Shown here in pieces: positions 1 through 64,000 of a stretch of 64,000 bases of DNA. The notes under the pieces were generated by a model. That model had not been told where the DNA came from. It ran no database searches and worked only from the letters and a program-made list of their open reading frames with translations. Each line of letters starts with the position of its first letter. The first letter of the stretch is position 1. Origin of the DNA: Solea solea (lineage: Eukaryota; Chordata; Actinopteri; Pleuronectiformes; Soleidae); the NCBI RefSeq assembly GCF_958295425.1, contig NC_081136.1:18909890-18973889 (forward strand), read 5' to 3'. A program made the translations under genes and the position numbers.

Positions 1-905
1 GAGAAGGGTAAGGTCGGAACGTAAATCAGACGTTAACAGGCCGCAGGCAAACATAACGACTGGGCCCCAAACTCTGATTGTGGGGGTCCATGTGCAGTGA
101 AAACACAAAGGTTCTCAGTTTTCCAAAGGATATGGTTCCTGACATGGCAGCAAGAATCCCTGGTATATATGTGATGTCAATTTCTTTTGGGACCGCAGAC
201 ATCTTTTTAAGCAAGATGGACTCTTCCTAAACAGGTCAGGAGTCAAACTTGTCCAGCATATTTTTCTGCCTGCGTCACCAATCTGCTCCCTCCACCAAGG
301 ACGAGATGAGCCAAAACAGACAGAAGATAAACGTCATCATGAAGGATACCGAGCACAGCTGAGGTGAGCTCCAATCATAAGAGACGTCAGGGAACAGAAT
401 AGAGAGAGGATTCTCTACCGTCAACACCAAAAAGTGCCTGTGAGGATCCACTTTCTACACCCACCCAAACCCCACCCAGTTCACCATCCACTGTGAGCAT
501 GATGTCGCCCTTGTCCCCCCTCTTGGAATTCACTGACCAAATTAACAAGCTGGTCAAAGCTGGGATACAACTTACCCCCCACTCTACTGCAATTTTCTCT
601 CCCCTCATGCCCTTGCAACACCCTTGGCCTTCGGTAAAGTTAAGACGTGCACCACCCCCACCCCTCCCACACGGGCATCAGACTTGCCCTCCCCAAGCTG
701 ATAAGAGCTCAGCACACTTTTTTCTTTCTCTGACTGCTGATGTGTTCTGGGTCCAGGTTCTTAAAGATGTCACTCTGGACTATTCCCAGCGAAAGTCGGG
801 GCCCAGTGTACTGGAAGCTTCTTTAGTTCATGTCATGATTGGTAATAGAAAAATAATGTTTAAATTGCCAAGAAACAGGGTAATGTTAAATTTAACATTT
901 ATTCC
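1..905. other. No recognised gene; possible leader of the LINE that follows
   Basis: No protein family is recognisable on either strand. A 156-codon open frame at 493-963 (+) is proline-rich at its start and overlaps the beginning of the LINE endonuclease at 906. It may be part of the 5' leader of that LINE, but the sequence does not prove it. No promoter or RNA gene was seen. Confidence 0.3.
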
Positions 906-1249
906 ATGTCAGCTGCAGTCAGTCCACACTTGTATAGATATGCTTCTAGCACATCAAATCTAGCAGTATTAAATGTCAGGTTGTTAGCAGGCATATCATT
1001 TTTAATTAATGATTACATTGTACAGCACCACCAAGATTTTATATTCATAACTGAAACTTGGTTAGGCCAAGAAAATAGTGCAGCAGTTCTTATCATTACA
1101 TTACATTACATTACATTACATGTCATTTAGCAGACGCTTTTATCCAAAGCGACTTACAATAAGTGCATTTAAACATTTGGGTACAAATAAGAGCTAGAAG
1201 TAAGTAAGAGCTTCAAGTAAATCAAACTATGAAGTGCTAGTCATAAGTG

Positions 1250-1284
<35 letters not shown>

Positions 1285-1858
1285 TAGATATATTTTTTAT
1301 TTTTTTTGTCGTCGTCGTTATCGTCTTAGTCGAGGTAGAGTCGGAAGAAATGTGTTTTTATCGAATCAACGCCTCCTAACTTCAGTTTTATTAGTGAAGC
1401 TAGAGTGGATAAGAAGGGAGGTGGAGTCACCATTTTGAAATTTTCCAATGCAAGAAAATGTTTTATGGAGATTTCAACTCCTTTGAATATGTTGCTGTTC
1501 AGTCGAGGGCCTCTTGTTGTGCAATGTTTTTAACCATTTATATGCCCCCAAAATATAATGCACTGTTTTTTGATTTTTGATGATTTTCCAAACTACTGTC
1601 TATTGAGTGGATTGAGTTTGACTGTGTGGTTCTAGTGGGTGATTTTAACATTCATGTTGATAATGTGAATGATGGATGTGCAAAAGAACTCTTAAATATT
1701 TTGGATATCTTTGGACTTTCACAGCATGTAACAGATCACTTAACAAGGGCCATACATTGGATCTAATTATTTCCAAAGGTCTAAACATTTCTGATGTTGT
1801 GGTGACTGATGTTGCTCTTTATGATCATTACTGTGTTCATTGTAAAATGACCTTGTGA
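906..1858 (+). pseudogene. LINE apurinic-type endonuclease remnant
   Basis: The first part (906-1084) reads LAVLNVR then FIFITETWLGQENSAAVLI, the start of an APE-type endonuclease. After an inserted repeat, coding resumes near 1420 with KGGGVTIL. It continues through VVLVGDFNIHVDN, the block carrying catalytic and metal-binding residues, to HTLDLIISKGLNISDVVVTD and a DHY block near 1828 that corresponds to the SDH motif. The enzyme would nick target DNA to prime reverse transcription. Frameshifts are present in the second half. Confidence 0.75.
1085..1425. repeat. Inserted ATTAC-repeat / fish dispersed repeat block plus TA microsatellite
   Basis: A run of TTACA units (about 1097-1121) leads directly into the fish-wide motif TAGCAGACGCTTTTATCCAA (about 1128-1147), which can fold into an imperfect hairpin (GACGCTTT against AAAGCGAC). 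A (TA)n microsatellite lies at 1251-1280. The block separates two parts of one LINE endonuclease, so it arrived after the LINE. The same TTACA-plus-motif arrangement recurs at 48715-48775. I cannot name the family with certainty. Confidence 0.7.
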
Positions 1859-2051
1859 ATAGTTTCATGGATGATATTGCTCCAATTAAGACCAAAGATA
1901 TATTTGGAAGAAAATAGTCACCATGGAGGAATGTCACTCAGTAAAAGCTCAAGAAAGAGAGTATACGCAGGCTAAACGCAGAAGGCGAAAAACCAAACTC
2001 GAGGTACATTATGCCATTTATAAAGATAGTCTTCCCATCTATAACCAATAA

Positions 2052-3290
2052 TTGAAAAGGGAATCAAACCTTGTGTTTTTGTTGAAGATCATTGAGAGAG
2101 TGATTTATCAACAAATTCACTCTTTTATGACCCAAAACAATCTCTTCAGTGCTTTAGGTTTTCGACCAGACCACAGCACTGAAACTGCACTTATTAAAGG
2201 CCACATAGACCGGAAGCTCCAATTAACGCTGCGTTTGTGTGTGTGTATCTGTGTCATTACCTCGTTTATGAAACACTAAAGTTTCAGAACAACAGTTCAG
2301 CCACTGCTGAGAAAATAGTGTTGTATTGTTTTCCTGGGCTCTGCGAAGCGGATCGGCACTTCCGTAGTTTGATGTCGTCATCAGAAATCCTCACCACTCC
2401 TCTCACCACCGTAACGCCTACTGGTGCAGGCACTAGTCCGGACACATCCTGTTGCGTACATTCAACCGCAGAAGAAGAAGAAGAACTACTCTTGTTGTAG
2501 CTGCTGAGATGCAGAGCATCCACCGTGCCAGAGGGGGAGCTGTGTATCTGAGAGCTGGCCTATCTATTACATCACTTCCAGGTACCTGGCCAATCACAGG
2601 ACAGTAGGAAAGCTCTCGTTGGCTGGCCAATCACAACACAGTCCACGTTCTGGGGGTGTGGTTTTGGTCTGAAACAGCGCGGCTGACGAGAGCGTCAGTG
2701 AGGAGATATTTTGATCGGCTCGTTTGCAGCGATTAGGAGGATTTTAACCATGAAAACAAGTTAATATATGTAAGTAGACCTCCATAACTAACATATATGT
2801 GTGATACAAGCATTCTATGTCTTTAAGGTGTTAAATGACATACGTCTTAATACTGATGCATCAAAAACTTCAGTGTTGGTACTACTGGATCTCAGTGTAT
2901 CTCTACTGTATTTGACACAGTTGATCACAACTTGTTGCCTGAAAGACTGGAGAAGTAGGTCGGAATTTCTGGTACGGTGCTAAATTGGCTCAAATCTTAC
3001 TTAGAAGATCATGACTTCTTTGTCTCACTGGGTAATTGTGAATCTGAGTGGACAAAGATGACATGTGGGGTCCCTCAAGGCTCCATTCTTGGGCCACTTT
3101 TGTTCAATATCTATATGCTCCCACTGGCCCAGATCATGGAGCATCATAACTGATCATATAATATCTCCTACCACTCGTATGCTGACACAACTCTATATTG
3201 CAGTGTCACCACATGACTACAGTCCATTACAGTCACTGAGTGAGTATATCCAACAAGTCAATCAGTGGATAGGCCAGCATTTTCTCCAGC
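2052..3290 (+). pseudogene. LINE reverse transcriptase remnant
   Basis: Before the insertion (2052-2199) the frame reads KIIERVIYQQIHSFMTQNN and GFRPDHSTETALIK, the RT block 1-2 region. After it (2827 on) it continues with VLNDIRLNTDASKTSVLVLL, FDTVDHNLL-like sequence, GVPQGSILGPLLFNIY near 3067-3110, and a YADDTQLYCSV catalytic block near 3175-3205, in shifting frames. Domain order and residues are those of an L2/CR1-group RT. The gene is inactive. Confidence 0.75.
2194..2826. mobile_element. Putative TTAA-flanked nonautonomous element inside the LINE RT
   Basis: The RT reading would continue from ALIK to VLNDI if this block were removed. The sequence TTAA occurs at both joins (2194-2197 and 2823-2826), as expected for a TTAA-target element such as piggyBac or Kolobok. 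The ends share only a weak inverted match around ACATAGA. The interior has a (GAA)n run near 2470 and two CCAATCAC boxes (2590 and 2627). No transposase is encoded. Family assignment is inference. Confidence 0.45.
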
Positions 3291-3445
3291 TCATTGCTGG
3301 CTCATTGCTAAAACTTGACCAGTTCGGGGTTCTAAATGGCACAGTCTATAGACCAGGGGTGAGAATGGGCACAGTTCATTTTCCAAAGGGTTAACAGTTC
3401 AAAAGCTTAACAGGAAGAGGGTTGTGTCTGGGCAACCTTACCAAG

Positions 3446-3545
3446 GAAGGAGGGTGCCCACTTGATAACCCGAAGGATACCATCACTTGCTTTACCATCC
3501 CACACAGTCCTGGCAACATGTCTCAATTGTGCAACAAGGGACACC
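3446..3545 (+). repeat. Tail repeat shared with 9316-9402
   Basis: About 100 bases, centred on CCCGAAGGATACCATCAC and ending in GTGCAACAAGGGACA, match 9316-9402 with small indels. The second copy lies immediately downstream of an R2/R4-group LINE C-terminus, so this is probably the 3' tail of a second, truncated copy. Confidence 0.7.
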
Positions 3546-3597
3546 TAGTCCTATTTATCAAATTTGATCATCTGCGAAAGAGCTAAGGAAAGACCGA

Positions 3598-4060
3598 TTG
3601 ACGACATGGAAAGACAACTGGCAGGAGGTAATAGATCCCAATGTGGCTGCTTATGGGCTGGCTACCAGTATCGCAGTGGGACCCAACATAGATCTATGGG
3701 TCCCACCCATCCCCTTGCTATGGAAACTTCTCTCTAAGCGAGAGTGGGGGAACAGACAGAACAGAACAGACAACAAGATGGATGAACAGCACACTTGATG
3801 CAGCAGCTGAAGCTGGGCTCCAGAGGTGCATATGCAGCTGGGCTAGGGTTGTCAATGCTCAAGTCCTGAAAATACATCAGGGCAAGAAAGGGTGCCTGAA
3901 GAAGGGTCAACAGGAACCGCGCATTGACAGAAACTTTTTGGGAAGCAAGTCAGTCATCTGAATTTCAGCAGCAGGACGAAACCCACAGTCTGCAGAACAT
4001 CAAGTGCAGGAGCATCATCATTGTCGAGTTTCTTCTGGTCTTCACACCAATGCCTGCCTA
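3598..4060 (+). pseudogene. LINE N-terminal zinc-finger fragment
   Basis: An open frame from 3782 to 3961 contains CICSWARVVNAQVLKIHQG followed by KKGC, a C-x-C...H-x4-C finger. It continues with PRIDRNFL, then SEFQQQDETHSLQ in a shifted frame near 3960-4000. From memory, this finger plus PRIDxxFL arrangement is common at the N-terminus of fish retroelement proteins of the RLE-LINE type. The 67-codon open frame at 3598-3798 is not recognised. The neighbouring tail repeat links this to the element at 8.1-9.4 kb. Confidence 0.45.
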
Positions 4061-4169
4061 CACTCGACCAGGCATAGAGAGCAACAGAGGATGCTGACCA
4101 ACTCCGTACAATTTTGATCCATTTTTTGACATCATTGAATACAGTATGTGCAGATTGATAATCTAGAAA

Positions 4170-7085
4170 CAAAATGAAACAAAATTAGGTTAGTTAGTTA
4201 ATCAAATAAATGCATAATCACATTAAAATCTATGATCATTACTTAAGTTAATTCATACTGTAAATCTAAAGAGTGAAAATAAATTTACACCATTTAATAA
4301 TACTTTTAAATGATCTAAACTAGTCTCTTTAGGATCTATTTTTAAACCGATTTATTTTTAAGAGAAATGACAATAAAAACCTTTGAATCTTTAGTAAATC
4401 TAGTGCATTAAATGATAGTACCTCCCTCGCTTCTATTTACAAACAAAGCAAATTAATTAAATCAGGCTCAAATAAAGTTTATAATAATTATTAATAGTAA
4501 TATCAACCATCACAACTAAAATAAATAATTCTCCACAAACTCATCACATTGCCAATCCAGTCTAAACCATAATTTCAGTAGCTCTTTTTGCCTGACCCTC
4601 TTTTTGGGGTCCCTGTTCGAAAATCGAGTATATCTATATATAAAGAGTATATCTCTGCAATTGCAAGCTCTATGTGAATTATTTTGGTCTCAAAATAAAG
4701 ATACCACTTGTGAGATTCCACCAGAAGTGTAAGTTTCACTGTAGATATCACTGTGCCAGAGTAAATGCAGATGGGACCCACAATAAATAAAGGATTTTTC
4801 CCCTCGCCCAAAGAAATATTGCATTTTAAAATAAATATCACCTTTCAAAATTTGCATTAGGAGCTTAACGACTCATGGAAGTCATGTAACAACATGTGGA
4901 CATTAGCTGTGGACAAAGTCTTATGATGCTGAAGTGAAGCAGAGTGAAATTACAGAGGTTTCAGTGAAGAGATGTCTAGGCGACTCTAGTTTGGCACTAT
5001 CTATGCCATTTAAGATTACTATGGGTAAAAAATGATTAAAGCCTTTTAATTTTACTAACATGTCACTATTGGTCTAATAAAAACTTGTTTTGAATTAAAA
5101 AAAAAAGATTTAAAAATCAATATAGTTGGGGCATTTTTCTCTGGAGCGTCAGAGACAACTCTGAGCCTCAGCCTGTTCAGGGCCATAGCTCCAGCTGTGA
5201 TTGGCCAATCTGGGTGATTGCGGTCTCCGAATGCACGTAGCTCCCTCCGTTCGCACGTCAGAAGGACACAAATGCGTATGAAGTAGTTAGACGGACATTA
5301 GCCCTTCCCCAATCAAAACAAGCTAATGGCTGTCTGGAATGACCAATCAGACCAGGTAGAGGCCCCAAAGCATGCTGGGAAGTCTAGTTCTCTGTTAGAA
5401 ATGGTTTTGTTTCCGGGGAAAACAGCTTGATTTGCTCAGCAACAAAGGTAAGATTTCTGGTTGTATTTCTTGAAAGTGAGTTGTTGTTTTGCTCTTATTT
5501 TGCGGCTGGATTCGTGAGTTTTGGTTGTAGAGTGATATAAATGGTACCGTTGTAATCTGTAAAATCTATACTATTGTAGCTGTCGCTGAGAGTATTGCTT
5601 ATTTCTTTTATTGTTTTGATAATTTTGTATATGGATATTTTTCATTTATGTAGTTAATGTATATTGTACTTATTTTATCTGGATTTGAGTTGTGGTTATG
5701 ATGACCAATACTGGTTGTATAGGTGGGCTGCACTGAATAGTAGGATGCGGTCATGTGATTAACGCAATGAATGGTGGGAAAATGTGCGTTCAGTCTGTCT
5801 TTTGGAGCTATGGTGCTAATGGAGCAAGATATGAGCAGAGTTCGACCATAAAGCCTTAGCAGCTCTGGATTTTCCGGTTAGAAGGTGAACACGGTATGAG
5901 AATATGTTCCTTTTTGTGCATTTTACATTTATTTTATATGTGTGATAAAATTGATGTTGGCAAAACAAATACTTTCAAGAGAAACCATATTTATGTTAAA
6001 ATGTAATTATATTTTATGTTATTTCAGTTTTTCACGGTGTTTGGAGCAGTCTAAAATGAAGACAATAAAAACTCAGTCAAACATAAACAGAAGAAAAGCT
6101 TTGGGAGCAGCTACAACTATCAGGCAGACATGTTTTTCTTCAACATGACAACACTGGTTCTCCAGTGCCGCTTTTAAATGTTTACGCTGTTATGGTGTTT
6201 TCGGCTTGTGTTGGTTAGATAACTTGCCGTTTAGTCTGTGTTTGGTGAACATAAGAATGTGTAGCACGTGTATGGACCAATACAATAATTCAGCTACTGG
6301 ACTAGTTCTAGGTTTGATTGAAGTGGGAGTGACAGCATAAAAATAGACCAGATATGTTATATGCAACAGCATTTACTGAACAGAGGCAAAGAACACACAA
6401 TATATAACAGGTATTTAAAAAGATTATTAACCCGCAGGTATCTAAAGGTACGGTTTTTTTTTTCCAAAAGACTCTCTTTTATATTTTAAATGAGATTTTG
6501 TTCTATTTTAAATCAGACCAGTTATTCAATCTGGCCCAATATGGCGGCGTAACGTTGCTGCTATGTTCCTTACGTAGGCCAAACATGGCACCAAAGCAGC
6601 GACATTACTCTCACTCGGTCTCCTACATGTAACAAAACTCAGCATTTATCTACTTAACACACTGTACATTCATGTATAATCTCCTTAATAAACCGAAAAT
6701 ATTAACAGCTAAACAGTTTGTAGTGTTTGTGACCCTCTACACAGTTATATTAGCTCTTCGTTAGCATTCATTAACTCAAGTGCAAACACACATCGTAAAC
6801 AATTAAAACTCACCAAAAACCGTTGTGGTTCAGTAAAATAAGGTCCTCTTGAATCACTGACTAGTTAAGTATTGTTTTGCAGGTTTCAAACCAACTCATT
6901 TAAGTATATTAACTAATTAATTCCTCTGCTTCTCTACTACTTTTCCTCTTTCTGTCGGCTCCGTAGTCTGAGTTTGGCTACAGCAACAAAGGGGAAGCAT
7001 CACTACTATTTTTTTTTAGGCAGACTTTTAATTGCTATCAATAAAGGGATATTAAAACACTTTTTATGTGACTCTCAAACAATGA
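4170..7085. other. Non-coding AT-rich interval; possible promoter-like patches
   Basis: No recognisable coding sequence lies here. Two GC-richer patches stand out. One at 5130-5460 has a palindromic ATTGGCCAAT box (5207), a further CCAATCA (5345) and an AAAGGTAAG splice-donor-like sequence (5445). The other, at 6530-6620, contains CAATATGGCGGCG. Either could be a host promoter or part of an unrecognised repeat. Nothing in the sequence decides between them. Confidence 0.3.
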
Positions 7086-7089
7086 AATA

Positions 7090-7412
7090 CAGTTACAGTT
7101 ATCGTGGGGGTTACGTTCTAAAAATAACCAGTAGTCAGCTTTATTTTTTACAAAAAAAAATAAACGTTTTCCTAGCTATTAGAAATAACAAATTTAATTT
7201 TAATGATCAACCTACGAGGACACATAAGAAATTATTATAGTGACGCGTATTTCACAGTTCCTCTGACAATGACGCGGCCTCTTCGTCCTCGCGCCGCTTG
7301 GTGCGTCTTTTTCAGGATGCAGAACACAATGCGCTTGAGTACACTGTAAAAAAAGCATGCAAAATGGCGAGGCCGCGAAAGGTGAACCGCGTTATAGTGA
7401 GGGACCACTGTA
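7090..7412. mobile_element. Tc1/mariner (pogo/Tigger-like) MITE
   Basis: The right end reads TATAGTGAGGGACCACTG and is followed by TA (7411-7412), the mariner target dinucleotide. The left end, near 7090-7125, has TATCGTGGGGGTTACGTTCT, the subterminal sequence typical of fish Tigger/pogo-like MITEs, but its outermost TIR appears lost. No transposase is encoded. Open frames at 6974-7240 (+) and 7235-7417 (-) are incidental. Confidence 0.6.
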
Positions 7413-8074
7413 CACACAGTCTAACTATTTAAACATATTTATTAATTATAACAGTCTATTTATGTATTTTAAACAATTTTAATGGACTATTTATGCATTT
7501 TAAACAGACTATTTATTTGGATCAGTTTTTTATGTGGGTTACAAATGGTTTTTATGAACTTTTAGCCGAGTTTCTGAGCTTTCTGTGGTTATGCAGCATG
7601 TCAATATTGATCAAAGGCAAACGTGTTTTTGATAAGTGTGTGTCGCAGTGAGTTTTTTTTGCCACCGGGGGCTGCCGGTAGGATCAGGTTAATGATCCTT
7701 TCAATTCACAGACATAATTCAGATAAAAGGCCAAATTAAATAAACTATCATCACCAGACTGACAGGATGCCACCAAATTTAACAGCACAGACCTGCATCA
7801 CAAATGTTATTAAACTAAATATAATGTACATACCAATGGCATCTTAGTTGCCACTCCAGCATTGATACACAGATCTCTCCAGCTTGACTCTGGCAGACAA
7901 AAGAGCTTCACCTGCCCAAGATATCCTCCTAATCAAAACTTCCTCAGGTGCTCTGACTCTCCTCATTAGCCTGTCTCTCTCTACTTGCATGCCACACTGA
8001 GTTGCCACACCTACCCCCTGATACTGCCCTTCTGTGCTAGTCAAAATTTACCAGAAAAATAAAGTCTGTCAACT

Positions 8075-9290
8075 AATGACTTCACAATCATCATCAAGGA
8101 GAAACTCTCCTACCAAACCTTCCACTTTAGGATTCCAACAGTCTCTTAGAAGCCTGTCAAGAGCCTAGGCTGATGCTACAATGCCTCACTCAAGGACACA
8201 GAGCAACAGCTCAGGAAGGATGTACTCCATGGCCTGGAAAGAATTCACACAACTTTGCTCCCTGGGAAGTTGAAGCTCTGATGCCTTCAGTGTGGTACTC
8301 CTCCCACGGCTCATGTGGCCACTTACCATGTATGAAGTTCCGATCTCAAAGGTGGAAAAGCTGGTTGTGCAAGAAGTGTGACAGCAAGAAGAGGCCACAA
8401 GGTGTGCCAAAGCTGTTGCATAGGCAAGGCAAGGATAGTGGATGACATAGGAGGGGGTGGAGAAGAGGAAGATCTCCTGGAAGGATCTGTGGGAAATGGA
8501 GACATTAAGCTTTGCCATCAGGGCCACATATGATGTTCTGCCCACTCCCAAGAATCTGAGCCAGTGGTATGGCAAAAACCCAACATGCTCCCTCTGTCCA
8601 ACTCGAGGGTCAGCAACAGTCAAGCACATCCTGGTGGGCTGCAAGACTAGCCTCGCAAAAGGCTGTTCCACCTAACAGTATCACCAGGTCCCACAATGTC
8701 TTGCAGTGGTGCTGGAAAATCAGCTGATGGCGGTCAACAATCTCCCACCCTCCAGTGTCCAGTGGCTGACAACTGTGTTTGTTCGAGAAGGCTATGACGC
8801 CAGACACAGGGCATCTAACCAGAGCCAGGTCTGGAAGTTGGACGGGAGGCTATGCCTTGCAGAGCATGTGACTGGAAGTCTGCCACCAACTTCCAGAGCA
8901 CGTGACTGGAAGTTGGTGGCAGACTTGGACGGGAGGCACTGCTTTCCAGCGGAGATTGCAGCAACTAGTATCAGACCAGACCTTTTGCTGTTGTTAACAT
9001 CACTTTGCCTCATTTACATCATATAGCTCACTGTGCCCTGTAAGGCTGCAGTAGTGGAGGCTTAGGACAGGAAGAAACTGAAGTATGCCGAGCTGGTAGC
9101 AGATGCACAGCAAGGGTCCAACTAGTGGAGGTGGGCTGTTTGAAAACTCCGGTAGATGGAAGTACGAAGCAAGGCCCACTGTCTAAGAAATCTCCAGGGC
9201 TACGCAGAAGGCAAGTTGGTGGCTGTGGATAAAGAGGAAGGACTCCATCTGGGCCTTCAAGTGAGTTGATGTTGTCTAGGGAGTGAGCCA
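8075..9290 (+). pseudogene. R2/R4-group LINE C-terminus with RLE-type endonuclease, degraded
   Basis: Coding pieces in order are the post-RT region (NASLKDTEQQLRKDVLHGLE and LPGKLKLWCLQ, 8180-8290), then KRKISWKDLWEME (about 8462) and TYDVLPTPKNLSQW. A zinc knuckle follows, CSLC then HILVGC with spacing C-x2-C-x9-H-x4-C (about 8590-8643). After that come WLTTVFVREG (about 8763) and SIRPDLLL (about 8970), the latter resembling the R-x-PD block of restriction-like endonucleases. Coding continues to a WWLWIKRKDSIWA stretch near 9213-9255. This layout is that of R2/R4/Dong-type LINEs, where the enzyme cuts target DNA. Several stops, frameshifts and a deletion near 8350 make it inactive. Confidence 0.7.
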
Positions 9291-9315
9291 GGACTCACAG
9301 CTGAACCCTTTGTAG

Positions 9316-9402
9316 AAAGGAGGGCTCCCAATTGATTACCCGAAGGATACCATCACCAAAATCCTCAGTCTTGGCAGCATCTCTCAAGTGTGCAACAAGG
9401 GA
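9316..9402 (+). repeat. 3' tail of the R2/R4-group LINE
   Basis: This tail lies directly downstream of the C-terminal coding remnant and is shared with 3446-3545. The core is CCCGAAGGATACCATCAC. Its repeated presence next to LINE coding pieces supports a 3' untranslated region. Confidence 0.6.
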
Positions 9403-9404
9403 CA

Positions 9405-10225
9405 TAACATGTTTGTACTCACCACTGTTGGTGGTGGTATGTGTCACATGTTGCATGCAATAAAAACTATTTAAAAAATATCACTTATTGGAAAGAAGAT
9501 GAGTTATGACTGACAACTGAGACTAATTCAAGATTGGTGGACACTTAGAGCCACACTCGATGTGTGTATACTGTATTAAAGCACCTAAGCAAAAGCTATT
9601 CTGCTGCATCTCACACACATCTTTTTGTGTGTGTGTATGTGTGTGCGTTTGCTGCAGAGCTGCTATTGTGCCAACATTTTTACATTGGGTTTGCCTTTAA
9701 AAATGCCAATAAATAAGTTGGCCTGCACTCAAATAAATGTCAGCTCTACTACAGTATGATGCTGGGCACTTTGCAGTGCTGCAAATCATTTCTAAGTAAA
9801 GCCTTGGAAATATATTGGATTGGATTCACTCAACACAAATGCTGCACTGGTTTTCTGTCTAATATTGAGAAAGAAAAATACAGCACAGCTCTCCAAAGTT
9901 TAACAATATTTTAATTGTTATTTATAATCCACCAAAGCCATTATATGGTAACTTTTGTTGCGTAGGTTGGTCTTATCTGCCGTCTGACCAGCTAGCTGGT
10001 AAGCTCTTTGCAGTTCACGTTTCAAGCCATTGTGAAGGTAGCCGAGGGTACGCTATAGAGTGGGAGTGGGTTTGGCCAGGAAAAATCAGTTAATAAGTAG
10101 AGTGAAAATATGGACAAAAAGATTTATTCAGGCTTGAGGGAGAAAAGCATTAAGTGTCCATGGGCAAAATTCAAATAAATCAATAAAAGTAAAAAGGAAC
10201 AAAAATAAATCAAAATTCTGCATAA
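9405..10225. other. No gene seen
   Basis: AT-rich sequence with a (TG)n patch near 9626-9655. No coding, RNA or mobile-element signature could be supported. Confidence 0.5.
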
Positions 10226-10227
10226 AG

Positions 10228-10800
10228 TCAAAGGTTGGCAAAAATGATAGCAAAATTCCAAATCAGCTCATCAACCAATACCCAGAGAGTCACAGTGCTA
10301 ACACGCAACATAGTCAAGACTTCTGACATAGGCTTAGAATGGCAGCAGACCTGCACGTTAAAATCACCAACACATAAAATCTTGTCATAGTTAATCACAA
10401 CACCAGCCAAAAATTCAGAGAAGTCTAGCATGAAGTCTCTATATTTAGGTGGCCGGTAAAAAAATGCACATAGTACTGGGTCCGGCCGACCCAGTTCAAA
10501 CAGGCTCAGTTCAAAGGAGGAAAACGACATAAGCGGTAAAGGCTTGCAAAAAAGGCAGTTTTTAAGAACAGTCACTATTCCTCCTCCACAACCAGATCTC
10601 CTCGTGAATTAATAAAAGTACAATCAGGAGGCAGACGCTCTGTGAAGGCGGCTGACTCACCCACATTTACCCAGGTCTCAGTCAAAAAAAGTACATCCCA
10701 AGCGTGTGAGGTTTTAGAAATTGTTTGATCATTGGAGGTAGTTCTAGATCCAATTTACTAGTTTCAAACCTCGCCTGGATTACAGATTTAATTTGTAGGT
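10228..10800 (-). pseudogene. LINE endonuclease fragment
   Basis: A 115-codon frame (10575 to 10228) reads FYRPPKYRDFMLDFSEFLAG then KILCVGDFNVQV, matching the middle of an APE-type LINE endonuclease. Upstream on the same strand (10800-10580) another frame reads WVNVGESAAFTERLPPDC, the region after the first catalytic block. The GDFN motif is intact but the protein is truncated at both ends and interrupted. It is probably L2/CR1-group. Confidence 0.65.
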
Positions 10801-10807
10801 ATTCAAA

Positions 10808-11515
10808 AAACGTGTGACAAGACGGATCAGAGAGGACTCAGACGCAGAGGCCTTTTAATTGTCTTTATTGGCACTCGTAAACAATTCTCAAGGCAGGTCC
10901 TCTTTACTGAGGAAAAACAAAAGCGTGGCTATGAAAACCTATAACAAATGGCGAGCGCAACGCTCTACAAGAGAAACATTTCGGAACTATAAACGCGGAA
11001 CAAAAAATCACTCCGAAGAGGAAACAAACTCAGACGAAGGTTATCAGGTAAAACTTAAACAGAAAACTCTCCAAACGGAGGAAAACACGGCTCTAAACTC
11101 TTCAAAACGAAAGCTAACTCAAAAGCACAATCCTAATGATTGGCGATCCTTAACTAAGAATGATATCAAAAACAAAACGCAATCTAAATGATTGGATCTA
11201 ATTAATAAAAGGTAAGTCACAATGCTAGTGATTGGAGTTCCTAAAAGGTTGTGAAAATTAACAAACAAAAAATCTCTCCCAAGGAGGAAAACAAAAGGGG
11301 CTATAAATCTTAACTAAGGTATCAGCTACAACAGGCTATGATAAGAAAACCTACAAACTAAAGCGTCGCTCACAAAGAGGATCAAAAACTTGAGGATTCT
11401 GTGGCTGTGACGAGGAGCTCGGGTGATCAGGCATGGGTGAAAACACACTGGCACTGAAACAGGGGAACAGGGAGTTTTTAAAGTCCACATGGCTTAATTG
11501 TCAGCAGGTGTGTGT
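10808..11515 (-). repeat. LTR-like or untranslated retroelement block with internal sub-repeats
   Basis: This block sits between two minus-strand LINE pieces. Three related copies of a 17-mer ending in TGATTGG occur at 11127, 11179 and 11219, and TCTCC...GGAGGAAAAC segments recur near 10995, 11065 and 11270. Read on the minus strand it starts with ACACACCTGCTGACAATTAA. I recall such sequences from fish LTR elements, but no primer-binding site or TSD was identified. The lysine-rich 110-codon plus-strand frame at 10859-11191 is not credible as a gene. Confidence 0.4.
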
Positions 11516-11517
11516 AA

Positions 11518-11948
11518 TCAGGGCCGGCAGGCCGGCAGTTTGTTTTCCAGCGAGCGTACATTCGCCAGTGTGATGGTCGGGAGAGCTGGCCGATGAGGGC
11601 TAGCCGCTAGCCTAGCCCGGATACCTCCGCGCTTTCCCCTCTTCTGCTTCCTCATACACCGCTTGTGGCTCTTCCACTGTGGGCTGGTTGCAGTAGTGGG
11701 GGTCGGTGGCTGAGCAGGCCTCTGCAGCAGACCGCAGCCGAGTAGCTCTTCCGCGTCTGCTGGATTTATGTCCGTGAATGTGGTTCTGCTGATGGCGAGC
11801 AGAAACTCACGGGAGTATGTGCGCCTTGGGTTAGCTGGACGTAACGGAGACAAACATATGCACGTAGGTGCACAACACAAAAAACATAAAAACACCGATC
11901 TGACGGGAGAGAGAGGAGCCGCTGCATGTCCATGCGCCGCCATGTTGG
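11518..11948 (-). pseudogene. 5' part of a LINE ORF2 (basic leader plus start of endonuclease)
   Basis: A minus-strand frame contains the basic segment KRCMRKQKRGKRGGIRARLA followed by LANVRSLENKL, the start of an APE-type endonuclease in one fish LINE subgroup. It is cut off at about 11518, where the LTR-like block begins. The same start motif (FANAQSLANKIDEL) opens the LINE at 25.3 kb, so these are related. Confidence 0.65.
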
Positions 11949-12410
11949 TTAACATCAGAACGATCTACAACTCAGTGATACTCTCTATCCTGCTATACGG
12001 CTCGGAAACATGGCCCTTACACAAGTCTCTGGCCACAAGACTAGATGGTTTTGATAGCAGGGCTCTCAGAACCATCGAGAACATCAGGTGGCCCCAGCTG
12101 GTTTCCAACGAAGCGCTTAGAGCCCGCACGCGCCAGCCCAGAGCATCTTGTCTGCTGCGTGGCCGCTGGCTCGGTCATGCTGGCTCGGTCATGCTGGCTC
12201 GGTCATGTTCTTCCCCTTGACCATCCGACGAGAGCCATTTTCCAATTTGACCCGAGGGCTGCAGGCTGGAGATGACCACAAGGCAAGCCACGCAAGAGCA
12301 GCTGGCTCAAGACCGACAGCGCTGGAAACAGCTTGTTTACCTGGTTGGCTCAACGCACAGGGACGGGATGCCCCCCCCCCCCCCCTGCAAGAAATCTAAA
12401 GAAGAAAAAA
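11949..12410 (+). pseudogene. LINE ORF2 C-terminus
   Basis: The frame reads ILLYGSETWPLHKSLATRLD, then a conserved ALRTIENIRWPQLVSNEALR stretch, then LPLDHPTRAIFQFDPRAAGW, the C-terminal region of a LINE ORF2. It breaks at three tandem 14-base units (12166-12207) that shift the frame. A poly-C run (about 12371-12386) and an AAAGAAGAAAAAAG tail follow. It abuts the minus-strand LINE start head-on at about 11948. Confidence 0.6.
12166..12207 (+). repeat. Three tandem 14-bp units in a LINE ORF
   Basis: The unit CTGGCTCGGTCATG occurs three times exactly, at 12166, 12180 and 12194. Two extra units add 28 bases, which is not a multiple of three, so the duplication contributes to loss of the reading frame. 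Confidence 0.9.
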
Positions 12411-12422
12411 GAGTCTAATGAC

Positions 12423-14000
12423 TTAAACCAGGTTGGTCAAGGTTGGGTGGGGATTATTGAAAAAAAAGTAATTGATTTTTGGTAAGATCATCATTTTTAT
12501 ATTGGCAACTCTTCGCATAATGGATATAGGTAAAGAGTTCCATCGAAGGAGGTCATCCTCTATTGATTTGAGTAGTGGAGTATGGTTTAATTTAGCTAGA
12601 TCTGACAGCCTGGAGGAAACATTTATTTCCAGATATCTAATGTTTCCTGATTTGAGAGGACTGGATGGTGATGATTTGAAGTCATAGTTGATTGGTAGGA
12701 TAATCAATTTTGTCCAATTTATTGAGTAATCTGATATTGCTGAAAATGTATTAATAAGTGTAATAGGTTTAGAAAGAGAGCTTTGTAAGTTTTGATGGAA
12801 AAGTAATATGTCATCAGCAAAGGGGCTAATATAGTGATGCAGTTTGAATACCTTTAATATTTTTGTTTGCACGAATTGCAGCTGCAAGTGGTTCAATAAA
12901 GATGGCAAACAGTGACGGATAGAGTGGCCAACCTTTTCTGACGTGAGGGTGAAACTTGGAGAAGTTTGATCATTTGTCCTATCAGAGGCACTGGGTGAAC
13001 TGTATAAAATTTTGATCCAGGAAATGAAGTTTTCCAATTGTTTGCATTGTATCAAGAAGGAATCTCCAGTTTACTCCATCAAATGCTTTTTCAGCATCTA
13101 GTGAAACCACTGCTGCTTTAAGTTAATTGATTGCACAGTAGTCTATTATTTTTACTAATCTGCGTGTATTATTAGTTGAATGTCGATCCTTAATGAATCC
13201 TGTCTGGTCTGGGTGAATTATGAAGGGGTTTATTTTTTTCAATCTCCTTGCTATTGCTTTGCAGAGGATTTTGAGATCTGTGTTTCTGAGTGAGATTGGG
13301 CTTGATTGGAGTGTGGGGTCTTTCTCAGGTTTGAGGTGGAGACAGATATGTGCTGTGTTTATGTGTGGGGGAAGAATGCCCCTTTCCTAAAAATGTTATT
13401 TATTTCTTCAGGTGCATGGGCTAATGTAGTCTTTAACGGAGTGAATAGTTCATTTTTCTTTATTTAATTTAAGTTGGTTAGCTAGGTATCTACTAGATTT
13501 ATTGCTATGTTCAAAATGTTCCAAGCGTAATCTCTCCAGTTGAAACTCACCTTGGGATGCAGGATTAGCAGTCTCTAATGTTTTTAATTTAAGTTCTAGT
13601 TCTGATTCCAGTAAATTATCTTTCCTCGTTTTAAATGAGGAAAAGGAGATTATTCTTCCCCTCATTACTGCTTTTGTGGTCTCCCAGAGGACACCTTGTG
13701 ATCTTCCTTGCAGCTCATTAGTTATTATTTTTCACAATTTTTCAAAGTATTTGATGAAATTTGGATCATCTAGTAATGATGTATTGAATCTGTAATTTCT
13801 GATTGGTGGTGGGATGGCCTTATTAGTTATATTTAGTGAAACTAGTGCATGGTCACTAATGGTGATAGGGTGAATCTGAGTGTCTGAGATGTCTGATAGA
13901 AATTAGCTGTTGGTCCGAAATAAGTCAATTTGGGAATAGAAGTTGTGTACAGGTGAGAAGAAGGTGTATTCTTTGTCGGCTGGATGACAGGGGCGCTAAG
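12423..14000 (-). pseudogene. L1-type LINE ORF2 fragment
   Basis: Reading from 14000 to 12423, the pieces are an endonuclease-end region (ISDHALVSLNITNKAIPPP, about 13880-13800), MRGRIISFSSFKTRK (13665) with YLANQLK (about 13480), and then the RT block. The RT block has NFISWIKILYSSPSAS, the FADDILLFHQN catalytic motif (about 12815), NWTKLIILPINYDF and RYLEINVSSRLSDLAKLNHT, ending near 12425. This is the layout of fish L1 ORF2. Frameshifts lie at about 12950 and between 13060 and 13450. The 5' end and C-terminus are missing. Confidence 0.8.
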
Positions 14001-14004
14001 CATG

Positions 14005-15763
14005 ACAAAGACGATAATCACTCATGTATTGTTTAAGTGTTACTCTGCTTGAGTACAATTGATATAAATTACAGTTCTGTTATTTAAACCAAACCAGTGT
14101 CACTTTTGTTGTTTTGTTTTTTACATTAGAGGGCAGTAAAATCACAAAAGTGGCCAAATATCCATTTGCACTTTCATATTCAAAGTGAGGCACTGAGTGC
14201 AGTGATAATGAAGTTCTATTAAACAAGTAAGCCAGTTTAATGACTGTGGTTTAAATAAATGTGCACTAAATGAGCAATTTTCAACTCCAAAATTAAACCA
14301 AATAACTTAAGATAAATACTTTTTTACATATGTAAATATACCTAGATTTCTTTTATATCTTTAAACATGTTTTTTTTCCTCCACACACTATTGAGGGCAG
14401 CCACTTAAGGCACTTTTCCATGATACAGTTCTAGCACTACTCTGCTCTACTCTAGTTTGGTATCAGGCTGTTGTTTTCCATTACTTTACTTTATTCTAAT
14501 ATCACATTTATATTCTTTTTATTGCTGCATAGGTTATCTTTTTTTTTATATATACACACACCCATTAGTAATTATCAGAATAATCTGTGATAATTTGGTA
14601 ACTGAGCAATAATCAAATAAACTGTTACAGACCTAATCGCATGAGCGCCTTCAAAAAGAAAACAAAAAAAACTTGCCAGTTTTCTAGACTACCGCTTATT
14701 TCAATGTCAAGTTAATGGAGTGGGCGCTGGGCAATGGATGTTTCACCCAGGGCGTAAATCTAGCCAGGACCGCCTCTGGCCTGCCCTGTCCTCCCTACCC
14801 CCACTTCCACAGCCTCACACACGCAACATAAAAGTTATTTTCTCCCTCCACCATTGACTTTTCTCTTCATGTGAGTGAGCACAGCCATATCGACATCCAC
14901 TGTAGTAACACACACACGCGAATGCTACCAAATAAAACAGTAGTTGTACAACATGACAGGGCCAAGCGACGCCCGCTTTCTCTCTCACACACTGAGCTGG
15001 TCTCGCAGCTGTTTTTTCATTCCAACTAAAGTCTGAACTTAAATTCACTACGTTTTGCTGCTTTTTTTCCAAGGACACTGATATGTGTCATCACTCACAC
15101 GCAAAAATTTTAAATCAAGTCTTCTTGATCAATCAATCACCAGTAATGTTTGCATGACAACTTTGAAACCAAGTATTGCTGCCTTTGTCATGTGACCAGA
15201 GAGCAGCCACAAAAAATGCATGATCTGCCAGTGCTTACTACTTTATTTTCGAGATAGACTGTTGATAAAAATCATGAAAAAATATGCAGTGCATACAGAA
15301 TCATGGCTGGTGGTGGTGTTACTAATATGTGTTATGATACATTCTTGCATGTTGCAGTAAAAGTATAATGTGCATGCAAATCCTAAAGGCATAGCAGATT
15401 GAGAAGGTCTGGTTCAAAAAAGACAGATATATAAAATAAATGAAGGGGAGAAAAAGCTCATACTGCATGTGCATATAAATATTATCTGAGTGATCAGTGA
15501 GCGATGGATAGAGGAAAAAACTAATTACACAATAGATATGGGAGGGAAAGAGACAGAAGAGGCATGGAGAGATTGATGTATTATGTCCAGTCTGTTGCTG
15601 CAGTAGCAATTAGATAATAGGCCTAGATCAGCAGTACGCAGTCAGCTCAACACCATTAGAGATTAGCCTGAGAAAGCTATTTTACTGACTGCTTGATGTA
15701 GATCTGTTTTTTTTCCTGATCATGGCTTTTATCTGTACACCAGTACATTATAAACCTATAGAT
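14005..15763. other. No gene; AT-rich with a possible hAT-like MITE scrap
   Basis: Nothing codes convincingly. Around 14408-14500 the sequence TTTCCATGATACAG followed by GCTCTACTCTAGTTTGGTA resembles degraded fish hAT-derived MITEs. An 87-codon minus-strand frame at 14815-15078 and a 95-codon one at 15322-15609 match nothing I recognise. Confidence 0.35.
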
Positions 15764-16195
15764 CAGACCTGGGCATTTTATGGCCCGTGGGCCACATACA
15801 GCCCTTTGGGCATCTCTGTCCGGCCCGCGGTATGTCAGTCATAAACACAGATGTATGTACAAGTATTTATGCTGCACAGGCAATACAACTGTGTTGCTTT
15901 TATTTTGAAAAGCCTGACATATGGACACACGTATATGCGTCTGTCTGCACAGCAACAGGTGACGGTAACCAATTACCCCTGGCCCCCTAAAAATGTCGGC
16001 TCACAAATGTCGCATTTTCAACAAGACATGGATTGCTAAATATTTCTTTACAGAAGTCAGAGGTAAAGCCATGTGCTTAGTTTGTGGTACACAAGTTGCT
16101 GTGATTAAGGATAACAATCTGAATCACCACTACGTGACCAAACACGAAGAAAAATACAAGAACTTATCTGATGAAGAGCGTGCAAAAGAGTCAGA
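15764..16195 (+). pseudogene. Truncated hAT element: 5' end and BED-type transposase start
   Basis: The block begins with a hAT-like terminus, CAGACCTGGGC (15764). At 15993 an open frame starts MSAHKCRIFNKTWIAKYFFT and continues through CLVCGTQVAVIKDNNLNHHY to KHEEKY, a BED-type finger with C-x2-C and two histidines. BED fingers bind DNA in hAT transposases. At about 16196 the frame runs, without a stop, into the N-terminal part of gene 1 of the two-gene element. The downstream hAT domains are absent. The join may be a deletion or insertion boundary. Confidence 0.65.
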
Positions 16196-16978
16196 GGCAG
16201 CCTATATCAAAGACAACGTTAAGAACGACGTCCATGGTATGTTTCATGTTATCTTGCATGATATAATTCAACACAAAGTTGCATCACTCTTACTGCGTAT
16301 GCAAACAAATTTGCATGTGTCTAAAACAACAACTCAGGAAATAATAAATGAGCTTTGTAGTATTAGCTCAGTTGTAGAAGAGTGCACACCAAAATAATTG
16401 AAAGTGTACTGATCAAGCATAATTGTACAGTAAACAGTGCAGTCACTGCTGCCATAACAGAAATAGTTAAAAAATTAAACCCCCTAAGTTTCTCGTCGAA
16501 AGACGGGCCTTTTACCTCTGAATACAAAAGAGCAACTTTTTACAAGAAAAACTTTAAAGTGATTGAGCCAATTGAATATGTTTTAGATGCATCTTGAAGA
16601 TGGAAATTTGTTTATATTCCAGTTTTTAAAGTCCTGACAGAGCTGTTAAATCGTATTGAAGTGTTAGATAAAGTCTTGGACACAGGACAGGACAGTACGG
16701 TCTATATTACAAAGACAATATTTTGCTCTCGTCAGAAGATCTTAGCAATGATGTGAAGTACTTGAGCAGCAAGGATTGTATGTTCAGAAATTGGGAACAA
16801 CTGTTAGAGGTACTGGGCTGTATGTGTCTGCAGACAACTTAGGGGCCCACTCACTTGCTGGGTTTCATGAGAGTTTTAATGTCGACAAATTTTGCCGGTT
16901 TTGTTTAGCTAGTCAGCAAGATATTGACATTCAAGAGGTAAAGGAGAGAGTATTTCCACTCTGGACAGTTGAATCTCA

Positions 16979-17396
16979 GAGACTGTCCTCCAATAAAACG
17001 TGCATATAGGTCGTATGCAGGAATTACGACCTATGTTTACGTTTTCAAAAAATGCGCCCCTAGCGGTTGTATACATAACAGCAACCACTTCCGCCTTAGA
17101 CGCCGTATCTATTGGCTTCGCCGATGTCAGCACCGGCAGTCGGCTCAGTAGCGAGAGCGCTGCGCCGGAACACGGTCGACAATGGTTCGGTCCCTAACTA
17201 TACCACCTTTTTAATTTTTTTTTTTTTTTTACTACCTAACCCTGTCTTTTTGCCCTAACCCTACCCTCAGTAACATCTGTGCATATTCGAGTTGGAAAAT
17301 ACTACCTTTACGTCGCATTCAGGGGTTTGAAAAAACGACCACAGTCACGTTTTCAGAAAACGACCTATATGTACGTTTCAGTTGGAGGACAGGTTG
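16979..17396 (+). mobile_element. 418-bp MITE with 8-bp TSD and tRNA-like core, copy 1
   Basis: Terminal inverted repeats are GAGACTGTCCTCCAA at the left and, on the other strand, AACCTGTCCTCCAA at the right. The 8-base duplication GAATCTCA flanks it (16971-16978 and 17397-17404). The interior contains GGCTCAGTAGCGAGAGC (about 17142) and GGTTCGGTCCC (17184), spaced like pol III A and B boxes, followed by a T-run (about 17213-17231). A second copy lies inverted at 41598-42869. TIR plus 8-bp TSD indicates a DNA transposon, possibly hAT-like; the tRNA-like core is unusual. Confidence 0.85.
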
Positions 17397-17701
17397 GAAT
17401 CTCACAAACAGGATCTTCTGGAATTAAACAGTAATCAGTTAGTTTCCGTGAATGGAGTAAAGAGTGACTGTGTTCTCGGATCTCAGATTACAGGTGCCTA
17501 TTAAAAGAGGTGTTTCCTGATTTCCACCTCCTGCCCAAGCACCACTTCTTGGAACATTATCCCGAACTGATTCGGAGATTTGGTCCCCTGGTTGATTTCT
17601 GGACCATTAGATTTTAAGCTAAGCACAGCTTCTTTAAAAGGGTGGTGCATGATTCTCACAATTTTAGAAACATCTTGCTCACTCTATCAACAAAACACCA
17701 G

Positions 17702-18297
17702 GGCCGTTTCTCAATATCCATACTTGTGCGTACTTGTGCGTACTTGCGTACTCCCAATTCTCAAGTAAGCGAACAATGAGGACGGTTCTCAATATTATAA
17801 TAATATACAAACAAAAAAGTTTGTATATTATTAATGGTTTTTTTATTTTAACTTTGAATGTTTGATTTATATTAAAGTGGCACGGTCATTGTATCTGTAT
17901 TTAAAAATAATATGTAAATATTAGATATGTAGAGTAGTATATATTTGTACAAGTCATATATATATATATACTACTCTACATTGCTGTAATATATCTATGT
18001 TCCACATTGTATTATTTGTACTGTATATAATCATAGAAATAAATTAGTAAATGAAGTTAAATATTTAAAATGTGAAAATAATAACAATATATATGCATTT
18101 ATTAAAAGTATTTTATATGTTCATTTATCAACACCGTAGGTGGCGGTAATGAGGCTGCAGCACACAATACATACATACTTGCATACTTGAGTACTGAGAA
18201 ACAACCACATACTTGTGTACTCCCGTACTTTTCAAGTATATACTCCCAGCGTATTTCTCAAGTATATACTTCCCAACTTGGGTATTGAGAAACGGCT
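17702..18297. mobile_element. 596-bp MITE with 3-bp TSD (PIF/Harbinger-like)
   Basis: The ends are GGCCGTTTCTCAATA and its near-complement TATTGAGAAACGGCT, flanked by CAG at 17699-17701 and 18298-18300. Deleting element plus one CAG rejoins LSTKHQ to LTLAYHLDLP in frame. Near each end are variants of TACTTGTGCGTACTTG. A 3-bp TSD suits PIF/Harbinger, but the family assignment is inferred. No transposase is present. Confidence 0.8.
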
Positions 18298-19384
18298 CAG
18301 CTTACTTTAGCTTACCACCTAGACTTGCCAAGTCTTTTCAGACCTGATCTGGAAGTTGGACACACTGCAGTTGTTTCACCTGATGCACTCGAGCACTCCA
18401 TGAGGCAGGCTGTAGAGCTGAAATATGGAAACATAAGTCTTGTGTCTCTTGCAACCCATGCCTGCCTTTATGGCATCAAGTATTCAGAGGGTATGTTTCT
18501 GTCTGTGGGGCACACCAGTGGCCTTCCTGACTTTGGGAAGCTGGTTGAAATTGTAGTTGTGTCCAGCAAAGTGTCTTTCATCATAGAACCATATCATGCA
18601 TGGTACATGGAGCACCTGCGGAGTTATGAGTTGATGAAAAAACAGTCTTCTGAACTGGTGATTGTGTAATTACACGAGCTAAATGGATATCAACCCCTGT
18701 ATCCATACACAAAAGCAGGCAAACTGATGGTGACACCAAAAGTTTTTTTTTCTTCATTAAGGTGTATTTGAGCTGTTATTTTACTTTAAATGGTGTGTTC
18801 CTCTCCTTCCTCTGAAAAACATATGCAGTATGTCCATAAATGTAAAAACAAGAATAAAGAATAAAATGTACATGAATGTTCATGTTTATTAATGTTTCTT
18901 TATTGTTCATTTTGTCTTTATTACATTATTTTTTTCTCCATCTCCAGAGAAGTCCTGAGAGTTTCTCAGTCACATGAAGATGCTGTTGGGTGTGATCATT
19001 TCACCACAGGACATCAGAAAGCTCCGCTTGGACCCAAGGCACTTGTTGAAAAACACCCTTGCCTTACAGAACCTGGCTCCCCATCTGGATGGTATGGATG
19101 GAAACACAGCATAAAGTTCAAGATGGGCAAATACAGACTGAAATTGAAAGGTGTGGGCTGCCGAGTACTGGAGGTTAATTCTGATTAAAGAGGTGCTGGG
19201 GACACGCGAGGGAAGAGAAACAAAGTAAAGAAACCTTGGATGATCTGAAACAAATTTTCTTCCAGATCTCCCACAGGGAAGAGACAGCAGAAGTCTTGAA
19301 GAAGCTAGAGAAAAGATGGTCCAGGAGATGATTAAAACAACCCCAAACCTGGCCTACATCGATGATGCAATGAACGCCGCATAT

Positions 19385-22088
19385 TCAATTATATTTATTT
19401 GTATAGCGGTCATCATCATCATCATCATCCTCCGCTTATCCGGGGCCGGGTCGCGGGGGCAGCAGTTTCAGCAAGGGACCCCAAACTTCCTTTTCCTGAG
19501 CCGCATTGACCAGCTCCGGCTGAGGGATCCCGAGGCGTTCTCAGGCCAGAGTGGAGATGTAATCTCGCCACCTTGTCCTAGGTCTACCCCGAGGCCTCCT
19601 CCCAGCCTGACGTGCCTGATACACCTCCCTTGGGAGGCGCCCAGGAGGCATCCTCACCAGATGCCTGAACCACCTCAACTGGCTCCTTTCAACGTGAAGG
19701 AGCAGCGGTTCTACTCAGAGCTCCCCCCGGATGACCGAGCTTCTCACCCTATCTCTAAGGGAAAAGCCAGCCACTCTCCTGAGGAATCCCATTTCGGCCG
19801 CTTGTACCCACGATCTCGTTCTTTCGGTCATGACCCAACCTTCATGACCATAGGGGAGGATAGGAACAAAGATTGACCGGTAGATCGAGAGCTTTGCCTT
19901 CCGGCCCATCTCCCGCTCCCTCGTCCCCTCACTCGTGAACAAGACCCCGAGATACTTGAACTCCTTCACCTGGGGCAAGGAGTCATTCCCTACCCGGAGA
20001 AGGCAATCCACCGGTTTCCTGCTAAGAGCCATGGCCTCAGACTTAGAGGTGCTGATCCTCATCCCGACCGCTTCACACTCGGCCACGAACCGATCCAGTG
20101 AGCGCTGAAGGTCGCAGGCCGACGAAGCCATGAGGACCACATCATCTGCAAAAAGCAGCGACGTGATCTCAAGCCCGCCAAACCACAACCCTCCTCCCCC
20201 ACGACTACGCCTCGATATCCTATCCATGAAAATCACAAACAGGATTGGTGATAAAGCACAGCCCTGGCGAAGGCCAACACCCACAGGAAACAGGCCTGAT
20301 TTAGTGCCGAGAACCCTGACACAGCTCATACTTTGGGCGTATAGGGATTGGATGGCCCTAAGTAGTGCCCCCCTCACCCCATACTCCCGCAGCACCTCCC
20401 ACAGTATCTCCCTGGGAACCCGATCATACGCCTTCTCCAGGTCCACAAAACACATGTAGACCTAATGGGCGTACTCCCAGGCCCCCTCCAGGATCCCTGC
20501 AAGAGTAAAGAGCTGGTCCGTTGTCCCACGACCAGGACGTAATCCGCATTGTTCCTCTTGAATCCGAGGTTCGACTACCGGTCGAACCCTCCTTTCCAGT
20601 ACCTTGGAGTAAACCTTACCAGGGAGGCTGAGAAGTGTGATGCCCCGGTAATTGACACACACTCTCAGGTTCCCCTTTTTGACAAGGGGGGCCACCACCC
20701 CAGTTTGCCACTCCTTCGGCACTGACCCCGACCTCCATGCAATGTTGAAGAGACGTGTCATCCAAGACAGCCCCTCCACACACAGAGCCTTCAGCATTTC
20801 TGGGCGGATCTCATCAACCCCTGGGGCCTTGCCACTGCGGAGTTGTTTAACCACCTCAGTGACCTCCCTCAGGGAGATTGACGATGATCCCCCATCAGCT
20901 TCCCTCTCTGCCTCCACCACAGAGGGTGCAGATGTCGGATTCAGGAGTTCTTCAAAGTGTTCCTTCCACCGTCCGGTTACCTCCTCAGTCAAGGTCAACA
21001 GTGTCCCATCCTTACTGTACACAGCTTGGATGGTCCCCCGCTTTCCCCTCCTGAGGCCCCGAATGGTTTTCCAGAAACACCTTGGTGCCGACCGATAGTC
21101 CTTCTCCATGTCCTCTCCGAACTTCTCCCATACCCGCTGCTTTGCGTCTGCCACAGCAGAGGCTGCCGCCCTTCGGGCCCGTCGATACCTTGCAACTGCC
21201 TCAGGAGTCCTCCGGGATAACATATCCCGGAAACACTCCTTCTTCAGTCGGACAGCTTCCCTGACCACCGGTGTCCACCACGATGTTCGAGGGTTACCAC
21301 CCCTTGAGGCACCTAAAGCCCTGGAGCCACAGCTCTCCACTACAGCTTTCACAATAGAGTCTTTGAACACTGCCCATTCAGGTTCAATGTCCCCAGCCTC
21401 CACAGGGATACAGGAAAAGCTCCACCGGAGGTGAGAGTTGAAGGCCTCTCGGACAAGGGCATCCTCCAGACGTTCCCAGTTCATCCACACTACACGTTTG
21501 GGTTTACCAGGTCTATCCAGAGTCCTCCCCCATCCTCTGACCCAACTCAACACCAGATGGTGATCAGTTGACAGCTCTGCCCCTCTCTTCACCCGAGTGT
21601 CCAGAACATGCGGCCTCAGATCAGATGAAACGATCACAAAATCGATCATCGACCTTCGGCCAAGGACACTCTGGTACCAAGTACACTTATGAGCATCCTT
21701 ATGCTCGAACATGGTGTTTGTTATGGATAGTCCATGACTTGCACAGAAATCCAACAACAAACGACCACTCTGATTTAGATCAGGTAGGCCGTTCTTCCCA
21801 ATCACGCCTCTCCAGGTTTCCCCATCGCTGCCCACGTGCGCTTTGAAATCTCCCAGCAGAACTATGGAGTCCCCCGACGGAGCCCCTTGCAGGACTCCAT
21901 CTAGGGCCTCCAAGAAGGCCGGATACTCCGAGCTGCTGTTCGGTGCATAAGCACAAACAGCAGTCAGGGCTTTCCCCCCCGCAACCCTAAGGCGCAGGGA
22001 GGCGACCCTCTCGTCCACCGGGGTAAACTCCAACACAGCGGCTTGTGAGTATTTTTTTGAGAAGGGGTTTAATAACTGCTATTTTAAA
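19385..22088 (-). mobile_element. L2-Rex3-L2 retroelement mosaic inserted in gene 2
   Basis: The inserted unit starts with an L2-type 3' end (TATTTATTTGTATAGCG, 19393-19409; compare 40850) and continues with a (CAT)n tail and a Rex3/RTE body to about 22048. It ends with about 37 bases of L2 RT sequence (GTTTAATAACTGCTATTTTA) that match 44117-44154. CATAT at 19380-19384 and 22089-22093 flanks the whole, and removing it restores MNAAYALRRHEI. The Rex3 therefore lies within L2 sequence that has lost about 3 kb, or the two RNAs were joined during reverse transcription. Confidence 0.75.
19715..22036 (-). pseudogene. Rex3: Rex3 (RTE-clade) endonuclease/reverse transcriptase, one internal stop
   Basis: The minus strand is open from 22036 to 19715 apart from a single TAG at about 20459-20461. 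The N-terminal endonuclease begins within domain ([37 protein letters not shown]). The RT has [23 protein letters not shown] sequence, [42 protein letters not shown] and the catalytic LLFADDVVLM (about 20140). The sequences GGTGATAAAGCACAGCCCTG (near 20249) and CACCACCCCAGTTTGCCA (near 20693) match, from memory, the two priming sites used in Rex3 surveys. The endonuclease start is missing (5' truncation near 22048), so the copy could not move by itself. Confidence 0.85.
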
Positions 22089-22189
22089 CATATGCACTGA
22101 GAAGACATGAGATCGTTGAAGAGGAGCCACCTGTGGCCAAACTGAGAGTCAGATGGCCTGCCCTTTTTACTGAAAGACAGGTAAAATGT

Positions 22190-23123
22190 GTACATTTTTT
22201 CTTAGTCATAGCAAAGTAGTAATTTTGTATTGTGTATATTGCAAGTCTCTATGCTAACATTCCTCCCATGGAGCACATGTGCTCGTAAAGTGAAATATTT
22301 GGGTGTAAAATTAAAAATTGTTTAAGTAAGACATTACAGTAAAAACACCCTCAGCAATTCACCTTATAGCTGTTATTTGATGACTTCTGACCCAGAATAT
22401 ACAAACATGGAAATATTTCATCTTTTTTAATGAACAGGCTCAAGCAATAACTTGCTCTTTATTATGACTAAACATTAAACATCTTTTTTAATCTTTCCTG
22501 TAGGCCACTATATTATGATATTAAATAATGCTTGAACTGATATGAATTACATATTTCTATTTAACAAAAATTTTGTTAACTTAAATTAAGGTGACTTTTA
22601 ACTTGAACTAAAACTGTAATGTTACTTCTCCACATAAATCGTCAAGGAATTCACCAGGCTCATGTCAATGGACAATAAGTTCTATTAGTGTCTGGACAGC
22701 CATCTGCATAAACTTATTCAGTTATTCCTGTTGAATCGCTTCGAGGAATTTCAAGAAATGACATCCTTAATGGAGAGTCTCGACAAGGATGTAAGTGCAT
22801 ATTTGTTGTAGTCCACATTAATTGTGCAACCCCACTGAGGAGAGGGACCAGGATGCAGAATATGAGAGACAGTAAACCTCCACTTATTAATGTGGTTGGA
22901 TAGGCACTTTGATACAGACTGAATGAATAAGAAAATTAAACAACATAGCTGGCTCTGTAAGATGGAGGAGATGGAGGAGATGGAGAGAAACTCTGGGTTT
23001 GTTGAATAAAACCTGCCAGTGAGGAGGTCAGAGTTTATGTTACCTCTCTTGAACTGAAAGCTCAGTTTCCGTCATTTGAGGGTTGACAAAAATTCTGATA
23101 TCAACTGAATTCACGTATCGTGT
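22190..23123. other. Intron-like sequence of gene 2 copy A
   Basis: AT-rich sequence between exon-like pieces of the SAMD3-like gene. Only the short coding patch around 22640-22800 (ending in a GATGTAAGTG donor-like sequence) is suggestive. Confidence 0.35.
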
Positions 23124-23339
23124 TTTGCAGGCATCAAACCAAAGGAAGAGAGCAGCAGTTTTGCAGGGACTGCCATAGTACATGAAGGAAAATCCTTCTA
23201 CATTGATGAAGCGATGTGAGGTAAGCAGCAAAATGTTGTTCAATGATACAAAAACTAGTTCACAATGGGCAGGGTTACACATATCATTTCAGGCATCCTC
23301 TGTGTGGATACACTATATAGCAAAACTGAAATGTAAATC

Positions 23340-24230
23340 TGTTCTGTGGGTCACAACGTTTTTTATGTTTTCATGTTCTAACAGATCTCAATTGCTCTCA
23401 GTGGAGGAAATGTCTCTTGCCGACACTAATTTGTATTTTATGTTGTAGAGCAAACATGAACAGAGTGGAGATTTCAGTAATGTGTAATGTTAATTTTCTG
23501 GCTGACATTTGAGCAAGTTTCTCAGAGAGATACAAATTTGTATGTATACGTATCTTGCTGCATTTTACTGCAACAATGCTGAACACTCACTTAGAATGGA
23601 TCAAGATGTAGATGTTGATCAAGTCATTTAGAGAGCTTTTTTTTGTCCCCTCAAAGGAAGGATGATTTTTTTTTTTTTTTTTTACAAGCGGGACAGTGTA
23701 ATTTCAGTTTTTGACCAGCCCTGAAAGAGTTGGAAGAGCATGGATGTTTAATTGGGCTTTTTTTGTCTGCATGGACCAGAGGAAGATTCAAATTTTTTGC
23801 ACTATTTAGTAAGAGGAGACTTGAGGGTAAGAAGAGTAAGAACCTCTGTGGGTCACACCACCTTGTTTTCATGTTCAGACTTATTTCTATTACTCTGTTT
23901 AGAGGAACACTAATCCATGTGATGTTACAGATAAATTGTCAAGAGAGTGGACATTTCAGTAATGTTTGAATGTTTTCATTTTCAACATTTTGAACAAGTT
24001 TCTCAGAGATTTTTTTTTTACGAATCTCTTTCTGCAATTTACTGCAGCAACTCTGAACATTCACTCAGAATGGACTCAGTTGAACTCGGAGAGTTATTGT
24101 TTTTCAACAAAGGGAGGGTGCTCTTCTTTTTATGTATTATATTATTATTTATTTGTGGGACAGTGCAATTTCAGTTTGTGAGCAGCCCCAAGCAAAAGTG
24201 TGTTAGAGGGTCCCATGGAAAGTCTTTTTT
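23340..24230 (+). repeat. Diverged direct duplication of about 0.5 kb
   Basis: Several landmarks occur twice in the same order about 470-510 bases apart. CTGTGGGTCACA is at 23341 and 23852; CAAGTTTCTCAGAGA at 23513 and 23994; TTACTGCA with CTGAACA and ACTTAGAATGGA or ACTCAGAATGGA near 23567 and 24040; GGGACAGTG with AATTTCAG near 23691 and 24157. Indels separate the copies. No coding sequence is recognised; it may be the 3' part of the two-gene element. Confidence 0.7.
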
Positions 24231-24574
24231 GACGTCTGCACATCCATTGACACTTATTTTGAAGCAATGCTGGTTGAAGTTGGACTTGTTGGGGTTTTAA
24301 TAAAGGTCCTTATTGAACTGTCTTTTCAGCTATTTTTTCATGTGTTAATATTTAAGTTTGACTGGCTAATTCTGATGTAGATTCTTTGTAGATATTAGTT
24401 TGCTTAAATTTTTGAAATCTAGGAATTTCTGTAAACTAACTAAGTAACTTGGCAATAAAGCATGATAAAAAAATAGTAATGTTGCCCTAACTTGATAAAA
24501 TAAGTTCAACCAACATCTTTTTTAGTTCTCTTAAGTAATGTTTTCCAGTCCACATTACTTGGTACAGAAAGCAG

Positions 24575-25250
24575 TAGTGGTGCAACGGATCATCATTGAT
24601 CCGTGATCCGTTCGGATCAATATCTTCGGTTCGGCACACACGTGATCCGCGGATTGATTTATGAAAAAAAAAAAGTTGTGCGCACACACAGCATGGTCAT
24701 GGCGAGCGGAGGAACGGAGGAGCTTGAACGCCCCGCGTCATTTAAATCCCCTGTATGGGAGCATTTTGACTTCCCTGTCAAATATAATGACGAAGGAAAG
24801 AGGTTAGAGGATAAAACCGTGACGGCGTGTCGGCACTGTGGCACAAGAAAGCCACATGACAGTGGAAACACATCAAGCATGGACACGCAGTTGAAGCGAC
24901 ATCACCCCGGTGTTTCACTGACAGGAGTGAAAACGAAGGCTGCTCAACAACAGCTTATCATCGCGGCATTTAAGCAGCCCCTTGTAGCAAAATCAGACCG
25001 GGCTAAAGCCATCACAAATGCTATCGTGTGTTTATAGGTGCAGACATGAGGCCATATTCGCTTGTGCAAAACGAGGGCTTAATACATGCTGAAAGTGCTT
25101 GAGCCACGTTACGACGGTGCGCCGTCGCGCACCCACTTCAGCGAAAATATTGTGCCAGACTTTTTTTGCTGATCCGCGGAACGATCCGATCCGTGACTCT
25201 GATCCGCGGAACGATCCGATCCGTGAGTTTTTTGATCCGTTGCACCCCTA
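24575..25250 (+). mobile_element. 676-bp hAT element, internally deleted
   Basis: The ends TAGTGGTGCAACGGATCA and, inverted, TAGGGGTGCAACGGATCA are flanked by an exact 8-base duplication, GAAAGCAG (24567-24574 and 25251-25258). Near the right end a 30-base unit beginning CTGATCCGCGGAACGATCC is tandemly duplicated (25169-25228), the kind of subterminal repeat that binds hAT transposase. Only the N-terminal transposase part remains. Confidence 0.92.
24693..25037 (+). pseudogene. hAT (ZBED-like) transposase N-terminus
   Basis: A 114-residue frame begins MVMASGGTEELERPAS. It contains SPVWEHFDFPV and then CRHCGTRKPHD followed by LKRHHPG, a BED-type finger (C-x2-C ... H-H). It ends FKQPLVAKSDRAKAITNAI, the start of the hAT catalytic region, where the stop falls. 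The RNaseH-like and dimerisation domains are missing, so the protein could at most bind element ends. Confidence 0.8.
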
Positions 25251-25261
25251 GAAAGCAGAGT

Positions 25262-28108
25262 CAACAAATTGCAAGTTGTATCAGTTATGTACAGAGGAAC
25301 GGACCGGAAGCTACGGCGCTTGGTTAGCAACGGCAGGCTAACCCTCCCGATCATACTGTTTGCTAACGCCCAGTCGCTGGCAAATAAAATTGACGAACTT
25401 CATGCCAGGATCTCCACCGAGAAGGACACACAGGATTGCTCCATACTGTGTTTCTGCAAAACATGGCTGGGGGGAGAGGACACCAGACGAGGCAGTAACA
25501 CCAGACGGCTACACGGTCTTCAGAGAGGACCGCAGCGCTGCAGAGAGCGGCAAGATTCGCGGAGGAGGTACGGCTGCCCTCGTCAAACAATCCTGGTGTA
25601 CTGACAGTAAGATCATCTCGAGATCCTGCTCTGAAAATGTGGAATATCTCACTTTGAGACTAAGACCATTTTATTTGCCCAGAGAACTGCAATGCATTAT
25701 TGTGAGTGTCGTGTATATCCCCCCCTCTGCCAAAGAGGAGGCTGCACTGAAGGAGCTACATGACATGATCAGTGGGCATGAAGACACATATCCTGATGCT
25801 GCTGTTATTATCTTGGGAGATTTCAACCACTGTAATCTCCGGAAAACTATGCCTAAACTGCATCAGTTTGTGAACTTTCCCACCAGGGAAAACAAAATAC
25901 TGGATCACTGCTACAGCAACATCAAACATGCCTTTTCAGCTGAACCACAACCCCACTATGGAAAGTCTGATCACCTGGCGATCCGACTCAAACCGGTTTA
26001 TAACAAAAGGCTCAAGTCAAGCCCAGTCACAGTCAGAACCATTAACACCTGGACTGATAGTGCACAAGCTAGCCTGCAGGGCTGCTTAGAGGCCACAGAC
26101 TGGAGCATTTTCAAAAAGGCCACTGACGACATCCATGAATACACAGCGACTGTTAGTGACTAGTGACTACATCAGCTGGTGCACGACCATCTGCGCACCC
26201 CCCAGGACTGTGCGTATGTTCTCCAGTCTGTCACAAACTACAGGAGGACCACAACAACCACAGACCCCCGGGACGTCACGCTCCCAGACAGCCTGAACAA
26301 CTTTTATGCGAGGTTCGACAGGCTGAACACAGACTCACCCTCAAAAACCCCCTGTGACCCCACGGACACCCCAGGTGACACACACAGGTCCTGAAGGCTC
26401 TGAAGAAGGTGAACCCCCACAAAGCGGTGGGACCCGACGGAGTGCCTCCCAGAGTACTGAAGGCCTGTGGAGAACAACTGGCCGGTGTGTATACCGATAT
26501 CTTCAACACATCACTATCTCAGGCTGTGAGGTACGGGGGACCCGTATCTTCAAAACCTCCACCATCATACCAGTCCCTAAAAGACCAGACACACCCAAAA
26601 TGACTTCAGGCCAGTGGCACTCACACCAGTCGCCATGAAGTGCCTGGAAAAATTAGTCCTCATCAACAACATGGTTCCAGACACTGTGGACCCCCTCCAG
26701 TTCGCCTACCGCCCCAACCGATCAGTGGACAACGCGGTAGCATTAGCTCTTCACCACACCCTGCAACACCTGGAGAGCAGCAGAGCGTATGCCAGGATGC
26801 TCTTCCTGGACAACAGCTCTGCATTTAACACCATTCATCCAGGCAGACATGAAGCTGGCAGACCTTGGAGTCCCTACTCCCACCTGCAACTGGATCCTGG
26901 ACTTCCTGACCAAAAGGCCCCAGGCGGTGAAGATGGGAGGACGGGTGTCTGCTGAAATCAGAGTCAGCACCGGATCACCACAGGGCTGCTGCCTCAGCCC
27001 CAAACTCTTCACCCTGTACACACATGACTGTGTCTCCACCCAGGACAGCTCCATCATCATTAAATACACTGATGACACCACCATCCTGGGGCTCATCAAG
27101 GGGGGAGACGAGTCAGGATACAGGGCCCTGGTCAACAACATCATTGTCTATGGAGAGGAGAACGACCTCCTCCTCAACACAGACAAGACCAAGGAATTAA
27201 TCCTGGACTTCAGGAAGAAACCCCCCCCTCTACAGCCTCTATTCATTAGTGGGACCGAGGTGGAGAGGACAGACAGCTACAGATTCCTGGGACTGCAGGT
27301 AACATCTGACCTGAGCTGGGCTTGTAACACCACAGCCACAGTGAAAAAAGCCCAGCAAAGAATGTACTTCATCAGGCTGCTCAGGAAAGTTGGACTCAAC
27401 CACCGCCCTCTCACCCTGGCCTACAGAGGACTGATAGAGAGCATCCTCACCGCAGGCATCACTGTCTGGTACGGAAACACCACACAGGCAGAGAGGAAGG
27501 CCCTGCAGAGAGTCATAAAGACTGCAGAGAGGATCATTGGGACAAAACTTCCTACCATGGACTCCATGTATACGCAGTGTTGTAGAAACAGAGCAGAGGG
27601 AATCATCAGAGACTCACTCCACCCCGCTCACTCTCTGCTCAAACACAAGCGCTGCAAGTACAACCTGAGGCACAGCAGAGCGGACAGCATCATAACACAC
27701 AGAACTCGCTTTTTTAACAGCTTTTTCCCGGCCACAGTCAGACTGATGGCAAATCAAAACCACTGAACTCTCTGTAAAATAACCAGACACTACCTCACCT
27801 TAACCATGTGTAATATTATGTGCAATATTCCTCTCCCTGATAAATGTGCAATACACCCCAGTGCAATACTACATAATCTGCTGTATATCTGTATATTTTT
27901 TATTTTTTTCCACATCTTCTACATTTTTTATTATTTTTTATACTCTGTATAGATTTTAATTTGAGGTCTACTTTTATATTTATATTTATACTTAAGTTTG
28001 TGTTTCTGTCTCCTACAACTGACTCGTAGAACCCGCACAAGATTTCCAATGTGCCTGGACTGTCTGTTGGCAAATAATTAGCACAAATGGCAAATAAAAA
28101 CCTTGAAC
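25262..28108 (+). mobile_element. APE-type LINE (L2/CR1/Rex1-like), nearly full ORF2 but broken
   Basis: The element has an endonuclease (25340-26160), a connector with many frame changes (26160-26610), a reverse transcriptase (26614-27766) and a 3' region ending AAAACCTTGAACCTT near 28110. It lies a few bases right of the 676-bp hAT, within sequence resembling the end of the two-gene element on both sides. Similar copies occur at 30502-33345 and 53600-55950. Confidence 0.8.
25340..27766 (+). pseudogene. LINE ORF2: endonuclease and reverse transcriptase
   Basis: The endonuclease begins LFANAQSLANKIDEL, then shifts frame near 25470 and continues as PRELQCIIVSVVYIPPSAK, AVIILGDFNHCNLRK and HYGKSDHLAIRLKP. 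The RT half reads LTPVAMKCLEKLVL, DPLQFAYRPNRSVDNAVALA, FLDNSSAFNTIHP, a frameshift near 26830, then DFLTKRPQAVKMGG and GSPQGCCLSPKLFTLYTHD. The catalytic motif is IKYTDDTTILG (about 27060). YTDD replaces the usual F/YADD, an uncommon substitution. The tail LTLAYRGLIESILTAGITVW and SLHPAHSLLKHKRCKYN close the protein. Confidence 0.8.
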
Positions 28109-28109
28109 C

Positions 28110-28210
28110 TTATGTATTCCATGTTGAGCCAACTTAATTCACAGTTTTAAAAAAAGCAACATGATGAGTTGACTCAGTTAAGTTGACTCAACTAATCTTT
28201 TTTTATATTG
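28110..28210. repeat. Subterminal-like TTGACTCA repeats
   Basis: The motif GTTGACTCA occurs at 28170 and 28185, the second within the palindromic AGTTGACTCAACT, next to TTGAGCCAACTTAATTC (28123). Similar TTGGTTGAACTTA or TTGAGCC words occur at 24500 and at 63870-63965. I read these as remains of terminal regions of the two-gene element family, split here by the LINE. This is inference. Confidence 0.4.
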
Positions 28211-28559
28211 TATCGTTATCTCCCTCCCTGTTTATTATCTCATCATCTAGCCAGCGAAGCAACGTCACTCATATATAAATGCGTCCGGTGAGATTGCCGC
28301 ATTGGTGTGTGCTTTGTGTGGGGGTCATGGTTGTGTCAGACAATATATTCACTGCACTACACCACTGTAGTATAGAATTATAGTATTCATTATATAGTGT
28401 AGTAATTTGATATTTTCAATAGAGTTAGTTGTAATTGAATAAAATCTGCATTTTCCTTAATGTTGTTTATTGTGTGTTTGTATGCTACCCAATTTACACC
28501 AACACAATACAATTTTCTGCTTTTTTATAAAGAAATTCAGCCCATTGGTCCGGTCCTTA

Positions 28560-29605
28560 ACAATATACAACAAAAGGAAGCGATTACGTTCAGATGGGCT
28601 GAGATGTGTCGGACCAACCCGCATAGGTTCCTTAGAGGTGGAGGAAACCCCAGGCGTAGTGCGTTCGGAGGGCACTGCATGAAGATTCTTATAACGGCGG
28701 CTGCAGTCGAAGTGTTGCCACGGAGGAGGAGCAAGGGTGCCTGTACGGCGATCGCTGTCCTGCTCACGGAGGCGTATGTCTAACTTGCTGACCAGAGCGA
28801 CGAGGGAATCGAGATCCTCAGGAATGTCCAGGGAAATAAGCCGATCCCGTAGGCGTGGACTGAGGGCATGCAGGAAGCCGGCAATGAGAGTGGGCTTGTT
28901 CCAGCCCAAATCCACCGCCAGGGTCCGGAACTAAATGGTGGACTAATGATCTGTTCGCCTCTCTGCCTGGTGCCAAGTGGTTGAAAATTTTACGTGATGT
29001 GTCCATGAAGTTGTTAACTGAGTGGTTTTTCTGTCCCACTCCGCTATGGCTCATGCTTCTGCTCTGTCCTTGAGATGAGATATGACGTAGGCTGCTCTAG
29101 CCCAGTCAGATGGAAATGCAGCAGGGTTAAGTTCATATTGTAACTGGCATTTGGTCAGAAAAGCCACCTGTGAAGGGGTGAGTGAGCTGTAGCATTGACG
29201 TGGCGGAGGCGGTGATGACAGGAGGCGGTGGAGCAAGAACAGAAGGTCTAGCGCATGGCGGAGAGCCCATAGCGGCGTGCTGTGCACCGATGGCGGTATG
29301 ATAGAAATTCTAGTCATCAGTGTTGAGTAAATCATGTCTTTACTGCATGCATGGAGGATTTGTTCACAGCTGGACTGTTGGTTAATTTTAATCTTAAACC
29401 ACTACAGAAAACAAAAAGAAAACTGGTTATTTCCCACAGCGTAGAGCTGTTCGTTCAGCGAGCGCAACATGGTGACGCTGAGGTGGACTGCCATCTGCTC
29501 TATTTTGCGACCCATGCCCTCCAGATGAGCGCCGTTCTGGGCGACGTGCTCCTCCTGCCGCAGGGTGATGGCTTCCATCATACCACCGTCTGCTGGGTCC
29601 ATAAA
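28560..29605 (-). pseudogene. Ty3-type retrotransposon gag remnant
   Basis: From 29602 down, the frames read MDPADGGMMEAITLRQEE, YSSLTPSQVAFLTKCQLQYE with WARAAYVISHLKDRAEA (29190-29060), then FNHLAPGREANRSL (about 28970). MDLGWNKPTLIAGFLHALSP and SLVALVSKLDIRLREQD follow, then TSKEPMRVGPTHLSPSERNR (about 28570). This is the capsid region of a fish Ty3 (gypsy)-group element up to the sequence that normally precedes the zinc knuckle. Homology stops near 28560; knuckle, protease and pol are absent and no LTR was found. Stops and frame changes are present. Confidence 0.75.
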
Positions 29606-29639
29606 GATGGGGAGTTACTCGGGGCAGGGTGGGCCTAGG

Positions 29640-30065
29640 TAGCAGCATGACACCTCGCTATGAAAAAGCGAAGGGGAAGGACAAGAGAGCACTGGTTCAG
29701 GAAGAGGTGCGAGCATCAGTGAAGGAGGAGCGATCCAGCAGAATGGTTGGGAAGCGGCAGCAGGGAGACTGGATGAGATGGGAGCAAGCCGTAGAGCAGA
29801 AATACTCATGGATTGAGTTGTGGAAGGCCGAACCCCATAGTATTCATTTCTTAATCTAGGCTATCTATGATGTTGTACCAAGCCCATCCAACTTGTTCTG
29901 CTGGGGGAAGGTGGACTCACCAGCCTGAAGAGAGGGACCCTGGAGCACATTTTGTCCTGCTGTCTAAAAGCCCTGGGTGACGGGCCCTACTGCTGGCCTT
30001 ATGACCAAGTCTTGAGGGCTATAGCGAACACCAGCTGCAGTGGAATTTATGAATGCAAGCGCCAT
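29640..30065 (+). pseudogene. R2/R4-group LINE C-terminal fragment
   Basis: The frame reads KRALVQEEVRASVKEERSSR, then GDWMRWEQAVEQKYSWIELW and KAEPHSIHFLI. After a stop it continues as AIYDVVPSPSNLFCWGK, and after a frameshift GTLEHILSCCLKALGDG and YDQVLRAIANTS. This is the region around the C-terminal zinc knuckle; the first cysteine pair is damaged and HILSC is retained. It is related to, but distinct from, the copy at 8.1-9.3 kb. Nothing remains of the endonuclease beyond the knuckle. Confidence 0.65.
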
Positions 30066-30079
30066 TAGGTGCTTAGGAG

Positions 30080-30500
30080 TGTATGTTGTTTTAAAGACTC
30101 TAAACACTCAAGGACTCCAGGTAACATCACTGAGGATGTTTCCAGTTTGCGTCATAGTTCGTGTAGGTCACAAGCAAGTACAAACTTTCAAACGTTTACA
30201 TTAAAAACAAAATAACGTGTCAACAACAAATCTATCGATCCCACCAAGTATCTAATGACAGAGATGACTGAGCCAGCGGATCATTTCATCAGGGCAGGTT
30301 GAGGTAACGCTGCTCAGTGTAAGCACTGAGTGTCCGCTTATCACCGCCAACAACGTCACTGCCAAACTATAAATACACAAAATACACTGAATACACAAAC
30401 CACATTTTTGAATTCTAAATGACTAAACAGGTTTTAGTTATTTATTCGTCGCTCATGAGGATTTATTTTCAAACTTATTATCGATGTATTAACGAGCTAC
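30080..30500. other. No gene seen
   Basis: AT-rich sequence between two LINE remnants with no recognisable coding or repeat structure. Confidence 0.5.
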
Positions 30501-30501
30501 T

Positions 30502-33345
30502 GTGTGGATTCATACTGACATAGTAGATAGTTGCGCTGTAGGAGACGGCAGCATTTCCAGTCGCTCCGCAGCACTTTCTTCGTTTCTACCCTTTTTCCTC
30601 TTTTCTACTTTCTTAAATATTTTTTTACATCTTTGTGAAGGATTTAACATATATCCCATGGATACACTGAACTTTAAAACACACATAGAAGCCAGCTCTC
30701 TCACTTATTTTCGAGAGAAGTTACTAGCTCTCAGGAGGACAAGACACGGACTGAGGCACAACATCCCAGCGGAGCTGTGGAGGAGCTCCCGGGGCTGTAA
30801 GGCTGGGGCCAAGCTAAAGGCTAGGCTAGCGGAGAACTGGAGGCGCTTCAAACCATCACCATCATCTCCGTGATTATGGGGAATGTCAACTCGCTGCCGA
30901 ATAAGATGGAAGAGCTGGCCGCTTTGGAGAACCAGCGGATCTACCGTGAGTGCAGTTTGTTCATCCCGATGGAGACATGGCTAACCGATAGCATACTGGA
31001 TGCTAACATGGACCTGCGGGGATTTACTGCGGTGAGAGCCGACAGAGACACAGAGGCATGCGGCAAATGCAGAGATGGAGGGCTCATCATTTATGTCAAC
31101 AACTGTTGGTGTAACCCCTGCCATGTCACCGTGAAGGTGGCTTTGTGTGACCCGAATCTGGAGCTGTTTGTCGTTAGCCTGCGGCCATACTATCTGCCGA
31201 GGGAGTTCAGTCACGTGATCGCTCTGTGTGTTTACATTCCACCGGAGGTCAAGGCGCAGGCTAAAGCAGACGCTGCTTGAGAGGAGATTCTTACAGCACG
31301 ACTGCAACATCCTGAAGCCTTCATAATTATGTCTGGAGACTTCAATAATGTCACCCTGGACTCTACCCTGGCTGCTTTTCACCAGGTTGTCAACTGCCCC
31401 ACCAGGAAGAACAGGATGATGGACTTACTGTATACCAACGTTAAGGAAGCATACAGAGTCACCGCCCTCCCCCCACTGGGAAAGTCAGACCACAACCTGG
31501 TGTACATACAGCCCCAGTACACCCCCCTGGTCAAAAGGCAGGCTGTCACCACTCGCTCCATCAGGAGATGGACTCCTGAAGCTGAGGAGGCCCTGAGAGA
31601 CTGTTTCGATACCACGGACTGGGATGTGCTGCTGGGTGAGCATGTTGAGGACATTGAGGGGATGACTCACTGTTTCACAGACTATCTCAACTTCTGTGCA
31701 GACGTGGTCGCCCCCACCAAGACTGTTCGGTGTTATCCTAACAACAAACTATGGGTAACACAGGAAGTCAAGGCTGTCCTCAACAAGAAGAAGGCATTCA
31801 GGACTAATGACAGAGAGGAGATGAAAGCAGCACAGCATGAGGTGAAACTCTGCCTGAGGGAGGCAAAGGATTCCTACAGGGGGAAAGTGGAGCAAAAACT
31901 GAGGGATAACAACATGAGGGAGGTCTGGGAAGGTGTCAAAACCATCACAGGCCACAAAGCCAGATCCAGCACAGAGGGGGGAGGAGTGGAGAGGGCAAAC
32001 AATCTGAATACCTTCTTCAATAGATTCAGCCACTCCATCCCATCTCCCACCCTCACTGTGGCCCTCACTGAAGCCTGCTCCCCTCCCCCTTCCAGCACAT
32101 CCCCACCCTGGCAGCACAGCAGAACCCTCCTCTCCTCCTCCTCCCCTCCTGCGACCACAGCCTTTCCCCAACCTGCCCTCCCACCCCCACCTCTTTCTCA
32201 CACCAGACATCCTCGCCCCCTCCCCTCCACTCAGCCACCTCCCTGCTTCACAGCTGATCAGGTGAGGGGAGAACTGAGGAAGCTCCGGCCCCGGAAGGCA
32301 GCAGGACCAGACCAGGTGTGTCCATGGCTCCTCAAGACCTGTGCTGCTGAACTCGGGGAGCCACTCCAACGGGTCTTCAACCTGAGCCTACAACTCGGGA
32401 GAGTGCCCACCCTCTAGAAGACGGCTCTTCCTAAACCTCCTCAGGCCTCAGGTACAGCACGCTGAGGACACCCTACAGTTTCGGGCAGAGGTCGGTGTGG
32501 AGGATGCCATTCTCTACCTCCTACACCGAGCCCACTTGCATCTGGACAAGGGAAGTGGCACAGTCAGGATCCTCTTTTTGGACTTTTCGAGTGTCTTCAA
32601 CACCATCCAGTGAAAAACTCACCAGAATGCCTGTGGACCCCTGGTTGCTTGGATTTCCAGCTACCTCACAGGCAGACCACAGTATGTCAGGCTGAAGGAC
32701 ATTACGTCTGACACTGTGGTCAGCAACATCGGAGCTCCTCAGGAGACTGTGTTGTCTCCCATCCTCTTCACTCTGTACACTGCAGACTTCTGCTACAACT
32801 CTGAAACGTGTCACATCCAGAAGTTCGCAGACGACACAGCCAAGGACCTGGTCATCAACTTCAGGAGGGACAGACCCGGTCCGAGACCAGTTCTAATAGG
32901 AGCAGAGGAGGTGGAGGTTGTGCAGACCTACAAATATCTTGGGCTGTGGCTGGACAACAAGCTGGACTGGACAAGCAACACAAGGCAACTGTACAAGAAG
33001 GCTCAGAGCCGTTCTGAGGAGGCTACGATCGTTTAACATCTGCAAGAAGCTCCTGTGGATGTTCTACCAGTTTGTGGTCGCCAGTGTTCTCTCCTAGGCT
33101 GTGGAGTGCTGGGGCGGGAGCACAACTAAGGCAGACTTCCACAGACTGGAAAAACTCATCAGACGGGCCGGCTCAGTGGTCGGAATGAGGCTGGACCCTC
33201 TGGTGACAGTGGCAGAGAGAAAAACAAACTGCTGAGCATCCAGGACAATGCCAGCCACCCTCTGCACACTGTCATCAGCAGCCAGAGGAGCCACAGAAGC
33301 CTCAGTAACAGGTTGCTCCTCCCAACGTATATATATATATATATA
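30502..33345 (+). mobile_element. APE-type LINE (L2/CR1/Rex1-like), second copy
   Basis: Pieces of ORF2 run in order from 30660 to 33330 with few interruptions in the first two thirds. An (AT)n run at about 33329-33347 marks the downstream limit. The 5' region (30502-30660) precedes the basic leader. The copy belongs to the same broad family as those at 25.3 kb and 53.6 kb but is closest to the latter (shared PYYLPREFSHV-type and NNMREVW-type sequence). Confidence 0.8.
30660..33020 (+). pseudogene. LINE ORF2: endonuclease and reverse transcriptase
   Basis: A leader reads IPAELWRSSRGCKAGAKLKA, then a frame change to MGNVNSLPNKMEELAALENQ and METWLTDSI. PYYLPREFSHVIALCVYIPP ends at a stop near 31278. 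The long 362-codon frame (31329-32417) has SGDFNNVTLDS, LGKSDHNLVY, a connector with NNKLWVTQEVKAVLNKKKAF and NNMREVWEGVKTITG, and a proline-rich stretch (32080-32250), then RPRKAAGPDQVCPWLLKTC. RT motifs follow in shifted frames: FLDFSSVFNTIQ, GAPQETVLSPILFTLYTADF and FADDTA (about 32828), after which a deletion joins directly to LVINFRRDRPG. The C-terminus is frame-shifted. Confidence 0.8.
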
Positions 33346-33349
33346 TAGC

Positions 33350-33870
33350 ATAGTTCATTTATATCTTATATCATATTTTATGGTGTTTGGTACCTGGGGT
33401 GTTTCTCTTTCCGGTCTCCTGTAAAGTGTGACTCTAACTTTAACAGTGCTGTGTGTGGATGTTGGAGCTTTAATTTCCCCGATGTCTGTCTGTCCGTCTG
33501 ACGTCGTGAAGACGGGGCAGATGACGGTGTGAGACCTGCACTCACTGTTCATAAAGTTACTGATAAATGTGATGAAAATATGAATAAGAGTGAGATAATC
33601 TGGAGTTATAAATCTACTTTTAACACGTTGTTATTGTTCCAGCAGCTAAACAAAGAAGTAAACAACTGGACTACCAGGATTTATCCTTTACCCCCCAGAA
33701 TGCATTGCGTGTTGGTCACATGGTCTGGCAAGCTCAGCAATATGATCATGAGTCTGCACAACTTTTTTTGACATATGCGCTGTGTGAGCAACTCCATAGG
33801 AATGAATGTATCCAGTGCTTATAATACATCCATGACAAAACCTCTCTCAGTAACAAGTATCCATTCTCAA
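33350..33870. other. No gene recognised
   Basis: No repeat or protein signature was identified. The 80-codon (33529-33771) and 67-codon (33775-33978) plus-strand frames match nothing known to me. Confidence 0.45.
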
Positions 33871-34892
33871 GCAATGACGTGCATTCAGGGAGGCAGAGCC
33901 TCACCTGTCAACCTTGAAAAGATTAATATTTGTCGCCTGGTATGTATTACAAATCCCTTTTCTGTAAGAATCCAGTAATAAAAAAATATTTTCAATTAAG
34001 AATGTCAAAATTTCTGTCCCGTTCAAATACAGGGAGGAGACGCGTCGTGAGGCAGCACCTTGCTGTGCCATTCGGTGAATAGTGTTATCCTATGGCAGTG
34101 GTCTCCAACCTTTTTAAGCCCAAGATCCCTGACCTCCACCTTGGTGAGAGGCAAGATCTACCTATTGAAGCGTTGAAAGAAAAAGACAGCCCAGATTGTA
34201 CTTCCAACTCTACGCCTTTTATTCAAGCTAATTGTATTTGAATTACATAAAATGCTTTGGTCCAATGTTCAAATTAATGCAACAAAGAAAACACTGTAAC
34301 TAGCCTATCAAACTGGCCAAAGCTTCACATCAACTTCAGTTCTATGTTAATTCAATTTCAATTTAATTTCAACACAATAAGAAAAGTAATGTGGAATGTG
34401 TGGAATTTTCCACTGATATGAGTACAGTATTTGTTTATGGTACACAAGCAGATCATATCAAGTGTTATGCTTATCCACTGAAGCTTCAATCATTGCATTT
34501 TAGAAAATAGAACTGTAATGCTAACAAAATTATCAATGCAGTTAGGCCAAGTACAGCTTTATGTCGAACACAAAAAATTAAGGTGTGGCCTGTTTCGTTT
34601 TGTATGAGGTAATTATTTTGTTCATAGAAGGCACATACACACAAAACACACTAGCAGTGAGCAGATCACATGCAGTGCTATGCTTATCCACTCAGGCTTC
34701 ATGCAAGTTACATAACATCAGCATTTTAGAAAATACATACAAATAAAATGTATTAAAATAGAACTGTAATTGTGTTTTAACAAAATTCTCAGTCAGTGTA
34801 AATAAGCTCAGTGCAGTTATGTACCATCTTATGCATCATCTTTATACTTTTCACATTGCCAGGTGTCAAAACTGGCATGTTACTCACCCAGG

Positions 34893-36440
34893 TTAGTGAG
34901 ATGGCTGTGACTGCATACTGTGTGTGAGTGCTTTGTAGTTTGGCTCATAGCTACTGACAGCTAGTCTGAGACAGTCTGTGAGGTGTTTGTCAGTAAGGCG
35001 GCTCCTGTACTTTGATTTCATTATTTTCATCTGTGAAAACGCCTTTTCACAGAGGTAAGTGGATCCAAAGTAGGCACTCACTCTTAGTGCACATGAGGTG
35101 AGGAGGGGAAACTTCTCCCTGCTGACAATTCCCCAGAAGTTACTGTCCCCTGATCTTACTTTCAGCTCAATGTCATTTTGCATATCAACCATCTCCATGT
35201 CAACCCCACTAGGCAGAGCAAATACCTGCTGAAATTTGGCTGCTACTTGTTCCACATCAATGGTCAGGAATGGGTTTAAGATGAATGCAGCAACGTCTTC
35301 CATGATGTCTAATTCACCAAAACGCCGACTAAACTCTGCTGCCTCCTTGTCCAGGTGAACACAGTACTGTTCAGGGTGAAAAGCGTCCTTGTCACCGATG
35401 GCCTGTGACATTTTCTCCAAGTTGGGAAAGTGTGTCAGCCTCCCATCGAGCTCATCCAATAACGCCTTGAATAAGCGGTGCTGAAGCGCTTTTGCTCTAA
35501 TCGAGTTGATCAGTTTGACCACCAGTCATAACATGAGAAAAGTTCACGACCTTCCCCGCCAAGGCCTGCTTGGTGAATGACACAGTGGCAATTCACGAAG
35601 TCAGGAAAATCATGGTCATTACGGCACAGTGCAATAAATCCAGCGCGCACACCACGCATCGCTGGGGCCCCATCAGTGGTAATTGCCACCAGTTTCTGAA
35701 TCTGGATGTCCTTATCGCGGACATATTTTTTAAACATTTAAATGTAAATATCCTCACCTCTCGTCCTCTCCTTTAAGTGCAAAAGAGGAGATCCTCTTTT
35801 GTTGTAGAGTCCGGGAACGCCATCCTGACAAATACAACAAGCTGAGCTGTGTCCATTACATCCAGGGATTCATCGAACTGTAGTGAAAAATATTCACAGC
35901 GTGACAAGTCTTTTAGCACTTGTCGATCCAAGTCCCCTGACATTTCCTCGACCCTCCTCGCCACTGTATTGGGGCCAAGCTGGACACTGCGGAGCGCGGT
36001 TTTGATGTCGTCTTTGTTTTTGAAGCCGTTGAAAACCGTCTCTGCAGTGATAGCCATTGCCTCCTTGAATAAATCGCCATCTGTAAAAGGCTTCTTGTGT
36101 TTAGCCAAAAGGTGACTAATACGGAATGAAGCTTCAGTCGCAGCCTTATTTTGAGCAGCAGGTTTTGTGAAAAGCGACTGCTGCGCCTTCAACCCTGCTT
36201 TCAGCTCAGCAATTTTCCTAGCGCGGATTGCGCTCTTAGTGGGGAAACTGTCTTTGAATTTGTCGTGGTTGGTGTTGTGGTGCCGCTCAAGATTTCCTCT
36301 TTTAGACAGCGCTAGAGTTTGGTGGCACAGCATACAAACACACTTGTCTTTCACCATGGTGAAAATAAATTCCTCCTCCCATTCCTCATGGAAAGATACG
36401 TTTTTGACTTCTTTCTCGGAGCCTCCGCCATGCCAGCTGA
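34893..36440 (-). pseudogene. hAT transposase (ZBED5/GTF2IRD2-like group), frameshifted
   Basis: Reading 36440 to 34893: a start region MAEAPRKKSKTYLS, then a one-base frame break near 36403. A BED finger follows, CVCMLCHQTLALSKRGNLER with HHNTNH (C-x2-C ... H-x4-H, about 36340-36275). RISHLLAKHKKPFTDGD comes next, then the first catalytic block YFSLQFDESLDVMD (about 35885). A stop and frame change sit at 35770, followed by the second block AITTDGAPAMRG (about 35685) and a further break near 35520. The C-terminal hAT dimerisation region has FPLLTSCALRVSAYFGSTYL and CEKAFSQMKIMKSKYRSRL (35120-34990). At least three breaks make it inactive. The protein would cut and rejoin element ends. Confidence 0.88.
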
Positions 36441-36632
36441 CAACATTGCCGTCACCTGCTAGTGCCGTATATTGTCATTTTGCGAGAATTAATGTCCCAG
36501 GAGTTACTGGTCAAATTAATGCCGCCTGTTCTTTTTTATGCACTGTTATATCGTGATAACGACTTATTATCTCTTTATCTCAATATATCAAAGATCGTTT
36601 GCTCGTCGTAACGAATTAATAAATAATGTGTT

Positions 36633-36759
36633 CGTCTTGATTTCAACCTACAAGCGCTGTCACGAACGGCTTCCGTAGCCTACCGGTAAGTCACACTTTA
36701 CGTTAGTTTGTTTACCTGGAAGCCGTTCGTTGCAGCTATTGTAGGTTGAAATCAAGACG
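36633..36759. repeat. 127-bp foldback inside the hAT
   Basis: CGTCTTGATTTCAACCTACA (36633) is repeated inverted as TGTAGGTTGAAATCAAGACG (ending 36759). The arms extend with CGAACGGCTTCC against GGAAGCCGTTCG, giving arms of about 42 bases around a 40-base loop. It could be a subterminal structure of the hAT or a separate small foldback MITE. Confidence 0.85.
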
Positions 36760-37189
36760 CATAAAAAAAATCCATGTCCGTTCTCGCCTTTGTAAGACAG
36801 AGAGAAAGAGGCGCTTGCAAAACTGAACATTAATCAGTCATAATGTATTTGTGTAATTATTTTTCTATTATATTCGGGATCTACAGGGAATGTTTCAAAG
36901 ATCTACCAGTCGATCGCGATCGACGGGTTGACGACCACTGTCCTATGGTCATACCTCACAAACAGTGCCTGTATGTGATGCAAATAATGTGTCGCTGTCC
37001 CTCTGTATATCCAAAATATGGATTATGTATGAGATATATTTCTCTCACATGTTTAGGCTCGCAGGTTAGTTTTAAAACAGCAGTAAAAAGTCACACGGTG
37101 AGGCAAACAGTATGCCTAACTTAAGGCAGAGGGCGCTGTGAGCCTGTAGATTCTTGTGCTATCTTCTTCGTTCTTGAACGTGGATATCT

Positions 37190-37610
37190 TTTATTCATAT
37201 TAATCCGCTAAATCGACTGGACGATTACATTTCCAAGCTGAAAAGATTCGCAAATCTGGATTTTCAATCAAAGCAAGAGGTAATAACCGAAGGAAGACCA
37301 ACACCGGAGCTGAAAGGTTTGCTTCAGATTACAGGAAAGAACATTACCCGTTCTTTTCAAATGGAGCGGAGACTCAACGTTAGCCTACACAACGCAAAGA
37401 GAACAGACAAATTTTAAAAGACCTACTTTCTAGCTGTTTCCTCACTAAGCAACAGCTAGCATTTCGTGGCAATGAGGAGAGCGCAGGCACTGCTAACCAT
37501 GGAAACTATGTTGAGCTATTATATGCTTTTGCTGGGAAAGACGAAAGGCTATCTAAACATTTAGCTACATTCACTGTGTTTTCTGGCTTGTCAAATAGAA
37601 GGCTTGTCAG
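37190..37610 (+). pseudogene. hAT transposase fragment (DUF4371/ZMYM1-like)
   Basis: The frame at about 37408-37590 reads QILKDLLSSCFLTKQQLAFR, then GNEESAGTANHGNYVELLYA and FAGKDERLSKHLA. The QxLAFRGxxES...GNYxELL pattern is characteristic of the DUF4371 part of hAT transposases that carry TTF-type fingers. Upstream coding (37190-37400) is uncertain and interrupted. The fragment continues the outer hAT split at 34096-36940. Confidence 0.65.
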
Positions 37611-37635
37611 GCTTGTCATCCAAGCCTGACAGGGC

Positions 37636-37691
37636 CGATGGATGGATAGATAGATAGATAGATAGATAGGTAGATAGGTAGATAGATAGAT
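37636..37691. repeat. (GATA)n microsatellite
   Basis: Units of GATA with GGTA variants run across about 56 bases. The tract follows the end of recognisable hAT coding sequence. Confidence 0.9.
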
Positions 37692-37699
37692 GCAGTGTG

Positions 37700-38280
37700 T
37701 GCAGCAGTGTGGTTGACAGGGAATAGTGTCTGCTCTTTTAGGACAAACCATTATTGATTATGTAATATACAGCCAGTGTTGGTGCAGTGAGTCCTTAATT
37801 CTCTTAGAGCAACTTTGCAATTTTGCTGAGACAGACACTGTACGAGAGGGAGAGATAGATGGCTGAGGGGTGTGTGTGTGTGTGCGTGCGTGGGGGGTGG
37901 CTATAGATGTAGAAATGGATATAATTAAAGTAATTTAATCTGGGGGGGGTAAGTGTCTGTGTGTGTGTTTGGTGGGACATCCAGGGATTCTATACATTTA
38001 TGTCAGTCCTTTCAGTTTTGATTTTAAGATGATGTGTTTAAGGTCAGGGTTAGGTTGGATTTAAGGTGTTACTTTACCCCCAGCTCTACCCATTAATTTA
38101 TTTTTAATTTACTTTAACTCTATGTTTATTCATGTTGATGTAAATCGCATCCCATATACTGCACATAAACAATATAAGCTACATATTGAAATATATTACT
38201 GAAATTAGTTTCAGTGCCTACTGTACCTGCTTGAGTTAAGACAAAGTGACTGACTGATATATATTTTTTTTTAAATTGCC
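37700..38280. other. No gene; TG- and G-rich simple sequence
   Basis: A (TG)n tract lies at 37870-37890, with G-runs near 37894 and 37943. It may include the outer end of the Harbinger element, but I could not fix a terminus. Confidence 0.45.
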
Positions 38281-39355
38281 AATTCATGTTAAAAAGGACC
38301 AACCCGTTGACCCACACAGATGTGTACCTGTGGGAGAGGTACCGGTTCAGCAGGCAAAGCATTGTGTATTTATGCAGTTTGCTTGAACCACACATTATGA
38401 GGGTCACTCGCCGCAGCCAGTCTCTGATCACTGTGCAGTCAGTCTGTATTGCACTGTGGTTCTGTGGAGACATTCTATGCCATTGCAGGTTTGTGACATT
38501 CAAATGCATTTGATGGAAAGTGGAAAGTGGCCCACAGGTTGATGATGTTGTACCTTCATTTTTCCACATTGATTGATTGCAGCCATGTGAGAATTGTGGC
38601 CCCATCCGGACCAGTGGAAAAAGATTATGTGGACTGGAGAAATCACCACAGTCTGAATGTACAGGTATGTAGCCTACTACTGAAGCCACGATGGTCCCAA
38701 CAGTAGTTTCAAGCATAACTGATTGTTACCCTACATGCTGACAGATGATCTGTGATGCCAATTATTTAATCACAAACATCAAGGTAAAATGACCTGGGGG
38801 GGTACATGATGCCAGAATCTTCGGGGCAAGCTCAGTGGCACAGAGGCTTGCTCAAAGAGAATATCTCAAAATTAGCATTCATTATCTTTCAATGTGTCAT
38901 GTCACGTACATGACATCCATTCCTTTCTCACCCTGCAGGGGAGTTTGAAGGTATCCTCCTTGGAGACAGGGGCTATCCCTGTCTTCCTTAACGGTGCCCT
39001 CAATTCCACCAGGGCACGAATTGAGATGGTTTTTGGCCAACTAAAGTCCAGGTTCAGCCTCATATTCAGATAATAGCCTTCAAACTACAATACTGCCCAG
39101 ACAACCCTACAGTTTCAAATGTCTTTTTGCTCTAATACCTACAGGTTCCAGTGTCTGAAATACCTGAGGGTTGCTCCAGAACGTGCCTGCGATATCACGG
39201 TGGCCTGTGCCATCCTCCATAATATCGCAACCGTCCGCAGGGAGAGGCTCCTGGACTTCACACTGGAGGAGAGATGGGAGGACCCCAATCCCATGCCAGA
39301 GGACATGGATGGGAGGGCCGTGAGGGACCTCTATAGGGATGCACATTTTGGTTAA
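38280..39355 (+). pseudogene. PIF/Harbinger nuclease (HARBI1-like), near complete
   Basis: The N-terminal helix region reads RTNPLTHTDVYLWERYRFSR and then VTRRSQSLITVQSVCIALWF (38292-38465). The DDE nuclease follows: first Asp in IDCSHVRIVAPSGPVE (about 38570), VDWRNHHSLNVQ (ending about 38664), and then CDANYLITNI. The second Asp is in GGVHDARIFGASSVAQRL (about 38800) after a Trp-to-TGA change (38790). ILLGDRGYPCLP comes next, and Glu in TRARIEMVFGQLKSRF (about 39010-39055). KYLRVAPERACDITVACAIL and HNIATVRRERL follow, with a stop at 39353. All three catalytic residues are visible. Exon-like breaks occur near 38495 and 38665; a stop and a frame break at 39000-39125 make it inactive as read. 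Confidence 0.85.
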
Positions 39356-39679
39356 TTTGAAGAGCTACATTCTTAAATCCATTTTTAGAATTTTTCTTTT
39401 TTCTACAATTTACTGCAGGTGATATCAATCAAAACCAACACCAGCATTTGGTTGGTGTGGGTGGTTGGCATTTGCTATTTAGGCATGAACGGAAGTGTGT
39501 TGGGTGCTAAATAGAGCCACAAGTGTTAATGTCACTAAATGACATTAATATTTTTCCACATAATTGAGACAGGACATAGTAGACATGTTGAAACATTTGA
39601 ATGCTATGTTGGTGGGTCACGCAGGTCAGGCTGTGGAACATTAAATACAGTAAGAACAATGACCTTTTGCTGTGCATTT

Positions 39680-40560
39680 GGATTCATACTTACATCCTTT
39701 TCCATCTTCCTGATCTCAAGTTTTATCTTCTTAATCTGTAGCCTCTTATACTCCGTTGCATGAAGGAGATACCGCTTATAATTTGCACGGATGTCCTATG
39801 ACTTAATGTGTCAGTGCAACCAACTATGCAGTTTATGGTGGGTAAAAGGGAACGGCTACTCACTTCACTTCGTCCAGCAGATGTAGTCCTCTTGCCAGCT
39901 GGGGAAGGCCTAGGTTCCTGCAGGAGGGTGTGTGGTACATTATTAAGGTACGATCTTAACATTTTAAACACAACCAGTACATTAATGATTATATCATCTT
40001 GGATCATCTACATCTTGGAGCTCTGAGCAGTCTCGACCGGTGAGTGTTTCATCATCGTCATAGTCATCATCATCATCATCATCATCATCACGTGGCTGTT
40101 GGCTTGGGCCTTCTCCCTGCAAATAGAGAAACAGCAGTTAATGGGGGAGAGGGAGGGGGCTGACTGCGTGTAGTGCAATGTTTCAATGGGTTAGGACCTA
40201 CTGGGTCGACTTGGGTCCCTGCTGCATCCTCAATGTGTAATTGTGGTGGGTCAAGGAGAATAATTTGATCCCCTGTCACTATCAGACACACAGGTGCCTA
40301 GTTAGTTATCCCTAATGAGGGGCTGTCACCAGCATAGGGGCAGTGATTGACAATACCTTCAACATATGGGGGCCCGGATCTCTGGGGCCACAGGGTTGGA
40401 GGAGTTCCCCCCCTCGATCCCAACTATCTTGGGCCCCTTATTTATCCCAAGGGCCAGGATCTCAGCTGGTGTAAGCTCCTCCTGAGGCGGTCCTCCACCA
40501 GTAGCCATAGATGCAGTCTGCTTTCTGGTGGCTGCAAGATAGGTATATATTCATAGCTGC
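39680..40560 (-). pseudogene. Harbinger second gene (Myb/MADF-like DNA-binding protein), partial
   Basis: On the minus strand near 39755-39690 the frame reads EYKRLQIKKIKLEIRKME, the C-terminal amphipathic helix typical of the Myb-like partner protein in fish Harbinger elements. Upstream (40030-40100) is an aspartate run from a (CAT)n tract, and near 40480-40340 a proline-rich, GGP-containing stretch as seen between the Myb domain and the helix. Introns appear to separate the pieces. The Myb domain itself was not confidently read. The partner normally carries the nuclease to the nucleus and to element ends. The opposed orientation to 38280-39355 is the usual arrangement. Confidence 0.5.
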
Positions 40561-41966
40561 GCATCTATTTTGACTGATACATTTCACATTACATTATGGA
40601 GCAATTACCATTGCTAAGAATGTTCTTATATTTGATTTTGACCTGGTGGCCAGTCCTCCTCCGGCTACTGAGATTGCTTCTGTTGAGACATAACTGTGAG
40701 GGACACACACCATGTCTGCCCTATAGCACATTTCATACATAGAGGCAATTTAAAGAGATCATCATTCTTTTGATGTAACAAGGGTTAGGGCCTCCGATTG
40801 ATAGGAGATAGATGATTGATATGCTGTCCCCTGCATTCAATTCAATTCAATTTTATTTGTATAGCGCCAAATCATAACATACATTATCTCAAGGCACTGT
40901 ACATAGACAACATCAAGGAGAGCAGAGAACCCCAACAGTTCACACAATGAGCAAGCACTAGGCATCAGTGGAGAGAAAAAACTCCCTCTTAACAGGAAGA
41001 AATCTCTGACAGAACCAGGCTCAGAGATGTGCAGTCATCTGCCTCGACCGGTTGGGGTGAAAGGAAAAATGGGGGACAGCGGAGAGGTGGGGGACAGAAA
41101 GGGGGGAGAGAAAGGACAAGAGGGAGATGAGGTAGAGACAGAAGAGAGAGAGAGACCAGGAGCAGATACACAACAACTGTATCAGGTTACAAGTTTATAC
41201 AGTTAATGATATCGACTTTTTAATTCTAGCACAATAATAATGGTGATGATATGGGTAGCCTTGAAAACTGGATCTTGGTCCCGCAACCTGCATGATGAGA
41301 ATACAGAGAGAGAGAGAGGGAAGGAAGGAAAGACACAAACTAGGGAGAGAAAGAGACAAGGTTAATGACTTATAAAAAGTCATATTCATACCCTGAGTGT
41401 GAGAGAGTGAATGTGCGTGCACCACAGGAAAATCCCCCAGCAGTCTAGGTCTATAGCAGCATAACTAAGAGCTGGTCCATGTTTCCCTGAACCAGCTCTA
41501 ACTATAAGCTTTATCAAAAGGAAAGTCTAACTTTAAATACAGAGAGAGTGTCCACCTCCCTAACTATCATTGGGAGCTGGTTCCACAGGAGAGGAGCAAC
41601 CTGTCCTCCAACTGAAACGTACATATAGGTCGTTTTTTCAACCCCTGAAAACGTACATATAGGTCGTTTTCTGAAAACGTGACTGTGGGTCGTTTTTTTT
41701 TCAAACCCCTGAATGCGACTTAAAGGTAGTATTTTCCAACTCGAATATGCACAGATGTTACTGAGGGTAGGGTTAGGGCAAAAAGACAGGGTTAGGTAGT
41801 AAAAATAAAAAAAATATTAAAAAGGTGGTGTAGTTAGGGACCGAACCATTGTCGACCGTGCTCCGGTGCAGCGCTCTCGCTACTGAGCCGACTGCCGGTG
41901 CCGACATCGGCGAAGCCACTAGATACGGCGTCTAAGGCGGAAGTGGTTGCTGTTATGTATACAACC

Positions 41967-42775
41967 CAGGGGTCGCGTTAACCGAATATTTTCCGTCATT
42001 GACTGTTTTTTTTAAAACGGTGACGGAAAAATCTGAGAGCCATCCGTCATTTTGACAGATTGCAATTCACACCCCTGACCACTTGGTGGTGAAGAGCATA
42101 TTACAGTAAGTTGAAAGTAGAAAAGAAGAAAAATGTCACGGCAGTTGAGTGTCAGAAGTTTCTTTAAAAAGCCCAAAAACTATGTTGATAAAAGAGGTGA
42201 AAAAAGAGGAATAGATGCAGATGCAGATGAAGGACAAACTCAGCCCTTGGCCTCAGCGGAGCGAGGAAGCGGCAGTAAGGAGGTTAGGCGAGTTCAGTGG
42301 GAGCGGGAGTTCTGGCTGAGGAGGGCGGATAGAAAAATGTTGTGCGACAAAATAAAGATTCCCATCGGAGAATCTGAGCATAATTTCTGACCTGGACACC
42401 GTACTCAATGCATCTCGCTATCCTTGTCGTGCTGACAGCGTGTTAAAGAGCTATGGACAGGAGGCTTTGGAGCGCGTCTGTGACCGGTGCAGCTGATCCA
42501 CTGGTGCAGAAGGAGCGCATGTTGCGGGATTTCCTACCACGCGCAACTACGCGCAAGCAGGCATGCGATTTAAGTCCATGTGGACCAGGAGGAAGGTGTG
42601 AGACTGTGCGTTTAGGCCACAGGTGAACTGTTCATATTCCACTGCAATATGAACAATGCAATTGAATATGTCATTATTATCATTTAAAGTGACCGGTAAA
42701 AATTGATTATGACGGGATTTTTATGACCCTGTCAGTCAAAATGACAGACAACGAAAAAGTCTAGCGCAACCTCTG
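41967..42775 (+). mobile_element. 809-bp hAT nested in the MITE
   Basis: The ends CAGGGGTCGCG and, inverted, CAGAGGTTGCGC are flanked by ATACAACC (41959-41966 and 42776-42783). Copy 1 of the host MITE gives the empty site, with a single ATACAACC on its minus strand. Only the first part of a transposase gene remains, so this is an internal deletion derivative. It is the youngest of three nested events here. Confidence 0.92.
42133..42390 (+). pseudogene. hAT transposase N-terminal remnant
   Basis: An 85-codon frame begins MSRQLSVRSFFKKPKN and ends shortly after KIKIPIGESEHNF. A start with SFFKKP is usual for hAT proteins of the KIAA1586/ZMYM type (recalled, not searched). After the stop another frame reads LDTVLNASRYPCRADSVL. 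The catalytic domain is missing. Confidence 0.55.
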
Positions 42776-42974
42776 ATACAACCGCTAGGGGCGCATGTTT
42801 TGAAAATGTAAACATAGGTCGTAATTCCTGCATACGACCTATATGTACGTTTTATTGGAGGACAGTCTCAGAGGAGCCTGGTAACTAAAGGCTCTGCCTC
42901 CCATTCTACTCTTACAGACTCTGGGAACCACAAGTAAACCTGTATTTTGTGACCTAAGTGGTCTATTAGGGTGA

Positions 42975-45731
42975 TTAGGGTAAGACTAGGTCTTTAAGGA
43001 ATGAAGGGGCCTGACCATTAAGTGCTTTGTACGTGAGGAGGAGGATTTTAAATTTAATTCTAAACTGTACGGGGAGCCAGTGTAGAGAAGCTAACACTGG
43101 AGTTATATGGTCTCTCTTTCTAGTTCCTGTCAGAACTCGTGCTGCAGCATTTTGAATTAACTGAAGGGTTCTAACAGACTTGTTGGAACATCCTGATAAT
43201 AAGGAGTTACAGTAATCTAATCTAGATGTAATAAAAGCATGAACTAGTTTTTCAGCATCCTGTAAAGACAGAATGTTTCTAATTTTCATAATGTTCTGCA
43301 GGTGGAAGAAGGCTGTTCTGGAAATTAGTTTTATGTGTGAATCAAATGACATTTCCTGGTCAAAAGTAACTCCAAGGTTCCTCACAGTGGAACTGGAAGC
43401 CAGGGTGATGTCATCTAAAGTGACAATGTGATCAGAAAGTTTTTCTCTGAGGTGTTAAGGGCCGAGTATAATGACTTCTTTTGTATAATGAAACTGAGTT
43501 TAAAAGTAGAAAGTTACAGGTCATCCAGGACTTAATGTCTCTGAGACATTCCTCGAGTTGAACAACCTGATTTATTTCATCCGGCCTCATTGATAAATAT
43601 AGCTGTGTGTCATCTGCATAACAATGAAAGTGTATGTTGTGCTTTCTAATAATGTTCCCTAGAGGAAGCATATATAAGGTAAAAAGTATAGGCCCAAGCA
43701 CTGAGCCTTGTGGAACTCCACAATTAACTTTAGTTTGTAGTGAGGCTTTATCATTAACATGAACAAACTGGAATCTATCAGATAAGTATGATTTAAACCA
43801 GCAGAGGGCAGCACCTGTGATACCAAGGGTCTGCTCCAATCTCTGCAGTAGAATATTATGATCAATGGTGTCAAATGCAGCACTAAGATCTAACAGGACA
43901 AGTAAAGAAACTAGACCATTATCTGAATTACTAACTTTAACTAGTGCTGTTTCTGTGCTATGGTTTAATCTAAAACCTGACTGAAAATCTTCAAACAGGC
44001 CATTAATGCGCAAATATTCACATAATTGATTAGCAACTGCCTTTTCTAAGATATAGAAACAAAGGGAAGATTAGATATAGGTCGGTAGTTAGCTAAAATA
44101 TTTGGGTCAAGTGTCGCTTTTTTGAGAGGGGGTTTAATAACTGCTATTTTAAACGTTTGGGGCACATATCCAGTTAATAAGAATAGATTAATTTGAGTTA
44201 ATATAGAGCTGTTAATTAAAGAGAACACGTCTTTAAACAGTTTGGTGGGGATAGGATCTAACTGACAGGTTGATGGCTTAGATGATAAAACTAATGATGT
44301 TAACTCAGGGAGATCTATAGGGGAGAAACTGTCTAACTGTGCACCTGGTGCTTCTAAAGCTCTTGTGCTAAAAGATGAGTCAGTCCCAATATGAGGGAGG
44401 AGATGATCAATTTGTTTTCTAATTGATGTGATTTTATTCACAAAAAGTTCATAAAGTCATCACTGCTCAGTGTTAAAGGAATAGATGGTTCAGTGGAGCT
44501 GTGGCTCTGTGTCAGCCTGGCTACAGTGCTGAAAAGAAATCTATGATTATTCTTATTTTCTTCAATTAGAGAAGAATAATAGGCAGCTCTAGCTTTGTGT
44601 AGGGCTTTTTTGTAAGCTACAAAACCATCTTTCCAGGCTATATGAAATTCCTCTAGGTTATTGGAACGCCATTTTCTTTCTAATCTACGTAACGTCTGTT
44701 TAAGAGCACGAGCATTGGAGTTAAACCATGGTGCTCGTCTCATCTGATTCACCACTTTCTTTTTCAGAGGGGCAACACAATCTAATGTAGTACGCAGTGA
44801 GGCTGCTGTACTATCAACAAGGTTATCTATGAGGGCGGGAGTATAATCACAAAAGGTACCTTGAGATGTACTGACATATGGCACCGAGTTAAATAAAGGT
44901 TGCACTGTCTCTTTGAATGTATTAATATTATTATCAGACAGGCACCGGCTGTAGCTGTATTTCTTATTTATGTTATTGTAGTTCATTATTGTACAATTAA
45001 ATGTGAGTAAATAATGATCAGTAAGGAGAGGGTTTTGAGGAACTATGTTTAAGTTATCAATATCAATACCATAAGTTAAAACAAGGTTGAGGGTGTGATT
45101 AAGGCAATGAGTTGGTTTATTAACGTGTTGAATAAAACCTATTGATTCCAACAGCGAGACTATCACGGTCAACATCTATGGATGTTGAAATCCCCTACAA
45201 TTATGATCTTATCTGTCTTAAGCACTAACTCAGATAAGAACTCAGAGAACTCTGATAGGAACTCTGAATAAGGTGCAGGTGGACGATAAACTGTGACTAT
45301 CATAATTGGTTTCTGTGATTTCCAACTAGGATGAGATAGATTAAGAATAAGGCTTTCAAACGATGAATATTCTAGTTTGGGTTTGGGATTGATTAATAAT
45401 CTAGTATTAAAAATGGCTGCTACACCTCCTTCTCGGCCTGAGCAATATGGGTATTAGCATGAGTGGGTGGAGTTGACTCATTTAGACTAACGTAATCTTT
45501 TTCATGTAACCAAGTTTCAGTTACACAGAATAAATCAATACAATTGTCAGAAATTAGATCATTTATTAAAACAGATTTTGAGGAGAGAGACCTTATATTT
45601 AATAGTCCACATTTTAAAGTGGTATTATTTGACTCTATTTTATTGTTCGTATTAATCTTTATTAAGTTAGAATGTCTAACTCCTCTTCTGTTTGTTATTG
45701 ATTTATTAGGGTTCGAGCAACAAGGTTGCAA
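42975..45731 (-). pseudogene. L2-type LINE ORF2
   Basis: From 45731: a basic leader, then [20 protein letters not shown] and [23 protein letters not shown] follows near 45190. The connector (45175-44438) contains TDHYLLTFNCTI, PLKKKVVNQMRRAPWFN and RRLERKWRSNNLEEF. The RT begins LTSLVLSSKPSTCQLDPIPT and IAVIKPPLKKATLDP, then FRLNHSTETALVKVSNS, LLVLLDLSAAFDTIDHNILL, GVPQGSVLGPILFTLYM and the intact catalytic CYADDTQLYLSM (about 43620). The C-terminus is LVHAFITSRLDYCNSLLSGC and ALNGQAPSFLKDLV. Frame breaks occur near 45200-45420, 44440, 44040 and 43400. The protein would nick DNA and copy the LINE RNA. Confidence 0.88.
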
Positions 45732-45738
45732 GAACCCT
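45708..45738. repeat. 31-bp hairpin at the LINE 5' edge
   Basis: AGGGTTC and GCAAC pair with GTTGC and GAACCCT around an AAG loop, with one 2-base internal mismatch. It lies at the 5' side of the L2-type LINE, directly before the ATT microsatellite. Confidence 0.8.
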
Positions 45739-45753
45739 CTTGAAACTGGAAGG

Positions 45754-45756
<3 letters not shown>

Positions 45757-45792
<36 letters not shown>
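45757..45792. repeat. (ATT)n microsatellite
   Basis: About 12 ATT units run uninterrupted between the LINE 5' edge and unrelated sequence. Confidence 0.95.
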
Positions 45793-45793
<1 letters not shown>

Positions 45794-46079
45794 CCCCAAA
45801 TTAATCACATTTTTGAAGCCTTTCCCATACCCCAAAACTGACAGATTTTTGTGACCGCATCAATCCTGGTGTAAATTTACATCTGAAAAAGGTTTCTAAC
45901 ATTACTACTAGGGCTGCCAAATGATAAAATATGGAGAATTTCACATAAATTGCAGTGAAACAATAATGCTATTTTAATTATGTTCATATGAATGTTATGA
46001 TGCATCTAAAGGAAATGCATCATGCAGAGGGCCTTTGTGTCCAATCAACAGTCTAACTTGCATTCCTCTCATTATCACG

Positions 46080-47603
46080 TCAAGGGTTTCACCATGAGCC
46101 TGAAAACATAAAGACAAAAACACACATCTTAACTGACTGACTTAAACATCACTGCTATTCTAATAGATAAAGGCTACAAATGTCTTTGAAATTAGTTAGT
46201 TAGTTAGTTATTAGTGAGTGTTGTCATTGCCTTTCTGCATGTTCATTGTTAAGCCCAAATAATAAAACAAACCAACAGTTATTTTTGCCACTAGGTGGAG
46301 CTACACTGAGAGAAATGTACTGCATTGAAATTTTCTCTATTTCTCAAAAATGTAGTATATTCTGATTTTAAGTACGAATAAGAATGTTATATACATTGCA
46401 TTTGAAATGAAATAATGATTATTATAGACTATGCATAAAACAGCTACATGAACATGGACAGAAACTTCGGGACACACCTCTTAACTAGCATGTAACACGT
46501 GGTAAATAATAATAAAAATAATCTAGGCTGTAGCTACTTTACTGATATATTGATATACTATGCTAAGCTATTTTAAAAAGTAGCCTAATGTGATAAGTTA
46601 GCATTGCATTATTTAAACAATATATATTATACAAACAATATAAGTCTGGATATTTTATTACATATTGGTTAAGATTACATTTTCAAGACACACAAAAAAC
46701 ACAAATATGATTGCAACATTAAGTGCATAGTTTGACTACCTAAAACAACAAAATACAGGATTTCTATGCTGTACTCGGTTGGCAAAGGATTACCTGTCTC
46801 TCACTAAACAATGCAGGCCATCTGTCCATGACTGCAGAAATGAGTGGCTCGTCCCCAATGATCTCTTGTCTTCGCTGGGAGAATGTTGCAGTCATCAATT
46901 CATCGAGGAGTTGCAAATCTGGCTCCCAAAGCATGGTCTCACGATCCTTCTCTGATTTAACAGTAGTTTGTCCATCAGGTGGCTCTGGTAAGTAGTGGAT
47001 CTCTCCTGAACCCGGCTCCCTGAGACAAGGGTGCTTTGCAACAAGAGCTTTGGCTACGCCTTCTAAATTGTCTTTACTTAGATAGCAAGTGATTTTGGTT
47101 ATGCTATCAGCCAGTCTGTCCAGTATTTCACTCTTCACACTCTTTGAGATGACCATCATGGCTCCATCCTTGGCATAGGCATTATTTGCTACCCTCAGCT
47201 GAAACTTAACGTCATGGGAGAAATCTGGAATAACAAAGGGATCAGGCCATTCTGAAGAATCACCACTACTAGGGGGATCAGGGCTTGCACTATTCTGGGA
47301 TCTAAGGCTTGCAGTATCTAATGTCGAGTCAGAAACTGGTTCAGAAAACGTGAACAGAACTTTTAGTGTGGCTCGTTCAGTTGGACGGTCCTTGATGTCT
47401 GTCAAATTGCAGAGCTCATTCCCAAAGTCTGGATCTTTAAACTGTAAAAGGAACTTCCCATGAAGGCCCAGAGTGTTGCGCAGTACTACACATAGCTCAT
47501 CAACTAAAGGGGGAACATTCTGTAGGGTGACACGTCTTATTTCCTGAGGTGAGACGATGACTTTCGCCAAGAACTGAAACACAGTGAACAAAAACGAAAA
47601 CAC
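46080..47603 (-). pseudogene. Gene 2 (SAMD3-like) of the two-gene element, copy B
   Basis: After a TGTGTTTCAG splice acceptor (about 47580) the exon reads LAKVIVSPQEIRRVTLQNVP and LCVVLRNTLGLHGKFLLQF, then DPDFGNELCNLTDIKDRPTE. A serine-rich stretch, WPDPFVIPDFSHDVKFQLRV, VKSEILDRLADSITKI and ALVAKHPCLREPGSGEIHYL follow. It ends MDRWPALFSERQ at a GTAATC donor (about 46790). That donor lies at the same codon as in copy A. A GWYGWKHSIKF-type segment present in copy A is missing here. A likely downstream exon is AHGETLDVIMRGMQVRLLIG (about 46105). The family is common in fish and usually auto-named SAMD3-like. The role is unknown. Confidence 0.7.
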
Positions 47604-47903
47604 TTAATTAAACAGTATGAATCTTAAAGAAGCTGTAAATGGAGGTAAAACAGCAGAGAGATTACAACAGATAGGGAGAGTGAATTCAGAGATCAGGTAG
47701 CCATTTCTACACTACATCTTTATAAAGCAAATAATTGTTTGTTGATACATTTTGGGGCTGAGTGTCATAACCTTTAAAGTGCAGTTTATATCATGTTATG
47801 TGGTCCAAAGATAAAGAGTTTGTTTAAATTTATGACAAACCACCCCAATCAAATATTACCTTAATGTGACATGAATGTCCTTGGAGTGACGATCAGCTTT
47901 TCT

Positions 47904-49330
47904 TCAAGGGTATGCAGCAAGAGGAATGTAGTCATTCAGACGGTCGGGATCAATGACCACAATTGTTACAGGATCCCTTCTGGCGAGCTGGTAACTAGTG
48001 AGATGCTCCTGGAAGGTCACTGTGAATAGTTCCATAATGAATGATATATAACCATCCACTACACAGATCTCCAATACTCTCCCAAAATCTGGCAGTCCAC
48101 ACGTCTGTCCAACTGAGAGTACCATGCCTTTAGAATATTTTGTCCGATTCAAGTAAACAATGGAGGTGAGTGAAACAGAGTCCAGACCTTCCAGACCTTG
48201 TAGGTAGCACAGGGATTCTGTTGTGAATGAGGAGCTTGATAACACCTCCTCCAACAGTGGAAGAAATCTCAGAAGTGCCAAGTTCTCGTGTCCGTTGCCA
48301 CCAATTGTTCCTTTTTTTGAAAAGTTTGTTTGTATTGTCTGAGGCCTGTTAGTTTTGTCAGAAAACTGAAAAGGAAATGATGCTATTCTATCATTAAGGT
48401 CATTCAATGTGAAATACTTTTTAGCAATAAGATCTGAAAGACATATGCATAGTTCCACAGGTACAATTCCCTCCACTACATCGGGCAGAATTTCAGGTGG
48501 AAAACCTTTTGCAGGATGAAAGTGGGCAAGTCTGCTTAAAGGACAGTCTCTCTTCAAACCATGAACACATGAGGCATTAGTTGTGTTAAGAACATTAACG
48601 GCTTCATCAAACCATTCTGGTGTTCTCAAAGTAAATGCCCCGCTTCTGACATCATGATGCTGAATATCTTTAAGATTAGATAAAGTTAAATTTCTCCACG
48701 TTTAAAGACTCTTTTACATTACATTACATAACATGTCATTTAGCAGACACTTTTATCCAAAGCGACTTACAATGGGTATGAGTACAATCAGCCAGTACAA
48801 TCAGTACAATTGCGACTATGATGTCACTGAGCCACTCCACCCCTCCCTTGTTGGATACTCTTGGTATCCAGCAAGGGAGTGTGCACCTAAGTTGTCTGCC
48901 GACACATACAAAACAGTACCTTTGACACAAGACCCAAGTGTATTTACAAATACACCAGTCATCTCTAAATGCTGAAGGTCTCTAATCAGAGGCTCCAAAA
49001 CTTTGCTGTAAGTCTTACGGGTAAGTTAGCTATCACCCAATATATACCACACAACTTATGTTTCTTTTTTTGTAGTTCCCAATGGATTACAGATTTCAAA
49101 ATCATCAATGTATAAGCCAAGAGCTATGCCTAATACTTCAGCAAAAAGTTTGTTTTCTTTGACGTATTCACCATCTTGAAATGAGCAGTGAAATGAGTTC
49201 AGTTTGGGTTTGAAATGTGTTCAAACTGTCTTGATAAATACAGACAAGGCCTGAACACCTCCGGTGATGTCCATGATGCTCTTCATAATGCTGTATTATT
49301 TTTCCTTGGCCACTGGAGGAGAAGGCACAA
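47904..49330 (-). pseudogene. Gene 1 (Tnp2-like transposase) of the two-gene element, copy B
   Basis: Segments in order: ENKLFAEVLGIALGLYIDDF leading into EICNPLG (49165-49080), GIYWVIANLPVRL (about 49050) and a deletion. EPLIRDLQHLEMTGVFVNTL and VLYVSADNLGAHSLAGYQE (48998-48845) follow, then a fish repeat inserted at 48715-48845. FTLRTPEWFDEAVNVLNTTN, LPDVVEGIVPVELCICLSDL and KKGTIGGNGHENLALLRFLP come next, ending with MVLSVGQTCGLPDFGRVLEI. An internal deletion has removed the PKHHF...RFExKH part that copies A and C show, so the putative catalytic glutamate is lost. The stop is at about 47904. Gene 2 follows about 300 bases downstream on the same strand. Confidence 0.7.
48715..48845. repeat. 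Fish dispersed repeat (TTACA run plus TAGCAGACxC motif)
   Basis: It contains a TTACATTACATTACATAACA run (48715 on), followed by TAGCAGACACTTTTATCCAA. This is the same arrangement as at 1097-1150, with one G-to-A change in the motif. It interrupts the gene 1 frame of copy B after HSLAGYQE. Confidence 0.75.
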
Positions 49331-49339
49331 AACTTACAT

Positions 49340-50236
49340 TTCCACATGAACTAGACGTGCTTGAATTCTGTGAACAGAAAAATGTAAAATTAAATTAACA
49401 TAACATTTATTTAAGCAAGCAAGTGGTTAAGAACAGTTATCTATTAACTATATTAAAAAAAAAACAAAAAAAACAACAACTATAAACCAATATTCCACAT
49501 GTTATTTTCAGTTATTTGGATTACGTTTAGCTAACACTTATGCAGTATTATTAACAACCCTGCAAGAATAACCTTTATGGTGGTTAAAATATTCAAGTAG
49601 TGTTGCTGTTAATTTTGAAGACTGTAAATTGTGATGTTGAATATTACATTATAAACTGAATATAAAACAAAAACACAAATCAATATCATCCAATTCATCA
49701 GTAGTGCCAACAACTAGCTAACATGAGTTAAGTAGGCTCTAAACCCCTGTTGATAATGATTAGTTAAGCATTTAATGTCCTATCCTTCCTTTCCTACCTC
49801 TCTGACTCAACATTAAAATAAATATATTTTACAATCTGCTCTACCCTTGTACCATGACAGATCCTCTCCTCTGTCATCAGCCTGCTCCTCTGTCAACCAA
49901 AGTAATAATTCAACTGTTCTCAGAAACTTAACGTTAGTAAAAACTATATTTATATCTATAAATGACGTTCATTTTCAGTTAATTCATCAAATTGCAAGCT
50001 TTATCTGTTTGTGTAAAACATATGGGAGGGGCAGCGGGTTGACAGGGGAGGGTGTGGTCCGGACCTTTTTAACAGGTGTTTGAAAAGGTCCTCGTACCTC
50101 TCTGGAGGAGTTTGTCTATTTTAAAATAATTCAGTCTATTACAGGAGCCATAGGTGCCGATTTATATTTTTGCCCGTGGGTGCCCAAATTATATAAATAC
50201 CATCATATAAAGATCATGTCATTTTGACTCTTTAGG
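49340..50236. other. No gene; upstream flank of copy B
   Basis: AT-rich sequence with an A-rich run at about 49455-49482. It should contain the 5' end of copy B, but no CACT-type terminus was recognised. Confidence 0.4.
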
Positions 50237-50390
50237 CAGTGGTGGACTGGGACAAAAATTCAGGCCGTGAATTTGATGCCATTCCAGGCCACCCTTCTCA
50301 TGCAGACCACCATACCTCTAGTTGTGTATTCTAACCCTATTTGATAGTTAAAAGAAATTAGTGTAATTATTTGGCTCAATGGTCACCACA

Positions 50391-50433
<43 letters not shown>

Positions 50434-50735
50434 TTCTCTGTGTATACATATATATTCATTGATTGATTTTATATTATTAATGATTGCACACACAACCCAG
50501 AAAGACAGGTGTCTGTGAACACAGCCTGTAAAGTTTATAGTTGTACTATATAGAGCTTGTATATATTATAATGATAGTCAAACTATCATTTATGGTGCAG
50601 AATTACAATAAAGAAAACTGCCACAAAGCTACAGCCTAATAGATTAAGAGTAAACAAAAAAGCTACCTGTATTTAATTATGATTTATTATTTCAGCGTGC
50701 ATAAACTATTCTGTAGTGGCTCAAACATGCAACAA
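50237..50735. mobile_element. hAT-like MITE, partial; contains (CA)n
   Basis: It begins CAGTGGTGGACTGGGAC and matches the first part and interior of the complete element at 57348-58399, including ACCACCATACCTCTAGTTGT and TAGAGCTTGTATATATTATA. A (CA)n microsatellite (about 50393-50428) lies inside it but not in the other copy. Similarity stops near 50735, so the right end is missing or diverged. Confidence 0.75.
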
Positions 50736-50739
50736 AATC

Positions 50740-52895
50740 ATACACGTTCACCACTTGTCACTTCGGTCGTGTTGCTCCGCCTCAGTTTGCAGGCTGTTGT
50801 CAGGTCTCTTTCCGCATGTCGAAGTAGTCCTTGATCATTTACTACAAAGTGTCTGTATTTCGATTGGAACTCGATATATCTGCAGTGTTTAAATTATTCT
50901 GTTCATGCTTCAGCCTTGCCATGAATTAAAGAAGACAATTAAACTCAAAAGTCCTCACAAATATTAATTTTGTAGCTCCCATTGGCCCATTCCCGCTTTT
51001 TCCCCAGCGCCCCGCCCCCCCATCAGATAACTTTGAAACGCAAGTTCAATCAACACATATTGATCTGATAAAAGTTTCAAATAGTCAACACAATTAATAA
51101 CAGTAAATTTTACTTTTTAAAACTCACGCAGATGAGTTCAAAATCCAAAACTTCAGAGCTCTTTGTGTTAAAGAGAGGAAGTAAGTGGACTTAACTAAAT
51201 GGGGCTGTCCTGTTTGACAGTGCAGGCGCTCACAGTGGAGGTCACAAATCACATGACACAGGAGCCAAAAACCTTCCTCAAAATGCAGAAGAAGGGTTAC
51301 AAAGACTCCTGCGCTGACTTTTCTGTTCCATAATGGTCAAACCTCAATGTCATTGAGGAAAAAGAACTACAGAAAAACTTCCCTATCTGTCAGATGTTGC
51401 ACACAGTGGTGGGTGATGTACAAATACAACGATCATCATACAATTTATATTCCAGATAAATGAAGAAGTAATATAAAAATCCCTAAATCAGCATGAAACA
51501 TATGATGCAGGGAATGGAAAATGCATACACAAAAATCATACTAATCACACATAAACGCATTATTGCAAAATGTCTTTCACATAATCATATTCACTTCAAC
51601 TCATGCACTGTCCGTGCAGTGGAGAGTCGCCAACCATGGAGAGGTTACTAGCACATACGATGCATGGTGGCACGGAATCCATCGGTGGAGCTTCTCTTTT
51701 CTGTCTCATGATGTGAGACATTACTATTTATTACTATTTTTTTTTATTGATCATTTGCACAAGTAGAACTATAAGGCGGCAAGGCAAGGCATTACATTGG
51801 AAATTAAAACAAAATCAATTAAAAAATAAATGACAGAAATTAAAACAATTTAAAATATTAAACAACTTAAAATCAAGCAGACACAAATGCCTTCATCTGT
51901 CCTGTGTTTGCCCTCCCTTATTTGTCCCTGATGTGAAAATGAAATAAGTCACAGGGCTTATACTCCAACTCAGCTCGAGTCTCCAAGACACGAGCTGGTC
52001 CCCTGAGACTCATTTCATCTAATCAGTCCCTCATTTTTATAACTCAGAGAAACACTGAACAGATAAAGCACCTGTCAACTGAAAATTAATAAAACATTGG
52101 AATGTAAGGTTATTGGTACATTTTCTGAAATTAATAGCAAACTACTGACCAGCAACACACCTTTCACTTTTATTGGCATTGTTTTGTTTTGGTTTCAGTT
52201 TAGTGAATAGATCCTACAAGGAAGAGGATCTGATTAAAATTTTAAATTCTCAGTCCAAGTCAAAATTTAAAATAAATATTTCATGTTTCCATCTCTATAA
52301 TATCACTATGTTAACACTCTTTGTCAAACTGAACTGATTATAACATATCTTCAAGAAATTCACTTTAATTGTGCTAAATGCTCGTCTGCTTCTCTGGATA
52401 TTAAAACATGAAAACAAAAAAATACTTTCCTTGGATTGATCTGATTAAAATACAAGCTCTTGAAAAAAATAAACCTGAAATATCTAAGTATGCTTTTAAT
52501 ATTCTTATTCTTATTATTTATTTAATTATTTATGTTCTTCTTTTCATGGCTGGTCTGAGATTAGTTAATTGAAAAGTGGTATAAGGACAGTTGGTATTAA
52601 GTGCTTTCACATTGTCATACAATTCACAAGTATTGTAATAAATTATGATAAATCATTTTTTGGCACAGATATACAGTACTATCTTTAAAAAATAAAGCAA
52701 TGACTTTTCTTATTAAATCTCCAACAACAAAATAATAATAATTTAGTTTGGTTTGTTTTCTTCTTGAAATAAAAACTAAATAGATCAACATACATTCCTC
52801 AAAATCAATAACTGAATATAACCAAACTTAAAATGTTAAAAACAAAACAAAAATAGTTCAACAATAACAATATACTTTTTAAAAAAGAAGAAGAA
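50740..52895. other. Long AT-rich interval without recognised genes
   Basis: No coding family was recognised. The 67-codon frame at 51563-51766 is unremarkable. The part next to 52900 may be the 3' untranslated region of the LINE remnant there. A short inverted pair CAGCTCG/CGAGCTG sits at 51970-51997. Confidence 0.4.
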
Positions 52896-52907
52896 AAAAA
52901 ACGATTT

Positions 52908-53090
52908 CATGTTAAGGCTTTTGTTAAACGTAATAGAGAGCCACATAATTTTACCTTATTTTTGAGGTCATTCCATAGTTTGACTCTCCACACGGAAACA
53001 CATCTATAATTGGCATTTGTTCTTACTTTACAATTTTCAAATATAACCAACCCTGTTTGATTATAATTTCCTTCTCTTATTTTTAAATAT
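52908..53090 (-). pseudogene. LINE ORF2 C-terminal tail
   Basis: A 60-codon frame without a start reads YLKIREGNYNQTGL, then CKVRTNANYRCVSVWRVKLW and NDLKNKVKLCGSLLR, ending at TGA (52908-52910). VRT...CVSVxxVKLWNxL is the usual end of ORF2 in several fish LINEs. Sequence up to about 53180 may continue it upstream. Confidence 0.55.
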
Positions 53091-53185
53091 ACTTTGAATA
53101 CAGGTAGAAAGGCTTCTGTTCACAACTCTTCTATATGATATCTTCAAACTTAGACGAGAGATCTTATGAAAACATAATTTTAGGT

Positions 53186-53327
53186 TAAAGGTCATCATCA
53201 TCATCAGTCAGTCATCATCTACCGCTTTATCCTCCACTAGAGGGTCGTGGGGGGTGCTGTGCCAATCTCAGCTACATCGGGTGATAGGCGGGGTACACCC
53301 TGGACGGTTCGCCAGTCCATCGCAGGG

Positions 53328-53376
<49 letters not shown>

Positions 53377-53590
53377 TAGAGACAAACAACCATTCAATCT
53401 CACACTCACTCCTATGGTCAATTTAGAGTGTCCAATTTACCTAATCCCCACATTGCATGTTTTTGGACTGTGGGAGGAAGCCGGAGAACCCGAAGAGAAC
53501 CCACGCACACGGGGAGAACATGCAAACTCCATGTTGAACCCGGGTCTTCTCGCTGCAAGGCAAGCGTACTAACCACTACACCACCGTGTG
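53186..53590 (-). mobile_element. tRNA-derived SINE with Rex3/RTE-like tail
   Basis: On the minus strand the element starts with a tRNA-like head: TGGTGTAGTGGTTAGTACGC (A-box region, about 53584-53565) and GGGTTCAAC (B box, about 53541-53533). The body contains the widespread fish motif GGCTTCCTCCCACAGTCCAA. The end is GATAAAGCGGTAGATGATGA followed by more GATGA units. A (CA)n run interrupts it at 53329-53374. Its last 50 bases resemble the 3' end of the Rex3 copy at 19410-19460, suggesting that an RTE enzyme moved it. Confidence 0.7.
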
Positions 53591-53599
53591 GTGGTAAAA

Positions 53600-55950
53600 T
53601 GTGCAAAAAAAATAGTGCAATAATAAAGGAATGGCATAAAGGAGTGCAATGGCATAATGGATCTCATGGAGAGACAATGTGCATTTGTGCAAATGAGAAG
53701 TCAGTTGTTTTTTTTTTACAGAGAGTTGTTGTAAGTCCTGATGGCTGATGGCAGGAATGACTTCCTGAATCTGTCCTTGTGACAGCAGAGCTGTCTGAAT
53801 CTCTTAATCTCTTGGAGAATGTGCTCTCCTGGGCCTGAAGGATGTGGTGGACAGGATGATCAGGGTTATCCATGATGGAAAGCAGTTTATTCAGCATCCT
53901 CCTCTCCACCACTGTTTCCACGGTGTCCTGTTTGCAGCCAATGATGGAGCCGGCCTTCTTTATCAGTTTGTTGAGTTTGTTAGTTTCACCGGCTCCAATG
54001 CTGCTCCCCCAGCACACCACAGCAAAGAACAGTGCACTGGCCGCAACAGACTGGTAAAATAACTCCAACATCTTGCTGCATACATAAAAGGATCGCAACC
54101 TCCTCAGACAGAAGAGCCTGCTCGTCCCCTTCCTGTACATAGCACTGGTGTTAGCCTTCCAGTCCAGGCAGTTGTTCAGTCTCACACCTAGGAATTGTAG
54201 TCCTCCACCATCTCTACTTCCTCCCCCAGCACCCTCAATGGTTGCAGAGCTGTCCTCTTCCTCCTAAAGTCCACCACCATCTCCTTGGTCTTGGTCACAT
54301 TCAGAATCAGGTGGTTCTCACTGGCCCACTTCACATAGTCAGCTACCACTGTCCTGTACTCCCCCTCCTGTCCATCCCTTATACACCCCACCACCGCAGA
54401 GTCATCGGAGAACTTCTGCAAGTGGCATGACACAGAGTCATATTGAAAGTCCAAGGTGTATATGGTGAACAGGAATGGGGACAGCACAGTTCCCTGTGGG
54501 GCTCCTACATCACTAACCACCACATCAGACAAACCACAACCCAGTCGGACAAACTGTGGGCTGCCTGTCAGGTAATCAGTGATCCAGGAGATGGTGGTCA
54601 TGTCCACCCCCACCCCCCACAACTTCTCCCCCAGTAACAGTGGCTGGATGGTGTTGAAAGCACTGGAGAAATCAAAGAAAGTGATTCTCGCAGGGCCTCC
54701 AGCACCATCCAGGTGAGACTGAGCTTGATGCAGCAGATAGATGAGGGCGTCATCTACCCCCAGATTGGGCTGATAAGCAAATTGAAGCGGGTCCAGTGAG
54801 GACTTTACCTGTGGTCTGAGGTGGGCCAAGACCAGCCGCTCCAGCCCCTTCATCACATGGCACGTCAGAGCCACTGGGCGGTAGTCCCTGGGTTCACATG
54901 ATGATGATGACATTGTCGTGGGGACAGGAACCAAGCATGATGTCTTCCACAGCGCTGGGACCATCCCCTGTTGGAGGCTCAGGTTGAAGAGGTGCTGCAG
55001 GGTCACAGCCAGCTGGGTAGCACATGCCCTCAGTAGCCTGTGAGCTGAACCTGTTGAAGAAGAGGTTCAGCTGGTTAGCCCTCTCAACGGAGCCCTCTGT
55101 CGGTTTCTCCTTCACGTTGAATCCAGTGATGGTCTTCATTCTGGACCACACCTCCCTCATGTCATTCTGTTGGAGTTTGGACTCCAACTTCCTCCTGTAG
55201 GTGTCTTTGCTCTGCCTCAGCATCTCTTTAAGGTCACGCTGTACCTTTCTCAGCTCCACCTGGTCCCCATGTCTGAAGGCCTCTTTCTTTTTGTTGAGGA
55301 GAGTCTTCAGATCTCTGGTAATCCAAGGTTTGTTGTTGGGAAAGAAATGGACAGTCCGGGCAGGGAGAACCGTGTGTTCACAGAACCTGATGTAATATGT
55401 GATGCAGTCTGTCATGGAGATGATGTCCTCCCCATGTGGCAAGCAGAGCACATCCAAATCAGTAGACTCAAAGCAGTCCTGCAGACCCATGTCAGCCTCC
55501 TGTGTACTCCTTCTCACTGAGCGGGTGGCAACAGGAAGCCTCTTCACTACAGGGACATACCTGGGAGTCAGCTGGACCAAGTTGTGATCAGACAAGCCAA
55601 GGGGGGGAAGGGCAGTGGCTGTGTATGCATCCCTAGCATTTGCATACAAAAGGTCAATTGTTTATTGTCTCTGGTGGGGCAGTCGACATATTGGTGGAAG
55701 TTTGGTAAAACAGAGTCCAGGTTGGTGTGGTTAAAATCCCCAGTGATGGTGATAAATGCAGTGGGATGCAGTGTGTCTGTCTGGACACAGCAGAGTGGAC
55801 ACCGTCTACTGCTGCCACTGCATCAGCTGAGGGAGGGATGTAGACAGCCACAACAATCACGGAGGTGTATTCCCTGGGGAGGTAGTATGGGCACATTCCC
55901 ACAACCAAAAGTTTCATGTCCGGGCTACACAGAACTGTACTGACCAACCA
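53600..55950 (-). mobile_element. APE-type LINE (L2/CR1/Rex1-like), 5'-truncated
   Basis: From 55950 the minus strand carries the end of the endonuclease, the connector, the RT and the C-terminus, with only a few frame breaks. The 5' truncation is near 55950. It abuts the 3' flank of gene 2 copy C. It is related to the LINE at 30.5-33.3 kb. Confidence 0.82.
53664..55930 (-). pseudogene. LINE ORF2: endonuclease end, reverse transcriptase, C-terminus
   Basis: Pieces: CPYYLPREYTSVIVVAVYIP (55900), a frame break, and LPPLGLSDHNLVQLTPRYVP (55600). FFPNNKPWITRDLKTLLNKK and NDMREVWSRMKTITGFN follow, then a break near 54900. The RT has PRDYRPVALTCHVMKGLERL, DPLQFAYQPNLGVDDALIYL, FFDFSSAFNTIQP, GAPQGTVLSPFLFTIYTLDF and the catalytic block LQKFSDDSAVVG (about 54405). 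FSDD replaces FADD. NHLILNVTKTKEMVVDFRRK follows, then a break near 54187. The C-terminus reads FYQSVAASALFFAVVCWGSS and NPDHPVHHILQAQES. Relatively few breaks suggest moderate age. Confidence 0.82.
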
Positions 55951-56410
55951 AAAACAAACAAATAACTTGCCTCTCCAAGAATTTATTAACCTCAAATGAG
56001 TGAGTAAACAAAAAATCTGTCAAATAATGACACTGATGATTACAGCTGAAAATAGAAATGGACCAAGACAGAAATGTCATTTCTCAACATAGTGTACATA
56101 TTCGTATCATGTACTCCTCAAAACAAAATTGTGTTATTTTCTAACATACATAATCATGACTTGACACCCTCTTTCCTCTGAAGGGAAGGTCAACGTTAAA
56201 GGAACCTGTGCGTGTTAGAATGACACTTAATGGCCAATGCCTTCTGCCTTTGAGGCTGCAAGTATCTGTGTGTGTACCGAAATCCAATGAGTAGGACTAA
56301 CATGGACCCTTGATCATGACATAGCATAACATCATAACATGAAATTGATCAAAACAACGGTCCCTGGGTTATTTTCACAAGTACACACCACAAACAAACT
56401 CTGCTGATGC

Positions 56411-59400
56411 TTACTGTACATCACGCCACTCGTGATCTGAAAGATCTTGAATCAATGAGATGACTTGGGGGTTCACATGAAGATGGGATCTTTTTGTCTT
56501 CTCTACTTTAGTGCCCTTCTCAGGGTTAATGGAGAAAAAACACCTGCATTAATAACAAAATATCTTTACATTAACAAAAATCTTCACAATGATAACTTTT
56601 TATTCAAGCTATTACTTTAAAGTTAGCAGCTACTTCTAAATAAAGTGAAAATGTAAGATAAACCTAATCAAAACCAAAAAGACACACCTCGGCAGAAACT
56701 CCAGGGTTGATGCCAGGCATGATGGGTAATGCATGTTAAAGCAATAGTAACTCCCAAACATCAGGCGTAGGGCAGAAACTAAGGAGGGGATGTTGTCCTG
56801 AACAATGTTTCGATCCACACTCAACATGAAGCGATTTGCAGAATAACAGGATCATCGTGAAAAAATGTAAACACAAGGAAGGGGAACATAATTCAAACTA
56901 TAAGAGGTTACTGTATCAAGAAACATTGTGCAAGATAAATCTGTGCCAAAATAGAAAAGAGAGAAAGGAAAGGAAAGGAATAAAGAAATACAGAATGAGA
57001 GAGAGAATGAAAGAAATCGTTCCAATCCAATCGTTGGAGTCAAGGGAAGTTAGTCCCATCTGTACTTCCCCTGCCAGGCATGTGTCCTTGACAACGAACA
57101 TGGCGTCTTCCTTTTCATCAAAGTAGGACAGCAGAAGCAACACCATGTATTTGAGGTCTTCAGAACAACCACTCAGCTCTCACATCATGACTTGATACTT
57201 TGTTACAGCCTGTAGGAGCTTTCTGCTCTTGTGCATACAAACTGTATTCAAATAGCTCAGTAGCTTTTCCTTCAGCTCCAGATTACGTGTGAAAACTTCT
57301 TTCAGCCCAAGTCTGGTTAGTGAGTACTGAAAGTGGACTGCCATACCCAGTGGTGGACTGGGACAATAATTTAATTTGGTGTCATTCCAGGCCACCCTTC
57401 TCATGCAGACCACCATACCTCTAGTTGTGTATTCTAACCCTATTTGATAGTTAAAAGAAATTTAGGAGTGACCAATAAGTTATCTATTTGAATATATGAT
57501 TTTCATTGAAAACCCTGTTTTCAAATGTTATAGCAATGGGTGAATCCTCAAAAACCATGAGGACAGCAGCCATAGGATACACAAATGTACAAGGCAAGAC
57601 AAACAAAACAATGGGCCTATATTTTTAAAAAGAGAGAGTCGTACTATATAGAGCTTGTATATATTATAATGATAGTCAAACTATCATTTATGGTGCAGAA
57701 TTACAATAAAGAAAACTGCCACAAAGCTACAGCGTAATAGATTAAGAGTAAACAAAAAAGCTAGCTGTATTTAATTATGATTTATTATTTCAGCATGTAT
57801 AAACTATCCTGTAGTGGCTCAAACATTATGCAACAAAATCATATTTTTCATTCATCTCTAGGTATTCTGGATTGATTGTCGGGCCGTGTGCCTGTGTGTA
57901 TGTGTGTGTGGAGGGGGCTGGGGCGGCGCATGTGACTTCCACTATTGTTGCTTAAGATGTGATGGAATTAACCCTCTGTGAGACACACAGTCTGCGGTGG
58001 TGACGGTGATTGAACGATAAACGGAATGAAAGCTATAGCGTTTTTGATTGACCTTCCCTCCTGGTGAACATGTCACTTATTTTGCAACATTTCGCTGCGT
58101 CTGTGGCAAGGGCTTTCTGTTTTCTGTCCCTCTCTGTCTCTGCTCCACCTTTCCTTTTCTTCTGTCCCTCCATTTCTCTCGACTACTAGAGTGAAGACAG
58201 CGGAGCTAATTGATTGTTGTGTGATGCCGACTGTTCGCCGAGCGGCGTCATTACGTAACTAGATGGATTGATTTGATTGGCCTGGGCGTCCAGTAAGTCC
58301 AGTCAGTCCACTCAGTCCGGTGACTGTTCAAGTCAGGCCACGATGACCATCAGGCCACCGGGAAGCGTCCCGGTGCTCCCGATGGCCAGTCCGCCACTGG
58401 CCAAACCAAGCTCATGAAACAGAAATGTACACTCATCAAGGAGGTTCTTGATATTTTTCCCCGTTTGTTAATGCAAGAACTTTTTTGTATCATCTCAGAG
58501 ACCACGATTCGGACCATCTCCCGCCTCATTCGTGGATTTGGTCGTTTCCCTCTCTCAAGCGACTGTAAAAGTTCCTCTGGGAACACGGTATCAAAAAAGT
58601 ATCCACCCAGCCCTAAGCCAATTAGGGCATTGGCAGTTCGTGGAAGAGGTTGAGGATGAACTTCTGGGTGAAGACTCCAAGGATATGGGAGGTCCTTCTG
58701 AAGCCAAAGCAGATGAGCTGTTCGTTTCATGAGTTGGGCCTGAAAACACACACACCAGCCAATTAGAAAAAAACAAAAACAAAACATGTTAACGATAAAA
58801 CTTCTCTAGGAAGATACAACTTTGAAATATACACTTTTTTAATCAAATGCAATGAAATTAAACACATATGCAATTTTAACTTTTTTTTTCTTTTTTTACA
58901 TTTTTAGCCCCTTGAACTTGAGATTTTACCAAACAATGAAAAATATGTATTTTAACCCTTTTAACCTTCTTCTACCAAATTCTATTTAGCCATATATTTA
59001 TCATCAATCTATGTACTATATTGTACCTGCATAATTGTACCTGGACTATAGAGAGAAAAGTTGAATTGCTTTTTCTTGATTTCTAATTTTCTAGATTTTC
59101 TAATTTCTAGAGTGCAATAATGAGGACATCTTGTTGTTATCAGGGCCCAAATGTGAATGCTACCACATTCCTGATTAATATTTTGTGCAGGTTACTTTGG
59201 GCACTGGTTGCATTCTGTACAGCAAAACTTGACTTACATCGTAGCTTCCAAGCAGCAAGTATTTTTTGGTCTTGAATGGGCCTTAACACTGTCATCAAAT
59301 TGGCTTCCTCAATGAACTTAAAGTCATCAGATGTCTCAACCCCGAGGGATTGTAAATGCTCTTCTAGAATGTCTTTATTGATTTCTGAAAGGTCAGGCAG

Positions 59401-59439
59401 GACCTCAGTTATAGCGCTGCGTAGAAATGTTTGCTCCAT
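56411..59439 (-). pseudogene. Gene 2 (SAM-domain, SAMD3-like) of the two-gene element, copy C
   Basis: The first exon (59439) reads AITEVLPDLSEINKDILEEH then LGVETSDDFKFIEEANL, a SAM-like helical domain. The next exon (58760-58408) has FPEELLQSLERGKRPNPRMR and REMVRIVVSEMIQKSS, and is interrupted by a MITE (57348-58399). Coding resumes as MAVHFQYSLTRLGLKEVFTR, KSRKLLQAVTKYQVMM, a TGA stop, then ELSGCSEDLKYMVLLLLSYF and FVVKDTCLAGEVQ. A later exon has MLSVDRNIVQDNIPSLVSAL and RLMFGSYYCFNMHYP (56827-56710). The last reads FSINPEKGTKVEKTKRSHLH and VISLIQDLSDHEWRDVQ, with TAA at 56411-56413. This is the most complete gene 2 here. Family function is unknown. Confidence 0.75.
57348..58399. mobile_element. 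1,052-bp hAT-like nonautonomous element
   Basis: The ends are CAGTGGTGGACTGG and, inverted, CAGTGGCGGACTGG. The flanks are GCCATACC (57340-57347) and GCCAAACC (58400-58407), an 8-bp TSD with one mismatch. It splits gene 2 of copy C. The interior shares several hundred bases with 50237-50735, but the right part (57870-58390) is found only here. No transposase frame is present. Confidence 0.85.
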
Positions 59440-60006
59440 GTCAGGCCTTTCTAGAATAAGAAAGAATGATATCAGTTTTCAAAATGCAAGAAATGTACAA
59501 TTAGTCAAGTATCAATGTACATACAAATAATAATACATACAAATAATTTAAGTATGACTGGGTAAGGAACTATCACGTTTCTTTTAGTACATGTGCATTT
59601 TAGTATGATTTCTCCACCAGTGACTAGGATCATGTTATTTCGCCAACACACTGTTCGAACTTGAGTATATTATATTATATTATATATTATTGAGGATTTA
59701 CACTTTTTAATGGTTGCTCCTAGTTACACATTTTTTTTACACTTTCATATAAAAGGGAAACTGCTGTCACTGTTATATTTTTCAAATAACATTTTATCTT
59801 GTTAAGAATATGTGCATTACTGTACAGTAACCCTAACTCTCCAGCACAGTGGTCAAGACCATGTTTATTTTGATAACACACTGTGTTTCAGCAGAACAGT
59901 GTGATGGTGTCCATCAACAATGTATGATGGTAACGGATAAAAATCTATCAAGTCATCCAGGCTTTATGTATATCCACCACAAAATACACAGCTGCATCAT
60001 TTTGAA
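59440..60006. other. Spacer between gene 1 and gene 2 of copy C
   Basis: AT-rich sequence with TATAT repeats near 59666-59688. Both flanking genes read on the minus strand. No coding seen. Confidence 0.5.
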
Positions 60007-62405
60007 CTAAAATAAAAGTTCTCCAAACTCGATGGTCTCATCATTTTTTGACACAAGGAAATGTCCCTTTTTATATGATGTACCTTTGTACTGAATGTCT
60101 GTGGAGACACTAGTATTGTGTTCTGAAAAGCCAAACGCTCTCACTGCATGTTTAATTGCATCAATGTAAAGGCTGGGATAAAAAGTGTACAACTATCTTT
60201 AACTTGCAGAAGCTGACTGCAGCCTGGCCCAGCTGAAAGATACAGTGTGCCTGAAATATTTGATATCTCTCGGATAAAGTTAGGCATATGTTTAAATGCC
60301 TGGCACATCTCTTGAAGTAGCTGTGTTTACTTTCGAAACGCATGGTCCATACTCTAATCAAGGGGCCGAATTTCAAAATTAGTGCCGGATAATGATGCAT
60401 GAAATGGTGTTTGGGTTTTAGTGTAGTCTCAGGGTTAGGGTTAGGGTTATAAACACTTTCTTGATTCCAAATATTCTTGGATTGTAATGTCAAGATAGGC
60501 TACTTGGGAAAATGAAATCTTTTGTGCACAAATCATATGAACAATATCTTTAAGCTGCAGAGTTAACTGCCACACATCATCTTCTGGATTTTGGACTTTG
60601 TCTCCAATTAACACAGGCAGCAACATTAATAAATTCCAGTTCTGGATAGCTTGACCTGAAAGCTTGGACCCCTCAGAGCTGACAGCAGTTGGCTTTATGA
60701 GAGCATCAGATCCCTTTGTACTTCTTGTACAAACTGCTTGATGTGTCGGTTCAACACTGAATATGTAAACCATTTCTTTTTCTTGATTAAATACTTCAAG
60801 TACAGTGCAACGTCATAAGATAAGACACCCTCAAATATGTCGTGGCCTAAACAAGGTGGGAGACCAGGCTGGCAAACATGAAAAGACTTGAGAGTATTGA
60901 AAACAGAGTTTACCTTTATGCCTCTACTGCCTTGCCTGTCTTCAGCTTGTAGAACTGCAGAATCATAACTGTCAGGCTTGCGCTGTGGACCACAAACATT
61001 TGGATTATTTGATCAAACTCGGTTCTTGTGATTTCACAATATCTGCAAAAGTACACAGAATGGCTAAAGCTTTCAGTGAACCCACCAATGCTATGTGACC
61101 CCAAATTATCTCCTGCAATACAATACAGAGCCCCTTTGACTGTTTCATCACCAACAGTTATCTCAAGATTTTGAAAATCCTCTAGCATCTCTGAGATAAC
61201 TTTAGCACTTCCAAACTGTTCTAGGTCATTCTCTCGCCACAATAAGATAAGGGACATGTGATCTGTATTGGACCACACATGTGCAGGCAAATTTGCCACA
61301 GAAAGATAGACAGCAAGAAATTTGTGTTTTTTCTTAGCTGAGCCTAGGGGATTCACAATTTCAAAGGCATCCTGGTATGGTAGAGTATTAGCTTCTGACA
61401 TCCTGGATTTTCAATGAAAAACTGGTTGGACTTAAAGTTTTGACCATCACTTATGTCACAAAAGTTATCTGGGTGTTTCACAAGACTGTTGTGAAACACA
61501 CCACACACATTCCATATATCTGATTCTAGTAAACTGTTTAAAGTTTGTGTTACAGGTACGCAAACCTTTCTGTCATATTTTCATCATTTCCTAATTTTAC
61601 TTTTTTAGGCTCTATGTATTTGAACATTTTATGGAAAGTCTGAGCCCTCGAGTATGTTGTTCTCAGCGGCTCCTGATGACAGGCAGAGAACAGGTCTGAA
61701 TCCTTCACACAATCACAGATTTTAGCAATAGCATCATCAGTTAGACATATGTAATTTTTTAAAAGTGAACGCAGTTTACTTAAAGTGTAATCCTGTCCCA
61801 AATCATGCACATTTTGCATCTCTTCAACGATTGTCTGTATTGTTGAAGCTGGAGGAAGGAGCTGCCCTTGCAATTTTAGGTAGAATAAACAGACATTCCT
61901 AAGAAAAGTCTCATTGAAATCCTGTGGCAATTCACTGCTTTCATTTGTTGTAGCATCATTGGAGCTCTGGGGAACATCTTCACATGCACTGACAGCAGAA
62001 GGCTGAGAAACATTTTCCCTGTACTTGTCACTTATACTATCCACTGAACACGCTCTGTATTTTCGTGACATATGAGCAGTAAATGATGATTTAACAGTGA
62101 ATGAATTTTCACAACTTGTTACTGGACATGCCACAGGTCGCCCCTCTGCTATATGTTTTTAGGTGGGAAATAAGCTCTTTGACTGTGTGAAATTGGCACT
62201 CACACAGCGAAATAGCACACTTAAAATCAGCAGTAACAGAGGGTGCAGGTGCGTTGTGAACTCGATAGAAATTACCTTTGAAAGTGGTATAGGTACAAAA
62301 AGTCCACTTGCACTCGGTGCTAACACATTTGAAAAATGGATGGGGTTCGTGCTGCATTTTACGTAACCCCTCAAGGTTTATAATGTTTTGCTGCAGAAAT
62401 TGCAA
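60007..62405 (-). pseudogene. Gene 1 (Tnp2-like transposase with C2H2 fingers) of the two-gene element, copy C
   Basis: The N-terminus has three C2H2-like units: CVSTECKWTFCTYTTFKGNF...H, CAISLCECQFHTVKELISHL, and CPVTSCENSFTVKSSFTAHM (62330-62050, one frame break). LFYLKLQGQLLPPAS and YSRAQTFHKMFKYIEPKKVK follow (61900-61600). The core is YQDAFEIVNPLGSAKKKHKF (61380), LYCIAGDNLGSHSIGGFTES (about 61110) and YFCRYCEITRTEFDQ. After a frame change come LLPVLIGDKVQNPEDDVWQL (about 60620), LKPKHHFMHHYPALILKFGP (60425), and VWTMRFESKHSYFKRCARHL. The end is GHFLVSKNDETIEFGEL (60070-60007). The Asp, Asp and Glu in the three core blocks could form a DDE triad as in CACTA Tnp2 proteins; this is inference. 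Breaks near 61540, 60900 and 60460 make it inactive. Confidence 0.72.
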
Positions 62406-62613
62406 GTTAACATTTTTGCCAAAACCACCACTTCACAACAGCATGAAACGAGCGTGAATTCAATGTAAAGTAGTTAACTGTGACCAAGTAATTACATGTA
62501 AAACCACCCCTTTACAACACATTATAGTAACATTACCATACACGCCAAATTTCAGGTCCCACATGGCAAAAAAGAAAAGCGATCTGCAAAACTGATATTA
62601 CTACGACTGACAA

Positions 62614-62655
62614 ATCTGTTGTTCAGGTAAGAATCAGCTTACCTGAACAACAGAT
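62614..62655. repeat. Perfect 18-bp inverted repeat with 6-base loop
   Basis: ATCTGTTGTTCAGGTAAG (62614-62631) is followed after AATCAG by its exact complement (62638-62655). Because it is palindromic, both strands carry CAGGTAAG, an ideal splice donor. It lies about 210 bases upstream of the first gene 1 coding block of copy C. Confidence 0.95.
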
Positions 62656-62659
62656 GCTT

Positions 62660-63282
62660 TCACAGACTGGGCGTGCAGTCAGCAGTCTTCAGCCATTAGC
62701 TCAGTGGTCGTCACGGTAACAGCTACGTACTGCTCAGTGAGTGGACGAGGAATGAGCACAGCTAGTATGAAATTCAAACACAGCTGTTTGTTTCGCGGGA
62801 AAAACGCGCCTGTTGTGCCTGTTGTCAGTCATACATCTTTGTCGTGAATGTCTGTACTCTCAAACAACTTGTGGGTGGAACAGTCTGAGGCATTTGTTCA
62901 CGCCGAACGGCTCAAGAGCAGTGTGGAGACCGCTGTTGGCTTGTTAGTGGTTAGCTGTTAGCGGTTAGCTGAGTGGGCTTGCTGGTAGCGAACAACATCA
63001 GCACCGCTAGTAAGGCAGACGTGGTAGACCTGAATCGAACACACTCCTGTAACCAATCATGCTGTTGACATGTGTAACGAATAAGTAAAATGTAATATGG
63101 TTTCTTTTGGCATAAACAAAATGTACCAGAGAGCCTACTGACAAAAAATGTTATTCTAACATTCCTATGATGTAATTTTAACTGTATCACATTTTTTTTT
63201 TGTATTCACACAGCTTCATTGTTTTTGTATTTACAGTTTTTTATGTCATGATTTTACAGGAATTCACTGTTAATTCTACAGA
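62660..63282. other. Upstream flank of copy C gene 1
   Basis: This is probably the 5' region of the element. It contains repeated GTTAGCGGTTAGC-like words near 62944-62972 and a TTTTACAG-rich segment from 63230. No coding family was recognised. Confidence 0.35.
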
Positions 63283-63296
63283 CATTTTTTACAGTG
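63283..63296 (-). repeat. Candidate CACTA-type terminus of copy C
   Basis: Read on the minus strand the sequence begins CACTGTAAAAAATG, followed by repeats of ACAGT and TGTAAA. I recall CACTGTAAAAA as a usual terminus of fish EnSpm/CACTA elements. It lies about 0.9 kb upstream of gene 1 on the correct side. The matching far end was not found, so this is tentative. Confidence 0.45.
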
Positions 63297-63845
63297 TACC
63301 ATTAGAACTGACTAAGTATTTTACAGCAATACAACATTTAATCCTAAAAGAGGTGTTCTAATGAATGACCAAGCATTGTGTATTAAAATGTTTCATACAA
63401 ACATTAAAGACCACGGACCATCTGCTGTGGAAACGTGTGGGCAGTTTTTGTATATTGATTTAAATGTTCTTTACTATATTGTGATAAAAAAAGTTACAGG
63501 ACCAAATGCAGTTCAAATAAAATGAAGTTAATTGCCTAACAATTTTGTTGTTGAATTCAGCTTTCAACAGAATTCAACACCTTCATGAACAACAATATTT
63601 TAAAAAAGTTAAAGTCGTGAAGAAAACATAACTGGACCAATTCATTTTTTTTTTTTAAACCATTGTCAACTTAAAACGTCTGTTCATAATTATTGTAATT
63701 AAGTACATAACACTTAAAAATCTTTTAAAATAATGTGGAAAAACTGGTTGGAACAACTTAATTTTATGTGTAATTAACAAAAACAAAACATGTGTAATTT
63801 TAATAATAATGAAGTAGTTGGTAATTAAAAATACCTGCAGAAGAA

Positions 63846-63982
63846 AAGTGAATTCCCCCAACTTAATTTAGTTTGTTGGTTGAACTTAATTTCATTAGAA
63901 GTTTTCATAACTTAAAAAAGATTGATGCAAATGTTGGGTTGCATTAATTTTTTGTTGAGCCAAAGCAATTGTTTTTAGAGTG
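63846..63982 (-). repeat. Second terminus-like block (CACTCTAAAAAC)
   Basis: The plus strand ends TTGTTTTTAGAGTG at 63982, which is CACTCTAAAAAC on the minus strand. Inside are TTGTTGAGCC, TGTTGGGTTG and TTGGTTGAACTTAA. Similar words occur around 24500 (TAAGTTCAACCAAC) and 28123, next to copy A. It may be the end of an outer or nonautonomous element of the same superfamily. Confidence 0.45.
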
Positions 63983-64000
63983 CTCAAAGAAACATTAAAT

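Follow-up and report, generated by a model that had tools for sequence, protein, structure and literature searches.

The stretch of Solea solea DNA analysed here (NC_081136.1; the window, 64,000 nt long) holds three broken copies, A, B and C, of an element with two genes; in every copy a second gene (gene 2) lies downstream of a gene for a Tnp2-like protein (gene 1), in the same orientation (Table 1). A sequence-only reading of the window had proposed three copies of identical order and orientation despite independent decay. Alignment by tblastn with intact relatives from the same 642-Mb genome bore this out: all three copies are broken, and gene 2 lies downstream on the same strand in each. 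Copies A and B also align directly with one another over both genes, in identical order and independently of the intact relatives. A and B share one type of gene 2, and C has a second type with a different N-terminus.

Table 1. Features of the three copies in the window (positions in nt of the window) and, in the last row, long gene 1 reading frames elsewhere in the genome.
Feature	Position	Strand	Basis or remark
Copy A gene 1 (CACTA-type transposase), broken	16266-18747	+	tblastn with intact relatives
Short element with ~32-bp inverted ends, inside copy A gene 1	16983-17392	.	self-blastn
Copy A gene 2, first part (KHPCL..EPGS..GWYGWK region onward)	19036-19387	+	tblastn
LINE-type reverse-transcriptase ORFs inside copy A gene 2	19715-22078	-	named by appearance; borders approximate
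Copy A gene 2, exon 1 end (RWPALFTERQV)	22076-22186	+	tblastn
Copy A gene 2, exon 2 remnant, weak	22638-22727	+	E 0.003
Copy B gene 2 exon 1, open frame	46782-47603	-	tblastn; 61% identity to L013
Copy B gene 1, broken	47847-49347	-	tblastn with intact relatives
UnaL2 LINE 3' tail inside copy B gene 1	48730-48783	-	Rfam RF00436, 59.3 bits
Copy C gene 2, last-exon remnant, weak	56681-56845	-	E 0.001
Copy C gene 2, later part	57057-57350	-	64% identity to L084 gene 2
Dispersed repeat inserted in copy C gene 2	57348-57843	+	second copy 50237-50742
Copy C gene 2, middle	58449-58583	-	73% identity to L084 gene 2
Copy C gene 2, N-terminus	59233-59460	-	68% identity to L084 C-type gene 2
Copy C gene 1	60191-62158	-	tblastn with intact relatives
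Zinc-finger-like stretch upstream of copy C gene 1 matches	62112-62432	-	position and Cys/His pattern
Unpaired long gene 1 ORFs (genome, Mb)	C31:13.33, C33:7.87, C36:23.63, C36:23.44, C36:22.59, C26:14.68, C27:26.76, C26:2.33

In copy A, a stop stands in place of the conserved Glu codon of gene 1, RF(E)AKH, the small element with inverted ends has a longer copy at 41601-42865 (self-blastn), and the LINE-type reading frames are flanked on both sides by gene 2 matches. Copy B gene 1 has been broken by frameshifts, a deletion and the LINE tail, and exon 1 of its gene 2 has lost the GWYGWK stretch; best E-values per query were 2e-48 to 1e-74 for gene 1 (tblastn, three queries) and 7e-24 and 3e-109 for gene 2 (two queries). 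Against PDB sequences, copy B gene 2 matched WD40 over 30-40 aa; this match was rejected since no stretch passes alone, and it is absent from the PDB search with the gene 2 profile. Copy C gene 1 retains the conserved Glu (WTMRFESKH), and the zinc-finger-like stretch just upstream is probably its N-terminus. The repeat shared by 50.24-50.74 and 57.35-57.84 kb was considered as a fourth element fragment and set aside as an unrelated dispersed repeat, because the stretch it splits runs without a break in the C-type gene 2 at L084. Compared directly with A/B gene 2, copy C gene 2 did not stand out from shuffled sequences (in five comparisons, 4, 8, 21, 48 and 91 of 200 shuffles equalled or exceeded the real score, the lowest being an alignment of a short Gly-rich stretch), and it is an intact relative of the C type that reveals the kinship of the two types (hhalign probability 96.9, E 1.4e-10). 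Around the window copies, no recognisable terminal repeats were found among the 25 longest pairs per region, the pairs listed being AT-rich noise.

The borders of the element can be read in three intact families, F1, F2 and F3, whose near-identical copies of 7.9-8.8 kb occupy different sites of the same genome. Two F3 copies are 99.83% identical across 8737 aligned bases with differing flanks, and the F1 and F2 pairs show 97.6-100% identity by aligned block. The sequence-only reading had suggested that aligning the flanks of intact copies would expose terminal inverted repeats and short target-site duplications, and both were found, with the two genes inside: the ends begin with CACTG or CACTC, the perfect inverted repeats measure 18 bp (F1), 11 bp (F2) and 8 bp (F3), and a matching 2-bp duplication flanks eight of the nine copies for which both ends could be read (TA in six, CT in F3_C32 and CA in F1_C29). 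One F1 copy has the unmatched flanks AT/AG, and in two F2-type copies one or both ends were absent from the stretches fetched. Gene 1 is an open frame of 888-920 aa in 5 of 6 copies read whole and of 608 aa in F1_C3; 84-478 bp downstream, on the same strand and within the borders, follows exon 1 of gene 2 with a frame of 343-358 aa. Gene 2 is spliced, the F3 introns being GT...AG as judged by eye. Since both genes lie inside exact ends and duplications, in copies nearly identical at different sites, F1-F3 moved recently and as units. The two genes almost certainly belong to a single DNA transposon.

The same order recurs across the genome. When matches were merged by strand within 3 kb, with copy B as the gene 2 query, 37 of 66 gene 2 clusters had a gene 1 of the same orientation at most 10 kb upstream, one had it downstream, one on the opposite strand and 27 had none; these counts include near-identical copies and are therefore not independent events. 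Order and strand are thus identical in 37 of 39 adjacent cases, and placing gene 1 at random 1000 times gave a mean of 0.11 pairs and a maximum of 2, which puts the order beyond chance. Among 29 distinct gene 2 loci fetched, copy B included and L022 excluded as the same place as L013, a gene 1 match lay within 1.5 kb upstream in 23. The C type behaves similarly: with the copy C gene 2 N-terminus as query, gene 1 was found just upstream on the same strand in six of the eight genome matches, copy C included. Conversely, 36 of 72 gene 1 clusters lack an upstream-type pairing by the copy B query; five of these adjoin a C-type match, and the 31 that do not include copy A, whose gene 2 remnants fall below threshold. 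Eight of the 31 keep reading frames of 809-821 aa, so that some elements may carry only gene 1 or have a gene 2 of a third kind. Three gene 2 loci without gene 1 (C24:7.06, C3:21.21 and C29:6.71 Mb) keep a 360 aa frame.

The gene 1 protein carries the signature of a CACTA/EnSpm (CMCT clade) transposase. In an alignment read by eye, all nine long proteins keep D, D, E and HH[F/Y]xEH, within the motifs DD[F/L]E..NP[L/I]G, (A/S)D(N/Y)L.AH and RFE.KH, and eight keep C(2)C as CRFC, replaced by SRFC in L059; both C(2)C and H(3)H fall between the second D and the E, where that clade has C(2)C and H(3-4)H. By motif, the D, D and E are the putative catalytic residues. The element ends agree with this class in their CACT... 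termini in inverted repeat and a 2-bp duplication, 2-5 bp being expected. The Pfam model Transposase_21 (tnp2) weakly matched 3 of 10 gene 1 proteins (best E 0.016), and the significant matches of a gene 1 profile to PDB sequences were zinc fingers; two other kinds were weak, with E 0.31 and 1.6, among the best 60 of 70 matches. Gene 1 would then be a catalytic transposase with N-terminal C2H2 zinc fingers followed by a D-D-E core carrying C(2)C and H(3)H.

Gene 2 would be a spliced accessory gene whose product starts with a PB1-like N-terminus and continues through a Ser-rich linker into a conserved middle domain (KS.IL..LA..YP......ALI.KHPCL.EPGS..G.YGWK) that no Pfam model matched, with a C-terminal domain in the last exon. 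Pfam PB1 weakly matches the N-terminus of 7 of 11 A/B-type proteins (best E 2.6e-4), the two scored in detail falling below the curated cut-off, and does not match the C type. The earlier description of this protein as a SAM-domain accessory found no support: SAM is absent among the families listed for the 11 A/B-type members, which start PB1-like instead, and no Pfam SAM model matches the C type. The copy C gene 2 N-terminus was modelled with low confidence as four helices (pLDDT 48) that look SAM-like by eye, and the C-type N-terminus may be a diverged SAM fold; none of its eight genome matches is among the 72 SAM_2 matches of the genome, and only 1 of those 72 has a gene 2 cluster within 20 kb. 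The models predicted for parts of gene 2 were of low confidence and too poor for a structure search. The best PDB match of the gene 2 profile, an engineered cytochrome trimer, was rejected because its E of 3.5e-4 is summed over three 7.7-bit repeats and no stretch passes alone. No relative was found in viral contigs, and three matches of a DNA pattern in prokaryote contigs proved to be chance by translation and tblastn.

The two genes appear to share a history. Between families, pS in both is 0.72-0.87, near saturation, with pN at 0.24-0.47, a codon pattern suggesting that both have long been under purifying selection; dS is saturated for most pairs, and two close gene 2 pairs gave dN/dS of 0.28 and, on very few changes, 1.08. 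Gene 1 distances correlate with gene 2 distances in a Mantel test (r 0.71, 5/5040 permutations) on seven elements, one copy per family, for which both a long gene 1 and a reading frame of gene 2 exon 1 were available; F6 and two loci where just one of the genes is known were left aside.

Taken together, these data favour, at a probability of roughly 0.8, a cut-and-paste CACTA/EnSpm-like (CMCT) transposon with a conserved second protein. That gene 2 has the role of TNPA in maize En/Spm stands at about even odds, the two being likened by role. By that analogy, gene 2 would bind and pair the element ends so that gene 1 can cut, and it might also regulate the element promoter; its PB1-like end may serve contact with itself or with the transposase.

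The sequence-only reading had regarded the SAMD3-like genes of fish as the second gene of a transposon, and in S. solea, the one genome covered, this stands in part: gene 2 is multi-copy and mobile, and lies with gene 1 within the borders of F1-F3, whereas the 27 clusters lacking gene 1 within 10 kb fall outside the pattern. Those clusters, and the three-copy set whose 360 aa frame stays open with no gene 1, are what would be expected if gene 2 belonged to a host SAMD3-like family that lies beside transposase relics by chance or is carried passively. Such an origin is nevertheless very improbable and is already contradicted for F1, F2 and F3 by the shared inverted repeats and duplications; the same order and strand in 37 of 39 adjacent cases, the agreeing distances and the presence of copies about 97-99.9% identical at different sites also argue against it.

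A less unlikely alternative, though one less likely than not, is that gene 2 is a passenger unneeded for transposition that serves escape from silencing or another host-facing task. Other transposons carry such genes: the sections of PMC12730594 on fungal elements propose silencing escape for their TET/JBP genes, and long gene 1 frames with no detected partner exist here too. The same sections have TET/JBP genes passing between transposon lineages, whereas the history of gene 2 matches that of gene 1 in the seven elements tested and gene 2 keeps its downstream, same-strand place in both A/B-type and C-type elements. On a comparable, tentative footing stands the idea that the eight partnerless loci represent a gene-1-only lineage and the pair a derived state of one branch. 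Neither gene 2 query (copy B or the copy C N-terminus) matches near them, but these queries could overlook a gene 2 of a third, diverged kind, because the C-type gene 2 itself fails to match copy B gene 2 directly.

In a further reading, a vertebrate CACTA-like lineage would possess a dedicated second protein, and SAMD3 and the 'SAMD3-like' fish genes, which we take to resemble gene 2 in its middle and C-terminal regions, might derive from gene 2 or have given rise to it, a proposal that falls a little short of even odds. Descent of SAMD3 from gene 2 would mean that a transposase partner turned host gene. Should this likeness hold, 'SAMD3-like' genes in this genome, which annotation treats as host SAMD3 relatives, would largely be second genes of a transposon that was active recently, and studies of gene families or of expression that count them among the host genes would go astray. 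With its conserved partner protein, such an animal element of the CACTA type would also allow the long-standing question of the second protein's job in this superfamily to be tested in vertebrate cells with near-identical natural copies.

Several known systems invite comparison. SAMD3 differs from gene 2 in that a SAM domain was not found in gene 2, which is multi-copy and mobile in the sole. PIF/Harbinger elements, like the sole element, are DNA transposons that join a transposase to an accessory gene; their transposase is of another class, and Pfam Myb/SANT, the domain of their separate accessory protein, is unmatched in A/B-type gene 2. In maize En/Spm, a single spliced transcription unit yields both TNPA and TNPD, and target duplications are 3 bp, against a separate gene 2 and 2-bp duplications in the sole element. 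The two share CACTA-type ends, a Tnp2-type transposase and two element-encoded proteins, and according to the portion of PMC1636069 on En/Spm its transposition requires both, the products of tnpA and tnpD. That source also describes SmTRC1, an animal CACTA-related TRC element with 2-bp direct repeats in 7 of 14 copies and a similar sequence in Danio rerio. SmTRC1 resembles the sole element in its transposase, its 2-bp repeats and its encoding of more than one protein, but TRC termini start with CCC and not CACTG or CACTC, and the passages of PMC1636069 on its second proteins ascribe them to alternative splicing, with no detectable relatives in other TRC elements, whereas gene 2 stands as a gene in its own right and is conserved. 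CMCT lineages such as Plavaka and ESTA have mostly CA..TG ends and 2-5 bp duplications in the portion of PMC12730594 on these groups; ESTA duplicates TA there, while the sole elements duplicate TA in six of eight cases and CT or CA in the others, and Pfam Plavaka matches 2 of 10 gene 1 proteins weakly.

Near-identical units that carry both a CACTA-type, Tnp2-like transposase gene (gene 1) and a second gene downstream of it (gene 2) occupy different sites in the Solea solea genome, between 2-bp duplications. Three element families, F1, F2 and F3, have such copies in the 642-Mb assembly, in which the window is G000:C3:18909890-18973889. The F3 copies on contigs C24 and C29 share 99.83% identity across 8737 aligned bases; in both, similarity ends at the same two points, the element termini are CACTGTAA...TTACAGTG, and TA flanks both sides. 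This pattern recurs in F1 and F2, whose copies additionally differ from one another by internal insertions or deletions. The borders of five further copies, named by family and contig, were also read (F3_C32, F1_C29, F1_C27, F2_C32 and F2b_C24); within the fetched stretches only the 5' end of F2_C32 and neither end of F2b_C24 was found. A matching 2-bp duplication is present in eight of the nine copies with both ends read, the exception being F1_C3 (AT/AG), and because of the CT and CA cases the two flanking bases must be duplication rather than element sequence. Within the borders lie gene 1 ORFs of 900 (F1), 888 (F2) and 920 aa (F3), shortened to 608 aa in F1_C3, followed on that strand, after 84-478 bp, by gene 2, whose first exon encodes 357, 358 and 343 aa, respectively. 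Gene 2 continues in further exons, and similarity among the three families extends to exon 2 and to the last exon; the F3 introns, read by eye, are GT...AG.

Features of the window and flanks of further element copies
Feature	Position in window	Details
Spin-doc zinc finger stretch	15969-16180	PF18658, E 1.7e-8; presumably hAT-type; fused upstream of copy A, sharing one open frame with the N-terminus of its gene 1
TIR element, short version	16983-17392	within copy A gene 1
TIR element, long version	41601-42865	same element
Dispersed repeat starting CAGTGGTGGACTGGGACA	50237-50742 and 57348-57843	90-96% identity in aligned parts
F3_C32		flanks CT/CT
F1_C29		flanks CA/CA
F1_C27		flanks TA/TA

The sequence-only reading had recognized three copies of the two-gene unit in the window and taken the unit for a transposase with a SAM-domain accessory protein. 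ORF comparison bears the copies out: pieces of gene 1 link copies A, B and C, pieces of gene 2 link A and B (score 111, against a maximum of 49 in 200 shuffles), and order and strand are alike. The similarity of copy C gene 2 to that of A or B was not significant in five comparisons, in which 4 to 91 of 200 shuffles scored equally high, and no decisive match to the window copies came from Pfam, PDB or viral contigs. When the C-type gene 2 of locus L084 is mapped onto the window, three matching blocks account for gene 2 of copy C. Copies A, B and C have each been broken or invaded by other elements: a LINE splits copy A gene 2, a LINE tail lies in copy B gene 1, and the second copy of the dispersed repeat sits within copy C gene 2. 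The codon for the conserved E of gene 1 is a stop in copy A and intact in copy C. A transposase-like relic on the minus strand (34893-36474), which we take to be hAT-like, has a zinc finger resembling the one at 16.0 kb (26%, 69 aa, E 1.9e-8).

With copy B as the query, gene 2 had at least 111 and gene 1 at least 107 matches in this one genome, minimum counts to which near-identical copies contribute; some matches form equal-score sets and are thus probable recent copies. Among 66 gene 2 clusters, gene 1 lay within 10 kb upstream on the same strand in 37, downstream in 1, on the opposite strand in 1 and nowhere in 27; when gene 1 places were shuffled 1000 times, the mean was 0.11 and the maximum 2, versus the 37 observed. 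The N-terminus of copy C gene 2 has eight genome matches, six of which (copy C counted) have gene 1 directly upstream on the same strand; those at C2:15.94 and C33:6.23 Mb lack it there. Conversely, 36 of 72 gene 1 clusters were paired through the copy B query, 5 more through the C-type query and 31, window copy A among them, through neither; ORFs of 809-821 aa occur in 8 of these 31. At C24:7.06, C3:21.21 and C29:6.71 Mb (the L041 set), match scores are very similar and a 360 aa gene 2 frame is open; no gene 1 match lies within 10 kb, and these may be elements carrying gene 2 only. Several matches to both genes lie near each other at C3:20.105-20.125 Mb, an apparent landing cluster.

The idea that gene 2 encodes a SAM-domain accessory protein was not supported, as Pfam lists no SAM model in 11 A/B-type members, 7 of which weakly match PB1. 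We presume gene 2 to be kin to SAMD3. The C-type protein of L084 (ORF of 449 aa) differs at its N-terminus; over the remainder, hhalign matches it to the A/B-type profile with a probability of 96.9 (E 1.4e-10, in a single comparison that includes a Ser-rich linker). Among the matches listed, open-access titles and abstract starts gave no link between a SAMD3-like protein and a transposon; a Repbase entry with the gene 1 and gene 2 pair may exist. Close to C35:15.94 Mb, where a gene 2 cluster lies, six SAM_2 matches form a tandem array (C35:15.83-15.93 Mb); four of the six fall in open frames 1535-1584 aa long, presumably SAMD9-like.

The main rival to an assisting role for gene 2 is that it is a passenger. 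Two close gene 2 pairs gave dN/dS of 1.08 (from a handful of changes) and 0.28, which is uninformative or mixed. Between families, pN (0.24-0.47) is below pS (0.72-0.87, synonymous sites being near saturation) in both genes, and protein distances for gene 1 are correlated with those for gene 2 across seven elements (r 0.71, 5 of 5040 permutations); gene 2 has thus probably been long retained, and retained together with its gene 1. In the assisting role, the gene 1 protein would cut and join, and the gene 2 protein may help it as TNPA does in maize En/Spm, for which PMC1636069 gives two element proteins as essential.

Pfam matches of gene 1 are weak (Transposase_21 in 3 and Plavaka in 2 of 10 proteins), and its N-terminal C2H2 fingers match zinc fingers in PDB (best E 9e-5). 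An alignment of nine long gene 1 proteins and the copy B piece shows the pattern D, D, E, C(2)C and H(3)H, the one given by PMC12730594 for EnSpm, Mirage, Chapaev, Transib and Plavaka.
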